Below are positions 1-64,000 of a stretch of 64,000 nt of DNA, one piece after another (position 1 is the stretch's first letter; the number at the start of each line of letters is the position of its first letter). The position numbers and the translations under genes were made by a program. The DNA is from Gluconacetobacter asukensis. Its GTDB lineage: Bacteria > Pseudomonadota > Alphaproteobacteria > Acetobacterales > Acetobacteraceae. The notes beneath the pieces are model-generated. The model did not search any database and had not been told where the DNA came from. It was given only the letters and a program-made list of their open reading frames with translations. The stretch lies in assembly GCF_014174375.1 (NCBI RefSeq), contig NZ_JABEQE010000002.1, forward strand, positions 62,001 to 126,000, given 5' to 3'.

Positions 1-2633
1 GCGGCACCTCCACCCCGCATATCGCGGCGCTGGACGCCATGCTGCGCCGCCGCGCCGAGGGCACGGGCCGCCACCGCCCCGCCCCGATCGTCCGCCGGCC
101 GGTGTGGATTCCCTCGGTCGCCAGCCTCTACACCCAGGTGCCGCTGCGGCAGGAAAACAGCTATTTCTCGATCGGCGAGCGCTGCAACGCCAACGGCTCG
201 AAGAAATGGCGTACCCTTCAGGAAGAGGGCGACTGGGACGGTTGCGTGGCCGTGGGCCGCGAGCAGGTGGGCGAGGGCTCCAACGCGCTGGATATCTGCA
301 CCGCCTTCGTCGGCCGCGACGAGATGCGCGAGATGAACGAGGTGGTGACCCGCTTCACCGCCTCGGTCAACGCGCCGCTGGTGATCGATTCCACCGAAAC
401 CCCGGTCATCGAGGCCGCGCTGAAGCTGTATGGCGGCAAGGCGATCATCAACTCGATCAATTTCGAGGATGGCGAGGGCCACGCCCGCGACCGCATGCTC
501 CTGGCCCGCAAGTACGGCGCCGCCGTGGTGGCGCTGACGATCGACGAAGTCGGCATGGCCAAGACGGCCGAGGACAAGCTGCGCATCGCCACCCGGCTGG
601 TGGAATTCGCCTGCGACCGCCACGGCCTGCCGCAGTCGGACCTGATGATCGACCCGCTGACCTTCACCATCGGCACCGGCGTCGAGGACGACCGCAAGCT
701 GGGCCTGTGGACGCTGGAGGGCATCCGCCAGATCCATGAGCGCTTCCCCGACATCCAGATCGTGCTGGGCCTGTCGAACATCTCGTTCGGCCTCAACCCG
801 GCGGCGCGCGCGGTGCTGAATTCCGTGTTCCTCGATCACGCGGTGCGCGCGGGCATGACGGCGGCGATCGTCCATGTCTCGAAGATCCGCCCGCTGCACC
901 TGATCCCCGAGGAAGAGGTGAAGGTGGCCGAAGACCTGATCTTCGACCGCCGTGCGGAGGGCTACGACCCGCTGCAGAAGCTGCTGGAACTGTTCGCCGA
1001 CCGCAAGGCCAGCGATGCGGTGAAGAAGGTCCGTGCCGAAACGGTGGAAGGCCGCCTGAAGGACCGCATCGTCGATGGCGACCGCAAAGGGCTGGAAGCC
1101 GATCTCGACGAGGCGATGGCCACCATCCCGCCGCTGGACATCATCAACACCATCCTGCTGGACGGCATGAAGGTGGTGGGCGAGCTGTTCGGCGCCGGCA
1201 AGATGCAGCTGCCCTTCGTGCTGCAATCGGCCGAGACGATGAAGGCCGCCGTCGCCCATCTGGAGCCGCACATGGAGCGCGTCGAGGGCCAGGCGCGCGG
1301 CATCATCGTGCTGGCGACCGTCAAGGGCGACGTGCATGATATCGGCAAGAATCTGGTCGATATCATCCTGACCAATAACGGCTACCGGGTGATCAATCTG
1401 GGCATCAAGGTGCCGGTCGCCGACATGATCACCGCCGCACGCGAGCACAGTGCCGATGCGGTGGGCATGTCGGGCCTGCTGGTCAAATCGACCGTGATCA
1501 TGCGCGAAAACCTCGAAGAGATGGCCCGTCAGGGGGTCGACCTGCCCGTGCTGCTGGGCGGCGCCGCGCTGACCCGCAATTATGTCGAGGAAGATTGCGC
1601 CGCCGCCTACGGCACCGACGGCCGCGTGGCCTATGCCCGCGATGCGTTCGACGGCCTGTCGCTGATGGACCAGGTGGCCAAGGGCGAGTTCGACAATTAC
1701 CTGGCCGCCGTGCGCTCCCGCCGCGCCGGCAAGGCCACCCGCTCGCGCCCGCGCGACATGGAACAGCAGGAGCAGCGCGGCTTCGGCCCCGTCGATATCG
1801 CCGCCGCCCGCGCCCGCCGCCACCGCCTGACGCAGGGCGAGCCGGTCGTTACCCCGCCCTTCTGGGGTTCCAGGGTGCTGGAAGCCACGCCGGACGCCGT
1901 TCTGCCGTTCCTGAACGAGCGGTCGCTCTATCAATTCCAGTGGGGCTTCCGCAAGCAGGGCCGCTCGCTGGACGATTTCATGGGCTGGGCCAAGCAGGAA
2001 CTGCGCCCCGTGCTGCGCCGCATGCTGGCGCTGGCGGCCGAGCACGACATCCTGCGGCCCCAGGCCTCCTACGGCTACTGGAAGGCGGCGGGCCAGGGCA
2101 ACGACCTGATCCTGTTCGCCGAGGACGGCACCACCGAGGTCGCGCGCTTCGCCCTGCCGCGCCAGCCGCGCGAGGATGGCGCCTGCATCGCCGATTTCGT
2201 GCGCGACGTGGATGACGAGGCCCGGGACGTGATCGGGTTGCAGGTCGTCACCGTGGGCCAGAAGGCGTCGGACATGGCCCGCGAATGGTTCGAGGCCAAC
2301 CGCTACAAGGATTACCTCTACCTGCACGGGCTTTCGGTCGAGATGGCCGAGGCGATGGCCGAATATACCCACAAGCGCATCCGCGCCGAGCTGGGCTTCG
2401 CCGCCGAGGACGACCGCGACATGGCGAAGCTGCTGCAACAGGGCTATCGCGGATCGCGCTATTCCTTCGGCTATCCCGCCTGCCCGAGGCTGGAGGACCA
2501 GGAGCCGATCCTGAAGCTGCTGGATGCCGAGCGGATCGGCGTGTCGCTGACCGACGGCTACCAGTTGCACCCGGAGCAATCGACCTCCGCCCTGGTGGTC
2601 CTCAATCCGCAGGCGAAATATTTTTCGATCTGA
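1..2633 (+). CDS. metH: Cobalamin-dependent methionine synthase MetH, 5' end outside window
   Basis: MetH moves the methyl group of 5-methyltetrahydrofolate through methylcobalamin to homocysteine in the cytosol. The frame is open from the first bases: the codons before the ATG at 39 read GTSTPHIAALDA, the end of the homocysteine-binding barrel beside its zinc cysteines, so that ATG is internal. The folate-binding barrel opens with GERCNANGSKK (nt 174-206). The cobalamin domain carries the DxHxxG ligand motif as GDVHDIGKN (nt 1326-1352). The C-terminal activation domain has GYPACP near nt 2470. About 876 codons are visible of a family norm near 1,200. The enzyme is of the long fused type, not the split type. 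Upstream context is unseen. Confidence 0.96.
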   Translation, partial: GTSTPHIAALDAMLRRRAEGTGRHRPAPIVRRPVWIPSVASLYTQVPLRQENSYFSIGERCNANGSKKWRTLQEEGDWDGCVAVGREQVGEGSNALDICTAFVGRDEMREMNEVVTRFTASVNAPLVIDSTETPVIEAALKLYGGKAIINSINFEDGEGHARDRMLLARKYGAAVVALTIDEVGMAKTAEDKLRIATRLVEFACDRHGLPQSDLMIDPLTFTIGTGVEDDRKLGLWTLEGIRQIHERFPDIQIVLGLSNISFGLNPAARAVLNSVFLDHAVRAGMTAAIVHVSKIRPLHLIPEEEVKVAEDLIFDRRAEGYDPLQKLLELFADRKASDAVKKVRAETVEGRLKDRIVDGDRKGLEADLDEAMATIPPLDIINTILLDGMKVVGELFGAGKMQLPFVLQSAETMKAAVAHLEPHMERVEGQARGIIVLATVKGDVHDIGKNLVDIILTNNGYRVINLGIKVPVADMITAAREHSADAVGMSGLLVKSTVIMRENLEEMARQGVDLPVLLGGAALTRNYVEEDCAAAYGTDGRVAYARDAFDGLSLMDQVAKGEFDNYLAAVRSRRAGKATRSRPRDMEQQEQRGFGPVDIAAARARRHRLTQGEPVVTPPFWGSRVLEATPDAVLPFLNERSLYQFQWGFRKQGRSLDDFMGWAKQELRPVLRRMLALAAEHDILRPQASYGYWKAAGQGNDLILFAEDGTTEVARFALPRQPREDGACIADFVRDVDDEARDVIGLQVVTVGQKASDMAREWFEANRYKDYLYLHGLSVEMAEAMAEYTHKRIRAELGFAAEDDRDMAKLLQQGYRGSRYSFGYPACPRLEDQEPILKLLDAERIGVSLTDGYQLHPEQSTSALVVLNPQAKYFSI

Positions 2634-2702
2634 CGGAAGACCGCCATCTACAGCCAGCGCGCGATGTTGACCGCATGATCCCCCCCCCGGCATCATCGCG
2701 CA

Positions 2703-3131
2703 ATGGTATCCCCCTCCCTTCCACCGCCGGGTGACGACAGCGCTGCCCCGCCGCCCGACGCGCGGCGGGCGGTCGAGGCGCTGTGGCAGGCCCTGTCGCA
2801 GCATGCCGCCCAGGCCCCGCCCCCCACCGAATGGGATATCCGCCGCCTGGCCCGCGCCTTCGGGATGCATGGCGACCATTGCGTGGTAGGGCTGATCGCC
2901 GAGGACAAGGGCCAGCTCATCCGCGAGAGCGCCCATGTGCTGACCTGCCTGATGCGGATCTGGGCGGCGCGCGACCTCCCGGCCGGCGCCGTATGGACCG
3001 AGCTGGACCGCCGCACCCAGGTCGGCGAATTGCTGGTGATGCTGAACAACACGCAGCGCCGCCGCGCCGGCCGGCCCGCCGGACGGTCCCTGGGCCGCCC
3101 GTGGAAGATCCAGTCCACCAAGTTGCCCTGA
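2703..3131 (+). CDS. HisE-like (PRA-PH/MazG-fold) protein with decayed active site
   Basis: A 142-residue protein. The segment from about residue 50 to 105 (EDKGQLIRESAHVLTCLM then AARDLPAGAVWTELDRR) matches the helical core of phosphoribosyl-ATP pyrophosphohydrolase HisE, which performs the second step of histidine synthesis. The metal-binding EExxE helix of real HisE is replaced by a GDHCVVG stretch, and the ExxD of the second helix reads ESAH, so catalysis looks lost. A proline-rich N-terminus and a basic C-terminus (RRRAGRPAGR) flank the core. No other his gene is nearby; it lies between metH and cvpA-purF. The fold assignment is an inference from pattern only, and there is no clear ribosome binding site. 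Confidence 0.5.
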   Translation: MVSPSLPPPGDDSAAPPPDARRAVEALWQALSQHAAQAPPPTEWDIRRLARAFGMHGDHCVVGLIAEDKGQLIRESAHVLTCLMRIWAARDLPAGAVWTELDRRTQVGELLVMLNNTQRRRAGRPAGRSLGRPWKIQSTKLP

Positions 3132-3312
3132 TGGCGCGGATGCGATCTTTCCTTTGGCACCACGGGGGCCGGGTGGCATAAGCGCCCGTGGATAACGCCC
3201 CTCGATCACGCCCTCCGGGCCAGACGGCCCGCCGCAGCACAAGGACAGTTCCGCCCCTCATGTTTCGGGTCCCTTTTTTCCCGGCGTCCGGCCGGGTGGC
3301 CGATCCTGGTCC

Positions 3313-3843
3313 ATGAGCGGAGCCTGGGTGGATCTGGCGGCCGCGCTGGTGGTGGTGGCTTCGGCCCTGTTCGGGTGGGGGCGCGGCCTGGTCCGCGAAA
3401 TCCTGGGCCTGGCAACCTGGGCCGGCGCGCTGGTCCTGGCCATGCGCTGGATGGAGCCGGTGCGGCAGGCGCTCACGCCGTGGATCGACAACCCGCTGGT
3501 CGCGTCCGCCGCCGGCTTCGTCCTGCCCTTCATCGGGCTGCTGATCGTCTTCACGCTGCTGGCCCAGCTTCTCGGCCGGATCGTCCGCGACTCGGCGCTG
3601 GGCGGGCTGAACGGCATGCTGGGCCTGCTGTTCGGCGGGCTGCGGGGCTATGTTCTCCTGGCCGTGCTCTATCTTGCCGTGGGGACGGAAGTGGCCCCGG
3701 CGGAATGGCCCCAGCCGGTGCAGGATGCACGGGCCACGGCTTTCGTTGCCCGGGGGGCCTTCTTTCTGAGCGGGTTCCTGCCCATTTCCATGCAGGCACG
3801 CCTTGCGCAACCGCCGCAGACGCGCCATGACGCCCCGATATGA
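3313..3843 (+). CDS. cvpA: CvpA family inner-membrane protein
   Basis: A 176-residue membrane protein with four hydrophobic segments (about residues 5-25, 30-50, 65-90 and 98-122). The first bears the family signature of a small hydrophobic start followed by GWGRGLVREILGLATW. In proteobacteria cvpA is classically found just before purF, as here, where purF begins 73 bases downstream; the two are probably co-transcribed. The family is linked to colicin V export in E. coli and to envelope stress tolerance, but its molecular activity is not settled. The assignment rests on topology, signature and gene order. Confidence 0.88.
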   Translation: MSGAWVDLAAALVVVASALFGWGRGLVREILGLATWAGALVLAMRWMEPVRQALTPWIDNPLVASAAGFVLPFIGLLIVFTLLAQLLGRIVRDSALGGLNGMLGLLFGGLRGYVLLAVLYLAVGTEVAPAEWPQPVQDARATAFVARGAFFLSGFLPISMQARLAQPPQTRHDAPI

Positions 3844-3916
3844 CCCCTTAGCGGGGCCTCCCCAGTGCCAGCCCGGGGTCTCCGCCCGGTCACCCGCCGA
3901 GGAAAGAGAACTGATC

Positions 3917-5452
<1,536 letters not shown>

Positions 5453-5491
5453 CCGCCTGCCGGGCATGAGGCCGCAGGGCGGCCACCCACC

Positions 5492-6202
5492 ATGCTGACG
5501 GGCAGCGTGGCGCTGGTGACCGGCGCCAGTCGCGGCATCGGCCGCGCCACCGCCCTGGCCCTGGCCGATGCCGGAGCCCATTGCATCCTCACCGCCCTTA
5601 CCCCTGGCGGGCTGGAGGAAACCGACGATTTGATCGCACGGCGCACCGGCCGGCACGCGACCCTGCTGCCCCTGGACCTGCGGGACGGGGCGGCGATCGA
5701 CGCGCTGGGCCCGTCGATCGCGGCGCGCTTCGGCCGGCTGGACGTGCTGGTCCATTGTGCCGCCATGCTGGGCGTGCTCACGCCCGTCACCCACATGCGC
5801 GACACGGACTGGGACACCACGCTGGCGGTCAACGCCACCGCCGCCTGGCGGCTGATCCGTACCACGGCCCCGCTGCTGGAGCGCGCCCCGGCCGGCCGCG
5901 CATTGTTCCTGACCGACGGGCATGCCGCCCGCCCCGCCAGCTTCTGGGGCATGATGGCGGCCTCGAAAGCGGCGATGGAGGCCGTGGTGCTGACCTGGGC
6001 CGATGAAATCGACCCGGACTCGGCGCTGCGGGTCAATTTGTACGATCCCGGCCCGGTGGCCACCCGGCTGCAGGTGCAGGCCATGCCCGCCGCCGACCTG
6101 TCCGCCCTGCCCCGGCCCGAAGACGCCGCCGCCGCCATCGCCGCCCTGTGCCGCCCCGACGCGCAACGGCACGGGCAGAGGATCGTGGCCGCCGGAGCCT
6201 GA
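5492..6202 (+). CDS. Short-chain dehydrogenase/reductase-fold protein lacking the catalytic tyrosine
   Basis: 236 residues with a Rossmann N-terminus: TGASRGIG (residues 10-17) is an intact dinucleotide-binding motif. Overall it resembles the YciK branch of the SDR family. At the active site the usual YxxxK reads MAASK (Met155, Lys159), and the usual serine position about 13 residues earlier is Thr141/Asp142. Tyrosine and serine are therefore both replaced while lysine stays, so ordinary oxidoreductase chemistry is doubtful. It starts 39 bases after purF and ends 31 bases before ybaK, probably in the same transcript. Substrate is unknown. Confidence 0.85.
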   Translation: MLTGSVALVTGASRGIGRATALALADAGAHCILTALTPGGLEETDDLIARRTGRHATLLPLDLRDGAAIDALGPSIAARFGRLDVLVHCAAMLGVLTPVTHMRDTDWDTTLAVNATAAWRLIRTTAPLLERAPAGRALFLTDGHAARPASFWGMMAASKAAMEAVVLTWADEIDPDSALRVNLYDPGPVATRLQVQAMPAADLSALPRPEDAAAAIAALCRPDAQRHGQRIVAAGA

Positions 6203-6233
6203 CGCGCGCGCCCGATCCTGTTATGACACCGAC

Positions 6234-6725
6234 ATGGCCAAGAAACCCCAGATACCCGGCACCCCGGCGACGCTGGCGCTGACCCGTGCCGGGATCGCCT
6301 TCACCCCCGTGACCTACACGTACGATCCCGATGCCGACCGGCTGGGCGTGCAGGCCGCCGAGGCGATCGGCGAGCCGCCGGCCCGGGTGTTCAAGACCCT
6401 GATGGCGGAAATCGACGGCAAGGCCGTCTGCGTCGTCGTGCCGTCGGACCACGAGGTCAGCATGAAGAAGCTGGCCGCCGCCTTCGGCGGCAAGAGCGCG
6501 AAGATGATGAAGCCGGCCGATGCCGAGCGCATCACCGGCTTCCGTGTCGGCGGCATCAGCCCGTTCGGGCAGAAGAAGCGCGTGCCCACGGCTTTCGCCC
6601 GGCAGGCGGCCGATCTGCCCTATCTCTACACCAATGGCGGGCAGCGGGGCTTGCAGATACGCCTTGCCCCGGCCGACGCGCTACGCGCCTGCGAAGCTAT
6701 GCTGGCGGATCTGACGGCGGAGTGA
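6234..6725 (+). CDS. ybaK: Cys-tRNA(Pro) deacylase, YbaK/EbsC family
   Basis: A 163-residue protein of the YbaK family, which hydrolyses Cys-tRNA(Pro) mischarged by prolyl-tRNA synthetase. The central strand-helix region has FKTLMAEIDGK with the family lysine, VVPSDHEVSMKKLA, and the diagnostic GGISPFGQKK loop (about residues 105-114). The ATG at 6234 is chosen because the family begins about 15 residues before ALTRAGIAFTP. Length is normal. It is last in the purF-side group and is followed by a three-hairpin repeat that faces the convergent ompH-like gene. Confidence 0.92.
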   Translation: MAKKPQIPGTPATLALTRAGIAFTPVTYTYDPDADRLGVQAAEAIGEPPARVFKTLMAEIDGKAVCVVVPSDHEVSMKKLAAAFGGKSAKMMKPADAERITGFRVGGISPFGQKKRVPTAFARQAADLPYLYTNGGQRGLQIRLAPADALRACEAMLADLTAE

Positions 6726-6726
6726 T

Positions 6727-6846
6727 CTTCTTTTTCTGAAGAAAAAGAAGCAAAAAGACTTTTGATTCGTTCAGGGCCCTCGCGTGGCCCGGCAAAAAAC
6801 TCCTGAACGAATCAAAGTTTTTTGGTTCTTTTTTTCAAAAAAGAAC
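6727..6846. repeat. Three-hairpin A/T-rich repeat module, copy 1
   Basis: Three inverted repeats follow each other: 6727-6750 (arms CTTCTTTTTC / GAAAAAGAAG), 6764-6775 with 6802-6813 (perfect 12-bp arms GATTCGTTCAGG and complement), and 6825-6846 (GTTCTTTTT / AAAAAGAAC). The module lies between the convergent genes ybaK and ompH-like. With its T-runs on both strands it can act as a bidirectional terminator. The same module recurs in the opposite orientation at 62733-62852. Confidence 0.85.
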
Positions 6847-6857
6847 GCCTTCCCTTC

Positions 6858-7592
6858 TTATCCCTGCTGCTGCGAGGGATCGGCCATCTGGACCGGCGCG
6901 GTCGGGAACTTGCCCGATTTCGCGATCACTTCCGGGTCTTCGTTCGCCGCCGGCAGATAGACATGGGGCAGGATGGCGTTCAGCCGACTGGCCACCTGGT
7001 CGCTGATATCGACCTGCGGCCCATGCAGCACGGTCAGGCCCGACTGCACCACCAGCGTCAGTCCGCGCGCCTTCGCCACACTGTTCACCACCTGGCCGAT
7101 TTCGCGCTGGACCTGGTTCAGCGCGATCTGGATATCTTCCTCCAGAATCCGGTTGCGGTTGCCGAACTTGCGCTGATCGGCCGCCACGCGCTGCTGCAGG
7201 CTGCGCTGCTGGGCTTCGGCCTCGGGCCGGGCCGCGTTCATCATCTGCTGGCGCAGGGCCTGGATCTGCTCCTCCTCGGCCCGCACGTCGCGGATCAGGG
7301 CGTCGCGCCGCGTGCCCATTTCCTTCTCGACCTCCTGGATCGCGACGGATTGCCGCATGATCGCATCGGTGTCGAATACGCCGACGATCGGGGCGGGCGG
7401 CTTGGCGGCGGGCGGCAGCGGCCCGAAATCGGGCACTGGCGGCGCCGGCAGCAGGGGCTGCTGGTCGGCGGCGGCGGGTGCTGCAGCCGGCGCGGGGGCC
7501 GCGACGGCAGGGGTCAGGACGGCACCCATCCCGGTCACAACGAAGAATCCGGCCAGAAGCCGGCGGCACGAGGTCCGGGAAATATCGGTCAT
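6858..7592 (-). CDS. OmpH/Skp-like periplasmic protein
   Basis: A 244-residue exported protein. MTDISRTSCRRLLAGFF starts a signal peptide that should be cut after the AVAA segment near residue 32, followed by an Ala/Pro linker. From about residue 70, IVGVFDTDAIMRQS begins the OmpH/Skp domain, with a charged coiled-coil hairpin (about 80-145) as in the Skp chaperone tentacles, then a returning strand around LTLVVQSGLTVLH. Skp-type proteins hold unfolded outer-membrane proteins. Most alphaproteobacterial copies lie beside bamA; this one stands alone, so it may be a second paralogue. The inner ATG at 7592 was chosen because the signal peptide starts there. Confidence 0.8.
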   Translation of the reverse strand: MTDISRTSCRRLLAGFFVVTGMGAVLTPAVAAPAPAAAPAAADQQPLLPAPPVPDFGPLPPAAKPPAPIVGVFDTDAIMRQSVAIQEVEKEMGTRRDALIRDVRAEEEQIQALRQQMMNAARPEAEAQQRSLQQRVAADQRKFGNRNRILEEDIQIALNQVQREIGQVVNSVAKARGLTLVVQSGLTVLHGPQVDISDQVASRLNAILPHVYLPAANEDPEVIAKSGKFPTAPVQMADPSQQQG

Positions 7593-7783
7593 GATCGCAA
7601 TCCGTAAGGCAGGGAGCAAACGCGACGGCGCGAGGGCCGGAGACGGCAAAAAGAGCAATGCTGCCCTGCCTAGCCGATCACCGGGAGCATGACCAGTCCT
7701 CGGCCGTTCAAACACATGCATGCGCGCGCGACGATCGGGCCTATACTCGCCCTTCCACGCCCCTCTCCGAAAGGCCCTTCGCC

Positions 7784-8185
7784 ATGAGACCGCGTTGCCA
7801 CCGGCACCTTGCCGGATGCCTCACCCTCGCCGCCCTGTGCCTGCCGCCGGTGCTGCCCTTGGCGCATGCCGCACCTGGACCTGCCGCACGAGGACCCGCC
7901 GCGCCGGCGCCGCATTCCGCCTATCCCGATGGAACCGGCGATTCGCTGGTCGACCGGCTGAACGCAGCCCAGTTGCCGCAGAGCTATCATGGGCCGCTCT
8001 ATTATCAGGGCCAGCCCATTCCCCCGGCCCAGCCGCTGGATGTGCAGTCCCTGCCCCCGAACGTGCCGCAGATCGTACCCTCGCCGCCGCCCGGCGCCCG
8101 CGCGCCCGAGCCCTCAATGCGGCCGCCCGGCCTGACCGGCAGCACCCTGCCGCCGCCGGAGCCCCCCTGCGCCGGCGCCTGCTGA
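7784..8185 (+). CDS. Small exported proline-rich protein, unknown function
   Basis: 133 residues. The ATG at 7784 (GAAAGG about 9 bases before) opens a clear signal peptide: basic MRPRCHRH, a hydrophobic CLTLAALCLPPVLPL, and a likely cut after AHA at about residue 29. The mature part is Pro/Ala-rich with PLYYQGQPIPPAQPLD in the middle and ends in CAGAC, so two cysteines could form a disulfide. No known domain is recognised. It lies back to back with the OmpH-like gene and convergent with the HTH gene at 8280. Confidence 0.6.
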   Translation: MRPRCHRHLAGCLTLAALCLPPVLPLAHAAPGPAARGPAAPAPHSAYPDGTGDSLVDRLNAAQLPQSYHGPLYYQGQPIPPAQPLDVQSLPPNVPQIVPSPPPGARAPEPSMRPPGLTGSTLPPPEPPCAGAC

Positions 8186-8231
8186 GGGGCGGGGCGCCAT
8201 AATTCCGCTGTAATTCCAGACCAGACTGACT

Positions 8232-8273
8232 GTGTGACGTCGGTGCGTGATGCAAATGTTCCCGGCGTCACAC
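8232..8273. repeat. Interrupted 12-bp inverted repeat between convergent genes
   Basis: GTGTGACGTCGG (8232-8243) and CCGGCGTCACAC (8262-8273) pair at 11 of 12 positions around an 18-base loop. It fills the gap between the small exported protein gene and the HTH gene. No T-run follows on either strand, so it may be a weak bidirectional terminator or a protein site. Confidence 0.55.
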
Positions 8274-8279
8274 CCCTGA

Positions 8280-8765
8280 TCACAGCATCCCGTACAATCG
8301 CCACATCACGGGCGTATGGGAGAGGAAGATCAGCCCCAGCCCCGAGGCGAACAGCAGTTTCAGCCCCAGCGGGCCACCCGCCGACACCAGCGCATCCAGT
8401 GTCAGGACCTGCATGCACGGGTCGACCGGCCGTACCGGCCGCCCCCGTGCGTCGCACACTGCCGGCGCCGCGATCCGCGCCCGCCATTCCTGCCGCTGCC
8501 GCGCCTCTTCGGCCGCCGAAATCCGCGCCCGTCCGTAGAGCAGGGTCACATAACGATCCAGATCCTCGACCCGATACATCAGCGTCCGCCCGTTCCGCGC
8601 CGCCGGGCGCGGCCCCGCATGCAGCAGACCGAGCATACGCAGCCGCCGCGATGGAATGCCCAGATAGACGGCAGCATCGGCCACGGGCAACATGCGCCGC
8701 AGGGGAAAGACATGAACGGTCGCCGAACCGTCATTGGCGCCATCCGGAGGAGTGAGGCCGCTCAT
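8280..8765 (-). CDS. Helix-turn-helix protein with a C-terminal membrane segment
   Basis: 161 residues, no named family recognised. Residues about 26-75 look like a MerR/excisionase-type winged helix: MLPVADAAVYLGIPSRRLRML, then a wing and VEDLDRYVTLL. A charged helix (residues 80-100) follows. Residues about 127-152 (GPLGLKLLFASGLGLIFLSHT) form one hydrophobic segment suitable for membrane insertion, with a short tail. DNA binding plus a C-terminal anchor would place a regulator at the inner membrane. It could instead be a small peripheral protein whose HTH is structural. It faces the lipoprotein gene's upstream neighbourhood and has no operon partner. Confidence 0.55.
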   Translation of the reverse strand: MSGLTPPDGANDGSATVHVFPLRRMLPVADAAVYLGIPSRRLRMLGLLHAGPRPAARNGRTLMYRVEDLDRYVTLLYGRARISAAEEARQRQEWRARIAAPAVCDARGRPVRPVDPCMQVLTLDALVSAGGPLGLKLLFASGLGLIFLSHTPVMWRLYGML

Positions 8766-8870
8766 CCCCTCGACGATGTTGCCCCACGGCTCCGGCTGTC
8801 AATCATAACCTGCCCCGACAGCGGGACCGTTTCCGGATAACGCTTATGCCGGATTGCGGATCATAGTCCG

Positions 8871-9248
8871 TTAGCGGCAGATATGCCGTTCGCCATCCGC
8901 GCCGATATAGGTGCCCGTCAGCGGGTCGAAGCAGGCATTGGCCGTGCAGGCATTGCCCGATACCAGGGGGGCCGGATTCAACCGGGCCGCCATGCCCTGC
9001 GTCATATGCGCGGCGGCGCCGCAGAGCGGCGTGTCGAGCGGGGCGGAAGGGTCGTTCACCAATTGCGCCTCGTTGGCGGGCGGCGGCGCTTCCGCCGCCG
9101 TTCCGGGCGCGAACTGCAGGGGCGGGCGCCGCGCCGGCTTGGGGGCCACGGGCGCGGGGGGCTTGGCGCAGCCGGCCAGCAGCGCCATGACGCACAGCGC
9201 CGACAGGCCGGTGACCCGTGCGAAAGAAGACCGGGGACGTTCGTTCAT
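8871..9248 (-). CDS. Small lipoprotein, unknown function
   Basis: 125 residues from the ATG at 9248. MNERPRSSFARVTGLSALCVMALLAGC is a lipoprotein signal with lipobox LLAGC, so Cys27 should be lipidated. The mature part has a Pro/Ala linker followed by a compact C-terminal domain with several cysteines (LCGAAAH, GNACTANACF, final HICR). The segment FDPLTGTYIGADGERHICR resembles the short conserved tail of small alphaproteobacterial envelope proteins. Upstream in-frame codons to 9350 exist but would bury the signal peptide. It is 98 bases downstream of xseA on the same strand. Confidence 0.65.
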   Translation of the reverse strand: MNERPRSSFARVTGLSALCVMALLAGCAKPPAPVAPKPARRPPLQFAPGTAAEAPPPANEAQLVNDPSAPLDTPLCGAAAHMTQGMAARLNPAPLVSGNACTANACFDPLTGTYIGADGERHICR

Positions 9249-9346
9249 GGCTCTGTCCTGTGCGCTCCGGCCGACCATCGGGCAAGCCATTCCCGTCCCA
9301 TCCATCATCCGCCTTATCGCCATCATCTGCCCTATCGTTGGTACGG

Positions 9347-10816
9347 TCAAAGATCGAGCTGCCCCTGCGATGCGTCGGGCCGCAGGGCGCGGACCTCCGC
9401 CACGCCGTCGGCGAAGGTCAGTTCCAGCCGCCCGCCCGGCCGCACGTCGGCCGCACGGGTCACCGCCATGCCCGACGGATCGCGCACCAGCACATAGCCG
9501 CGTTCCAGCACCGCCATGGGCGAGAGCGATTCCAGCCGCCCCCCCAGCCCGTTCAGGTGGGCCCGCCGCTCGCGCACCATCGCCGCCAGCGGGGCGGCCG
9601 ACAGGCGGGCCCGGTCGGTGCGCGCCCGACGGTCGCGCAGCGCCTGCCGCAGGCCCGACAGCAGATGGCTGGCCACGAGGTCCAGCCGGGCGCGGCCCGG
9701 GCCGGTCAGCAGCAGGGGCGAGGGCATCATGCGCCCGGTCGCCAGCAGGGCGGCGCGCCGCCGTTCGATCAACCCCGGCAGCGCGCGGTCCAGCCGCGCA
9801 CCCCGATCGTCCACCCGCATCCGTGCCGTGCCCAGCAGCGACGGCAGATCGGGCATCCGCGCCGCCGTCCGGTCCAGCCGCAGCCGCGCCGTCTGCGTCA
9901 GGCGGGCCAGCCCGCTTGTCAGGCGCGCGGCGCGATGTGCCAGGTCGGCCACCAGTTCGGTCCGTGCCGGCACCGCCATCTCGGCCGCCGCCGTGGGGGT
10001 GGGCGCGCGCCGGTCGGAGACGAAATCGATCAGCGTGGTGTCGGTCTCATGCCCCACGGCCGAAATCAGCGGAATGCGGCAGGCATCCACCGCCCGCAGC
10101 ACGGCTTCGTCGTTGAAGGCCATCAGATCTTCCAGCGACCCGCCGCCGCGCGCGACGATCAGCACATCGGGGCGCGGCACCGGCCCCCGCCCGTCGATCG
10201 CATCGAAGCCCGCGATGGCGGCGGCGATCTGCGCCGCGGCACCCTCGCCCTGCACGGCAACCGGCCAGACCAGCAGCCGGCGGGGAAAACGCCGAGCGAC
10301 GGTGGTGCGGATATCATGCAGCACCGCCCCCTGCGCCGAGGTGACGATGCCGATCACACCGGGCAGGAACGGCAGCGCCCGCTTGCGCGCGGCGTCGAAC
10401 AGCCCCTCTTCCGCCAGTTTCAGGCGCAGCCGCTCGATGCGCGCAAGCAGCGCGCCCTCGCCGGCATATTCCATCCGCTCGACGATCAACTGATAGGACG
10501 AGCGCTCGCCGTACGACGACACCTTGCCCGTCGCGATGATCTCCAGCCCGTTTTCCGGCACCAGCCCCAGCCGCGACACCGACCCGCGCCAGACCACACC
10601 CGAGATCTTCCCGCCTTCGTCCTTCAGCGAGAAATAAAGATGCCCGGACGGGTAGCGTTTGAATTCCGTGATCTCGCCGCGCACACGCACGCGGCCGAAA
10701 TTGCCCTCCAGCGTGCGGCGGATCGCCCCCGAAATCTCGGAGACCGAATATTCGGGCACATTACCCGCCATGGGGCCCGGTCCGGCGCCGCCGGAAGTGC
10801 GAAGAGTTTCGTCCAT
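9347..10816 (-). CDS. xseA: Exodeoxyribonuclease VII large subunit
   Basis: 489 residues from the ATG at 10816. XseA with XseB degrades single-stranded DNA in the cytosol. The N-terminal OB fold (about 25-115) starts at YSVSEISGAIRRTLEGNFGRVRVRGEI. The catalytic region carries the conserved ARGGGSLEDLMAFND and GHETDTTLIDFVSD motifs. A long Arg/Leu-rich coiled coil follows, and the C-terminus returns with LERGYVLVRD, all in family order. The open frame continues upstream to 11878 but that part is antisense to purD. xseA and purD diverge from a 70-bp gap. Confidence 0.95.
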   Translation of the reverse strand: MDETLRTSGGAGPGPMAGNVPEYSVSEISGAIRRTLEGNFGRVRVRGEITEFKRYPSGHLYFSLKDEGGKISGVVWRGSVSRLGLVPENGLEIIATGKVSSYGERSSYQLIVERMEYAGEGALLARIERLRLKLAEEGLFDAARKRALPFLPGVIGIVTSAQGAVLHDIRTTVARRFPRRLLVWPVAVQGEGAAAQIAAAIAGFDAIDGRGPVPRPDVLIVARGGGSLEDLMAFNDEAVLRAVDACRIPLISAVGHETDTTLIDFVSDRRAPTPTAAAEMAVPARTELVADLAHRAARLTSGLARLTQTARLRLDRTAARMPDLPSLLGTARMRVDDRGARLDRALPGLIERRRAALLATGRMMPSPLLLTGPGRARLDLVASHLLSGLRQALRDRRARTDRARLSAAPLAAMVRERRAHLNGLGGRLESLSPMAVLERGYVLVRDPSGMAVTRAADVRPGGRLELTFADGVAEVRALRPDASQGQLDL

Positions 10817-10886
10817 CGGCACAGGGTATGATAGAGACGGCCTCCCCGGAAGGCCCGGGGCGTGCGAGGAACAGGGAAACGAATTG

Positions 10887-12194
10887 ATGCGGGTGCTTCT
10901 GGTCGGATCTGGTGGACGGGAACATGCGATGGCGGCGGCGATCGCGCGCTCGCCCGCGCTTGAGGCCCTGTTCATTGCACCGGGCAATCCGGGCACGGCC
11001 GCGCTGGGCACCAATGTCGCCATTGCCGTCGACGACGTGCCCGCCCTGGTGGCCTTCGCCAGGGCCGAGCGGATCGACCTGGTGGTGCCGGGCCCCGAGG
11101 CCCCGCTGGTCGCGGGCCTGGCCGATGCCTGCATCGAGGCCGGCATCCCCTGCGCCGGTCCCAGCCGCGCCGCCGCCGAACTGGAAGGCAGCAAGAGCTT
11201 CACCAAGGAAGTCTGTGACGCCGCATCCATCCCCACCGCCCGGTGGGAACGGTTCGATGCCGCCGCCCCGGCGCTGGATTTCGTCCGCCGCCGTGGCGCG
11301 CCGATCGTGATCAAGGCCGACGGCCTGGCCGCCGGCAAGGGCGTGGTGGTGGCCATGACCGTCGCCGAGGCCGAGGACGCGATCCGGTCCATGATGGACG
11401 ACGCCACCCTGGGCGCCGCCGGACAGTCGGTGGTGATCGAGGAATGCCTGATCGGCGACGAAGTGTCGCTGTTCGCCTTCTGCGCCGACGAAACCGCCGT
11501 GCTGATCGGCGCGGCGCAGGACCACAAGCGCATCGGCGAAGGCGATACCGGCCCCAATACCGGCGGCATGGGCGCGGTCTCGCCCCCCACCGGCTTCGAC
11601 CGCGCACGGCAGGAAGCAGCGCTCGACCTGCTGGTCCGCCCGATGCTGGCCGAAATGGTCCGTCGCGGCACGCCCTTCCGCGGAATCATCTTCGCCGGCC
11701 TGATGCTGACGAACGAGGGCCCGAAGCTGATCGAATATAACGTCCGCTTCGGCGACCCCGAGGCCCAGGCCCTGCTGATCCGCCTGCAATCCGACCTGCT
11801 GCCCGCCCTGGCCTCCGTCGCCGCCGGCACGCTGGACGCGGCGGACATCCGCTTCTCCGACGACCACTCCATCAGCATCGTGCTGGCCGCGCGCGGCTAC
11901 CCCGGCAAACCCGCTGCCGGCGGCGTGATCACCGGACTGGACCAGGCCGAAGCCCAGCCCGGCGTCCACGTCTTCCACGCCGGCACCAGGCGCGACGACC
12001 AGGGCCGGATCGTCGCAGCCGGCGGCCGCGTCCTGACCGTATGCGCCACCGGCACGACATTGGGCGAGGCCCGGTCCCGCGCCTATCACGCCATCCCGGC
12101 CATCCACTGGGACGACGCGGTGTGGCGGCGCGACATCGGCGACCGCGCCCTGCGCGCTGCCTCCACAAAGGACGCACCGTCAGACGCAGGCTGA
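10887..12194 (+). CDS. purD: Phosphoribosylamine-glycine ligase
   Basis: 435 residues. PurD joins glycine to phosphoribosylamine, the step right after PurF. The ATG at 10887 gives the standard start MRVLLVGSGGREHA (glycine-rich loop). The ATP-grasp domain shows IVIKADGLAAGKGV, DEVSLFAFCADE, the GPNTGGMGA loop, and IEYNVRFGDPEAQ with metal and ATP ligands. Length is normal. It is divergent from xseA and separated from purF by about 5 kb, so the two purine genes are not one operon. A GC-rich hairpin follows its stop codon. Confidence 0.97.
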   Translation: MRVLLVGSGGREHAMAAAIARSPALEALFIAPGNPGTAALGTNVAIAVDDVPALVAFARAERIDLVVPGPEAPLVAGLADACIEAGIPCAGPSRAAAELEGSKSFTKEVCDAASIPTARWERFDAAAPALDFVRRRGAPIVIKADGLAAGKGVVVAMTVAEAEDAIRSMMDDATLGAAGQSVVIEECLIGDEVSLFAFCADETAVLIGAAQDHKRIGEGDTGPNTGGMGAVSPPTGFDRARQEAALDLLVRPMLAEMVRRGTPFRGIIFAGLMLTNEGPKLIEYNVRFGDPEAQALLIRLQSDLLPALASVAAGTLDAADIRFSDDHSISIVLAARGYPGKPAAGGVITGLDQAEAQPGVHVFHAGTRRDDQGRIVAAGGRVLTVCATGTTLGEARSRAYHAIPAIHWDDAVWRRDIGDRALRAASTKDAPSDAG

Positions 12195-12204
12195 GACCCA
12201 TCGT

Positions 12205-12238
12205 CGCGCGGCAGTTTCCTCCAGGGCTCTGCCGCGCG
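12205..12238 (+). terminator. GC-rich hairpin after purD
   Basis: Ten-base arms CGCGCGGCAG (12205-12214) and CTGCCGCGCG (12229-12238) pair perfectly around a 14-base loop, 10 bases after the purD stop. No T-run follows, so it may be a factor-assisted terminator or an RNA-stabilising stem. Confidence 0.45.
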
Positions 12239-12604
12239 GCCCCAGCCGGCAGGCAACCGGCGATAACGAAAAAAGAAAGAAATTGACGGAAGCGTTCGCA
12301 TCCAGCAGCGAACGTGAAAATTCCTTACGATCCCCCACGAGAAACCGTTCGCGAAATCTCGAAGAATAATCCCGCCAATCAGAAATCTGCCCAGAGCATA
12401 GAATCTCTCGGCACCCATATCATCCGCTCCATGGATAAACGAAGACATATCCTTGCAGGCATTGTCGGCGACGCGACCTGTCAGAACAGGCAAGATTACA
12501 AAGATACGAACAGCGCCTGGCTTGTCGCTACCGTAAAACGGGACCACAGTGCCGGTTATCGACAGGCTGTCTCGCGGCAGCATAATTCCGACCGGAGATA
12601 TTCC
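12239..12604. other. Non-coding, relatively A/T-rich stretch upstream of the M28 peptidase gene
   Basis: No supported gene is present. The DNA is clearly richer in A/T than its surroundings (for example GATAACGAAAAAAGAAAG near 12263). The peptidase reading frame stays open back to 12314, but that extension would put the signal peptide in the middle of the protein. It most likely holds the peptidase promoter and a leader; no firm -35/-10 pair is evident. Confidence 0.5.
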
Positions 12605-14284
12605 ATGATCCCTCGTCGACCGCTTGCGGCGCTCCTTCCCGCAGTCATTCTCGCAACATTGGCGCCTGCGCACGCGGCGTCCCCATGGGCGCCGATCGAT
12701 CCCGCGCGCATGTCGGCGGCGATCCGCACCCTCGCCTCCGATCAGTTCGAGGGCCGCGCCCCCGCAACCACGGGCGAGGCCAGGACGGTGGATTGGCTGA
12801 TCGCACAATATCAGAAGATCGGGCTGGAGCCCGGGGGCGAGAATGGCGGCTGGACCCAGACCGTGCCGTTGTTGCGCACCAGGATCGGAACGCCGTCACG
12901 GCTCGACGTGACGGTCGGTGGAACAGCACTGCCGCTGGAACTGAAAAAGGACATCTATCTCTCCACCCTGTCGCCCGTCGAGCAGATCAAGGTGAACGGG
13001 GCCCCGCTGGTGTTCGTGGGATATGGCGTGCATGCGCCCGAACGCCAGTGGGACGATTACAAAGGCGTCGATCTCAAAGGCAAAGTCGCTGTTTTTCTGA
13101 TCAATGATCCGGATTTCGATGCGAAGCCGGGAGAACCCGTCGCCGGACGTTTCGGCGGCCCGACCATGACCTATTACGGGCGCTGGACCTACAAATATGA
13201 AGAGGCGGCGCGACGTGGCGCCATCGCGGCCCTGATCGTGCATGACACGCCAGGCGCCTCCTATCCATGGACGACCGTGATCGCGCCGGGTGGCGAGGCG
13301 TTCGACATCGTGCGCGAGGGGGATGCCAGCAAGCCGGTGCCGCTCCAGGGCTGGCTGGAAGGCGACGCCGCCACACGCCTGTTCGCCCGCGCGGGGCTCG
13401 ACCTCGCGGCGCTGCGCGTGAAGGCGCGCGACCCGGCGTTTCGACCGGTGACGCTTCCGGGTGCGACCCTGACGGCCGATGTACCGGTCGAGATGGCGCA
13501 TCTTCAGAGCCACAATGTCATCGGCAAGTTGACCGGCGCGAAATATTCTGACGAGACGGTCATGTATGGCGCGCACTGGGACGCGTTCGGTGTCGGCACG
13601 AACACGCAGGGTCAGCCCGTTATCCGGCGCGGCGCCATCGACGACGGATCGGGCGTCGCCGCGGTTCTGGAAATTGCCCGTGCCTTCAAGGCTGGTTCGA
13701 AACCGGCCCGAACGGTCATGTTCGCGGCCTGGACCGCCGAGGAACGCGGCCTGCTCGGCTCAAGCTGGTATGTCGAACATCCGCTGGCGCCGCTTGCGAA
13801 AACGGCAGCCAATTTCACCATCGATGTGCTGCAGATGGCCGGACCGGCGCGCAACGCCTTCCTGATCGGTGCGGGGCAGAATACATTGCAGGACGACCTC
13901 GTGCCCGCAGCCCATGCGCAAGGCCGCATCGTGCAGCCCGAGGCCAGTCCCGAGCGCGGCGCCTTCTATCGCGCCGATCATCTGCCCTTCGCACGCGCGG
14001 GCGTGCCGGTCGTCGCCGTGATGGACATGACCGGCCCTTACGACCTGCTGTCGGGCGGCGTCCCGGCCGGCGAAGCGTGGTTGAAGGCCTATATGCAGTG
14101 CTATCATCAGGCGTGCGATGCCTGGAGCCGGGACTGGAACTTGCGGGGTGCGGCAGAGGATGCGGCGCTCGTCTATCGGATCGGGCATGACGTGGCCTTC
14201 TCGCACGCATGGCCACAATGGAAGGCGGGGTCCGAGTTCGCCGCCGTCCGCGCGGCCAGTGCCGCTGCCCGGACCGCCGAGTAA
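12605..14284 (+). CDS. Secreted M28-family metallopeptidase with PA domain
   Basis: 559 residues from the ATG at 12605, preceded by GGAG. The signal peptide MIPRRPLAALLPAVILATLAPAHA should be cut before residue 25. A protease-associated insert lies around residues 140-250. The dinuclear zinc centre is complete: His324 and Asp326 in GAHWD, the bridging aspartate at 346/347 in IDDGSG, the Glu379-Glu380 pair in TAEERGLLGS, an aspartate in the following NFTIDVL strand, and a late His501 in CYHQACD. M28 enzymes of this type are periplasmic or secreted aminopeptidases. The substrate is unknown. phnA follows in the same direction after about 100 bases. Confidence 0.9.
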   Translation: MIPRRPLAALLPAVILATLAPAHAASPWAPIDPARMSAAIRTLASDQFEGRAPATTGEARTVDWLIAQYQKIGLEPGGENGGWTQTVPLLRTRIGTPSRLDVTVGGTALPLELKKDIYLSTLSPVEQIKVNGAPLVFVGYGVHAPERQWDDYKGVDLKGKVAVFLINDPDFDAKPGEPVAGRFGGPTMTYYGRWTYKYEEAARRGAIAALIVHDTPGASYPWTTVIAPGGEAFDIVREGDASKPVPLQGWLEGDAATRLFARAGLDLAALRVKARDPAFRPVTLPGATLTADVPVEMAHLQSHNVIGKLTGAKYSDETVMYGAHWDAFGVGTNTQGQPVIRRGAIDDGSGVAAVLEIARAFKAGSKPARTVMFAAWTAEERGLLGSSWYVEHPLAPLAKTAANFTIDVLQMAGPARNAFLIGAGQNTLQDDLVPAAHAQGRIVQPEASPERGAFYRADHLPFARAGVPVVAVMDMTGPYDLLSGGVPAGEAWLKAYMQCYHQACDAWSRDWNLRGAAEDAALVYRIGHDVAFSHAWPQWKAGSEFAAVRAASAAARTAE

Positions 14285-14387
14285 GGCCCATTGCGGTGGG
14301 AGGAATGCCGTGAGCCGGCGTCCCCCACCTGCGCCGTTCGCCGAGACGGGCATTGTATGCCGGGCCCGGTGGGGCTAAGCCCCGTTC

Positions 14388-14714
14388 ATGAGCACCACCG
14401 CACCTGCCTGCCCGCAATGCACTCTGGAAGAGACGCATGTCGAGGGGGCGAACCATGTCTGCGACACCTGCGGCTATGAATGGCCGGCCGACATCGCCGA
14501 AGCCGGCCCCGCCGAAGAAACGGTGCGGGACGCCAATGGCGTGACGCTTGCCGATGGCGACACGGTGGTCGTGATCAAGGACCTGAAGGTGAAGGGCTCC
14601 TCGACGACGCTGAAGGTCGGCACCAAGATCAAGAATATCCGCCTGCGGGGCGGCGACCATGCGGTCGAGGCCGGCGGCTATATGCTGAAGGCCGAGTTCC
14701 TGCGCAAGGCCTAA
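14388..14714 (+). CDS. phnA: PhnA/YjdM family zinc-ribbon protein
   Basis: 108 residues. The N-terminal zinc ribbon shows CPQC (residues 9-12) and CDTCGYEWP (about 25-33), followed by the all-beta PhnA domain (GVTLADGDTVVVIKDLKVKG, TLKVGTKIKNIRL, ending LKAEFLRKA). The name comes from a gene near the E. coli phosphonate operon; no phosphonate enzyme is nearby and the true role is unknown. Its TAA stop (14712-14714) is directly followed by a 163-bp palindromic element. Confidence 0.9.
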   Translation: MSTTAPACPQCTLEETHVEGANHVCDTCGYEWPADIAEAGPAEETVRDANGVTLADGDTVVVIKDLKVKGSSTTLKVGTKIKNIRLRGGDHAVEAGGYMLKAEFLRKA

Positions 14715-14877
14715 GAGGCTGTTTTAAAAGCCCCGTTGGCGGCGGCCTGACGGCGGTTTCCTGCGCTTCGGTGCTCTCGGCCCATAAGGCCGCTCCGCTC
14801 CGATGCTCGAAAACCACCGCCAGACGCGCGGCTGGCGCCACGCTTCCACTCACCATCGGGGCTTTTAAAACAGCCTC
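14715..14877. repeat. 162-bp palindromic 3'-end element, copy C
   Basis: Perfect 21-bp terminal inverted repeats (14715-14735 and 14857-14877) begin at the base after the phnA stop. The core at 14761-14809, read on the minus strand, contains GAGCATCGGAGCGGAGC and GAGCACCGAAGCGC, shared with the copies at 42517 and 62866. An inner hairpin (CGCCAG / CTGGCG, 14818-14837) is also present. Confidence 0.85.
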
Positions 14878-14892
14878 CAAACGAATCGGGGT

Positions 14893-14932
14893 GCAGGGGT
14901 CCGCGACCCCTGCCGGGTTCGGGCAGAGCCCG
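14893..14932. repeat. Short GC-rich double-hairpin repeat, copy 1
   Basis: Two stems: GCAGGGGTC / GACCCCTGC (14893-14913) and CGGGC-AGA-GCCCG (14920-14932). This 40-base stretch recurs with only about two differences near 25207-25246. It lies between phnA and the lpd terminator. Confidence 0.75.
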
Positions 14933-14965
14933 ACCCCTGCCCACCACACTCGGAAGACTGCGCCC

Positions 14966-14999
14966 AACAAAAACGCCCGGCCACCGAAATGGCCGGGCG
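14966..14999 (-). terminator. Intrinsic terminator of the odhA-odhB-lpd operon
   Basis: On the minus strand a perfect 10-bp stem CGCCCGGCCA / TGGCCGGGCG (14974-14999) with a six-base loop is followed by TTTTTGTT. It lies 25 bases after the lpd stop codon. Confidence 0.88.
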
Positions 15000-15024
15000 C
15001 GATAGACAGTCATCCAGCATGCGA

Positions 15025-16767
15025 TCAGATATGGATCGCGCGCTTTTCCACATCCAGCGCCGCTTCCTTGACCGCTTCGCTCAGCGTCGGATGCGCGTGG
15101 CAGGTGCGGGCGATATCTTCCGACGAAGCGCCGAATTCCATCGCCAGCGTGGCTTCGGCGATCATTTCGCCGGCGCCGGGGCCGATGATGTGCACGCCCA
15201 GCACCTTGTCGGTCGTGGCATCCGCCAGCACCTTCACGAAGCCGTCGGTCATGCCCATGGCGCGGGCGCGGCCGTTGGCGGTGAAGGGGAACTTGCCGGT
15301 CTTGTAGGTAACGCCGGAATCCTTCAGCTCTTCCTCGGTGCGGCCGACGGTCGCGACCTCGGGCCAGGTGTAGACGACGCCGGGGATGGCATCGTAATTC
15401 ACATGACCCGCCTGGCCGGCCAGGATCTCGGCGATGGCAACACCTTCATCCTCGGCCTTGTGCGCCAGCATCGGGCCGGCGATGACATCGCCGATCGCGT
15501 AGACGCCCGGCACGCTGGTCGCATAATGGGCATCGGTCACGACACGGCCGCGCTTGTCCAGCGCCACGCCGGCCTCTTCCAGGCCCATGCCCTTGCTGGC
15601 GGCGGTGCGGCCGATCGACAGCAGGACGATGTCGGCTTCCAGCATCTCGGCGGTACCACCGGCGGCCGGCTCGACGGACAGCGTCACGCCCTTGCCGGTC
15701 TTCTCGGCCTTGGTGACCTTGTGGCCCAGCTTGAACTGCAGACCCTGCCTGGTCAGGATACGCTGGAACTGCTTGGCGATCTCGCCATCCGTGCCCGGCA
15801 CCAGACGGTCGAGATATTCGACCACCGTGACCTCGGCGCCCAGACGGTGCCACACGCTGCCCAGTTCCAGCCCGATCACGCCGCCGCCGATGACGACCAG
15901 CTTTTTCGGCACGGCCGACAGTTCCAGCGCGCCGGTCGAGGTAACGATGACCTTCTCGTCGACTTCGACACCCGGCAGGCCGGCGCTGTCGCTGCCGCTG
16001 GCAATCACGATATGCTTCGCCGTTACCGGCTTGCCGTCGACCGTGATGCGGCCGGTGCCTTCCAGCTTGCCGAAGCCCTTCAGCCAGGTGACCTTGTTCT
16101 TCTTGAACAGGAACTCGACGCCCTTGACGTTGGCATCGACCACTTCGGCCTTGCGCGCCATCATCCGCTTCAGATCCAGCTTGACGCTGTCGATCAGGAT
16201 GCCATGGCCCGCGTAATCATGGCCGGCGGCATGGAAGTTTTCGGACGATTGCAGCAGCGCCTTGGAGGGAATGCAGCCGACATTCAGGCAGGTGCCGCCC
16301 AGGGTCGCGCGCTTCTCGACGCAGGCGACCTTGAAGCCGAGCTGGGCCGCACGGATGGCGCAGACATAACCGCCGGGGCCGGCGCCGATGACGATGACGT
16401 CGTAATCGGTCTCGGCCGGGGGGGCGACCGCCGGGGCGGCGGGGGCCGGAGCAGGTGCTGCCTTGGCTTCGGCAGGCTTCGCCGCCGGAGCGGGCTTGGC
16501 GGCGGCAGGCTTCGTCGGCGCGGCGCCCGCGCCTTCCTCGACGGTCGTCAGCACGGCGCCGACCGCGACTTCGTCGCCCTCGGCCACGGCGTGCGCACCC
16601 AGACGGCCGGCCGCGGGGGCGGCGACCTCGACGCTGACCTTGTCCGTCTCCAGTTCCACCACCGGTTCGTCGGCGGCGACGCTGTCACCCGGCTGCTTCA
16701 GCCACTTGCCGATCGTGGCCGTCGTCACGCTCTCGCCGAGAGTCGGCACCTTGATTTCAATGGTCAT
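15025..16767 (-). CDS. lpd: Dihydrolipoyl dehydrogenase (E3) with an N-terminal lipoyl domain
   Basis: 580 residues, about 115 more than a plain E3. Residues 1-78 are a complete lipoyl domain with the target Lys43 in ETDKVSVE. An Ala/Pro/Lys linker (80-120) leads to a normal flavoprotein: FAD loop GAGPGG (128-133), redox disulfide Cys160/Cys165 in GGTCLNVGC, a NAD-binding [10 protein letters not shown], and the His559/Glu564 pair in HAHPTLSE. E3 reoxidises the dihydrolipoyl arm of the 2-oxoglutarate dehydrogenase complex. The lipoyl domain is about 80% identical to that of the adjacent OdhB and residues 26-51 are the same in both. It is the last gene of the odhA-odhB-lpd operon. Confidence 0.96.
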
Positions 16768-16839
16768 ATTCTTGTCCTGCGTTCGCTGCGTCGGAATGAA
16801 TCGGCGGACCGGGCCGAGAACCCGGTCCGCCCCGGCGCA

Positions 16840-18081
16840 TCAGACCTCGAGCAGCAGACGGCGCGGGTCTTCCACGTTCTGCTTCACGCGCACCAGGAAG
16901 CTGACGGCTTCCTTGCCGTCGACGATGCGGTGATCGTAGGTCAGGGCGATATACATCATCGGCCGGATCACGACCTGGCCGTTCAGGGCGATCGGCCGAT
17001 CCTGGATGGCATGCATGCCCAGGATGGCCGACTGCGGCGCGTTGATGATCGGCGTCGACATCAGCGAACCGTAGATGCCGCCATTGGTGATCGAGAACGT
17101 GCCGCCCGACAGTTCGTCCAGCTTCAGCGACCCGTCACGCGCGCGCTTGCCGAAACCGGCGATCGCGCTCTCGATCCCGGCGAAGCCGAGCTTCTCCGCA
17201 TCGCGGATCACCGGCACGACCAGCCCGTTGGGGCCGCCGACCGCGATGCCGAGATTGACGAACTCGCGATAGATGATGTCGTCGCCGTCGATTTCGGCGT
17301 TGACCGCCGGGAATTCCTTCAGCGCCGCCATCACCGCCTTCGCGAAGATCGACATGAAGCCCAGCTTGGTGCCGCCATGCTTCTTCTCGAAGACGTCACG
17401 ATATTCGGCACGCAGTTCCTTCGCCGCCGTCATGTCCACCTCGTTGAAGGTGGTCAGCAGGGCGGCGGTGTTCTGGGCGTCCTTCAGGCGGCGGGCGATG
17501 GTCCGGCGCAGGCGGGTCATCTTCACCCGTTCCTCGCGCGGGTCGTCGGTGCGCGGCGTGGCGGGGGCGGCGACGGCCTTGGCCACCGGCGGCTGCGCCA
17601 GGAACGACAGCACGTCACCCTTCGTCACCCGTCCGTCCTTGCCCGTGCCGGTGCCGATCTCGGCGGTCGAGATGCCCTTCTCGGCCATGATCTTCTGCGC
17701 CGACGGCATCGGGGCATGGGCCGCACCCTGGGCCGCGACATCGGAAGGCGGGGTGGCGGGACGCGCGACCGGGCCGGCCGCGACCGGCTGGGCCTGGACG
17801 CCGGCGGGGGCCTTGGCGGGCGCCGCCGCCTTGGGGGCGCCGCTGCCGGCCTCGACCGACGCCAGGATGGCCCCGACCTCGACCTCGGCGCCTTCGGCGA
17901 CCAGCTGCGGACCCAGCACGCCGGCTTCCGGCGCCGCGACCTCGACGCTGACCTTGTCGGTCTCCAGCTCCACCACCGGCTCGTCGGCGGCGACGCTGTC
18001 ACCCGGATTCTTCAGCCACTTGGCAATGGTGGCGGTCGTCACGCTCTCGCCCAGCGTCGGAACCTTGATCTCGGCAGACAT
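16840..18081 (-). CDS. odhB: 2-oxoglutarate dehydrogenase E2, dihydrolipoyllysine succinyltransferase
   Basis: 413 residues. The ATG at 18081 has GGAAAG just upstream and gives the usual start [13 protein letters not shown]. Domains in order: lipoyl (1-78, Lys43), an Ala/Pro linker, a peripheral-subunit-binding domain ([16 protein letters not shown] then [12 protein letters not shown], about 130-170), and the catalytic domain ending with the His384/Asp388 motif [13 protein letters not shown]2 transfers the succinyl group to CoA in the TCA cycle. The gene lies 178 bases after odhA, across two stable hairpins, and 72 bases before lpd. Confidence 0.97.
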
Positions 18082-18195
18082 CTTTCTTTCCATTCCCTCT
18101 GCCGGTCAGATCCGCGTGCTGGACCGGGGCACGATCGTCCGCGCCCCCCACCCGTCGTCTGCCGGCTTGTGCATTCTCAACATAACCAGACTGAA

Positions 18196-18253
18196 GCCGG
18201 CGCGGGAATACCGCGCCGGCCGACCTTCGACGTCCCGGCCCGCCGGCCGGGAC
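18196..18253 (-). other. Pair of stable hairpins between odhA and odhB
   Basis: Two consecutive perfect stems follow the odhA stop: 18232-18253 (GTCCCGGCC / GGCCGGGAC, four-base loop) and 18196-18220 (GCCGGCGCGG / CCGCGCCGGC, five-base loop). Neither has a T-run. They may tune processing or relative expression of E1 and E2 within the operon. Confidence 0.6.
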
Positions 18254-18259
18254 GCAACC

Positions 18260-21133
<2,874 letters not shown>

Positions 21134-21606
21134 CTTGAAGACATCTCCTCATTCATGGCCTGATCGGCCACGTCATTATCCGGACCCGGATCATCTGCGC
21201 CGATCACGGCGAAAAGACGATCCTCACCCTTTATCGTCCCAACCCTAGCGCCACCTTTGGCCATCCGCCGCCATCTTTCGCCACGGGCAGGATTGCTTCG
21301 CACGCATACTCACCTTTCCGTTTCCACCTGCTCACGCAACGGTGTCACGAAACCGGCATCAGGCGCACGGCACACCGAACAGCGACGGAACCGGCAGATG
21401 ACCCGAAGGGCCGTCCATACCCAAGCAAAGAGCGAACCACTTGCCTACCGCCGCGCCGCTCACACCACCGCCATATGCGTCACGATACCGTGACAGCAGG
21501 GAACGCCCGCCCCCGAGCCCAAACCGCCCCGGCCGCCGCCTGCGCACCCGGCGCGCACGCCCCCGGAACGCACCGGCCGGGCCAGGCGCCGCCGCGTTGG
21601 AAATGC
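21134..21606. other. Upstream region of odhA, no gene
   Basis: About 470 bases between the odhA start and the zapE terminator with no supported gene. It must hold the odhA promoter and leader. The only clear structure is a perfect interrupted palindrome GTCACG-ATAC-CGTGAC at 21479-21494, which could be an operator; a related half, GTCACG, occurs near 21344. No confident -35/-10 pair was found. Confidence 0.45.
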
Positions 21607-21650
21607 TGAAAAGAAAGGCAGACCCTGCATGGATTTTGGCTGGGCCTGCC
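21607..21650 (-). terminator. Terminator-like hairpin after zapE
   Basis: On the minus strand GGCAGGCCC (21642-21650) pairs with GGGTCTGCC (21617-21625, one G-T) around a 16-base loop, followed by TTTCTTTTC. It starts 9 bases after the zapE stop. Confidence 0.7.
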
Positions 21651-21658
21651 GGGCATGA

Positions 21659-22846
21659 TCAGGACAGATGCGGCAGGTCCAGATAGGCGGCACTCTGCAT
21701 CTCCTCGAGCCGCGAGGCCGTCCGCTCGAAAGCCTGCGCGCCCTCGCCCTTCTGGTAGATCGCATCCGGCTGGTCCTCGGCCGAGGCGAACAGCTTCACC
21801 TTCTGTTCGTACAGCGTATCGACCAGAACGATGAAACGGCGGGCAACATCGAAATTATCGGGTCCCAGACGGGGAATATCGTCAAGCACCAGAGCCGGGA
21901 AGCGCGTGGCCAGGGCCAGGTAGTCGCCCGCGCCCAGCGCCCGCCCGCACAGGTCGGGGAAGATAAAGCGCGCCACCGGGCCGGCCGCGACCGTTACCGC
22001 GAGCTTGCGGCCCATCACCTCCAGCGTCACGGGTCGGATCGGCGCGCCATCGGCCAGGCGCATGAAGAGCGAATCCAGCTCCTGCGTCGCATCCGGGCCG
22101 GGCGGCACGATCCAGGTCGTCATGCCGCGCATGCCGCCGCGACGATAATCGCGCGGCGAGTCCAGGACCACCGTATCGACCTCGCGCTGGATGATCGCGA
22201 TGAAAGGCCGGAAGGCATCTGCCCCCGGCCGGTTCTGGAACAGATCCTGCGGTTCGGTGTTCGAGGTCGCGACCACGACCACGCCGTCGGCAAACAGATA
22301 TTCGAACAGCCGCCCCAGCACCATCGCGTCGGCGATATCGTTCACCTGGAATTCATCGAAACAGAGCAGCCAGGCTTCCTGCGCGATGGCGCGGGCCAGC
22401 GGCGGAATCGGATCGGTCAGCTCCGGGTTCCGACGCTTCATGTCGTGCAGCCGCTTGTGAACATCCTGCATGAAGCGGTGGAAATGCACCCGCATCTTGT
22501 GTTCGACCGGCGCCAGTTCGAAGAACAGGTCCATCAGCATGGTCTTGCCGCGCCCGACCTGCCCGACCATGTAGACCCCGCGCGGACGCGGCGCCTCCGC
22601 CGCGCCGCCATTCAGGCCCAGCCGGGCCTTCAGTCCGCCCAGCAGCCCCTTCGGCGGCGGGCGCCGCACCACGGGGTGATAACCGGGCAGTTCGCGCCAC
22701 AGCCGGTCCAGCCGGGCAGCCGCCTTGGCCTGCTCGGGGTCGCGGGACAGCAGTCCGGCGGCGACCCGTGCCTCGTACGCAGCCAGGGGCCCCGAGCCAG
22801 AGGGCAGATTCAGATCGGATGCGAAGGCTGTCAGCGCGGATTCCAT
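21659..22846 (-). CDS. zapE: ZapE/AFG1-family cell-division ATPase
   Basis: 395 residues. ZapE is a cytosolic P-loop ATPase that binds FtsZ rings late in division in E. coli; the mitochondrial relative AFG1 acts in protein quality control. Walker A is GQVGRGKTML (about residues 100-109), preceded by family motif PRGVYMVG. Walker B is WLLCFDEFQVND, followed by the sensor VVVVATSNTEP. The C-terminal KLFASAEDQPD motif is typical. It sits upstream of odhA on the same strand but with its own terminator between. Confidence 0.94.
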   Translation of the reverse strand: MESALTAFASDLNLPSGSGPLAAYEARVAAGLLSRDPEQAKAAARLDRLWRELPGYHPVVRRPPPKGLLGGLKARLGLNGGAAEAPRPRGVYMVGQVGRGKTMLMDLFFELAPVEHKMRVHFHRFMQDVHKRLHDMKRRNPELTDPIPPLARAIAQEAWLLCFDEFQVNDIADAMVLGRLFEYLFADGVVVVATSNTEPQDLFQNRPGADAFRPFIAIIQREVDTVVLDSPRDYRRGGMRGMTTWIVPPGPDATQELDSLFMRLADGAPIRPVTLEVMGRKLAVTVAAGPVARFIFPDLCGRALGAGDYLALATRFPALVLDDIPRLGPDNFDVARRFIVLVDTLYEQKVKLFASAEDQPDAIYQKGEGAQAFERTASRLEEMQSAAYLDLPHLS

Positions 22847-22978
22847 GATCTATCGCCGATAGCGCCGGCAACGCCTCTCAGCAAGAGCATCCACTCGCCA
22901 AACCGTGTCGTGACAGGCCTGCTCTCCATCTGGTGAACTCCATCGCGGTCCATGACCACACATCAAGGATGTTTCGCG

Positions 22979-23323
22979 ATGATCGACTGGTCCGCCTACC
23001 GCCATTTCCTCGGCCGGGCCGTGCCCGCCTTCGCCGCCCTCTCGCCGGGAACGGTCGAAGGGCTTACGACGCTGGACAATGCCCCCAAGACCACCAACCG
23101 GCTGGACGCCAAGACACGCGAACTGATCGCGCTGGCCGTCGCCGTCACCACACGCTGCGACGGATGCATCGCCGTCCATTCCAAGGCCGCCGTGCAGGCC
23201 GGCGCGACGAAAGAGGATATCGCCGAGGCCCTGGGCGTCGCCGTGGCGCTGAACGCCGGCGCGGCCGCGGTCTATTCCACCCGGGCGCTGGACGCGGCCG
23301 AAAAGGCTGCCGGCGCGGCCTGA
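22979..23323 (+). CDS. Carboxymuconolactone decarboxylase/AhpD-like protein
   Basis: 114 residues from the ATG at 22979, which has AAGGAT upstream; an earlier in-frame ATG at 22952 is possible. The core KTRELIALAVAVTTRCDGCIAVH carries the AhpD-type redox pair Cys60/Cys63 and His67, so it is probably a small peroxidase-like disulfide enzyme rather than a ring-opening decarboxylase. The helical pattern ends ALGVAVALNAGAAAVYSTRAL. It is divergent from zapE and followed by an oxygenase gene in the same direction. Confidence 0.88.
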   Translation: MIDWSAYRHFLGRAVPAFAALSPGTVEGLTTLDNAPKTTNRLDAKTRELIALAVAVTTRCDGCIAVHSKAAVQAGATKEDIAEALGVAVALNAGAAAVYSTRALDAAEKAAGAA

Positions 23324-23429
23324 CGCCCGCGCGGCGGGGCGCGCCGTTCCGCCCCACCTTGATTTCCCGCCGGCTCCGGCACTAGGAATCGGGATGTGGT
23401 CTTCCTCATCCCGATCCCGCGCAGGTTCC

Positions 23430-24077
23430 ATGACCGTCACCACGCCCATCCGTCCCGATTACGCCGCCCTGGAAGCCGCCCGTGTTTCCGACATACCGTT
23501 TGCCCATGTCGTGGTCCGGAATTTCATCCGGCCGGACGACCTGGCGGCGCTGGTGGCCTCGCTGCCCGACCTGTCGTCGGGCGGGTCGTTCCCACCCTCG
23601 GCGCTCACCCTGTCGCCGCTGGCGCAGGGCCTGATCGCGGAGCTGGAAGGGCCCGTGCTGCGCCAGGCGATCGCCCGCAAATTCGCCCTGGACCTGGACG
23701 ACGCGCCGACCATGCTGACCCTGCGTGGCCGCACACGGGCCAAGGACGGGCGCATCCATTGTGATTCCGTGGCCAAGCGCGTGACGGTGCTGCTGTATCT
23801 CAACCCGGCCAGCGAGGCCTGGGCCCGGCAGGAGGGCTGCCTGCGCCTGCTGCGCGGCCCGGACGATGTCGAAGACTACGCGGCCGAGATCCCGCCCGTC
23901 GACGGCACGCTGCTGATCTTCCCCAACGGCCCGACGACCTGGCACGGCCACCGGCAATATGTCGGCCGGCGCTACACGATCCAGCTCAACTATATGGAAA
24001 ACGACGCCAAGGCCCGGAACGAACTGCGCCGCCACCGCCTGTCGGCCCTGGCAAAGCGCCTGTCGCCCGCCGCCTGA
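23430..24077 (+). CDS. 2-oxoglutarate/Fe(II)-dependent oxygenase superfamily protein
   Basis: 215 residues from the ATG at 23430. The jelly-roll core shows iron ligands His110-x-Asp112 in RIHCDSVAKRVTVLLYLN, a distal histidine at 172 or 174 in TTWHGH, and a 2-oxoglutarate-binding arginine near 181 in GRRYTIQLNYM. A small domain precedes it (IPFAHVVVRNFIRPDDLAAL). The substrate cannot be told; prolyl-hydroxylase-like and small-molecule types share this layout. In-frame codons back to 23394 look non-coding (serine/arginine-rich). Confidence 0.82.
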   Translation: MTVTTPIRPDYAALEAARVSDIPFAHVVVRNFIRPDDLAALVASLPDLSSGGSFPPSALTLSPLAQGLIAELEGPVLRQAIARKFALDLDDAPTMLTLRGRTRAKDGRIHCDSVAKRVTVLLYLNPASEAWARQEGCLRLLRGPDDVEDYAAEIPPVDGTLLIFPNGPTTWHGHRQYVGRRYTIQLNYMENDAKARNELRRHRLSALAKRLSPAA

Positions 24078-24203
24078 TCCGCGCCGCCCGATCCGCGCCG
24101 GGCCTCGGCCCTGATTCTGACATGATCTGCGCCGATCATCCTGACATGAAACAGGATTCGGCCCACCATGGCCGAACTGACTTTAGATTATAGGAGTCCC
24201 GTC

Positions 24204-24590
24204 ATGCGGGTCCGCACACTCCCTCTTCTGATCGCCGGCATCCTGCTGGCCGGTGCCACGCCGATCGCAGCCTCGGCGCCTGCCCTGGCGGAGCACTGGG
24301 ATCGTGGCCGCCACGACCATGGCTGGCACGGTCACGGGCCGGACCGTGGCTGGAACCGGGGCGGCGGTCCCGGCTGGCGCGGCGATGACCGGGGCTATCG
24401 TCGTGGCCCCGGCGTCGGTGCCGCCATCGGTGCCGGTGTCGCCGGCCTGGCGGTGGGCGCGCTGATCGGCGGGGCGCTGGCCTCGCAGGCCGCGCCACCG
24501 CCGGCCGCCTATTATCCGCCTCAGCCGGAACCGCCGCCGCCTCCGCCGGCTTATTATCCGCAGGCGTCCTATGGCGCGCCGCCTTACTGA
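24204..24590 (+). CDS. Small exported His/Gly-rich protein with glycine-zipper segment
   Basis: 128 residues; the ATG at 24204 has GGAG upstream. A signal peptide (MRVRTLPLLIAGILLAGATP, cut near ALA-E) is followed by a His/Asp/Gly/Arg-rich stretch (HWDRGRHDHGWHGHG). A glycine-zipper (GAAIGAGVAGLAVGALIGGALA) could insert in a membrane, and the tail is rich in Pro and Tyr. This resembles the many small glycine-zipper envelope proteins of proteobacteria. Metal binding by the histidines is possible but unproven. Just upstream, CTGACATGA occurs twice (24117 and 24141). Confidence 0.65.
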   Translation: MRVRTLPLLIAGILLAGATPIAASAPALAEHWDRGRHDHGWHGHGPDRGWNRGGGPGWRGDDRGYRRGPGVGAAIGAGVAGLAVGALIGGALASQAAPPPAAYYPPQPEPPPPPPAYYPQASYGAPPY

Positions 24591-24650
24591 ACCCGCCCGC
24601 CTGACACGCCCGGCCCGTTCAGCCCCATGATTTCCCGGAGACCTCCGTCC

Positions 24651-25130
24651 ATGACCGTCCGCCGGTTACCCCTCATCGCCGCCCTTGCCCTGCTGACCAC
24701 GCCCGCGCTGGCGGCGCCCGACACCACGGCCCCGACCGCCACCGCCGCCCCGGGCTCGGCCGTTCCCGTCCACACGCCGCACGATCCCTCGCCGGACCAG
24801 CTCGAAGCCCATATCGCAACGCTGCATCAGCAACTGGGCATCACCCCGGCGCAGGACAGCGCGTGGAATGCCTTCGCGCAGGTGATGCGCGACAATGCGG
24901 CACGCTTCCATGACACGATCGAGCAGCGCCGCGCCAAGCTGGCGACCCTGAGCGCGCCCGACAACATGCAATCCTATGCCGACCTGATCACCCAGCGCGC
25001 GCAGGACCTGCAGTCGCTGAACATGGCGTTCCGCACGCTCTATAACGGACTGAGCGACGCACAGAAGAAAACCGCCGACACCCTGTTCCGTCAGTCGGAC
25101 AACCACCCGAAACAGGCTGCCGCGCACTAA
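24651..25130 (+). CDS. Spy/CpxP-like LTxxQ periplasmic protein
   Basis: 159 residues from the ATG at 24651 with GGAG upstream. Signal peptide MTVRRLPLIAALALLTTPALA, then a Thr/Ala/Pro linker and a helical domain: LHQQLGITPAQDSAWNAFAQVM is a variant of the LTxxQ motif of Spy/CpxP, followed by a charged helix and LNMAFRTLYNGLSDAQKKTADTLF. Such proteins are small periplasmic chaperones or stress sensors. It follows the glycine-zipper gene by 60 bases and may be expressed with it. It is convergent with zwf. Confidence 0.78.
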   Translation: MTVRRLPLIAALALLTTPALAAPDTTAPTATAAPGSAVPVHTPHDPSPDQLEAHIATLHQQLGITPAQDSAWNAFAQVMRDNAARFHDTIEQRRAKLATLSAPDNMQSYADLITQRAQDLQSLNMAFRTLYNGLSDAQKKTADTLFRQSDNHPKQAAAH

Positions 25131-25133
25131 GCG

Positions 25134-25246
25134 TTCAGGGCTCTGCCCTGAAACCCGCCAAAGGGCATTGCCCTTTGGAAACCATTCGATATCAACGCAT
25201 TGGGATGCAGGGGGCCGCGACCCCTGTCGGGTTCGGGCAGAGCCCG
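25134..25246. repeat. Composite GC-rich hairpin repeat, copy 2
   Basis: Four stems between the convergent LTxxQ gene and zwf: TTCAGGGC/GCCCTGAA (25134-25152), CCAAAGGGC/GCCCTTTGG (25158-25178), CAGGGG/CCCCTG (25208-25226) and CGGGC-AGA-GCCCG (25234-25246). The last two repeat the copy at 14893; the second recurs at 56284. Confidence 0.8.
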
Positions 25247-25251
25247 TCTCT

Positions 25252-26796
25252 TTATGTGCCGTTCAGCGGGTACCAGGCCCGCCCGTCGCGGGCCAGCAGC
25301 GCGTCGGCACCGGCCGGGCCGGTGGCCCCGGCATCGTAGAATTCCAGCCCCTCGGCCGCGTGCCCCCAGGATTGCAGCACCGGATCGACCGCCGTCCAGG
25401 CCGCGTCGATATTGTCGGCCCGCTGGAACAGCGTGGCATCGCCGGTCAGGCAATCATACAGCAGCGTTTCGTACCCCACATTGGGTTGCAGGTCGAACGC
25501 GTCTTCATAACGGAATTTGACCTGCACCCCGGCCAGGTCCATCGCCGGGCCCGGATGTTTGGCGGCCATCTCGATCGTCAGGCCCTGGGCCGGCTGCACG
25601 TTCAGGATCATGCGGTTGGGCGGCAGGCTGTCGGTGGCCGTGCCGCGAAAGATCGCCACCGGCGGCTTCTTGAACTGCACCACCACCTCGGTCCGCCGCC
25701 CGCCCAGCGATTTGCCCGTCCGCAGGTAGAAGGGCACGCCCGACCAGCGCCAGTTATCGACACACAGCTTCAGCGCCACATAGGTCTCCGTCACGCTGTC
25801 GGGGGCGACACCGGGCGCCGCGCGATAGGCGACGACCGGCTTTCCCTCCACGGTGCCGGCGCGGTACTGGCCGCGCACCGCGTCCTGGGGCCGAACCGGG
25901 CGCACGGACTCGAACAATTGCTCCTTCGCCGTGCGCACCGTCTCGGCCGAGAACGAGGCCGGCGGCTCCATCGCCACCATGGCGAAGAGCTGGAACAGAT
26001 GGTTCGGCACCATGTCGCGCAACGCACCCGTCGGCTCGTAGAAGGCCCCGCGCTGCTCCACGCCGATGGTCTCGGCCGCCGTGATCTGCACATGGTCGAT
26101 ATATTCGTTCCGCCAGAGCGGCTCGAAGATCAGATTGCCGAACCGCATGGCCAGGATGTTCTGAACCGTCTCCTTGCCCAGGAAATGATCGATCCGGTAG
26201 ATCTGCTGCTCGTCCAGCACGCTCAGGACCTGCCGGTTCAGCGCCCGCGCGGTCGCCAGGTCGGAGCCGAACGGCTTCTCGATCACCACGCGGCGGAAGG
26301 TCCCCTCCTGCTGGGCGACCAGCCCCGCCTGCCCCAGCATCTCGACCAGCGGGCCGAAGAAGCGCGACGGCACCGCCAGGTAGAAGACGGCATTGCCCTT
26401 CACCCGCTGCGCCAGCGCCCGCATCTGCTCCAGATCCGCAAAATCGGCCTGCACATAATCCAGCCGGTCGGCAACCCAGTTCCAGGCATCCTGGTCGATG
26501 GTGGGCGTATAGAACTCGCCGTCCGGGTCCTTCGTAAAGTCCTGCATCGTGGCGGCCAGCCCGTCCCGCCAGTCGGCGGCGGTGCCCGCCACGCGATCGA
26601 CGCCCAGCACGCGGAAATCGGCATCCAGCAACTCGCTGCCGGCCAGATTGTACAGTGCCGGGATCAGCAGCCGCTTGGTCAGGTCGCCGCGCGCACCGAA
26701 AATGACCAGCGTGCAGGCCGGCGCCGGCCGGCTGCCCGATGGCGGAATGGCGTGTGCGCTGCGCGCCGGCGACGAAATATCGCGAAAGAACGACAT
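25252..26796 (-). CDS. zwf: Glucose-6-phosphate 1-dehydrogenase
   Basis: 514 residues from the ATG at 26796. Zwf oxidises glucose 6-phosphate to the lactone, the entry to the pentose phosphate pathway that carries most cytosolic sugar flow in acetic acid bacteria. The nucleotide loop is FGARGDLTKRLLIPALYNL (family GxxGDLxxRKL). The substrate site shows RIDHFLGKETVQNILAMRFGN with the catalytic His. The frame is open for 46 further codons upstream, but the first 25 residues from 26796 (MSFFRDISSPARSAHAIPP) already exceed the usual start. No pgl or gnd gene is adjacent. Confidence 0.97.
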   Translation of the reverse strand: MSFFRDISSPARSAHAIPPSGSRPAPACTLVIFGARGDLTKRLLIPALYNLAGSELLDADFRVLGVDRVAGTAADWRDGLAATMQDFTKDPDGEFYTPTIDQDAWNWVADRLDYVQADFADLEQMRALAQRVKGNAVFYLAVPSRFFGPLVEMLGQAGLVAQQEGTFRRVVIEKPFGSDLATARALNRQVLSVLDEQQIYRIDHFLGKETVQNILAMRFGNLIFEPLWRNEYIDHVQITAAETIGVEQRGAFYEPTGALRDMVPNHLFQLFAMVAMEPPASFSAETVRTAKEQLFESVRPVRPQDAVRGQYRAGTVEGKPVVAYRAAPGVAPDSVTETYVALKLCVDNWRWSGVPFYLRTGKSLGGRRTEVVVQFKKPPVAIFRGTATDSLPPNRMILNVQPAQGLTIEMAAKHPGPAMDLAGVQVKFRYEDAFDLQPNVGYETLLYDCLTGDATLFQRADNIDAAWTAVDPVLQSWGHAAEGLEFYDAGATGPAGADALLARDGRAWYPLNGT

Positions 26797-27102
26797 GACG
26801 GGACATCCCCCTGGACAGGCCGCCACCGCATGGACCGGCGGCGGCAACGGACGCATTGCGCCGGATCGACCTGCGCCATCTGACACCCGCATGGTCATCG
26901 TGACAACGCGCGGCGGCGCCATCCGGGCACACAAGCGTGAGACCCGGGGCGTCCCCGAGGCCCGGAATGGGGAAAAACCGCGCCTGACGGCGGCTCTCGC
27001 TTGCGTCAGGCCCGGTCAGGCACTACCTCTCAGCGTCTCCGTTCCGGAGTTTCCAACAGGCCCCCCGGATAGGCCGGGGGCACAGATCAGGGATTGTGTT
27101 CG
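26797..27102. other. Divergent control region between zwf and asd
   Basis: 306 bases, no gene. It must hold both promoters. A GC stem (about GCCCCCCGG / CCGGGGGC, 27060-27081) lies just before the asd ribosome binding site and could affect asd translation. No riboswitch of a class I know is recognised. Confidence 0.45.
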
Positions 27103-28131
<1,029 letters not shown>

Positions 28132-28144
28132 CCCCAAATGCCGC

Positions 28145-28177
28145 GAAACCGGAACGGTTCGACTCCGTTCCGGTTTC
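28145..28177 (+). terminator. Hairpin terminator candidate after asd
   Basis: Perfect 13-bp arms GAAACCGGAACGG (28145-28157) and complement (28165-28177) with a seven-base loop, 13 bases after the asd stop. No T-run follows. Confidence 0.6.
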
Positions 28178-28319
28178 CGCGAACCGGACCCCGACAAGGC
28201 GTCTCGCGACCTCGTGTTCCCCCCTGCGTTGACCGCGCCCTTTCCCCGGCGTAGGACCGAACAGGCACAAGGCGACGGAACAAACCGGAGCCATAATCAG
28301 GGAAATCGACGAGACGACC

Positions 28320-28784
28320 ATGCAGGATGTCCGTGATGCGCTCTATATAGGGCACCGAAGCGACGGAACACTGACCCGGCGACCCATGTCCCCGCATCTC
28401 CAGGTCTATCGCTTCCGCCTCTCCATGTTTCTTTCGATTGCGAACCGGGCAGCCGGCGTTGCGGCGGCGGCTGGGTCCGTGCTCGGCGTCTGCTGGCTGA
28501 ACGCCGCGTCGAAAGGGCCAGAATCCTTCAAGAAGGTTCAGAAGGTCACCCGCAATCCTCTGGGCAAGCTCGCCCTGGCGGGGTGGACGCTGGCGCTGGT
28601 CTATCATTTCGTCGCGGGGCTGCGGCATCTCGCATGGGATGCCGGCTACCGCTTCGAAAAGAAGGAGATCAACGAGGACGGTCCGGTGGCCGTGGGTGTG
28701 ACGGTGGGCGCCACGCTGGTGCTGCTGGCCAGCATCTTCGGCGTCGCCGCCTGTCGTTCCAGAAAGAAGAAGAAGGCATCCTGA
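28320..28784 (+). CDS. sdhC: Succinate dehydrogenase cytochrome b556 subunit
   Basis: 154 residues, one of two membrane anchors of complex II in the inner membrane, binding heme b and ubiquinone. The family start RPMSPHLQVYRF is at about residues 21-32. Three hydrophobic segments follow. The heme ligand region LVYHFVAGLRHLAWDAG is intact. In the quinone-site motif the usual SIxHR reads SIANR, so the histidine is asparagine while serine and arginine remain. The tail ends in a lysine run. It opens the sdhCDAB operon; sdhD starts two bases after its stop. Confidence 0.93.
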   Translation: MQDVRDALYIGHRSDGTLTRRPMSPHLQVYRFRLSMFLSIANRAAGVAAAAGSVLGVCWLNAASKGPESFKKVQKVTRNPLGKLALAGWTLALVYHFVAGLRHLAWDAGYRFEKKEINEDGPVAVGVTVGATLVLLASIFGVAACRSRKKKKAS

Positions 28785-28785
28785 C

Positions 28786-29208
28786 ATGAACGCGTCCCAT
28801 ACGCCGCGCATTGATGTCATGCGCTCCCAGCTGGGTCGGGCCCGTGGCCTCGGCTCGGCCAAGACCGGTGTCGACCATTGGTGGCTGGAACGGATGTCCG
28901 CCGTGGCGCTGGTTCCCCTCTCGGGCTGGTTCGTGCTGCAGGTCCTGCGCCTGGCCGGCGCCGAGCAGCAGGACGTCGTGGAATGGGGCGGCAAGCCCGC
29001 CAATGCCTCGATGCTGCTGGCCCTGATGGTCCTGACCTTCTACCACATGCAGCTGGGCCTGCAGGTCATCATCGATGACTATGTGCATGGCAAGGCGCAC
29101 CTGCCGGCCAGCCTGTTGCTGAAGGGCGCGGCCCTTCTGATCGGGCTGTTCGCGGTGATCGCCGTCCTGAAGCTGGCGCTGGCTCCGTCGACCAAGGCGG
29201 GTGCCTGA
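28786..29208 (+). CDS. sdhD: Succinate dehydrogenase membrane anchor subunit
   Basis: 140 residues. LGSAKTGVDHWWLERMSAVAL is the conserved N-terminal signature, followed by three membrane helices; FYHMQLGLQVIIDDYVH in helix two carries the axial heme histidine and the DY pair near the quinone site. With SdhC it anchors SdhAB to the inner membrane. Spacing of one base to sdhC indicates coupled translation. Confidence 0.94.
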   Translation: MNASHTPRIDVMRSQLGRARGLGSAKTGVDHWWLERMSAVALVPLSGWFVLQVLRLAGAEQQDVVEWGGKPANASMLLALMVLTFYHMQLGLQVIIDDYVHGKAHLPASLLLKGAALLIGLFAVIAVLKLALAPSTKAGA

Positions 29209-29331
29209 TCGGGCACCCCCGGGCGGTGTCCGGGGGGCCGCGAAGCAAGTGACACAGAGGACAGTTCCGGCCCCGGAGCAGCCGCCTAAGGCGCCCATCG
29301 GGCCGGACGAGCATCGGGACACGTCCAAACA

Positions 29332-31143
29332 ATGAACGCGATCACTCTTCCATCATCGAATGCCTACCGCATCATCGACCATGCGTACGACGTCGTCGTC
29401 GTCGGTGCCGGTGGCTCGGGCCTGCGCGCGACGCTGGGCATGGGCGCCGCCGGTCTCAAGACCGCCTGCGTCACCAAGGTCTTCCCCACCCGCAGCCACA
29501 CCGTCGCCGCCCAGGGCGGCATCGGCGCGTCGCTGGGCAACATGGCCGAGGACAATTGGCGCTGGCACATGTACGACACCGTCAAGGGGTCGGACTGGCT
29601 GGGCGACCAGGACGCCATCGAATATATGTGCCGCGAGGCCGTGCCGGCGGTGCAGGAACTGGAACATCTGGGTGTTCCCTTCTCGCGCACCGAAGAGGGC
29701 AAGATCTACCAGCGCCCGTTCGGCGGCCACATGCGCAATTACGGCGAGGCCCCGGTGCCCCGCGCCTGCGCCGCTGCCGACCGCACCGGCCATGCCATCC
29801 TGCACACGCTGTACCAGCAGTGCCTGAAGCATAACGTCGAATTCTTCGTCGAATATTTTGCCATCGACCTGATCATGGACGACGAAGGCGCCTGCCGTGG
29901 CGTCGTCGCCTGGTGCCTGGAAGACGGCACGATCCATCGCTTCCGCGCGCAGACGGTGGTGCTGGCGACCGGCGGCTATGGCCGTGCGTACCAGTCCTGC
30001 ACTTCGGCCCATACCTGCACCGGCGACGGCGGCGGCATGGCGATGCGCGCCGGCGTGCCGACGCAGGACATGGAATTCGTCCAGTTCCACCCCACCGGCA
30101 TCTATCCGGCCGGCTGCCTGCTGACCGAAGGCTGCCGCGGCGAAGGCGGATACCTGACGAACTCGGAAGGCGAGCGCTTCATGGAACGCTACGCGCCGAC
30201 CGCCAAGGATCTGGCGTCGCGCGACGTGGTCTCGCGCTCCATGACCATCGAGATCAACGAAGGCCGTGGCTGTGGTCCGAACAAGGACTACATCATGATG
30301 CATCTGGAGCATCTGGGCGCGGACCTGCTGCATGAGCGCCTGCCCGGCATCTCCGAAACCGCGCGCATCTTCGCCGGTGTCGACGTGACCAAGGAGCCGG
30401 TGCCCGTCCTGCCGACCGTGCATTACAACATGGGCGGCATTCCCACGAACTATCATGGCGAAGTCATCCGCCCCACCGCCGACAATCCCGATGCCGTCGT
30501 CCCCGGCCTGATGGCGGTGGGCGAGGCCGCGTGCGTGTCGGTGCATGGCGCCAACCGCCTGGGCACCAACTCGCTGCTGGATCTGGTCGTGTTCGGCCGC
30601 GCCGCCGCCAAGCGCGCCGCCGAGATCATCAAGCCGCTGGAGACCATCGCGCCGCTGCCGCCCAAGGCCGGCGAGGCCGCACTGGACCGTCTGGACAAGC
30701 TGCGCAACGCCAAGGGCGGCACCCATGTGTCTGCCATGCGCGACACGCTGCAGCGCACGATGCAGAAACATGCTGCCGTGTTCCGCAACTCCAAGAGCCT
30801 CGCGGAAGGTGTCGAGAAGATCAAGGACATCTGGACCGGCGTGCCCGATCTGGAAATCTCGGACCGTTCGCTGATCTGGAACACCGACCTGATGGAAGCG
30901 CTGGAGTTCGAGAACCTGCTGGCCAACGCCACGGTCACGATGGCGGGCGCCGAAGCCCGGCACGAAAGCCGCGGCGCCCAGGCGCACGACGACTATCCCG
31001 ACCGCGACGACAAGGAATGGATGAAGCACACTGTCGCCCATCTGGACGACAAGGGCGGCGTCACCCTGACCTACCGCCCGGTGCATATGAAGACGCTGAC
31101 CGACGAGGTCCAGGTCTTCCCCCCCAAGAAGCGCGTCTACTGA
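29332..31143 (+). CDS. sdhA: Succinate dehydrogenase flavoprotein subunit
   Basis: 603 residues, full length. SdhA oxidises succinate to fumarate with covalent FAD. The FAD loop is [12 protein letters not shown] (residues 23-34), and the flavinylated histidine is His56 in [10 protein letters not shown]. Substrate and capping motifs include [19 protein letters not shown] and [19 protein letters not shown]. The C-terminus ends with the usual TYRPVHM and FPPKKRVY. It is third in the operon, 123 bases after sdhD. Confidence 0.98.
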
Positions 31144-31170
31144 GCGAAGCGGCGGAAAAGGAACGAGACG

Positions 31171-31953
31171 ATGGTCGAATTCAGCCTGCCAAAGAACAGC
31201 ACGATCGGGAAGGGCCGCACCTTCCCGGCCGCGCCCGGTGCCAAGAACGTCAAGCCGTTCCGGATCTATCGCTGGAATCCGGACGATGGCGCCAACCCGG
31301 TGGTCGACACCTATGAGCTCGATCTCGACGCGATCGGCCCGATGGTGCTGGACGCGCTGATCCACATCAAGAACAACGTCGACACGACGCTGACCTTCCG
31401 GCGTTCGTGCCGCGAGGGCATCTGCGGCTCGTGCGCGATGAACATCGACGGCGAGAACACGCTGGCGTGCCTCAAGCCGATCAAGGACGTGAAGGACGCG
31501 GTTTCGATCTACCCGCTGCCGCACATGCCCGTGGTCAAGGACCTGGTCCCCGACCTGAACGGCGCCTATGCCCAGCTCCGCTCGATCGAGCCCTGGCTGA
31601 AGGCCGACACCGCGCCGCCGCCGGATTCCGAGCGCCGCCAGAGCATCGAGGAACGCGAAAAGCTGGACGGGATGTGGGAATGCATCCTGTGCTTCTGCTG
31701 CACGACCTCGTGCCCGTCCTACTGGTGGAACGGCGACCGGTATCTGGGCCCGGCCACCCTGCTGGCGGCCTATCGCTGGATTGCCGACAGCCGTGACGAG
31801 CATACGGGCGACCGGCTGGATGCGCTGGAAGATCCGCTGAAGCTCTATGCCTGCCGCACGATCATGAACTGCACCCAGACCTGCCCCAAGGGCCTGAACC
31901 CGGCAAAGGCGATCGCCCGGATCAAGGAACTGCAGCTGGAACGCAAGGTCTGA
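31171..31953 (+). CDS. sdhB: Succinate dehydrogenase iron-sulfur subunit
   Basis: 260 residues, the electron wire between SdhA and the membrane anchors. The [2Fe-2S] ligands are Cys80, Cys85, Cys88 and Cys100 ([13 protein letters not shown] ... TLAC). The [4Fe-4S] and [3Fe-4S] ligands lie in [16 protein letters not shown] and in [17 protein letters not shown]. Gene order C-D-A-B is the alphaproteobacterial form. A strong terminator follows 42 bases after the stop. Confidence 0.98.
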
Positions 31954-31995
31954 TCCCGATATCCCGTCCCGCCAGGCGGGAGAGATTGACTGAGG

Positions 31996-32033
31996 GGGCG
32001 CCGGATGAGACACATCCGGCGCCCTTTCTTTTT
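31996..32033 (+). terminator. Strong intrinsic terminator of sdhCDAB
   Basis: Perfect 12-bp stem GGGCGCCGGATG / CATCCGGCGCCC (31996-32007, 32013-32024), five-base loop, then TTTCTTTTT. The ATG at 32005, which could be taken as the start of the next gene, lies inside this stem. Confidence 0.95.
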
Positions 32034-32058
32034 GCCCCGACCGAGGAAGCCGCCTGCC

Positions 32059-32721
32059 GTGTTCGAAGGATCTCTGGCCGCGCCCGACGGCAGAAGGCGG
32101 GCGTGGATCGACAGCCTGTTCGTCGATCACGCCATCTTCCGCATCCCCTGGACCAATCTCGCCCCCGTCATCCCGGGCAAGGTCTATCGCTGCAACCACC
32201 CGACCCCGGCCCGGCTGGCGGCTGCCATGCGCCGCTACAACCTGCGGACGCTGGTCAATCTGCGCGGGCATCGCAAATGCGGGTCCGACGCCCTGTCGCG
32301 CGCGGCCGCGGCCCGGCTGGGGCTGACCCATCTGGACATGGCCTTCGAAAGCCGGGGCGCGCCGCATCGCGAGCGCATCCTGCGCTTCGCCGCGATGTAT
32401 CGTACGCTCGATTTCCCGATGCTCATGCACTGCAAATCCGGCGCCGACCGGGCGGGCCTGGCCTCGGGGCTGGTCATCCTGTTCGAAGGGGGTACCGCCG
32501 CACAGGCCCTGCGCCAGCTTTCATGGCGGTTCGGCCATTTCAACCGCTCGCGTACCGGCATCCTCGACGCGTTCTTCCTGCGCTACCAGCAGCAGGCCGA
32601 AGGCCGCATCCCTTTCCTGGACTGGGTGCGCGACGAGTATGACGAAAAACAACTGCGCCAGGATTTCGTCGCCGGCAGGCTGGCATCCTTCGTCAACGAC
32701 CAGGTACTGCGCCGCGAATGA
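32059..32721 (+). CDS. Tyrosine/dual-specificity phosphatase-like protein
   Basis: 220 residues from GTG at 32059, preceded by GAGGAAG nine bases upstream. An upstream in-frame ATG at 32005 is rejected because it falls in the sdh terminator stem. The P-loop is MHCKSGADRAG, matching Cx5R with the cysteine nucleophile and arginine. Earlier, RTLVNLRGH marks the usual strand-turn before the catalytic domain, and the general-acid region would be near LDMAFESRG. The family acts on phosphotyrosine, polysaccharide precursors or phosphoinositides; the substrate cannot be inferred. It is convergent with the XRE regulator. Confidence 0.82.
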   Translation: MFEGSLAAPDGRRRAWIDSLFVDHAIFRIPWTNLAPVIPGKVYRCNHPTPARLAAAMRRYNLRTLVNLRGHRKCGSDALSRAAAARLGLTHLDMAFESRGAPHRERILRFAAMYRTLDFPMLMHCKSGADRAGLASGLVILFEGGTAAQALRQLSWRFGHFNRSRTGILDAFFLRYQQQAEGRIPFLDWVRDEYDEKQLRQDFVAGRLASFVNDQVLRRE

Positions 32722-32723
32722 GA

Positions 32724-32801
32724 CGAGGGCTCTCGCCCTCGCCACCAAACGACTGGTTTCCAAAGGCGCCGCCTTTGGCGGGGTGCGGGGCAGAGCCCCG
32801 C
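32724..32801. repeat. Composite GC-rich hairpin repeat, copy 3
   Basis: Three stems begin two bases after the phosphatase stop: CGAGGGC/GCCCTCG (32724-32741), CCAAAGGC-GCC-GCCTTTGG (32760-32778) and GCGGGGC-AGA-GCCCCGC (32785-32801). The architecture matches the copy at 25134. It separates two convergent genes. Confidence 0.75.
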
Positions 32802-32812
32802 GTAAAGTCCCC

Positions 32813-33373
32813 TTATTCCGGCGGAATCATCATCCGGATCAGATCCAGCACCCGCCGGCGGGTCGCCGCATCCTCGATCCGGTAATAGGCGCGCACCAGC
32901 TCGATCGTCTCGCGACGCGACAGCAGGGCCAGCTCGCTGGCCGACGCCACCGGACCATCCGACGAACCGCCGAAGGCTTCCTGGGCCTGGGCAAAGCCGA
33001 GCGCTTCGGCATTGCTCCGCCCGACCGCATGGCCAGCCGACCGGCGGCCATGGTCCAGCCCGTCAAAGAAGAAACTGACCGGCACGTCCAGCACGTCCGA
33101 AAGCTCGTAGAGCCGCGAGGCGCTGACCCGGTTGGTTCCGCGCTCGTATTTCTGGACTTGCTGGAAGGTAAGGCCCAGCGCCTCGCCAAGGCGCTCCTGC
33201 GACATGCCTAACAACGTACGGCGAAGCCGGATACGACCGCCAACATGGATATCCACAGGCTTTGGACCAACGCTCGGCTTATCGGTCAATAGATCTTCTT
33301 GCCCCTTGGCATCAACGTGGTCCAGCGTGCGACGGGTGGGACAATGCAACATTAACTTTCCATTTACCATCAT
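32813..33373 (-). CDS. XRE-family helix-turn-helix regulator
   Basis: 186 residues. The HTH (about 48-100) reads RIRLRRTLLGMSQERLGEALGLTFQQVQKYERGTNRVSASRLYELSDVL, a classical Cro/CI-type fold. It is followed by VPVSFFFDGL and a helical C-terminus ending RRRVLDLIRMMIPPE. This is the form found in many alphaproteobacteria downstream of lnt, where it stands here too (155 bases after the lnt stop). The A/T-rich gap before it probably holds its own promoter. Two consecutive ATGs begin the frame. Targets are unknown. Confidence 0.88.
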   Translation of the reverse strand: MMVNGKLMLHCPTRRTLDHVDAKGQEDLLTDKPSVGPKPVDIHVGGRIRLRRTLLGMSQERLGEALGLTFQQVQKYERGTNRVSASRLYELSDVLDVPVSFFFDGLDHGRRSAGHAVGRSNAEALGFAQAQEAFGGSSDGPVASASELALLSRRETIELVRAYYRIEDAATRRRVLDLIRMMIPPE

Positions 33374-33528
33374 CCTGGCAGTCCGCTCACTGACAATTCA
33401 ACAATCAATCTGTAATGTGATGGGTGCCGACTATCCGCTCGGCATTGACACGCGGTCAGGCCATACGGTAGGCGCATACCTGATATCAGAAGCGGTCATA
33501 TACCGCCACGGGATAGTGGAAAATTCGG

Positions 33529-35157
33529 CTACAAGGGGCGCGCAACCAGCCTTCTGCCAATCCCGGGCACCCACGTCCCCAGTGCTGGCAGCAGCATTGC
33601 CGCTGCCAGCAGGATCGGGACCCAGCGCCCCCAGCGACCGAAGACAGTCTCAGGCAAGGGGGCACTCAGCGAAACGACCAGCGACCCCTGCCGATTCCAG
33701 CCCAATCGCGCCAGTTCATGGCCATGGGCGTCGAACGCGGCGGAAATGCCGGTATTGGCGGCGCGCGCCACCGGCAGCCCTTCCTCGACCGCGCGCATGC
33801 GCACCGCCGCCAGATGCTGGCGTGGGCCGGCACTGTCGCCGTACCAGGCGTCGTTGGTGACATTGACCAGCCAGTCCGGCCGATCCTTCGCATCCACGAC
33901 CTGCCCCGAGAAGATCACCTCGTAGCAGATCAGCGGACCGACGGGCGCCACATCGGGCAGATGCCAGGTCTGGACACCGCCTCCCGCCGCCATGCCCTCG
34001 CCGGGGACGACATGGAACGGCAGAAGACGGGGCTGATATTCGCCGAACGGCACCAGATGGGATTTATCGTAGATATCGGCCACCTGCCCCTCGGGACCGG
34101 TCACCGCCATCACGCTGTTGCGCCATCTGCCTTCGAAATCGGAACGGATGGCACCGATCAGCCCCGCGGCAGACCCTTCGCCGGCACGGGCGATCATACG
34201 CCGCGCGATATCGTCCTGCTGCAACAGGCCCGGAAACGCCGACTCGGGCCAGACGAACACCACCGGCCGGTCGCCGGCTTCGAGCAGCGCACGGGCGATG
34301 CCCGAGCGCGTCAGCGCCAGATAACGACGGAAGATCGCCACATTGTCACTGCCGTCGATCTTCTCGGTTTCCGGCACGTTGCCCTGAACCAGCACCACGG
34401 TCGGGTTCCGGCCGGGGGGCAGCGGCGTCAGAGCCAGCCGGCCCCAGCCTGCCAGCCCCCACACCGCCAGCCCGGCCAGGGCCGCCAGCGCGCCGAAGCG
34501 CCCAACCTGCGGCAGCAGCGCCAGCAGGACGGTACACAGGGTCAGCCCATCGACGCCGATCCAGGCCGCCGGCTGGATCATCACGTCGCCCAGCCGACCC
34601 GGCAGTTCCCAGGTCGTCCCCAACGGATTCCACGGAAAGCCACTGAAGATAAAGACGCGGCCCATGTCGAACAGGGTCCACAGGCCGGCGAATGCCAGCA
34701 GGCGCCGCCAGCCGACGGGAGCCAGGCGGCACAAAGCGGCCGGCAATGCCGCGATGGGGGCGAGGATCAGCGCACAGCCGGGAGAGGCCAGCGGCACCAG
34801 CCACCAGAACGTATCCGCACGGACCAGAATCGCGTCGGTCAGCCAATACAGCCCGGCAGTGTGAAGCCCCAGCCCGAACAGGAAGCCGCGCCGCGTGGCA
34901 CCGCGCCACGAGCCAGCCGCGTCGATCGCCGCCGTCAGCACGGCGAAGCAGGGAATCAGGATCGGAAACAGATCGACCGGCGGAAAGGCCAGTGCGGCCA
35001 GCGCACCGGCCAGCAGCATCAACAGGTCGGCCCGCCATCCGCCGGCCCCGATCACGCGCGCAAGCCCGCCCCCCAGCCAGAGGGGCGGAACCGGCGCAAC
35101 AGGGTGGGCCCCAGTGGGCAGAACCCCCTCCTGAAGAGCCCTAGTCGAGAGCGTCAC
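33529..35157 (-). CDS. lnt: Apolipoprotein N-acyltransferase
   Basis: About 542 residues. Lnt adds the third acyl chain to lipoproteins in the inner membrane. Six to seven N-terminal hydrophobic helices (about residues 45-240) precede a nitrilase domain with the catalytic set: Glu in FVWPESAFPG, Lys in YDKSHLVPFGEYQPR, Cys in PLICYEVIF. One last hydrophobic segment closes the protein. The GTG at 35157 overlaps the end of olsB by 17 bases, so translation is likely coupled; the true start may lie slightly further in. Confidence 0.94.
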   Translation of the reverse strand: MTLSTRALQEGVLPTGAHPVAPVPPLWLGGGLARVIGAGGWRADLLMLLAGALAALAFPPVDLFPILIPCFAVLTAAIDAAGSWRGATRRGFLFGLGLHTAGLYWLTDAILVRADTFWWLVPLASPGCALILAPIAALPAALCRLAPVGWRRLLAFAGLWTLFDMGRVFIFSGFPWNPLGTTWELPGRLGDVMIQPAAWIGVDGLTLCTVLLALLPQVGRFGALAALAGLAVWGLAGWGRLALTPLPPGRNPTVVLVQGNVPETEKIDGSDNVAIFRRYLALTRSGIARALLEAGDRPVVFVWPESAFPGLLQQDDIARRMIARAGEGSAAGLIGAIRSDFEGRWRNSVMAVTGPEGQVADIYDKSHLVPFGEYQPRLLPFHVVPGEGMAAGGGVQTWHLPDVAPVGPLICYEVIFSGQVVDAKDRPDWLVNVTNDAWYGDSAGPRQHLAAVRMRAVEEGLPVARAANTGISAAFDAHGHELARLGWNRQGSLVVSLSAPLPETVFGRWGRWVPILLAAAMLLPALGTWVPGIGRRLVARPL

Positions 35158-35986
35158 GCAGCCGTCGTTCGTAATGACGGTAATACTTGTCGGCCAGCAA
35201 TTCGCTCTTCACGATCACGGCCACGTCGGTGGTGTTGAACTGATCGTCCACCACGGCACCGTCGCCGATATAGCCGCCCAGCCGCAGATACCCCTTGATC
35301 AGGGGCGGCAACCGGGCAAGGCAGCGGCGATGGTCCAGCAGGTTCGGATCGGCCCGCAACATCTCGACCCGCCGATGCGGCAGCGCGCGCAGCCTCAGCG
35401 CGGGCGGGGCCAGATGGTTGTGGTAGAGATAGGTCAGTTCGTCGGCCAGCGGGGCCGGATCGGTTCCCGACAGGCTGGCGCAGCCGAACAGCACATCGAT
35501 CCGGTGCAGGAAGATGTACGAGGCGATGCCGCGCCACAGCAACTGCATCGCCGCCCGGCCGCGATAGTTCGGATCGACGCAGGAACGCCCGACTTCCAGC
35601 AGCCGTCCCGGAAAATCGGTCAGCGGCGACAGATCGTATTCGCCCGAGCTGTAGAAACGCCCGACCTTGCGCGCATTGTCGCCCTGCAACAGCCGATAGG
35701 TGCCGACCACGCCCTTGGCGCCCGAGGAAATCGCATGGTCGATCACCAGCAGATGATCGGCATATTCGTCGAATTCATCGACATCGCGACGGGTGCGCAG
35801 GGTCCGCTCATCCGGCCGCGCGCCCATCTCCTCGTAGAAGACGCGATAGCGCAGCGCCTGGGCGGCATCGCGTTCGGCATCGTTGGCGGCGATACGCACA
35901 CCCAGATTGCCGCCGCGCAGTTCGGGAAACCCGTCCCGTTCAAATTCCAGGGTCGACAGCGACCGGATCGGTTTTTCGAGGCTCAA
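35141..35986 (-). CDS. olsB: OlsB-type ornithine N-acyltransferase (GNAT fold)
   Basis: 281 residues. OlsB transfers 3-hydroxyacyl chains from acyl carrier protein to ornithine, the first step to ornithine lipids, which are abundant in acetic acid bacteria. The acyltransferase core shows ALRYRVFYEEMGAR, DEYADHLLVID, VVGTYRLLQ, GRLLEVGRSCVDPNYRGRAAMQLLWRGIA and FGCASLSGTDP. It overlaps the upstream fur-type gene by four bases (ATGA) and lnt downstream. OlsA is not in the window. The alternative label hemolysin-like GNAT protein is the same family. Confidence 0.85.
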   Translation of the reverse strand: MSLEKPIRSLSTLEFERDGFPELRGGNLGVRIAANDAERDAAQALRYRVFYEEMGARPDERTLRTRRDVDEFDEYADHLLVIDHAISSGAKGVVGTYRLLQGDNARKVGRFYSSGEYDLSPLTDFPGRLLEVGRSCVDPNYRGRAAMQLLWRGIASYIFLHRIDVLFGCASLSGTDPAPLADELTYLYHNHLAPPALRLRALPHRRVEMLRADPNLLDHRRCLARLPPLIKGYLRLGGYIGDGAVVDDQFNTTDVAVIVKSELLADKYYRHYERRLRDALD

Positions 35987-36453
35987 CGACGTGATCCATC
36001 CTTGCTTGCCGCACGGGCGGCCCGGGCCGGCTTGTCATCCGGCGATGCCGGCTTGCGACGCGCGAACAGTTCCAGACGATGGGAAACGAGGTCGAAGCCC
36101 AGCCGCTCGGCAATCCGATGCATCAGGGCCGTATGTTCCGCATCTTCAAACTCGATGACCTTGCCGGTGTCGACATCGATCAGATGATAATGGTCGCCTT
36201 CCTCGGTCGCCTCATAGCGCGCGCGCCCGCCGCCGAAATCCCGGCGCTCGAGGATACCCTTTTCTTCCAGCAGGCGCACCGTCCGATAGACGGTCGCGAC
36301 CGAGATCCGGGCGTCGAGGCTGACCGCGCGGCGGTACAGTTCCTCGACATCCGGATGATCCTCGGCCTCGGACAGTACGCGCGCGATCACGCGGCGCTGG
36401 CCCGTCATTTTCAGGCCCCGCTCTATGCACATCCGGCCGATGCGCGATTCCAT
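35983..36453 (-). CDS. fur: Fur-family metal-dependent repressor
   Basis: 156 residues from the ATG at 36453; an in-frame ATG at 36474 is also possible. The winged helix reads RIGRMCIERGLKMTGQRRVIARVLSEAEDHPDVEELYRRA and ISVATVYRTVRLLEEKGIL. The regulatory metal site is suggested by EGDHYHLIDVDTGKVIEFEDAEH. The structural CxxC pairs of E. coli Fur are absent, as in alphaproteobacterial Fur/Mur proteins, so it may sense iron or manganese. It starts a tightly overlapped group with olsB and lnt. Confidence 0.85.
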   Translation of the reverse strand: MESRIGRMCIERGLKMTGQRRVIARVLSEAEDHPDVEELYRRAVSLDARISVATVYRTVRLLEEKGILERRDFGGGRARYEATEEGDHYHLIDVDTGKVIEFEDAEHTALMHRIAERLGFDLVSHRLELFARRKPASPDDKPARAARAASKDGSRR

Positions 36454-36565
36454 GGCATCGCCCGACGCTACCATGTCGGCAGTCCGGCCCGAACCTCAGA
36501 CGTTTGGTCCAACGAAGCTACCGCCTCCTCCGAGAAGGGCCGACCCGTCGCCGGGCGCCCCATAT

Positions 36566-36970
36566 TCATTCCTCGCGCTTCGTACCCAGTCCGATTTTCC
36601 GCGCGAGGGACGACCGGTGGCTCGCATAGTTCGGTGCCACCATCGGGTAGTCATGCGGCAGGCCCCACCGCTCCCGATACTGGTCCGGGGTCAGGTTATA
36701 GGCCGTTTTCAGGTGCCGTTTCAACATTTTCAGCTTCTTGCCGTCTTCCAGGCAGACGATATAGTCCGGAAAGACCGACCGCTTGGGCGAAACCGCCGGC
36801 ACCGGGCGCTCGGGCTCCGGCGCCACGCGACCCAGCCCGTCCAGCGTGCCATAGATCTGCCGGATCAGGTCCGGCAGGGCAGCGGCCTCGACAGCATTGC
36901 CCGAGACATAAGCCGCCGCGATCTGCGCGGTCAGGTCCCGCAGAGTGTTGTTTGCCATTTCAGTGGCCAT
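36566..36970 (-). CDS. MucR/Ros-family regulator with reduced zinc ligands
   Basis: 134 residues from the ATG at 36970 (AGGATC upstream). The conserved core SVFPDYIVCLEDGKKLKMLKRHL ... LTPDQYRERWGLPHDYPMVAPNYA...RSSLARKIGLG is unmistakable MucR. Of the Ros zinc ligands only Cys73 and His86 remain: the second cysteine is Asp76 and the final histidines read YN. Related rhizobial proteins are known to tolerate such changes. MucR proteins control exopolysaccharide, motility and cell-cycle genes by binding A/T-rich sites. It is divergent from tusA across a gap with TATATAATT at about 37003. Confidence 0.93.
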   Translation of the reverse strand: MATEMANNTLRDLTAQIAAAYVSGNAVEAAALPDLIRQIYGTLDGLGRVAPEPERPVPAVSPKRSVFPDYIVCLEDGKKLKMLKRHLKTAYNLTPDQYRERWGLPHDYPMVAPNYASHRSSLARKIGLGTKREE

Positions 36971-37059
36971 GTCCAAGATCCTGCCAGTCAAAATAAACGC
37001 ATCTCTATATAATTGAACCCGACGCCATCGCAACCATACTCGGAGAGAAGGAGATAGTG

Positions 37060-37302
37060 ATGAACGATCAGGAAAGCGCGGCACTCGACATTACTGGCGA
37101 GACCTGTCCCATGACTTTCGTACGCACGCGCCTGGCGCTCGATCGACTGCCGAACGGCGGTTGTCTGCGGGTTCGGCTGCGGGGCGCGGTGCCGCTCGAC
37201 AATGTCAGCCGCAGCGTCCGGCAGCTGGGTCACGCGATCACGGCGCAGACCGATCACGGTAACGAGATCCACGAAATCCTGATCGTCAAGGCGCCTGCCT
37301 GA
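37060..37302 (+). CDS. tusA: TusA-family sulfurtransferase-like protein
   Basis: 80 residues; AAGGAG precedes the ATG at 37060. The SirA/TusA fold starts at LDITGETCPMTFVRTRLALDRL with the conserved CP pair (Cys16-Pro17), then the beta strand GCLRVRL and the second half NEIHEILIVK. TusA passes persulfide sulfur for tRNA thiolation and molybdenum cofactor synthesis in E. coli; solitary paralogues like this have varied roles. It is a single + strand gene among minus-strand neighbours, convergent with rimI after 31 bases. Confidence 0.88.
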   Translation: MNDQESAALDITGETCPMTFVRTRLALDRLPNGGCLRVRLRGAVPLDNVSRSVRQLGHAITAQTDHGNEIHEILIVKAPA

Positions 37303-37333
37303 CCCCGGCCCGTCATGAAAATTTCACAGGCCA

Positions 37334-37819
37334 TCACGGCGCCGGAGGCGTTCCGTCCGTCAATGCCCGCTCAAGCACCAGCGCATCGGCCCCATCGGGA
37401 TAATAAGCGCGGCGCCGGCCGATTTCGCTGAATCCCGCCCCCCGATACAGCGCCTGGGCGGCCGCGTTGGCCGCCGAGACTTCCAGGATCAGCCGGGCCG
37501 CCCCCCGGGCCGCCATCTGCCCTTCCATCCAGTCCAGCAGCGCGCGCCCCATCCCCCGTCGGCGCGCCGACCCCGCAACGGCCAGGGTCAGGATCTCGGC
37601 CTCGTCGGCCGCGACCCGGCCGATGACGAACCCTTCGGGCACCGGCTCGTCCCCCATCCGCCCCAGCCCGACCAGCACGCCGGGCATCGCCAGCACCGCG
37701 TCCATCGCGGCGGCGTCCCAACAGTCGGCGGGCGAAAACGCGGCGCGGTGCAGGGCGGCGAGCAGCGCCCCCATATGCGCACCACCCGGGCCGATGACGG
37801 GTCCCGCTTCCCCGGTCAC
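37334..37819 (-). CDS. rimI: Ribosomal-protein-alanine N-acetyltransferase (RimI)
   Basis: 161 residues, GNAT fold. EGFVIGRVAADEAEILTLAVAGSARRRGMGRALLDWM gives the acetyl-CoA loop RRRGMG, and LILEVSAANAAAQALYRGAGFSEIGRRRAYY is the RimI-type C-terminus with the catalytic tyrosine pair. RimI acetylates the N-terminus of S18. It overlaps tsaB by four bases, and this tsaB-rimI pairing is widespread in bacteria, which supports the name over a general GNAT label. Confidence 0.9.
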   Translation of the reverse strand: MTGEAGPVIGPGGAHMGALLAALHRAAFSPADCWDAAAMDAVLAMPGVLVGLGRMGDEPVPEGFVIGRVAADEAEILTLAVAGSARRRGMGRALLDWMEGQMAARGAARLILEVSAANAAAQALYRGAGFSEIGRRRAYYPDGADALVLERALTDGTPPAP

Positions 37820-38505
37820 AATGCGCCGGGGGCTGGGCGCAGCCCCGCCGCAGGCAGTTTCGCCTCGGGCGGATCGACGTAAAGCGGCAGGATCTCGCGC
37901 GCCGCCAGCCCGGCCGCCCGGCGGTCCAGGGCCGCCTGCGCGATCATCACCCCATCGGGTACGGTTCGCGATGACAGCACGATATCGTCCCGCCCCGCTC
38001 CGCGTGCCGCCAGCATGCCGGCCGCCGCGTCGCCCGCCAGCAGCAGCCTGCCGGGCGGAAAGACGAAATCGTCACACATCGCGGCCTGAACCACGCCATC
38101 CTGCTCGACGAAGATGCGGCCACGCCGCGCGAAGGACAGGCACAGCACCGCCCGCCCAGGCCCGGCCTCTTCCCGCAGGGCACGGGCCATGGCCTCGCCG
38201 CTCGTGATACCCGCCAGGGCGCAGCCCGTCCCCAGCGCCAGACCGTGCGCCAGGGCCAGCGACGCCCGTAATCCGGTGAACGAGCCCGGCCCGACGACCA
38301 CCGCGATCAGGTCGAGATCCGCCGGCCGCCATCCGCATGCCGTCAGCAGCGCGCTGCAATGGGCCGGCATCGCCTCCGCACCCCCGCGCCCAGGCAGGTC
38401 GAGCATCCGCACGGGATGCAGCGCACCCGTCTCCCCCTCAACACAGCCCAGCAGGGCCGTCGCCTCTGCCCCGGCCGGGGCAGCGTTGATCACCAGAATC
38501 CGCAC
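37816..38505 (-). CDS. tsaB: tRNA t6A synthesis protein TsaB
   Basis: 229 residues. TsaB is the scaffold partner of TsaD/TsaE in threonylcarbamoyl-adenosine (t6A) formation on tRNA. The ASKHA-type N-terminus MRILVINAA and the signature VVVGPGSFTGLRASLALAHGLALG (about residues 68-91) are intact. The C-terminal lobe is degenerate as expected for TsaB. It lies 6 bases after the nitroreductase gene and overlaps rimI. Confidence 0.93.
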   Translation of the reverse strand: MRILVINAAPAGAEATALLGCVEGETGALHPVRMLDLPGRGGAEAMPAHCSALLTACGWRPADLDLIAVVVGPGSFTGLRASLALAHGLALGTGCALAGITSGEAMARALREEAGPGRAVLCLSFARRGRIFVEQDGVVQAAMCDDFVFPPGRLLLAGDAAAGMLAARGAGRDDIVLSSRTVPDGVMIAQAALDRRAAGLAAREILPLYVDPPEAKLPAAGLRPAPGAL

Positions 38506-38511
38506 GTGGGG

Positions 38512-39096
38512 TCAGAGCATCAGGCAGGCATCGTCGAAGGACAGGCGCGGCGCGCGCGGCCGCTCGGGCTGTCCATCGGCATAGCCCAGGCTGACCAGGA
38601 AATTGACCCGCCAGCCCTGTGCGGCCAGGAACGCATCCTCGACCGCATAGGCGTCGAAGCCGGAAATCGGCAGCACGTCCAGCCCCAGCGCCCGCGCGGC
38701 CATGATCAGGTACCCCCCTTGCAGGGTGCCGTTGCGAAAGGCCGTTTCCTCGGCCAGCCCGACATCGGCGGCGAACCAGGCCCGCAGCCCCGGCTCGGGG
38801 TTCAGGGTCGCGAAACGGTCGAAGAACAGCGGATCATGCGCCACGATCACCGTGACCGGCGCGGACAGCACCTTGTCGATATTGCCCTCGGACAGGGTGG
38901 CACGCAGCCTTTCGCGATTGTCGGCGGTGCGCAGGAAGACGAAACGGGCGGGCGAGCAATTGCCCGAGGTCGGCCCCAGCCGCACCAGGTCGTACAGGCG
39001 ATGCAGCACATCGTCCGTCACCGGTTCGTCGCGCCAGCGCTCGGGCGTGCGCGCCGTACGGAACAGCAGGTCCAGCCCGGCTTCGTCCAGAACCAT
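38512..39096 (-). CDS. Nitroreductase-family protein, RutE/HadB subgroup
   Basis: 194 residues from the ATG at 39096 (GGAG five bases upstream; a GTG four codons earlier is less likely). The sequence follows the RutE pattern closely: FRTARTPERWRDEPVTD, YDLVRLGPTSGNCSPARFVFL, APVTVIVAHDPLFFD, AFRNGTLQGGYLIMAARALGLDVLPISGFD. RutE reduces malonic semialdehyde in pyrimidine breakdown, but no rut gene is near, so it may be a general FMN-dependent reductase of quinones or aldehydes. It is between nfuA and tsaB in one minus-strand run. Confidence 0.88.
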   Translation of the reverse strand: MVLDEAGLDLLFRTARTPERWRDEPVTDDVLHRLYDLVRLGPTSGNCSPARFVFLRTADNRERLRATLSEGNIDKVLSAPVTVIVAHDPLFFDRFATLNPEPGLRAWFAADVGLAEETAFRNGTLQGGYLIMAARALGLDVLPISGFDAYAVEDAFLAAQGWRVNFLVSLGYADGQPERPRAPRLSFDDACLML

Positions 39097-39131
39097 GTCG
39101 TCTCCCACCTTGCGTAACGGTGACCGGAAGG

Positions 39132-39695
39132 TCAGGCGTCCACCTGCTCGACCGACACCACTTCCGGCACATAATGCCGCAACATGTTCTCGACGCCATG
39201 CTTCAGCGTCGCCCGCGAGGACGGACAGCCCGAACAGGCGCCCTGCATCGTCAGGCGCACCACGCCGTCGCGATAGCCGCGGAACACGATGTCCCCGCCA
39301 TCGCCGGCCACGGCCGGACGGACGCGCGTGTCCAGCAGTTCCTTGATCTGGCGGACGATTTCCTCATCCTCCGGCGCGATCAGCTCTTCCTCGACCGCCG
39401 TATCCTCCTCGACCACCGGGCGGCCGGAGACGAAGAAATCGACCAGGACCGACAGGATCTGCGGCTTCAGCGCCGACCATTCGACCGTCTCGTCCTTGGT
39501 CACGGCCACGAAATCGCCACCCAGGAAGACCCGTGCCACGCTGGGCTGGTCGAACAGGGTTTCCGCCAGCGCGGACCGGCCGGCAACCGCGTCGGGGCTG
39601 ACGAAATCCGCGGTGCTGCGCCCGGGCATGACCGTGCGGCCCGGCAGAAATTTCAGGGTCGCGGGATTGGGGGTATCTTCGGTTTCGATGAACAT
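39132..39695 (-). CDS. nfuA: NfuA/NifU-type iron-sulfur scaffold protein
   Basis: 187 residues. The N-terminal Scaffold/Nfu domain starts MFIETEDTPNPATLKFLPG, exactly as in alphaproteobacterial and mitochondrial Nfu. The C-terminal NifU domain carries Cys154/Cys157 in GACSGCPSS, which bind a [4Fe-4S] cluster at the dimer interface for delivery to client enzymes. An acidic linker joins the two. It heads the run nfuA, nitroreductase, tsaB, rimI. Confidence 0.95.
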   Translation of the reverse strand: MFIETEDTPNPATLKFLPGRTVMPGRSTADFVSPDAVAGRSALAETLFDQPSVARVFLGGDFVAVTKDETVEWSALKPQILSVLVDFFVSGRPVVEEDTAVEEELIAPEDEEIVRQIKELLDTRVRPAVAGDGGDIVFRGYRDGVVRLTMQGACSGCPSSRATLKHGVENMLRHYVPEVVSVEQVDA

Positions 39696-40062
39696 CGATA
39701 TGGGCCTTATCCGGCTGGGGGCAGCGCAAGGCGGACCGTGGCGGTCCGGTTACTGTCCAGATGTGCCAAGACGCGCGGCGAAACAAGCCCCTGATGGCGG
39801 AATGGAGGCATGCCGCCGCCTGTGGACGAGCCGCCGGGAATGCGTCTGTCCCGCCGGAGATGACGGAAACGCAATCTGTCCTTGCGCGAAGTCATGGCGA
39901 AAGCAGCACCCGATGTCCGAAATGCATTGACACACAGAAAGGGCTCTGGCCTTGCATGATGTGGGAGCCGGCCCGCATTTTCGGTCAGGTTCCCGGGCCC
40001 GGCGAGGGACGTGCGATCCACGGCGAGGGCCTGTTCTGACCAGCCGAGGCACCGAATCCACC
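39696..40062. other. Divergent control region between nfuA and the beta-propeller gene
   Basis: 367 bases without a supported gene. A consensus-like TTGACA on the + strand sits at 39928-39933, but no convincing -10 at 16-18 bases follows; the A/T-rich CATGATG near 39956 is too far. Open codons before 40063 in the propeller frame look non-coding. Confidence 0.4.
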
Positions 40063-41091
40063 ATGCGTTCCGTCCCGCTCCGCCCTACCCGCCTTGTCCG
40101 CCGCGCCAGCATGCTGATGATGGCATGCGCGTCGATGGCCGTTCTCTCCGCCGGGGCCGCGCGGGCCGAGCGCCTGGCCTTCGTGCTGAATTCCGCCGAT
40201 GCCACGATCAGCGAATTCGATATCGACACCCATCAGGAAATCCGCCGCGTCTCCGTCCTGCGCGAGCCGCACCACACCGCGCCGACGCCCGATGGCAAAT
40301 ATCTGCTGGTCGGCGATACGGCCGGCAACATGCTGTTCTTTCTCGATGCGGTCACCGGCGAGCGGGTGAAGCAGGTTCCCGTCGCCGACCCTTACCAGCT
40401 TCAGTTCAGCCCCGACGGCCGCTTCTTCACCGTCGCCGGACTGGCCCGCAACCAGGTCGATATCTACGACGCCGCAGATTATCACCTGCTGCACCGCATC
40501 CATGTGGACGCGATGCCGAGCCACATGAACTACGCGCCGGATTCCTCGGTGGTGTATGTCAGCCTGCAGGATACCGGAAAGCTGACGGCCATCGAAACGG
40601 CGACCGGCAACGTGTTGTGGACATCCGATGTCGGGTCCACGCCCGCCGGCGTGCTGTGGCATAACGGCCAGATCCTGGTCGGCGTGATGGGCACCAACTA
40701 TGTCGCGGCCCTGGACCCGACGGACGGGCATATCGCGCGCAAGATCGAAATGGCGCCGGGTCCGCACAATCTGTTCGTCTCGCCCGACCAGAAGCGCCTG
40801 TATGTAACCTGCCGCGCCTCGGGCGTCATCGAACGGCTGGACTGGGATACGCTGAACGTCGTGCAGTCCTATCACGTGGCGGGCGGCCCGGATGACATCG
40901 TCTTCGCGCCCGACGGCAAGATGTGGGCGACGCTGCGCTGGCGGCAGCATGTCGCGATCATCGACCCCACGAGCGGCGAGGTCACCGACACCATCCGCAC
41001 CGGCCGTTCGCCGCACGGGATCTGGCTGAACACCAACCAGCCCCTGCTTCACCTGTCGATGGCCGACCGCCCCGCCCTGCCGACACCCTGA
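40063..41091 (+). CDS. Exported YVTN-type beta-propeller protein
   Basis: 342 residues from the ATG at 40063. A signal peptide with a twin-arginine-poor basic start and hydrophobic SMLMMACASMAVLSAGAARA is cut near residue 36. The rest is seven or so blade repeats of about 42 residues, with recurring motifs HHTAPTPDGKYLLVGD, YQLQFSPDGRFFTVA, MNYAPDSSVVYVS, PHNLFVSPDQKRLYV and PDDIVFAPDGKMWAT. Such periplasmic propellers bind proteins or polysaccharide or accompany quinoproteins; the role here is unknown. Its last 43 bases overlap the convergent histidine kinase gene. Confidence 0.85.
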   Translation: MRSVPLRPTRLVRRASMLMMACASMAVLSAGAARAERLAFVLNSADATISEFDIDTHQEIRRVSVLREPHHTAPTPDGKYLLVGDTAGNMLFFLDAVTGERVKQVPVADPYQLQFSPDGRFFTVAGLARNQVDIYDAADYHLLHRIHVDAMPSHMNYAPDSSVVYVSLQDTGKLTAIETATGNVLWTSDVGSTPAGVLWHNGQILVGVMGTNYVAALDPTDGHIARKIEMAPGPHNLFVSPDQKRLYVTCRASGVIERLDWDTLNVVQSYHVAGGPDDIVFAPDGKMWATLRWRQHVAIIDPTSGEVTDTIRTGRSPHGIWLNTNQPLLHLSMADRPALPTP

Positions 41092-42443
41092 GCCTTGCCC
41101 GCGCCCTGAGCCTTGCCCCCGTTCTGGACCCGCGAGCGGGGTAGCAGGATTTCGGCCCGCAATCCGCCTTCGGGCCGGTTCGCCAAGGTGAACCGGCCCC
41201 CTTCACGCGTCACCTCGCGGTTCACGATCGCCAGCCCCAGCCCCAGACCGCCCGTGGACCGCGACCGCGACCCCTCCACGCGATAGAAGGGTGCCAGCAC
41301 CCGCGTCAGTTCGGCTTCGGGCAGGCCTGGCCCATCATCATCGACCCGTATCCGCAACCCGTCGGGCGCAACCGACAGGCCCACCCGGGCCGCGCCGCCA
41401 TAATTGACCGCATTGTCGATCAGATTGCCGAAGACGCGCTTCATCGCCAGCGGCCGGACTTTCACCAGGCAGTGCTCCGCGCCGTCATACACGACATCCC
41501 GCCCCTGGTCGGCCGCATCGTCGACCAATGTCCTCAGGATCGAGACCAGATCCACCGATCGCGCGGCTTCGGGGTCATTCTCGCCGGACAGATAGGCCAG
41601 CACGCCGCCGACCATCGCCTCCATCTCCGCGACGTCGCTTTCGATCGCGCTCTGCGCTTCCGGATCGTTCAGAAAGCCGGCGCGCAGACGCAGGCGTGCC
41701 AGGGGCGTGCGCAAATCGTGCGACACGGCGGCCAGCGCCTCGGTCCGGTCGGCGATCAGCCGGCGGATGCGATCCTGCATGGCATTGATCGCCCGCGCCA
41801 GGTGACGGACCTCCCGCGGCCCCTTCTCCTCGACCGGCACCCAGCGGCCTGAACCGACCCCATCCGCCAGATCCGCCAGGGCCCGCAGCGGCATGCTGAG
41901 CGTATGCACCAGCATCGCCGCCGCCAGCAGCACCGCCCCGGCCAGGATAGCGGCCGAGGCAAGGCCCCGCGTCATATGATGCGGCTGGAGGATATCCGGT
42001 GCCACGAAGCCCAGCCGGCTGCCATCGGGCAGCCGCACGATGCCGCGCACGTCGGAAGTGCCGATCTGGGTCGGGGACAGGTTGAGCACCGCCCCGCGCA
42101 GGGTTTCGCGGTTCGCCACCAGCCTGTCATGCAGGTCGCGCAGTGCTGCCGGCTCCGGCTTCATGGGCCGGCCCGCCACGGGCGGCCGCCAGTCGAGCGT
42201 CAGGTCGCCGGTCGAGAGCATGGCCGCCAGGATCGGCCGCTGGGACAGCGGCGTGGCCGCCAGCACCCGCGCATCAACTGCCAGCCGCTCGCCAATGGCG
42301 TCCAACTGCGCATCATCGACCGTATAGGTCTCGGCCTCTTCGTAAAACGCCGAACTGCCCAGGAACACCAGCGCCACCGCCGCCAGCAGCACAAACGTCA
42401 CCCGCCCGACCAACCCCCGCGGCCAGAGCGTGATCCGACGCAC
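41049..42443 (-). CDS. Sensor histidine kinase, EnvZ-like layout
   Basis: About 464 residues if started at GTG 42443. Order: first membrane helix (LVGRVTFVLLAAVALVFLGSS), a periplasmic domain of about 120 residues, second helix (LASAAILAGAVLLAAAMLVHTL), HAMP, then the H-box SHDLRTPLARLRLRAGFL, N-box FGNLIDNAVNYGG, and G-boxes DDDGPGLP and STGGLGLGLAIV. The frame stays open a further 130 codons upstream, but those lie in the palindromic repeat at 42495-42836 and look artificial. The start is uncertain; no good ribosome binding site was seen. It pairs with the response regulator upstream. Ligand unknown. Confidence 0.88.
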   Translation of the reverse strand: MRRITLWPRGLVGRVTFVLLAAVALVFLGSSAFYEEAETYTVDDAQLDAIGERLAVDARVLAATPLSQRPILAAMLSTGDLTLDWRPPVAGRPMKPEPAALRDLHDRLVANRETLRGAVLNLSPTQIGTSDVRGIVRLPDGSRLGFVAPDILQPHHMTRGLASAAILAGAVLLAAAMLVHTLSMPLRALADLADGVGSGRWVPVEEKGPREVRHLARAINAMQDRIRRLIADRTEALAAVSHDLRTPLARLRLRAGFLNDPEAQSAIESDVAEMEAMVGGVLAYLSGENDPEAARSVDLVSILRTLVDDAADQGRDVVYDGAEHCLVKVRPLAMKRVFGNLIDNAVNYGGAARVGLSVAPDGLRIRVDDDGPGLPEAELTRVLAPFYRVEGSRSRSTGGLGLGLAIVNREVTREGGRFTLANRPEGGLRAEILLPRSRVQNGGKAQGAGKAQGVGRAGRSAIDR

Positions 42444-42494
42444 CCCAGGCGAAGACCCGACAGTCAATGCCCGACCCGGGACGCACGCCAGGCC

Positions 42495-42806
42495 GCCACC
42501 AGCACATATGGCCGGGAGTGTGTGCGCGGAAACGTGGGCTGGTGAGAGAGAGCGGCCCACAGGGCCGCGCCCGTCATGTGTTTCCGAGCACCGGAGCGAA
42601 GCAGCCTTGATGGCCGTGAGCACCGGAGCGCAGGCAACGCGCGTCGGATCGCCACCAGCGCATATGGCCGGGAGTGTGTGCGCGGAAGCGTGGGCTGGTG
42701 AGCGAGAGCGGCCCATAGGGCCGCGCCCGGCATGCGTTTCCGAGCACCGGAGCGGAGCAGCCTTGATGGCCGTGAGCACCGGAGCGCAGGCAACGCGCGT
42801 CGGATC
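42495..42806. repeat. Tandem duplication, two 156-bp units
   Basis: Unit 1 spans 42495-42650, unit 2 42651-42806; a third unit begins (GCCACCAGCG at 42807) but stops within the right arm. The units differ at only a handful of bases. 156 is a multiple of three and no stop interrupts the minus-strand frame joined to the kinase gene. A decayed unit end is also visible at 42481-42494. Confidence 0.9.
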
Positions 42807-42836
42807 GCCACCAGCGCGCGTTTCCGCGCACACACT
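42517..42836. repeat. 162-bp palindromic 3'-end element, copy B, internally duplicated
   Basis: Outer arms AGTGTGTGCGCGGAAACG (from 42517) and its complement (ending 42836) pair over about 28 bases with few mismatches. Removing one 156-bp unit leaves about 164 bp, the size of the other copies. Cores at 42586 and 42742 contain GAGCACCGGAGCG twice each; inner hairpins GCGGCCC/GGGCCGC lie at 42552-42568 and 42708-42724. The right end touches the response-regulator stop codon (42835-42837). Confidence 0.85.
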
Positions 42837-43629
42837 AGAGGCGTTCTACGGGGGCGGTGAAGATATACCCCAACCCCCGGACAGTCCGGATCAGGGCTTC
42901 GGAATCGTTGCCCAGCTTGCGGCGGAGGCGACTGACCAGAACGTCCACACTGCGATCGGACACATCGCCCAGACGCGTGCGCGACAGTTCCAGCAGCCGG
43001 TCCCGCCCGATCACCCGTTGCGGATTGTCCAGGAAGCTGGCCAGCAGATCATGCTCGGCGCCGGAAATATCCACCACCGCGCCCGAGGGGTCGGTCAGTT
43101 CGCGCCGGCGCAGATCCAGCGTCCAACCGGCGAATTTCAGCGTTTCACGGCGCGGGGTACTAGGCTGAACCCCGGTCACGCCACCGCTGCCGCGCCGCAG
43201 CACCGCGCGGACCCGTGCCAGTAATTCCTTCTGGCTGAAGGGCTTGGCCACATAATCGTCGGCGCCGAGTTCCAGGCCGAGCACGCGGTCCAGTTCCTCG
43301 CCCCGGGCCGAGACCATGATGACGGGCGTGTGCCGATCGGGCTGGATGGCCTCGCTACCTGGCGTGCCGCCCCGCCGCAGCGAGCGGCAGAGATCCAGCC
43401 CGTTGGTACCCGGCAGCATCACGTCCAGCACGATCAGATCGGCGGGTGATGCCGCCAGCGCGGCCCACATCTCGCGCCCGTCCTGCACGCCCCGCACGCG
43501 ATAGCCATCGGCCTGCAAGGCCCTTACCAGCAGGGTGCGCATGCCGGGATCGTCCTCGACAACCAGAATGCGGGCAGGCAGGTCGGAATCGGGGGCGGTC
43601 TGGGACATCGTCACGGGGTGAATCGTCAT
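42835..43629 (-). CDS. OmpR-family response regulator
   Basis: 264 residues from the ATG at 43629 (an alternative ATG is at 43608; neither has a strong ribosome binding site). The receiver domain shows ILVVEDDPGMRTLL, phospho-acceptor Asp69 in LIVLDVMLPGTNGL, and YVAKPFSQKELLARVRAVLRR. The winged-helix output domain has LDLRRRELTDPSG and DVLVSRLRRKLGNDSEALIRTVRGLGYIFT. It is transcribed before the histidine kinase, but the two are separated by the 320-bp palindromic element, which may lower kinase expression. Confidence 0.94.
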   Translation of the reverse strand: MTIHPVTMSQTAPDSDLPARILVVEDDPGMRTLLVRALQADGYRVRGVQDGREMWAALAASPADLIVLDVMLPGTNGLDLCRSLRRGGTPGSEAIQPDRHTPVIMVSARGEELDRVLGLELGADDYVAKPFSQKELLARVRAVLRRGSGGVTGVQPSTPRRETLKFAGWTLDLRRRELTDPSGAVVDISGAEHDLLASFLDNPQRVIGRDRLLELSRTRLGDVSDRSVDVLVSRLRRKLGNDSEALIRTVRGLGYIFTAPVERL

Positions 43630-43715
43630 TCCTGAAAGCACCGGCCGCCTGATCGGGCCGGGATGACAGAAGGATACCGCAAAATCGGCATCGGCGAAAA
43701 GGACCCCATCAATCA

Positions 43716-43747
43716 GCAAAGGCCGGGCGGAACGATCCGCCCGGCCT
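43716..43747 (-). terminator. Terminator-like hairpin after the tonB-exb-TPR operon
   Basis: Perfect 12-bp stem AGGCCGGGCGGA / TCCGCCCGGCCT (43720-43747) with a four-base loop; on the minus strand a short TTTGC follows. It is the main stem between the TPR gene and the response regulator. The T-run is short, so efficiency is uncertain. Confidence 0.65.
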
Positions 43748-43795
43748 CGCCGTATGCCAGGTCATCATGCCGGGCCGTTCATGCCCGGCCACCAC

Positions 43796-45043
43796 TCAGT
43801 GATGGGCGGCGGCTGCCGGGGTCAGCTTGAGAACCCAGAGCTGGGCGATATCCCGGGCGCCATTTTCGCCCGCGACGGTCTTGAGCGTCGCGATGGCGTC
43901 GGCGGTATGCCCGGCCGCTGCCTGCGCCAGCCCGTAATGCAGCTTGCCGATATTGGGGTCCAGCGGACCCTTCGTCAGCCCCTGCTGCATGACCGCAAGG
44001 CCTTTGTCCGCCTGGCCGAAGGTCACGTAATTGTAACCCACGGTCAGCAGTGCATTGCCCGTCGGTGCATTGGCCGCGGCCGCTTCGTCCGCCGCGATGG
44101 TGGCCTTCTTGTCGGCCACAGCCTTCACGACCATGGCTTTCAGCTTGGCCTCGCGCGCGGCCCCCGCATCCTTGCCCAGGGCGCCGCTGGCGTAACCGGC
44201 ATTCATCAGGTCCAGCGCCAGTTGCGGCAGGCCCGCCTGCATGGCCAGTTCGGTCATGTCCATGAAATCGGACGGCGCCGTCAGCACGCCCGCCGCCAGC
44301 CGGATGCGATAGACATCAAGCTGCAGGCCGGGCGCCACCTTGGGGTTGGTGATCAGCCCATGCAGGATCAGCGCCCAATATTCCGGCTTGGGATAATAGG
44401 ACACCAGCGTCACATAGGTGTGGTTCAGCCCCGACTGGTCCTTGAGCTGCGTCTGGCAGGCCGCCAGAAGCTGCAGCTGGGACTCGGCGGGCACCTTGCC
44501 GGCCTTGAGCGCGGCATCGATCTGCGCCTGCTGGACGCGCGCCGCATTCTTGTAATCCTGCTGCAGGTAATAGGACTGGATCAGCAGCGTTTCCATCGCC
44601 GGGTTGCTGCCGGCGGCTTTCAGATACTGCTCGGTCCCGGCGACGGCCCGGGGATAGTCCTTGGCGGTGTAGGCCATCGTGGCCTCCGCCATCATCATCT
44701 GCAGCTTGGCATCCTTGGGAGTGCGGCTGGACGCGATCAGCTTGTCATAGGCGGCCGTCGCCGCCGCCACATCGCCCGACTGCGCCGCGATGGCAGCGCG
44801 CATCTGGGTGATGGTATATTCTTCATAGTCCGATTTGCCCGGCACGGCCTCGGCCGCGTCGACCGCGGCCATCGCCTTGGCATAGCTGTGCGCGGCCAGG
44901 GCGGCCTGCGCCTGCTGCAAGGGCTTGCCGACCTTGGCACTCAGGGCATCGGCCGCCAGGGCGGACCCGACCGGCGAGACGGAAAACGGAACGGCGGCGA
45001 TCACGCCGGCAAGCAGGCCGGCGCGGAACAGACGTAATGACAT
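43796..45043 (-). CDS. Exported TPR-like helical repeat protein of the TonB operon
   Basis: 415 residues. Signal peptide MSLRLFRAGLLAGVIAAVPFSVSP, cut near SALA at residue 30. The remainder is almost wholly helical with TPR-style pairs: LQQAQAALAAHSYAKAMAAVDAAEAV, AAIAAQSGDVAAATAAYDKLI, AMETLLIQSYYLQQDYKNAARVQ, ALLTVGYNYVTFGQADKGLAVMQQGL, and others. It begins 4 bases after exbD2, so it belongs to the tonB-exbB-exbD operon and should lie in the periplasm. A role as a partner of the TonB motor or of its receptors is an inference. Confidence 0.8.
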   Translation of the reverse strand: MSLRLFRAGLLAGVIAAVPFSVSPVGSALAADALSAKVGKPLQQAQAALAAHSYAKAMAAVDAAEAVPGKSDYEEYTITQMRAAIAAQSGDVAAATAAYDKLIASSRTPKDAKLQMMMAEATMAYTAKDYPRAVAGTEQYLKAAGSNPAMETLLIQSYYLQQDYKNAARVQQAQIDAALKAGKVPAESQLQLLAACQTQLKDQSGLNHTYVTLVSYYPKPEYWALILHGLITNPKVAPGLQLDVYRIRLAAGVLTAPSDFMDMTELAMQAGLPQLALDLMNAGYASGALGKDAGAAREAKLKAMVVKAVADKKATIAADEAAAANAPTGNALLTVGYNYVTFGQADKGLAVMQQGLTKGPLDPNIGKLHYGLAQAAAGHTADAIATLKTVAGENGARDIAQLWVLKLTPAAAAHH

Positions 45044-45047
45044 CAGC

Positions 45048-45482
45048 TCATTGTCCTTCCATGAACTGATCCTGACCTACGATACCCAGCTTGGTAATGC
45101 CAAGCCTCTGGGCATCCGCAAGGACATGCGCCACCGTCTTGTAGTCGGCCAGACGATTGGGGTGGATATGCATTTCAGGCTGGTCGGGCTCGGCGGCAGC
45201 CTGCTGGAAATGCGCCAGCAGCGATCCCTCGTCCCCGATGGGCTCGCCATTCCAGGAAATGCTGTTGTCGAAATCGATCGCGAGCGTCACGACCTTCGGC
45301 ACTTCGGTCGAAGGCGGCGGGTTGCCCTGGGGCAGGTCCAGCGCGACCGAATGGGTCTGCAGCGGAATGGTAATGATCAGCATGATCAGCAGCACCAACA
45401 TGACGTCGATCAACGGCGTCGTGTTGATATCGACCATGCCTTCGTCTTCGTGGGTACTCTCGGAGCCGACACTCATGCCCAT
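45048..45482 (-). CDS. exbD2: ExbD-type biopolymer transport protein, second copy
   Basis: 144 residues. One membrane helix near the N-terminus in INTTPLIDVMLVLLIMLIITIP carries the proton-path aspartate of the ExbD/TolR family. The periplasmic domain follows (VALDLPQGNPPP, DNSISWNGEPI, ADYKTVAHVLADAQRLGITKLGIVG). It differs considerably from ExbD1 outside the helix. It lies 146 bases after exbD1, across a hairpin, and 4 bases before the TPR gene. Confidence 0.93.
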   Translation of the reverse strand: MGMSVGSESTHEDEGMVDINTTPLIDVMLVLLIMLIITIPLQTHSVALDLPQGNPPPSTEVPKVVTLAIDFDNSISWNGEPIGDEGSLLAHFQQAAAEPDQPEMHIHPNRLADYKTVAHVLADAQRLGITKLGIVGQDQFMEGQ

Positions 45483-45592
45483 GGCGGTGTACTCTCTAAA
45501 AAACGCGGACTGCCGGACCGTTCAGGCCGCCCACCCCTGAACCGGTGCGGACGGGCGAACGCGGCGCCCTGATGTGAGATTCCCGGAAGTCC

Positions 45593-45614
45593 GGGGCCGG
45601 CGTGAACCGGCCCC
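45593..45614 (-). other. Stable hairpin between exbD1 and exbD2
   Basis: Perfect 8-bp stem GGGGCCGG / CCGGCCCC with a six-base loop, 14 bases after the exbD1 stop; a smaller CCCGGA/TCCGGG stem lies beside it. No T-run. It may set the ratio of the two ExbD proteins by processing. Confidence 0.5.
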
Positions 45615-45628
45615 TTGTTCCCCGTCGT

Positions 45629-46054
45629 TCAGTCCGAGTGCGGCTGCTCGGTGATGAAGTCGACGTGGTAGATCCCGGCTTCCTGACAGGTGGCGATCAC
45701 CCGCCCCACAGATTCGTAGCGCGACTTGGCATCGCCACGGATCTGGATCTGGGGCTGCGGCTTGATCACCGCCACCTTTTCAAGCCTGTCCAGAAGGTCA
45801 GCGCGACTTTTGATCGCGATTTCATTCCAGTAGATCTGCCCGTTCTCCGTCACCGCCAGCACCACGTTGCCGGGCTTGGTCTGAGTGGGCTGGTTGGCGT
45901 CCTTCGGCAGGGTCACCTTGATCGTGTGTGTTGCGACTGGGATGGTGATCAGGAAGATGATCAGCAGCACCAGCATGACGTCGACAAGTGGAGTGGTGTT
46001 GATGGCGGACACCACCTCGTCTTCATCGCCGCCGCCTCCGACTTGCATCGCCAT
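45629..46054 (-). CDS. exbD1: ExbD-type biopolymer transport protein, first copy
   Basis: 141 residues. AINTTPLVDVMLVLLIIFLITIPV is the single membrane helix with the conserved aspartate. The periplasmic domain has IKVTLPKDANQPTQ, NGQIYWNEIAI, IRGDAKSRYESVGRVIATCQEAGIYHVDFIT. ExbB/ExbD use the proton gradient to energise TonB. It starts two bases after the exbB stop. Confidence 0.95.
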   Translation of the reverse strand: MAMQVGGGGDEDEVVSAINTTPLVDVMLVLLIIFLITIPVATHTIKVTLPKDANQPTQTKPGNVVLAVTENGQIYWNEIAIKSRADLLDRLEKVAVIKPQPQIQIRGDAKSRYESVGRVIATCQEAGIYHVDFITEQPHSD

Positions 46055-46056
46055 GT

Positions 46057-47121
46057 TCAGGCAACCCGGTTGGAGGTGGTGGTGGTGGTCGGCGAGTTAT
46101 CGGGATGAACCACGATTTCCGGCGCGACACCATGACGGAAGCCACCCAGCAGGATCGACTGCAGGTCGGCGGCGAAGTTGCGGACCTTGTCCATGGCACC
46201 CTTGTTGCGACGGACCAGCAGGTTGTAGCCCAGCACGGCCGGAACGGCGGTGCCCAGACCGATCGCGGTCATGATCAGCGATTCACCGACCGGGCCGGCA
46301 ACCTTGTCGATCGACGCCTGGCCGGCGATGCCGATGGCGGTCAGGGCGTGATAGATACCCCAGACGGTGCCGAACAGACCGACGAACGGCGAGGTGGAAC
46401 CCACGGTGCCGAGGAAGGCCAGGCCACCCTGCATACGCGCCTGGATGGTGTCGACGGCGCGCTGGATCGACATCGAGGTCCAGGTATGCAGGTCGATCGA
46501 TTCCTGCATCGTGCCCTCATGGTGCTCGGCCGCGACGATGCCGGTATCGGCGATGTAGCGGAACGGCGAGGACGGCTTCAGCGCGGCGGCGCCTTCCTGG
46601 ATCGAGGACTTGGTCCAGAAGGTCGTCGCGGCTTCCTTGGCGGCCGAGAACATACGCATCTGTTCGAAGAACTTCGTGATCATGATGTACCACGTGCCCA
46701 GCGACATGACGACCATGATCAGCAGGACGCCGCGGGCGATGATGTCACCATTGCGCCACAGCGCATCCAGGCCGTACGGGTTGCCCGCCGGCTTGGCCGG
46801 GGCGGCGTCTTCGGCCGGCGGCGTCACGGGAGCCGGGGCGGACGCATCGGCGGCCGGAGCGGCCGGGGCAGCACCATCGGCGGGCGGGGCGGCAGGAGCC
46901 GAACCGTCGGTCGGCGCGGCCGGAGCGGCGGCGGGGGCCGATGCGTCGGGCGCCGGAGCAGCCGGCGCCGTGGCGGCAGGAGCCGACGCGTCAGGAGCGG
47001 GAGCGGCGGCCGGAGCGGTGGACTGTGCGTCCTGAGCCACCGCGATCACGGGCGACGAGACGCTCAGAATGGCAGCCAGGGCCGACGCGGCAACGACAGG
47101 AACACGGTGCAGTCTGGTCAT
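46057..47121 (-). CDS. exbB: ExbB-type proton channel with Ala/Pro-rich N-terminal extension
   Basis: 354 residues from the ATG at 47121. A cleavable-looking signal (VPVVAASALAAILSVSSPVIAVA) is followed by about 95 residues made almost only of Ala, Pro, Asp, Thr and Ser in near-repeats (APDASAPAA), then the normal ExbB: helix one (GVLLIMVVMSLGTWYIMITKFFEQ), the cytosolic loop, and helices two and three (GGLAFLGTVGSTSPFVGLFGTVWGIYHAL, IMTAIGLGTAVPAVLGYNLL). It forms the pentameric ring of the TonB motor. It is second in the operon. Confidence 0.95.
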   Translation of the reverse strand: MTRLHRVPVVAASALAAILSVSSPVIAVAQDAQSTAPAAAPAPDASAPAATAPAAPAPDASAPAAAPAAPTDGSAPAAPPADGAAPAAPAADASAPAPVTPPAEDAAPAKPAGNPYGLDALWRNGDIIARGVLLIMVVMSLGTWYIMITKFFEQMRMFSAAKEAATTFWTKSSIQEGAAALKPSSPFRYIADTGIVAAEHHEGTMQESIDLHTWTSMSIQRAVDTIQARMQGGLAFLGTVGSTSPFVGLFGTVWGIYHALTAIGIAGQASIDKVAGPVGESLIMTAIGLGTAVPAVLGYNLLVRRNKGAMDKVRNFAADLQSILLGGFRHGVAPEIVVHPDNSPTTTTTSNRVA

Positions 47122-47214
47122 GTACTCCAAATCCTCTGTGGTAAATGGCCCGTTTACCGGAACCCCGGAACCGTCGGACTTAACATCCGGCCGGCCCCGG
47201 TCGTTAGGTGACCC

Positions 47215-47874
<660 letters not shown>

Positions 47875-48409
47875 GTCGAAACCTCCTTAACCCTCTCGTC
47901 CACGCCGGTTTCGGCACTCAAAACCACAACAAATCAGGACCACTGCGCAGCGTCCGACCCTCCGCCCGGGTAAACCCGGGCCATGCCGTGGCGCGAACCA
48001 CGGGCACGTGCGAAAGGGCGTAACAGACTACATCGGGATCGTGCATCCCCTGCGTTCCGACCTGACCGGACAGACATCGAAATGCCGCCAAGCCGTCGAA
48101 TTGGGCTATTGCGCCCATCCGATGTCAAGCAAGATATTTATCGAATTTGAAACGAGTAATTTGTCATCAGTGGCCCAAAAAATGGCCATATTAACAACCT
48201 GTCATAAATGGCCAAAAACTGGCGATTTTTGAGATCGTGCCCGTTTTTCTGCCATTTTTCGCGCCGAGTCCGATTTCGTTGCGAATCCGACACAACGGCC
48301 GGCCGGCGCCATGCGGCCTCGTTCACCGCGCTGACGAAGCCTCAACGCAAGAGGCCGGGACCGGGTTCGAATCCATCGCGCGGCACCGAACCGCACCATG
48401 GAGACGGCC
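47875..48409. other. Non-coding region upstream of tonB with a low-GC patch
   Basis: About 535 bases without a supported gene. Bases 48120-48260 are strikingly A/T-rich against the GC-rich genome and contain repeated ATGGCCA-type words around A-runs (48174-48228). The patch may be the tonB promoter area or a foreign remnant. A tRNA-like T-loop string at 48363-48373 does not fold into a tRNA. Confidence 0.5.
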
Positions 48410-48435
48410 AAAAAAAAGGGCGGCCGAAGCCACCC
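48410..48435 (-). terminator. Intrinsic terminator of prfB
   Basis: On the minus strand GGGTGGC-TTCG-GCCGCCC (48418-48435, one G-T pair, a UUCG tetraloop) is followed by eight T. It begins 27 bases after the prfB stop. Confidence 0.93.
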
Positions 48436-48462
48436 TTTCCTGCCGCCGGAGATATCCCGCGA

Positions 48463-49594
48463 TCACTGTGCGGAGGCGCTGGCCTCGGACCGGGTGGCCC
48501 CCACCCGGGCGGCCAGGGCCGCCGCCATGAAATCGTCCAGGTCGCCGTCCAGCACGGCGCCGGGATTGCCCCGCTCGACATTGGTCCGCAGGTCCTTCAC
48601 CAGCTGGTAGGGCGCCAGCACGTAGGAACGGATCTGGTGCCCCCAGCCGATATCGGTCTTCGCCGCCTCGGTCTGGGCTGCCGCGGCTTCGCGCCGTTGC
48701 AGTTCCTGCTCGTACATGCGGGCCTTCAGCATCGTCATCGCCGTGGCCCGGTTGCGGTGCTGCGACCGGTCGGTCTGGCAGGCCACGATGATGCCGGTGG
48801 GAATATGGGTGATACGAATCGCGGATTCCGTCTTGTTGACGTGCTGTCCGCCCGCGCCCGAGGCCCGGAACGTGTCGACCTTCAGGTCGGCTTCGTTGAT
48901 CTCGATCTCGATCGAATCATCGACCACCGGATAGACCCACACCGAGGCGAACGAGGTCTGCCGCCGCGCGGCGGCGTCGAAGGGCGAAATCCGCACCAGC
49001 CGATGCACGCCGGCCTCGGTCTTCAGCCAGCCATAGGCGTTGGGACCGGACACCTGGATCGTCGCCGATTTCAGCCCCGCCTGCTCGCCCTCCGAGCTTT
49101 CCATCAGCGTGACCTTGTAGCCATGCTGTTCGGCCCAGCGCGTGTACATGCGCAGCAGCATCTCGGCCCAGTCCTGGGCCTCGGTACCGCCCGCGCCGGC
49201 ATTGACTTCCATGTAGCAGTCATTGCTGTCGGCCTCGCCGGACAGCAGGCTCTCGGTCTCGCGGCGCTTGGCCTCCTCGGCCAGGTCGCGCAGCATCCGC
49301 GTGGCGTCCTTCAGGACGGCCTCGTCGCCTTCCATCTCGGCCAGTTCGACCAGATCCAGCGTATCGCGGACATCGGCTTCCAGCCGCTGCACCCCTTCGA
49401 CCTGCCCGGCCAGGAGGGTGCGCTCGCGCATCAGCTTCTGGGCGGCATCCGGATCGTTCCACAGATCCGGGTCCTCCGCCCGATTGTTCAGTTCGGCCAG
49501 GCGGCCAAGTGCGACATCCCAGTCAAAGATGCCTCCTCAGCAGTGCCACCGACTGCTTGATCTGGTCGTTGAGAGCCTCGGTCTCGGCGGACAT
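48463..49594 (-). CDS. prfB: Peptide chain release factor 2, made by programmed +1 frameshift
   Basis: RF2 releases chains at UGA and UAA. Translation starts at ATG 49594 ([23 protein letters not shown], 23 codons), meets an in-frame TGA at 49525-49523, and must shift +1 to continue as [14 protein letters not shown]. The product is about 376 residues, against 365 in E. coli. Later motifs are intact: the tripeptide anticodon SPF in [10 protein letters not shown] and GGQ in [14 protein letters not shown]. Without the shift only a 23-residue peptide results, so a start at 49431 would miss the N-terminus. A terminator follows. Confidence 0.96.
49523..49537 (-). promoter_or_regulatory. prfB autoregulatory frameshift signal
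   Basis: On the minus strand AGGAGG-CAT-CTT-TGA-C: a Shine-Dalgarno-like AGGAGG three bases before the CTT slippery codon, an in-frame TGA as codon 24, then C. E. coli prfB has the equivalent CTT-TGA-C site at codon 26. RF2 shortage lets ribosomes slip and restores RF2. Confidence 0.96.
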
Positions 49595-49664
49595 GGAACA
49601 GGAACTCCATCGGTCAAGAGGGGCAGCCGACCGGCGGCCTGCCCGACAGGAAATGCAAACGGGG

Positions 49665-52427
49665 TCAATACAGGCCGCCCATGCCGATGTCACCCCCGGC
49701 GCCCGGCGCGGCCGGGGCGGCGGCCGACGGTACGGGCTGGCCCGGCACGGCGCCGGGGCCGGTCGCGGGGCCGCCCGCGGGCGCGGCGGAAGGCGATGCC
49801 GCCATGTCGCTTTCGGAATCCGGCATCGTCTCGGCGCCGGTATCCTCGGCGGTCAGCGCGCCGGTCGCCGTGGCGTTCAGGTCGGCACTGATGCCCGGCA
49901 CCTGGTCGGGCTTGAAGGCATCCATCGCCATGCCCATCCCGGTATCGTACCGCGTCAGCGTCAGCCCCTGCGGAACGGGGAAATCCAGCTTCGGCCGGTC
50001 GGCCAGCACCGCCTTCATCACCCGGTTCCAGATCGGGCCGGCGATCGTGCCGCCGGTCTCGTTCTTGCCCAGGGTCTGCGGCGTGTCGAACCCGACCCAG
50101 ACGATCGTCACGATATCGGGCGAGAAACCAGCGAACCACGCATCGTTGAAATTCTGGCTGGTGCCCGTCTTGCCGGCAATGGGGCGGTCGATCCCGTGCC
50201 CCGCCCGGGTCCCGGTTCCGCGCAGGATCACGTCGCGCATCATCGTCACGATCTGGAACGTGCTGGCCGGCGAGGCCACCTGCGGCCGCGTATCGACCAG
50301 CACCGGCCCATCGGCCGGCGCGGCCATCGCCGCCGCAATCGCCGCCTGTGCCAATGCCGGCGTCTGGCCACCCGCGGAGGCCGATTGCGGCGCCGCAACG
50401 GCGGACGCGGGGGCGCCAGATGCGGGCGTGGCGGGACCGGGCGTGGCCGCCGCCTGCAAGCCCAGGCCCGGCGGCTGCCACAGCACATGGCCGTCGCGGT
50501 CCTGCACATTGTCGATCAGGGTCGGCGTCACCAGCCGTCCGCCCGCCGCGATGGTGGCATAGGCCCCGGCCTCGCGCAGCACGGTCGTCTCCACCGCGCC
50601 CAGGGCGGCGGGCAGGACATGGGGCATGGCATCAACCAGTTGCAGCGACGTGGCCATGTTCGCCACCGATTTCATGCCGATATGCGCCGCCAGGCGAATG
50701 GTCACCAGATTGCGCGATTCCCGCAGCGCGTCATGCAGGGTGGTGGGGCCCCAGAAATCCTTCTCGTAATTGTTCGGGTGCCATGTGCCGTACGAAACCG
50801 GGGAATCGTCGAATTTCTGCGACGGCGAAATCCCCTGCTCCATCGCCGTCAGATAGACGAACGGCTTGAAGGACGATCCGGGCTGGCGCAGCGCCTGGGT
50901 GGCGCGGTTGAACTGCGACTGGCCGAACGACCAGCCGCCCACCATCGCCAGCACCCGGCCCGTCCGCACGTCCATCGTCACCAGCGCGCCTTCGACCTTC
51001 GGCACCTGGCGCAGCGCCACACCGCCGCCCTCGGCCTGCGGCTCGACCATCAGCAGGTCGCCCGCGTGCGGGGCCCGCATGCGGCGCATCCAGGCCATGT
51101 CGCGCGCCAGCAACCGGCCGGTGCGCGGTTCGGCACGCGCCGCCGGCCCTTCCAGCCAGCCGACCTCGCCCGTCGACGGCGACAGCAGGACCCCAAGCCG
51201 CCAGGAGTCCAGCATGCCGGGCAGCCGCGCCGTACCAGCCAGGGCGGGGACCCACTGGCCGGCGTTCGCCACACCGTCCAGATGCCCCACCGGCCCGCGC
51301 CAGCCGCCATGATCATGGTCATAGGCCATCAGCCCGTCACGCACCGCTGCCGTGGCGACCTGCTGCAAATGCGGGTCCATGCTGGTATGGACCAGAAGGC
51401 CACCCTGCATGGTGGTGTCCTGCCCGTACCGCTCGATCAGCTGGCGACGCACCTCCTCGCCGAACCATTCCGAACCCGGGACCGGGCCGGGGCGGGTGAA
51501 GGATTGCGGCACCAGCGGCTCGTTCTGGGCGGCGCGGGCCTCGCTATCGGAAATGGCACCGGTCTCGGCCATGCGCTGCAGCACCCAGTCGCGCCTTCCC
51601 TTGGCGGCGTCGGGGAAGCGATAGGGGTTGTAGTTGGTGGGCGATTTCGGCAGCGCGCCCAGGAACGCGGCCTCGGCATCGTCCACCTGGTCCAGCGGCT
51701 TGTTGAAATAGGTCTGGGCCGCAGCGCCCACGCCATAGGCACCCGCGCCGAGATAGATCTCGTTCAGGTAGATCTCCAGGATCTTTTCCTTGGGCAGGGT
51801 CTGCTCGATCCGGATCGCCAGCAGGGCTTCCCTTGCCTTGCGTTCCAGCGACAAGGTCTGCTTCGATCCCAGCAGCATGATGCGCGCCACCTGCTGGGTG
51901 ATCGTCGAGGCTCCCATCGGGCGGTGCCCCCGATGCACGGTCAGGTCGCTCAGCCCCGCGCGGATGATCGCGAACGGGTCGACGCCGCCATGGGTATAGA
52001 ATTTCTGGTCCTCGGCCGCGATGACGGCATTCTTCACCCGGGCCGGAATGGCCGAATAGGGCACGAAGATGCGCCGTTCGGCCGCCAGCTCCGCCATCAC
52101 CTTGTCATCGCCGGAATAGAGGCGGCTCATGACCGGCGGCTGATAGGTGCGCAGCCCGTCCACCGTCGGCAGGTCGGCCACCAGCTGCTCGTATTTCGTC
52201 CAGGCCACCAGCCCGCCCGCCAGCGTCACCAGCAGCACCACGGCCGCCCCGCCACCCAGCAGGCGGCGGACCAGCCGGAAGCGCGGCCGGCGTGGGCCGC
52301 CGCCCGGCCCGGTCAGGCCGAAGCCACGCCGGGGCTGGCCCGGGGCCGCGCCTTCGACGACATCGCCCCCGACGCGCGAGGTGACAAGCAGCCGGCCGTC
52401 ACGGCCTGATCCGTTACGAAAAATCAT
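49665..52427 (-). CDS. mrcA: Class A penicillin-binding protein, PBP1A type
   Basis: 920 residues. One N-terminal membrane helix (about 55-78). The GT51 glycosyltransferase shows the catalytic Glu in AVIAAEDQKFYTHGGVDP, then GASTITQQVARIMLL and IYLNEIYLGAGAYG. The transpeptidase has the serine in QPGSSFKPFVYL, the SRN triad member in RESRNLVT, and KTGTSQNFNDAWF. A low-complexity Ala/Pro insert (about residues 640-700) and a Pro/Ala/Gly-rich tail of about 80 residues are unusual additions. It builds peptidoglycan at the inner membrane. It lies 70 bases upstream of prfB. Confidence 0.95.
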   Translation of the reverse strand: MIFRNGSGRDGRLLVTSRVGGDVVEGAAPGQPRRGFGLTGPGGGPRRPRFRLVRRLLGGGAAVVLLVTLAGGLVAWTKYEQLVADLPTVDGLRTYQPPVMSRLYSGDDKVMAELAAERRIFVPYSAIPARVKNAVIAAEDQKFYTHGGVDPFAIIRAGLSDLTVHRGHRPMGASTITQQVARIMLLGSKQTLSLERKAREALLAIRIEQTLPKEKILEIYLNEIYLGAGAYGVGAAAQTYFNKPLDQVDDAEAAFLGALPKSPTNYNPYRFPDAAKGRRDWVLQRMAETGAISDSEARAAQNEPLVPQSFTRPGPVPGSEWFGEEVRRQLIERYGQDTTMQGGLLVHTSMDPHLQQVATAAVRDGLMAYDHDHGGWRGPVGHLDGVANAGQWVPALAGTARLPGMLDSWRLGVLLSPSTGEVGWLEGPAARAEPRTGRLLARDMAWMRRMRAPHAGDLLMVEPQAEGGGVALRQVPKVEGALVTMDVRTGRVLAMVGGWSFGQSQFNRATQALRQPGSSFKPFVYLTAMEQGISPSQKFDDSPVSYGTWHPNNYEKDFWGPTTLHDALRESRNLVTIRLAAHIGMKSVANMATSLQLVDAMPHVLPAALGAVETTVLREAGAYATIAAGGRLVTPTLIDNVQDRDGHVLWQPPGLGLQAAATPGPATPASGAPASAVAAPQSASAGGQTPALAQAAIAAAMAAPADGPVLVDTRPQVASPASTFQIVTMMRDVILRGTGTRAGHGIDRPIAGKTGTSQNFNDAWFAGFSPDIVTIVWVGFDTPQTLGKNETGGTIAGPIWNRVMKAVLADRPKLDFPVPQGLTLTRYDTGMGMAMDAFKPDQVPGISADLNATATGALTAEDTGAETMPDSESDMAASPSAAPAGGPATGPGAVPGQPVPSAAAPAAPGAGGDIGMGGLY

Positions 52428-52532
52428 CCAGGGTCCAATGGGCGAAGGGCAAGGGAACGAGATCCGTCATGACGGGCAAGGACGCCTCTCCTAGCATTCT
52501 CGGGCCGCGGCGTCGCCCCCCGGGCAGGGGCG

Positions 52533-53420
52533 TCAACCATCCGCCTGACGGCGCCATTCCGCGCGCCCCTCCTGCTCCAGCCGGGTGAAGGTCGCATCGT
52601 CCAGCACCAGTCCGGCGGCGGCCACATTCTCTTCGACGTGCGCGGGGCTGCCGGTGCCGGGGATCGGCAGCATCACCGGGGCCCGGCGCAGCAGCCAGGC
52701 CAGCGCCACCTGTCCCGGCGTGGCCCCCATATCGCGCGCCGTCCGGTCCAGCACACCCCCTTCCCGCGCCAGCGAGCCCGCCGCCAGCGGCGCCCAGGGA
52801 ATGAAGCCGATCCCACGCGCGGCGCAATAATCCAGCACGTCCTCGGACGCGCGATTGACCAGATTATAGCGGTTCTGCACCGTCACGACCGGGAAGAAGC
52901 GCTGGGCCCGCTCGATCATCTCCACCGACACTTCGGACAGGCCGACATGGCGGATCAGCCCTTCCGCGCGCATCGCGGCGATGACCTCGAACTGCACCTC
53001 CGGCGGGCAGTCCGGCCCCACGCGATGCAACTGCCACAGGTCGATCCGCTCCACGCCCAGGCGGCGCATGCTCATCAGCACGCACTGGCGCAGATAGTTC
53101 GGATTGCCCACCGGCCGCCAGATGTCCGGTCCATGGCGGGTGTGGCCGCCCTTGGTCGCGATATGCAGCCCGGCATAAGGGTGCAGGGCCGCGCGGATCA
53201 GATCCTCGCTGACATAAGGGCCGTAACTGTCGGCGGTGTCGATCAGGGTAACCCCGCAGGCCACCGCGCGGCGCAGGGTTTCCAGCGCGCGCTCGCGGTC
53301 GGGCGGGTCGCCCCAGATTCCGCGCCCGGTAATGCGCATGGCACCGAACCCCAGGCGCGCGACCGGCAGGTCGCCGCCAATCAGGAACGTGCCGGCCTGG
53401 CGTGCATCGGGACGGGGCAT
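52533..53420 (-). CDS. Aldo/keto reductase
   Basis: 295 residues; GAGGAG precedes the ATG at 53420. The TIM-barrel family signatures are complete: [10 protein letters not shown], the Asp/Tyr pair in [12 protein letters not shown], Lys in [10 protein letters not shown], His in DLWQLHRV, and the NADP site [15 protein letters not shown]. It resembles the YajO/oxidoreductase branch often annotated from acetic acid bacteria. The substrate is unknown. It sits 143 bases downstream of hrcA with a truncated palindromic element between. Confidence 0.92.
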
Positions 53421-53522
53421 GAAGGCTCTCCTCGAACATGCGCGCCGGGCGGAAACGAACGCACCGTCCCGGCAGCTAGGGCAGGAAGATGGCGGCACCA
53501 AGGCAGCCCGGCCTTTCACACC

Positions 53523-53562
53523 CGCGTCGGATCGCCACCAGCGCGCGTGTCCGGGCCGAGAT
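53523..53562. repeat. Truncated palindromic 3'-end element, copy D
   Basis: A 26-base stretch from 53523 (CGCGTCGGATCGCCACCAGC and six more bases) is identical to the right end of the copy at 42517-42836. It stops at the hrcA stop codon (53563-53565). Core and left arm are missing. Confidence 0.7.
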
Positions 53563-54630
53563 TCAGCCGAGCATTCTGCCTATGACGCGCGCGGTATAAT
53601 CCACGACGGGAATAATGCGCCCATAATTGAGCCGCGTGGGCCCGATCACGCCGATCGCACCCACGATGCGGTTACTTTCGGTCCGCGCCGGCGCCACCAC
53701 CACCGAGGTGCCGGACAGGCCGAACAAGCCACTTTCGGCCCCGATGAAGATCCGTACGCCGTCCGATTCCTGGGCCAGTTCCAGCAGGCGCAGCATCGTC
53801 TCCTGCGTTTCCAGCCGCTCGAACAGCATCTGGATGGTGGACAGGCGCTCGATCTCCGTCACGTCGGCCAGCAGACGCGCCTGGCCGCGCACGAACAGCG
53901 TGCCGCCACGGTCCACGTCGCTCCACGTCGCCAGCCCGCTGGCCACGATCTCGGCCGTCAGATGGTGCAGTTCGCTGCGATTGGCGCTCATATCCGCACT
54001 GACATGCGCGCGCAGATCCTCAAGCGAGCGGCCGGCCAGCTGGGCATTGAGGTAGTTCCCCGCCTCGACCAGCGCCGAGGGCGGCAGGCCGATCGGGGTC
54101 TCGATCACCCGGTTTTCCACCTGCCCGTCCGCGCCCACCAGGATCACCAGCGCGCGCCGGGGGCCCAGGGCCACGAATTCGATATGCTTCACCGCCCCAT
54201 CACCCTTGGGCGCCAGCACCAGCCCGGCGGCCGAGGACAGGCCGGACAGCATCGACGACGCCTCGGCCAGCGTGTCCTGCAACGAGCGCCCGCGCATCTC
54301 CAGCGAGTTGGTGATGGTCTCGCGCTCATCCTCGCTCAGGCTGCCGAACTGCAGCAGGCCGTCGACGAACAGCCGCACCCCCTTTTCCGTCGGCAGCCGG
54401 CCGGCCGACGCGTGGGGCGAGAACAGCAGCCCGGCCTCGGTCAGGTCCGCCATCACATTGCGGATGGTGGCGGGCGAGAGCGGCAGCGGCAGGCGCCGCG
54501 ACAGGGTGCGCGAGCCGACCGGCTCGCCGGTTTCGACATATTGTTCGACGATCTCGCGCAGGATCGCCGCCGAACGGGCATCCAGCCCCGGCGGCAGGGC
54601 CGGACGGGAAGACAGCGTGCCGGGATTCAT
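53563..54630 (-). CDS. hrcA: Heat-inducible transcription repressor HrcA
   Basis: 355 residues from the ATG at 54630 (GGAGG eleven bases upstream; a GTG at 54648 is in frame). The N-terminal winged helix reads [24 protein letters not shown] and [33 protein letters not shown], followed by the GAF-like and dimerisation domains ([33 protein letters not shown]). HrcA represses groESL and similar genes at CIRCE sites. No CIRCE was seen in its own upstream region. It is divergent from rph, the usual alphaproteobacterial order. Confidence 0.95.
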
Positions 54631-54878
54631 CCTGCTTGAAGCCTCCACGTTCGCAGCCGGAAATACCGGCCGAATTGAGCACTATACGAGGTTGCCGCCA
54701 AAGTTTCGATGCCGCCTGAACAGGTGGCGCGCGGGGCAACCGCTGCAACGGAATCTGGAGGCGCCGGCAGGCGATGACAAGCGCGGGCTGGCCATTATCC
54801 CCCGGCTCGGGCTATGCCCGCCTTTTCGGCGGCCCGCCCCGGAATACCCTGCCTGTCGATGCGGAGTATCGTTTGCCC

Positions 54879-55628
54879 ATGACCACCCGCCCCTCGGGCC
54901 GCGCCCCCGACGCGCTACGCCCCGTCTCCATCGAAACGGGCTTCGCCCGCCACGCCGAGGGATCGGCCCTGATCCGCATGGGCGGGACGGAGGTGCTGTG
55001 CGCCGCCAGCGTCGAACCGCGCGTGCCGCCCTTTCTGCGCGGCCAGGGCAAAGGTTGGGTGACGGCGGAATACGGCATGCTGCCCCGCGCCACCCACACG
55101 CGTGGCGCCCGCGAGGCCGCAAAGGGCAAGCAGTCGGGCCGCACGCAGGAAATCCAGCGCCTGATCGGCCGCTCGCTGCGCGCCGTGACGGATTTGAGCG
55201 CGCTGGGCGAAATCTCGATCACTGTCGATTGCGACGTGCTGAACGCCGATGGCGGCACCCGCTGCGCCTCGATCACCGGCGCCTGGGTCGCCCTGCGACT
55301 GGCGCTGGAAAAGCTGGTGCGCAACCGCGTCCTGGCCCGCGTGCCGCTGACGGCGCAGGTCGCCGCGATCTCCTGCGGCCTGACCGGGGCCGGGCCGGTG
55401 CTGGACCTTGATTATGACGAGGACAGCGCGGCCGCCGCCGACGCCAATTTCGTCCTGACCGAGGCCGGCGGCATCGTCGAGATCCAGGGCACGGCCGAGC
55501 AGGCCCCCTTCTCGCAGGCGCAGTTCGAGGCCCTGCTGCGCCTGGCGCAGGACGGCACGCAGCATCTGTTCGCCGCCCAGCGCGCGGCGGTGGACGCCGC
55601 ACTGGGCGCGCGGAGCGACGCGTCGTGA
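54879..55628 (+). CDS. rph: Ribonuclease PH
   Basis: 249 residues from the ATG at 54879. RNase PH trims tRNA 3' ends with phosphate. The start region [19 protein letters not shown], the phosphate-site stretch [44 protein letters not shown], and [22 protein letters not shown] are all conserved. The frame is open upstream to 54774, but the family starts at MTTRPSGR. It overlaps rdgB by four bases. Confidence 0.97.
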
Positions 55629-56242
55629 GCGGGGCGGAGGCACGCCGCCTGGCCGGTGGCGAACGGCTGGTCCTGGCCAGCCACAACAAGGGCAAGCTGG
55701 CGGAATTCGACGCCCTGCTGAGCGGGTATGGCATCACCATCGTCTCGGCCGGCCAGCTTGGCCTGCCCGAGCCCGAGGAAACCGCCGACAGCTTTACCGG
55801 CAACGCGGCGCTGAAGGCCGTGGCGGCGGCACAGGCCAGCGGCCTGCCGGCACTGGCCGACGATTCCGGCCTGTGCGTCGCCGCCCTGGGGGGCGCGCCG
55901 GGGATCTATTCCGCCCGCTGGGCCGGCCCCGACAAGGATTTCCCCGGCGCCATGGCCCGCATCCACGAAGGCATCGGCACGGACGAAGACCGGTCGGCCT
56001 GGTTCATCTCCGTCCTGTGCCTGGCCTGGCCCGACGGCACCGTCCGTACGTTCGAAGGCCGGATCGACGGGCAGATCGCCTGGCCGCCCCGTGGCGCCCA
56101 CGGCCATGGCTACGACCCGATCTTCATGCCGGACGGCGAGACCCGGACCTTCGCCGAGATGCCGGAAGCCGAGAAGAACGCCATCAGCCACCGCGCCCGC
56201 GCCTTCGCTGCCTTCCGCGCCGCCTGCCTGCCTCCCGGATGA
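55625..56242 (+). CDS. rdgB: XTP/dITP pyrophosphatase
   Basis: 205 residues with a GTG start that overlaps the rph stop (GTGA). It hydrolyses non-canonical purine triphosphates to keep them out of DNA. Motifs: [13 protein letters not shown] (residues 16-28), [40 protein letters not shown], and [10 protein letters not shown] with [12 protein letters not shown]. The rph-rdgB pair is typical; the hemW gene that often follows is absent here. Confidence 0.96.
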
Positions 56243-56250
56243 GGCAGGGG

Positions 56251-56304
56251 ACAAGGGCGTTGCCCGGCTCTGCCCTTGACCCACCAAAGGGCAGCGCCCT
56301 TTGG
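56251..56304. repeat. Composite GC-rich hairpin repeat, copy 4
   Basis: Contains CCAAAGGGC-AGC-GCCCTTTGG (56284-56304) followed by GAAACC, the same block as 25158-25183, preceded by an AAGGGC/GCCCTT stem. It separates the convergent genes rdgB and the nitronate-monooxygenase-like gene. Confidence 0.75.
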
Positions 56305-56352
56305 AAACCCGTTCGTTATCAGCAGATTATCATAATTGGTCGCTTGAAACGC

Positions 56353-56377
56353 GAACGGGCCCCGATGGGGCCCGTTC
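56353..56377 (-). terminator. Terminator-like hairpin after the nitronate-monooxygenase-like gene
   Basis: Eleven-base arms GAACGGGCCCC / GGGGCCCGTTC with a three-base loop, 15 bases after the stop on the minus strand. The following T content is weak (GCGTTTC). Confidence 0.6.
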
Positions 56378-56392
56378 CAACACTGCGCCGTG

Positions 56393-57811
56393 TCAGCGTC
56401 CGGTCAGGATGCGATCGACCAGTTGGCCGACCGTCGGCACGAACCCGTTGGCGTAGAACGGGTCGGTGCCGAAGCGCCACGCATTCGTGCCGCCGAACAT
56501 CAGGTTGTTGTCCATCACTTCGTCGGCGCCCTCGGGGCCGGCATGGGCGATGGACTGAAGCGTCTTCTGGATGCAGAACGAGCGCGGATCGGCCTTGTGA
56601 CCGTTGGAATAGTCCGGCCCCCGCTGGCTCCAGTTCGAGAAGCGGCATTCCGACAGGCAGCCCATGCATGCCACCTGATCGGCCAGGATCTCCCGCGCCT
56701 TCTCGGGCGCGACGAAGATCAGGGTGGAATCCGGGGTGCGCATGGCCTCGGTATAGCCCTCGCGCTCCCACAGAAGGACATGCGCGCGGTCGGCTTCGGT
56801 CATGAAGACCAGCCGGCCACGTGCACCCACGCCATAGGACGCCGTATGCTCGCCCACCGGTTCGGTGGAATAGGCAACCTGGCGCTCGGACCGCGCCTGG
56901 AGTTCCAGCAGGAACGGATTGTTCACCGCCGAGGAATAGAATCCGGTCGGCGAGAAGCGGTTCAGGAAGACATCGCCCTTCTTCAGGGTCAGCAGCCTGC
57001 GCTTCCACGCGTCGGGGATCGGGCTTTCCTGCGTCAGCAGCGGCCGGGTGCCGAACTGGAAGGCAATCGGCCCCAGTTCGGGATTGTCGATCCAGTCTTC
57101 CCATTCCTCCAGGCACCACACGCCGCCGGCCATGATGATCGGCGTCTCGTGCAGGCCGAAGCCGCGCATCGCCTGGCGCAGCGCCAGCACGCGGGGGAAC
57201 GGGTCCTCGGGGTTGAGCGGATTTTCGGTGTTCGACAGGCCGTTATGCCCGCCGGCCCGCCACGGGTCTTCGTACACCACCCCGCCCAGCCCGTCGGGGT
57301 TCTTGTGGAACGACCGCTTCCACAGGGCGCTGAACGCCCGGGCGGATGAGACGATGGGATAATAATGGATGCCGAACCGCGCCGCGATCTCCGACAGGCG
57401 ATAGGGCATGCCCGCGCCGCAGGTCAGGCCATGGATCAGTCCCGGCGCGCCTTCCAGCACCCCGGTAATGACTTCCTCGGCGCCGCCCATCTCCCACAGG
57501 ATATTGGCGTGGATACGTCCGCGCCCACCGGCCAGATCATGCGCGATCTTCGCCTGCGCGATGCCGCCATTGATGGCATAGGCAATCAGTTCCTGCTGCC
57601 GTTCGCGCCGGTTGCGGCCATGATAGACCTGCGGGACGCGTCGTCCCTCGGCGTCATAGGAATCGGCATTGACGATCGACACCGTGCCGGCGCCACCCGC
57701 CGCCGCCCAATGTCCGGACGATATACCGGTCGAAACCGACACGCCCTTTCCACCTTCGATCAGCGGCAGGACATCCACCCCGCCCATGCGGATCGCATTG
57801 ATCGCCTTCAT
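56393..57811 (-). CDS. Nitronate monooxygenase-like flavoprotein with a C-terminal cysteine cluster
   Basis: 472 residues from the ATG at 57811. The TIM barrel is of the nitronate monooxygenase/2-nitropropane dioxygenase type: MGGVDVLPLIEGGKGVSVSTGISSG, AAAGGAGTVSIVNADSY, GLTCGAGMPYRLSEI, TPIIMAGGVW and AFQFGTRPLLTQES. It is about 120 residues longer than usual. The extra C-terminal part has Cys382, Cys385, Cys389 (ACMGCLSEC) and Cys413, a spacing suited to an iron-sulfur cluster. The barrel should bind FMN; the true substrate is unknown. It is 111 bases downstream of pnp on the same strand. Confidence 0.8.
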   Translation of the reverse strand: MKAINAIRMGGVDVLPLIEGGKGVSVSTGISSGHWAAAGGAGTVSIVNADSYDAEGRRVPQVYHGRNRRERQQELIAYAINGGIAQAKIAHDLAGGRGRIHANILWEMGGAEEVITGVLEGAPGLIHGLTCGAGMPYRLSEIAARFGIHYYPIVSSARAFSALWKRSFHKNPDGLGGVVYEDPWRAGGHNGLSNTENPLNPEDPFPRVLALRQAMRGFGLHETPIIMAGGVWCLEEWEDWIDNPELGPIAFQFGTRPLLTQESPIPDAWKRRLLTLKKGDVFLNRFSPTGFYSSAVNNPFLLELQARSERQVAYSTEPVGEHTASYGVGARGRLVFMTEADRAHVLLWEREGYTEAMRTPDSTLIFVAPEKAREILADQVACMGCLSECRFSNWSQRGPDYSNGHKADPRSFCIQKTLQSIAHAGPEGADEVMDNNLMFGGTNAWRFGTDPFYANGFVPTVGQLVDRILTGR

Positions 57812-57922
57812 CACTACCCTATCGTCCTCGCGCGGTCCCGACGGACCGGCGTCTCGTCCATACGTGCCCCGCACCCCGCGGGGCCGCGGCGGTGGAGCAG
57901 GCTGCCCCACCGCCGACCGGCT

Positions 57923-60064
57923 TCAGCGCGCCGGCGGCCGAGCGGGCTTGGCTCCGACATTCTCGGTGATGTCGGCGCCGGTCTCCTGATCGACGACGCG
58001 CATCGACAGCTTGACCTTGCCGCGATCGTCGAAGCCCAGGACCTTCACCTTGACCACATCGCCCTGGTTGACGACGTCCGTGGTCTTGGCAACCCGGCCC
58101 TGCGACAGTTCCGAGATATGGACCAGACCGTCGCGCGCGCCCAGGAAGTTCACGAACGCACCGAAATCGGCGGTCTTGACCACCTTGCCGGTGTAGATCG
58201 CGCCGATCTCGGGCTCGGCCACGATGCCGCGGATGCGCTCGATCGCCTTGTTGGCCTGCTCTTCGGCCGACGCCGCGATCATGATCGTGCCGTCATCGTT
58301 GATGTCGATCTTGGCACCCGAATATTCAACGATCTCACGGATCACTTTACCGCCCTGGCCGATCACATCGCGGATCTTTTCCTTGGGCACGGTGATGGTG
58401 GTGATCTTCGGCGCCGTCGAGGACACGTCGCTGCGCCCCTCGGTCAGGGCCTTGGACATCTCGCCCAGGATGTGCAGGCGGCCGTCGCGCGCCTGGCCCA
58501 GGGCGATCTTCATGATCTCCGGCGTGATGGACGTGATCTTGATGTCCATCTGCAGCGCGGTGACGCCCTGCTCGGTGCCGGCCACCTTGAAGTCCATGTC
58601 GCCGAGATGGTCTTCGTCACCCAGGATGTCGGACAGCACGGCGAAGCCGCGATCTTCCTTGATCAGGCCCATGGCGATGCCCGCCACCGGCCGCTTCAGC
58701 GGCGCACCGGCATCCATCAGCGCCAGCGAGGTGCCGCACACGGTCGCCATCGAGGACGAACCGTTGCTCTCGGTGATCTCGGACACCACGCGCATCGTGT
58801 ACGGGAAGGTATCCTTGCCGGGCAGCAGCGGATGCACCGCGCGCCAGGCCAGCTTGCCATGGCCGATCTCGCGACGGCCGGGCGAACCCATGCGGCCGCA
58901 CTCACCCACCGAGTAGGGGGGGAAGTTGTAGTGCAGCATGAAGTTGGTGCGGTACTCGCCTTCCAGCGCGTCGATCACCTGCTCGTCCTGGGCGGTGCCC
59001 AGGGTGGCGACCACCAGGGCCTGGGTCTCGCCACGGGTGAACAGGGCCGAGCCATGGGCACGCGGCAGGATGCCGACTTCCGACATGATCGGGCGAACCG
59101 TCTTCAGGTCGCGGCCGTCGATGCGCAGGCCGGTATCCAGCACCGCGCTGCGCACCACGTCGGCTTCCAGGTCCTTCAGGATCGGCTTGGCCGCATTGGC
59201 GTCCAGGCCTTCTTCCGTCAGCGCCGCCAGCACGGCGTCCTTCGCCGCGCCGACCTTCTTGTAACGCGCCTGCTTCACGCGCTCCTGATACGCCTCGGCG
59301 ATCGAGGCGCGGCCCAGCTCGTCGACCCGCTTGCGCAGCGCCAGCTCCTCGGCCGACGGCTCGGCCAGGTCCCACGGCGCCTTCGCGGCATGCTCGGCCA
59401 GCGCGATGATGGCGTCGATGACCGGCTGGAACGATTCATGACCGAAGGTCACGGCGCCCAGCATCACCTCTTCGCTCAGTTCGCCCGCCTCGGACTCGAC
59501 CATCAGCACGCCTTCCGACGTGCCGGCGACCACCAGGTCCAGCGCGCTGGTCTTCAGCTCCGCCAGGGTCGGGTTCAGCACATAGGCGCCGTTCTCGTAG
59601 CCGACGCGGCAGGCCGCGACCGGGCCGAAGAACGGAATGCCCGACAGGGTCAGCGCCGCCGAGCAGCCGATCAGGGCCACGATCGACGGATCGTTCTCCA
59701 GATCATGGCTCAGCACGGTCGCGACGACCTGCACTTCGTTGCGGAAGGCTTCCGGGAACAGCGGACGGATCGGACGGTCGATCAGGCGCGAATTCAGGAC
59801 CTCGATCTCCGACGGGCGCCCTTCACGCTTGAAGAAGCCGCCCGGGATCTTGCCGGCCGCATAGGCCTTTTCCTGGTAGTTGACCGTCAGCGGGAAGAAA
59901 TCCTGGCCCGGCTTGACGCTGCGGGCACCGACGGCGGTGCAGAGCACGACCGTGTCGCCATAGGTCACGACCACGGCGCCATCGGCCTGGCGGGCGATCT
60001 TGCCCGTCTCCAGCACCAGCGTGCGGCCGCCCCACTCGATCTCTTTGCGGTAGTAATTGAACAT
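57923..60064 (-). CDS. pnp: Polyribonucleotide nucleotidyltransferase
   Basis: 713 residues; GGGAG lies before the ATG. Two RNase PH domains (first from about residue 12, second with GRRDLKTV-like [13 protein letters not shown] and [16 protein letters not shown]), an alpha-helical linker, a KH domain ([15 protein letters not shown]), and an S1 domain ([33 protein letters not shown]). It degrades RNA from the 3' end with phosphate and joins the degradosome. A 9-bp stem (57888-57916) follows its stop, without a T-run. The order rpsO-pnp is standard. Confidence 0.98.
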
Positions 60065-60378
60065 TCAGACACTCCCTGTCCGAAAGCCGCCCCGGACGGA
60101 TGGGAGGGGTCCGGACAAGGGGATGAAGGACAGCGTCTCGGACGGCATGGAGCGATGACGGTGGCCCGCCAGAACACCATGTGGCCTGAAACGCTGCGAC
60201 CCGGTCCGGATGTCTCCACCGACATAGGGGCAGCGTGTGACCCGGCCCACGATTGGGCATCGGGCAATGGCGGCCCCGCGACAACGGGGTGGCCACGCCA
60301 TCCCGTCGGCGGAACGCACCAACGCGACCCGGCCCGTTGCCACGCATTGCGCGGCAGCGGACCGGATCGCGTGTCATC
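60065..60378. other. Spacer between rpsO and pnp
   Basis: 314 bases with no gene. A weak stem (CCCCG/CGGGG near 60282-60299) is visible. In other bacteria this spacer holds the pnp promoter and an RNase III-processed leader stem; no clear long stem was recognised here. Confidence 0.4.
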
Positions 60379-60648
60379 TCAGCGGCGCAGACCCAGGCGG
60401 CCGATCACGGCCTGGTAGCGGGCCTCGTCCTTGCGCTTCAGATAGTCCAGCAGGCCGCGGCGCTTGCCGACCATCACCAGCAGGCCGCGACGCGAATGGA
60501 AATCCTTCGCGTGGGTCTTCAGGTGCTCGGTCAGGTTCGTGATCCGCTCGGTCAGCAGGGCGACCTGGACTTCCGGCGAGCCGGTATCCTGGGCGGCGGT
60601 CTGGTATTCGCCAATCAGCGCCGTGCGGCGTTCAGCAGTAATCGACAT
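60379..60648 (-). CDS. rpsO: 30S ribosomal protein S15
   Basis: 89 residues, the standard length, from the ATG at 60648 with GGAG seven bases upstream (a GTG four codons earlier is rejected). Conserved blocks: [46 protein letters not shown] and the end [13 protein letters not shown]15 binds 16S rRNA early in 30S assembly. Confidence 0.98.
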
Positions 60649-60672
60649 CGGGTTCTCCACATTCAGATTCGG

Positions 60673-61593
60673 TTAAAGCATGCGGTCCGGGCGCAGCCAG
60701 CCATCTTCCAGCCGGCAAAGCCCGATCACGCGCCCCCCGTCCATCCCCCGGACAATCCCCTGGTCGGGATCGGCGGCGTCCGGAATGCGTCCCATCAGGC
60801 CCAGCAGGCTGATCGCCTGCCCGTGCGAAAGGGACTCTGCTTCCTCGTGGGTCAAGGCCAGCGCCGGGATGTCGGCCAGCGCGGTCGCGACCGGAAGAAG
60901 AAGATCCGGTGAGGCAGGCGCGTTGTCGTCGTTTGGCGCCAGTTTGTCCAGTGGAATCGCGTCTTCCTCGGCAAAAGGGCCGACCCGCAGGCGGCGCAGG
61001 GCGGCCACATGGCCGACCGTGCCGCAGGCCCTGGCAATGTCGCGCGCGAGCGAGCGCATATAGACGCCCTTGCCGGATTCCACCTCGAAAATCGCGGTGT
61101 CCTCATCGGGCCGCGCCACCAGCTCGAACCGGTCGATCCGCGCCGGCCGGGGCGGCAGCTCGGGCGGGCGACCGTCGCGCGCCATGTCATAGGCCCGCTC
61201 GCCCGCCACCTTGATCGCGGAATAGACGGGCGGCACCTGCATGATGTCGCCCCGAAAGGCCGGCAGCGCACGGCGGAAATCATCGTCCGAGGGACGAACC
61301 GGCGAGGTCTCGGTCACCGCGCCGTCGGCATCGTCCGTGTCCCTTGCCTCGCCCAGGCGCAGGGTGAACTGGTAGCGCTTGGTCCCATCCATGATGTAGG
61401 GCACCGTCTTGGTGGCCGCGCCGAAGGCGATGGGCAGCAGCCCGGTCGCCAGCGGGTCCAGCGTGCCGCCATGCCCCGCCTTGGCGGCGTCGAACAGACG
61501 CTTCACCCGGTTGACGACATCGGTCGATGTCATCCCCGTCGGCTTGTCGATGACCAGCCAGCCATCGATCGGACGTCCGCGCTTGCGTCGCAT
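60673..61593 (-). CDS. truB: tRNA pseudouridine-55 synthase
   Basis: 306 residues. TruB makes the pseudouridine of the tRNA T-loop. The start GWLVIDKPTGMTSTDVVNRVKR and the catalytic stretch KAGHGGTLDPLATGLLPIAFG with the aspartate are intact, as are PPVYSAIKVAGERAYDMARDG and GVYMRSLARDIARACGTVGHVAALRR. It lies 24 bases before rpsO. Unlike the common order, it is cut off from rbfA by an opposed MCE gene, so it needs its own promoter in 61594-61749. Confidence 0.97.
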   Translation of the reverse strand: MRRKRGRPIDGWLVIDKPTGMTSTDVVNRVKRLFDAAKAGHGGTLDPLATGLLPIAFGAATKTVPYIMDGTKRYQFTLRLGEARDTDDADGAVTETSPVRPSDDDFRRALPAFRGDIMQVPPVYSAIKVAGERAYDMARDGRPPELPPRPARIDRFELVARPDEDTAIFEVESGKGVYMRSLARDIARACGTVGHVAALRRLRVGPFAEEDAIPLDKLAPNDDNAPASPDLLLPVATALADIPALALTHEEAESLSHGQAISLLGLMGRIPDAADPDQGIVRGMDGGRVIGLCRLEDGWLRPDRML

Positions 61594-61749
61594 GGGGCAA
61601 AACCTTCTTGATCAGAATCCTGGAAGAGGCGTGCGTGTAGACGAGCCCTGAATGAGGAGCAATGCCGGATTGTGCCATGCCTGCTTTCTCATGAGGCCGG
61701 GGAGGTCCGAATAAAAGCCGATGATCACTCTTCTTCGTCCCCACGGCCG

Positions 61750-62727
61750 ATGAGCATGCATCCGGGCCGGGTAGCCCGATGGGCGGCCATCCTGCTCTTC
61801 GTCGCCGGCGGGATCGCGCTGGGCTGCGCCTTCCTGGGCTCGTTCGGCCAGTTCGGCCTGCTGGCGCGCACCGAACGGGCCATGATCGTGTTCGACCATC
61901 CGGTGGGCGGCCTGCGCCCCGGCGCGGCCGTCACATTTCGCGGCGTGATGCTGGGCCGGGTCGAGCAGGTCGCCCTCGACGCCGATCCGCAGCAGGGCCG
62001 CACGCTGATTCCCGTCATCATCCGCATCCAGCCCGAGCGGATTCATATGACGGCCGGCGCGGATGCCTCGTCGCCCCACCAGATCCTGGTCCGGCTGGTG
62101 CGCGACGGATTACAGGCCGAACTCCATACCGCCAGCCTGGTCACCGGCCGCGTCGGCATCGATCTGGATATCGTCTCCGGCCCCATTCCGCCGCCGCATC
62201 CCGGCCTGTCGGACCTGGTGGAAATCCCGGCCCACGAATCCCGGCTGGCGATCCTGCGCCGCACCCTCACCACCCTGCCGATCCACAAGATGGCCGCGGA
62301 ATGGCGACAGGCCGTGCAGGAAAGCCAAAAAATAGCGCAGACTCTGGATACCAGCCTGCCGCCCGTCCGCGCCAGCCTGGCGGCCACCGCATCAGCCCTC
62401 CAAACGGCCTCGGCCACGGCGAAAGCTGCCCGGCAAAAGACTGAAAACGACTGGCACGCCACCCGCACCGCGATCGCGCAGGCCCGGGCCACAGCCCACC
62501 AGCAGATCCATGATCGCGGCAGGGACATCCAGGCCCTCACCCGCGACAGCGAAACGGCCATGGCAGCCGCCCGGCAGGTCCGCTCCGACCTGCACACGCC
62601 CGACGATGCGTTGAAGGCCGACCTGGAGGCCACGCGGCGCGATATCGCGGCCGGCGGCACCGCGCTGCATGACGCGGCGCATAAGATCCGACAGGCGCCG
62701 GGGGTGCTGCTGCTGGGGACGAAATAG
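61750..62727 (+). CDS. MCE-domain protein (MlaD/PqiB-like), single anchor
   Basis: About 325 residues from the ATG at 61750 (ATGs at 61756 and 61672 are also in frame; no strong ribosome binding site). One N-terminal helix (VARWAAILLFVAGGIALGCAFLGSFG) is followed by an MCE domain: FDHPVGGLRPGAAVTFRGVMLGRVEQVAL, then strands RTLIPVIIRIQPERI, LVRDGLQAELHTASLVTGRVGIDLDIV. A long helical tail (about 170-320) resembles the MlaD/PqiB needle-forming helices. MCE proteins carry lipid between membranes. No permease or ATPase partner is nearby. It breaks into the infB-rbfA-truB-rpsO-pnp order on the opposite strand. Confidence 0.85.
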   Translation: MSMHPGRVARWAAILLFVAGGIALGCAFLGSFGQFGLLARTERAMIVFDHPVGGLRPGAAVTFRGVMLGRVEQVALDADPQQGRTLIPVIIRIQPERIHMTAGADASSPHQILVRLVRDGLQAELHTASLVTGRVGIDLDIVSGPIPPPHPGLSDLVEIPAHESRLAILRRTLTTLPIHKMAAEWRQAVQESQKIAQTLDTSLPPVRASLAATASALQTASATAKAARQKTENDWHATRTAIAQARATAHQQIHDRGRDIQALTRDSETAMAAARQVRSDLHTPDDALKADLEATRRDIAAGGTALHDAAHKIRQAPGVLLLGTK

Positions 62728-62732
62728 TCTTC

Positions 62733-62852
62733 GTTCTTTTTTGAAAAAAAGAACCAAAAAACTCTGATTCGTTCAGGAATTTTTTGCCGGGGCACACGAT
62801 GCCCCTGAACAGATCAGAAGTCTTTTTGCTTCTTTTTCTTCAGAAAAAGAAG
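62733..62852. repeat. Three-hairpin A/T-rich repeat module, copy 2
   Basis: Same three-stem order as 6727-6846 but reversed: 62733-62754 (GTTCTTTTTT / AAAAAAGAAC), 62764-62777 with 62804-62817 (12 of 14 paired), and 62829-62852 (CTTCTTTTTC / GAAAAAGAAG). The loop keeps the GCCCCGGCAAAAAA-type string. It follows the MCE gene stop by five bases. Confidence 0.85.
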
Positions 62853-62865
62853 AGACCTTCTCTTG

Positions 62866-63027
62866 GAGGCCGTTTGCAAAGTCGCCCTGCCGAGCGAGAG
62901 TGCCGCGTAGCGGCACGCCCGGCGTGTATTTTTGAGCATCGGAGCGGAGCGGCCTTGATGGCCGTGAGCACCGAAGTGCCGCAAATGCGCGTCGGATCGC
63001 CGGCAGGGCGACTTTGCAAGCGGCCTC
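62866..63027. repeat. 162-bp palindromic 3'-end element, copy A
   Basis: Terminal inverted repeats of 26 bases (62866-62891 and 63002-63027) with one mismatch; the right end abuts the rbfA stop codon (63028-63030) with no gap. The core from 62934 contains GAGCATCGGAGCGGAGC, a CGGCC/GGCCG stem, and GAGCACCGAAGTGC. An inner hairpin GTGCCGC-GTA-GCGGCAC lies at 62900-62916. Confidence 0.88.
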
Positions 63028-63465
63028 TCAGTCCAGGTCGCGCGCCACGTCGGGCTGGCTCAGCAGCGCACTGACTTCCATCGCATAATCCAGCGCCGTA
63101 TCGGGCTGGAAATGGATTTCCGGCACCACCCGCAGCCGCAGATTACCCGACATGCGCGACCGCAGGAACGGCGCCACCCGCCGCAGCGCCGGCATCAGCG
63201 CGTCGACATCGCTCCGCCCCAGCCGCGCCACGAAGGCCGTGGCGTGCTTCAGGTCAGGCGACAGCCGCACTTCGGTCACGGTGATGCGGGCATCGACCAG
63301 TTCCGGGTCGCGGAATTCCGTGCGGGCGAACAGGTCGGCCAGCACGCGGCGCACTTCCTCGCCCACGCGCAACTGGCGCTGGCTGGGGCCGGAAGCGGCA
63401 AGACCGGCGAGTTTCCCCGCCGGCCCAGCCGTATTCACCTTCCCACGTGATGGGTTGCGGCTCAT
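63028..63465 (-). CDS. rbfA: Ribosome-binding factor A
   Basis: 145 residues from the ATG at 63465, which overlaps the infB stop by four bases. The KH-like fold reads [91 protein letters not shown]. RbfA assists 16S rRNA 5'-end maturation in the cold. Its stop codon touches palindromic element A. Confidence 0.95.
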
Positions 63466-64000
63466 GCGGGGACCAGTTCCATTTCGTAGCACTCGACCAC
63501 GTCGCCTTCACGCAGGTCGTTGTAGCCGGCGAAGGACAGGCCGCACTCATAACCGCGCGCCACTTCCTTGACATCGTCCTTGAAGCGCTTGAGCTGGCTG
63601 AGATCGCCCTGGTGGATGACGACGTTGTCGCGCAGCAGGCGCACACCGCACCCACGCTTGACCACGCCCTCGGTGACGTAGCAACCGGCAACCTTGCCCA
63701 CCTTGGTGATGTCGAACACCTTGCGGATCTCGGCATAACCCAGGAACTTCTCGCGGTGCTTGGGCGCAACCTTGCCCTTGACCAGCTGCTCGACGTCGTC
63801 CGCGACCTGATAGATGATCGAGTAGTAGCGGATATCGACACCTTCGCGCTGCGCCAGCTCCCGCGCCTGCGTCGTGGCACGGACGTTGAACGCGATGATC
63901 ACCGCGTCCGACGCCTTGGCCAGCTGCACGTCGCTTTCGGTGATCTGGCCGACACCGGCCGTCAGCACCCGCACCTTGACCTCTTCATGCTCCAGCTTGA
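63462..64000 (-). CDS. infB: Translation initiation factor IF-2, C-terminal part (5' end outside window)
   Basis: About 179 residues are visible, the end of IF-2. [41 protein letters not shown] is domain C1, with [22 protein letters not shown], and the fMet-tRNA-binding C2 domain reads [38 protein letters not shown] and [30 protein letters not shown]. The GTPase domain lies beyond base 64000. It is followed by rbfA with an ATGA overlap. Confidence 0.97.

What the first reader, a model, noticed from the sequence alone, without database searches (positions are those of the whole stretch)
14715..63027. A family of about 162-bp palindromic elements placed exactly at stop codons, always in the same orientation
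Seen directly: 14715-14877, 42517-42836 (one unit duplicated) and 62866-63027 share a core (GAGCAYCGGAGCGGAGC ... GAGCACCGRAGYGC) and a length near 162 bp. A fourth, truncated copy is at 53523-53562. The three complete copies begin at or overlap by 1-2 bases the stop codon of phnA, the response regulator and rbfA; the fourth abuts the hrcA stop. Relative to the gene each one abuts, the core orientation is identical in all four cases, which chance or random transposition would not give. I infer a 3'-UTR RNA module (termination, stability or read-through control) or a mobile element with a stop-codon-linked target. I know of no named family that matches.
Basis: partly seen in the sequence, partly recalled or inferred. 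Interest (0 to 1): 0.85.

Follow-up and report, generated by a model that had tools for sequence, protein, structure and literature searches.

The report
Mobile hairpins parked on stop codons
A short, non-coding mobile DNA hairpin has spread through acetic-acid bacteria of the genus Gluconacetobacter and sits mostly in one direction at the stop codons of ordinary genes, which raises the question of how a jumping element comes to respect gene ends.

Summary
The window's own genome (a Gluconacetobacter) has at least 138 copies; 85 have their right (core 3') end at an oppositely oriented gene's stop codon (-16 to +3 bp), 3 their left end. The bias recurs in G. aggeris and other species. Empty sites show transposition: a 3-bp C|TNA|G target is duplicated, which at stops is the native TGA. 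The ends resemble IS5-family elements of the genus, usually with 3-5 mismatches in 15. So this is an IS5-type MITE, not a 3'-UTR RNA module: the better-folding strand is opposite to the gene's mRNA (102 of 103 copies). Target sequence alone does not explain the placement: stops in the observed orientation hold 9-17 times more copies per site than intergenic sites, and the full-length IS is at stops in only 3 of 16 sites. I favour selective retention over targeting; this is not settled. Paired arms that change together in place are a second unexplained trait.

The parts
14715..14877 (-). E1, full copy (163 bp), directly after the phnA stop TAA (14712-14714); the far-side flank CAA (14878-14880) is one base off a TAA duplication
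   Evidence: (158.8 bits)
42517..42672 (+). E2, left unit of a tandem duplication, lacks its own right end
   Evidence: 121.6 bits, 42527-42670
42673..42836 (+). E3, full copy; right end overlaps the response-regulator stop codon (42835-42837, minus-strand gene) by two bases
   Evidence: (166.9 bits)
53523..53562 (+). right-end remnant abutting the hrcA stop (53563-53565, minus-strand gene)
62866..63027 (+). E4, full copy (162 bp); flanked by TTG (62863-62865) and TCA (63028-63030)
   Evidence: 177.4 bits
63028..63030 (-). rbfA stop codon TGA = right target triplet of E4; single and native in the empty site of G. aggeris

Best explanation
The elements are non-autonomous miniature transposons (MITEs) of about 162 bp, moved by an IS5-family DDE transposase that acts on ends of the kind GAGNCTG...AAA and duplicates 3 bp at C|TNA|G sites [shown: resemblance of ends, target, duplication; inferred: that such a transposase moves them]. 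TGA and TAA stop codons are TNA triplets, so an insertion there rebuilds the stop and leaves the protein intact [shown clearly at C19:44910, and at rbfA with the far copy decayed]. Copies with the right end against the stop then accumulate because they are kept longer than copies elsewhere, most likely because the core strand, which folds on average 18.5 kcal/mol more stably than its complement, stays out of the gene's mRNA [inferred]. Copies are homogenised by recombination with other copies and/or by hairpin-templated repair, so the two arms change together [coordinated change shown; cause inferred].
For: At least 138 copies in the own genome and copies in all 13 other genomes of the genus searched. 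Empty sites: C19:44910 GGC-TGA-AGAGG in G. aggeris against TGA[E]TGA here; rbfA site TCA against TTG[E]TCA; C1:442392 empty in 6 relative genomes (7 loci). The two 3-bp flanks are identical in 21 of 113 copies at the register used (22 one base inward, 9-10 at the next shifts of both ends; 0-7, mostly 0-3, at unequal shifts), with flank consensus C-TNA-G. 883-bp IS5-type copies (17 of 17 listed) begin and end with GAGCCTGTTTGGAAA, most with TNA flanks; the element's ends equal this 15-mer in 4 of 106 (left) and 2 of 106 (right) copies and mostly differ at 3-5 positions. An 897-bp relative in the own genome has an NF033580 IS5 transposase, 222 bits against cut-off 110. Enrichment at stops 9- to 17-fold per oriented site. 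The IS sits at stops in 3 of 16 sites against 76 of 106 for the element, so the transposase alone does not seem to prefer stops. 32 of 42 stop copies against 8 of 16 others are filled or partly kept in G. aggeris (p 0.07).
Against: The retention step is weak: p 0.07, and 0.11 after judging the empty sites by eye. Target duplications are not fresher outside stop codons: exact in 7 of 39 there, 13 of 39 at stops, whereas simple faster loss would predict the opposite. Non-stop copies with the core in the sense of both neighbours (9) are as common as antisense ones (6), which speaks against a general harm of the core strand in mRNA. The IS copies compared lie mostly in other genomes than the element copies, and 4 of the 16 sites had no called gene on either side. 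The ends differ from the IS ends in most copies. No transposition was observed.
Confidence: 0.6

Rival explanations
1. Oriented targeting: the element (or its core) directs the transposase to the 3' ends of genes, so stop codons are hit preferentially and in one direction at insertion.
For: The offset is exact, not just near (39 of 106 at offset 0); orientation 74 to 2; the excess is 9-17 fold per oriented site; among copies whose G. aggeris site looked cleanly empty by eye, 5 are right-stop and 1 left-stop. IS copies show an asymmetric triplet choice: 13 TYA to 3 TRA at the right end, read by eye among the 16 of 17 listed copies with a TNA there, two of which repeat a site.
Against: At non-stop sites the element's triplet shows no orientation preference (right end C 7, G 6). 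The full-length IS is at stops in only 3 of 16 sites. No component able to sense a stop codon in DNA is known to me.
Confidence: 0.29
2. A functional 3'-UTR element of the host gene (terminator or mRNA stabiliser) that is kept by selection and acts as RNA in the gene's own transcript.
For: Placement directly after stops; very stable folds; many sites shared between species.
Against: Pairing is better on the opposite strand: G.T 603 against A.C 91 cells; core strand more stable in 102 of 103 copies. A run of four T within 15 nt after the far end in the gene's sense occurs in 5 of 106 copies. Copy number in the genus ranges from 7 to 93 under one search (at most 96 candidates scored per genome).
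Confidence: 0.07
3. A REP/BIME-like element moved by a RAYT (Y1) transposase, or an attC-like single-strand recombination site.
For: Palindromic, folds better on one strand, lies after stop codons, as recalled for REPs and attC sites.
Against: No Y1 transposase in the genome; no integron integrase above the cut-off; a 3-bp duplication and IS5-like ends.
Confidence: 0.03

Closest known systems
IS5-family MITEs, and the C|TNA|G-target relatives of IS5 (NuwaII group of the PHIS superfamily, PMC4482050, passages read)
   Same: Short, non-coding, inverted-repeat ends like those of IS5-type elements of the genus, 3-bp TNA duplication with C and G outside.
   Different: Fixed orientation at stop codons; a conserved asymmetric core with one-strand structure; variable outer arms that stay matched.
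REP/BIME elements with RAYT transposases (PMC3733652, passages read)
   Same: High copy number, palindromic, extragenic; often near gene ends (recalled).
   Different: About 162 bp instead of 20-40 bp, target duplication present, no Y1 transposase in this genome.
IS1272 stem-loop-replacing transposition (PMC5678879, passages read)
   Same: Palindromes are involved and the IS ends can form a stem.
   Different: Here the target is duplicated, not replaced; no stem-loop was evident by eye at the clean empty sites.
Correia/NEMIS, RUP and ERIC elements (recalled, not tested)
   Same: About 100-170 bp non-autonomous palindromic repeats.
   Different: Not reported, to my recall, as locked to stop codons in one orientation.
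Integron attC sites (recalled)
   Same: Lie just after a gene, vary in sequence but keep a fold, and act as the strand opposite to the gene.
   Different: IS5-like ends and 3-bp duplications; no integron integrase above cut-off.

Membership tests
IS5-type MITE | terminal inverted repeats shared with an autonomous IS | tested here: met
   883-bp IS5-type copies end in GAGCCTGTTTGGAAA (17 of 17 listed); the element equals it in 4 (left) and 2 (right) of 106 copies and mostly differs at 3-5 of 15, so resemblance, seldom identity
IS5-type MITE | target-site duplication of the same kind as the IS | tested here: met
   3-bp, mostly TNA, for both
IS5-type MITE | polymorphic presence with empty sites | tested here: met
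IS5-type MITE | no transposase gene inside, small size | tested here: met
   about 162 bp; no called gene spans the middle of a copy (0 of 138)
IS5-type MITE | mobilised in trans by the IS transposase | not testable with these tools
   inferred from ends and target only
REP/RAYT | Y1 (HUH) transposase in the genome | tested here: not met
   PF01797: 0 matches in the own genome
REP/RAYT | GTAG or CGTC tag at one end | not tested
   no scan was made
integron attC | integron integrase | tested here: not met
   TIGR02249: 5 matches in the own genome, none over the cut-off
known Rfam RNA | match at or above gathering score | tested here: not met
   0 in the window; the one sub-threshold hit at E4 is a miRNA hairpin model, 30.9 of 124 bits
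3'-UTR module of the abutting gene | structure conserved on the mRNA strand | tested here: not met

The most novel reading that the evidence does not exclude
The core strand is a selected structured RNA (or single-stranded DNA form) that steers a borrowed IS5 transposase to stop codons in one direction, so that the element uses the end of translation as a safe harbour; its outer arms are re-copied from one another, so the element keeps a near-perfect stem while freely changing sequence.
Probability: 0.2. Interest if true: 0.85.

Novelty: new variant of a known kind. Interest (0 to 1): 0.6.

Why it matters
A mobile element that respects gene ends, often with single-base precision, is a natural experiment on how transposons avoid harm: by choosing safe sites or by being filtered. 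Here the two can be separated, because full-length IS copies with similar ends live in the same genus apparently without the bias. The matched change of the two arms in place gives a set of examples of concerted evolution inside a palindrome. It also matters for annotation: in 13 of 106 copies the gene's called stop lies well inside the element's end, and copies could be mistaken for small RNAs or terminators.

Tried and rejected
Tried and rejected: (1) a pattern joining both core halves found 1 place only, too strict. (2) Orientation explained by a one-sided triplet preference of the transposase: not seen at the element's non-stop sites, though the IS copies hint at it. (3) Orientation explained by base composition of the flanks: right flank richer in G+C than left in 15 and poorer in 10 of 26 'other' copies, no clear effect. 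(4) Outer arms extended into the gene as a general rule: 1 copy showed extra pairing of score 5 or more beyond the ends. (5) Rfam, RAYT and integron readings. (6) Literature: the titles and abstract starts listed (the best 2-25 of each) showed no paper on this family or on an IS5-type MITE locked to stop codons; a review of prokaryotic MITEs holds no 'stop codon' (PMC10969869, word search only). The held library lacks most subscription journals.

Rows dropped before counts: one search used 106 of 138 copies (18 scored under 100 bits, 14 lay at region edges or had unmatched arms); one search used 90 of the 111 matches and 32 of the 39 (those under 100 bits left out, reverse-strand echoes among them); one search used 128 matches at E<=1e-10; one search folded 103 copies of 125 bits or more; one search placed 70 of 138 copies in G. 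aggeris, 12 of them inner members of tandem arrays and not counted; the hand check of its empty sites left out 3 unclear ones; one search kept 50 comparisons, several from the same locus in different species.

Full report
What was checked. The window's copies fold into very stable hairpins: z-scores -10.5 (E1), -12.1 (E4) and -7.6 (the E2/E3 stretch) against shuffles. The abutted genes are phnA/yjdM, a response regulator, rbfA and, for the remnant, hrcA.

How many and where. A covariance model from 24 copies finds 138 copies in the 4.39-Mb genome at E<=1e-5 (150 of 6178 candidates were scored, so this may be a lower bound). All 13 other genomes of the genus searched have them, 7 to 93 copies each; of four other genera of the family two have 37 and 7 and two none (at most 96 candidates scored per genome). 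One genome of another family of the class gave 12 weak matches (best 4.7e-9), which I did not follow. Exact core matches in named genomes put the genus as Gluconacetobacter (G. diazotrophicus, tumulicola, aggeris and others), with a few in Endobacter and metagenome assemblies.

Placement. I called genes with a codon-bias script on 78 fetched regions plus the window. Of 138 copies, the nearest feature at the right (core 3') end is a stop in 114, a start in 21 and unknown in 3; a stop lies within -16 to +3 bp of the right end in 85, and of the left end in 3. No copy lies inside a called gene. Among 106 intact-ended copies the stop is exactly the flanking triplet in 39 on the right and in 3 on the left, and lies inside the element's right end in another 28. 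In 1.16 Mb of G. aggeris taken by place (some stretches were chosen near known copies, none for its neighbouring genes) 26 of 32 analysed copies have the right end at a stop, 2 of 32 the left end; in named loci of several species it is 56 of 90 against 2 of 90. Those named loci were found through the core, so they are not a random sample.

Transposition. Comparison with relatives gives clean empty sites. At C19:44910 G. aggeris has GGC-TGA-AGAGG; the own genome has GGC-TGA-[element]-TGA-AGAAAGG. At the rbfA site of the window G. aggeris has CTTCTC-TCA-ATCCAG, here TTG-[element]-TCA. C1:442392, not at a stop, is empty in 6 relative genomes with TGA as the target. C11:25018 shows ATA, not TNA, and at C1:264088 the G. 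aggeris gene ends in TAG, here in TGA. Over 113 copies the two 3-bp flanks are identical in 21 at the register used and in 22 one base inward; 9-10 at the next shifts of both ends together; 0 to 7, mostly 0 to 3, when the ends are shifted unequally. The flanks show C before and G after a TNA triplet. C|TNA|G is the target of the NuwaII group of the PHIS superfamily, relatives of IS5 (PMC4482050, passages read).

Source. The own genome holds an 897-bp element with an IS5-family transposase (NF033580, 222 bits, cut-off 110; PF01609 and PF13340) and an end GAGCCTGTTTTAGAATG. The element's own ends equal these 15 bases in 4 of 106 copies on the left and 2 of 106 on the right; most differ at 3-5 positions, so the mobilising transposase is inferred by kind, not identified. 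Short palindromes with such ends but without the central core also occur, as do collapsed copies of 57-60 bp and a pure palindrome of 35 bp at sites that hold full copies here.

Why stop codons. A TNA target makes TGA and TAA eligible and harmless, but not preferred. Counting available sites in the sampled regions, stop codons in the observed orientation are filled 9 (both flanks match) to 17 (one flank) times more often per oriented site than intergenic sites; left-oriented stops (2 copies) are at or below the intergenic level. At non-stop sites the triplet shows no orientation preference, and those copies show no orientation bias relative to neighbours: 9 sense, 6 antisense, 7 between divergent and 6 between convergent genes. 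The full-length IS is at a stop in 3 of 16 distinct sites, 4 of which have no called gene beside them (Fisher 8e-5 against 76 of 106); most of these IS copies are in other genomes than the element copies compared. So the bias seems to belong to the element, not to the transposase alone. Sharing with G. aggeris is higher for stop copies (32 of 42 filled or partly kept) than for others (8 of 16), p 0.07; after judging the empty sites by eye, kept to empty 35 to 5 against 10 to 5, three unclear left out, p 0.11. This leans to retention but does not prove it, and targeting remains open.

Which strand. In 128 aligned copies, G.T pairs outnumber A.C 603 to 91, and 259 to 88 at pairs whose common state is Watson-Crick; four consensus pairs are G.T and none A.C. 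This alignment was fitted to the core-strand model, which leans that way; an independent check, free folding of each copy and of its complement, gives the core strand the lower energy in 102 of 103, by 18.5 kcal/mol on average. The abutting gene's mRNA carries the other, weaker strand. That speaks against a 3'-UTR module and for a role, past or present, of the core strand as RNA or single-stranded DNA.

Arms that change together. The outer stem is nearly free in sequence but stays paired; one pair occurs as A-T 31, T-A 30, C-G 24 and G-C 13. In 50 comparisons of the same insertion between species there are 123 pairs changed on both sides and still paired, 20 changed on both sides and broken, 300 changed on one side; my arithmetic from these counts expects about 24 double changes if sides were independent. 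The 123 lie in the outer stem (55), inner arm (41) and side hairpin (27). Replacement by other genomic copies explains inner blocks that switch between common types. At C1:276585 the far arm carries an inverted copy of what looks, from G. aggeris, like the gene's own tail, which points to copying across the hairpin; this is one case, and the G. aggeris site could itself be a remnant.

Verdict. An IS5-type MITE, so the kind is known. New are its lock to stop codons in one direction, its one-strand structure and its matched but changeable arms. The stop-codon lock is shown; its cause is inferred.

Noticed in passing
L333/L327 (G. aggeris), sites orthologous to C19:2143 and C4:117689: Full copies have collapsed to 57-60 bp hairpins made of the right arm and the outer left arm, still abutting the stop codon.
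   Followed up: partly
G. aggeris site orthologous to C3:176849 (L357): A pure palindrome of 35 bp (ends only) with a TCA on both sides sits at the same stop codon where the own genome has copies with other arms, as if one stop codon was hit twice or the element was exchanged.
   Followed up: no
G000 C1:276585 (L207): The far arm of the outer stem holds an inverted copy of what looks like the host gene's last coding bases, suggesting hairpin-templated copying.
   Followed up: partly
window 42517-42836; 37 of 138 copies have another within 220 bp: Tandem arrays in which inner units lack a right end; at several loci the unit number seems to differ between species.
   Followed up: no
L373, L374, L376, L377: Other short palindromes (51-115 bp) share GAGNCTGTTT-like ends but not the central core: a wider set of IS5-type miniature elements.
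   Followed up: partly
window 62730-62860: Two A/T-tract hairpins of terminator type (by eye) lie between the MlaD-domain gene and E4, so E4 sits behind an ordinary-looking terminator of its other neighbour.
   Followed up: no
G027 (another family of the class, 1.8-Mb genome; L107): 12 weak matches to the model (best 4.7e-9) in a distant genome; may be unrelated palindromes.
   Followed up: no
L415-L442: The 883-bp IS5-type element is in high copy in G003 and G012 and has TTA at the right end in 10 of 17 listed copies, while the element here shows TCA at most stop sites.
   Followed up: partly
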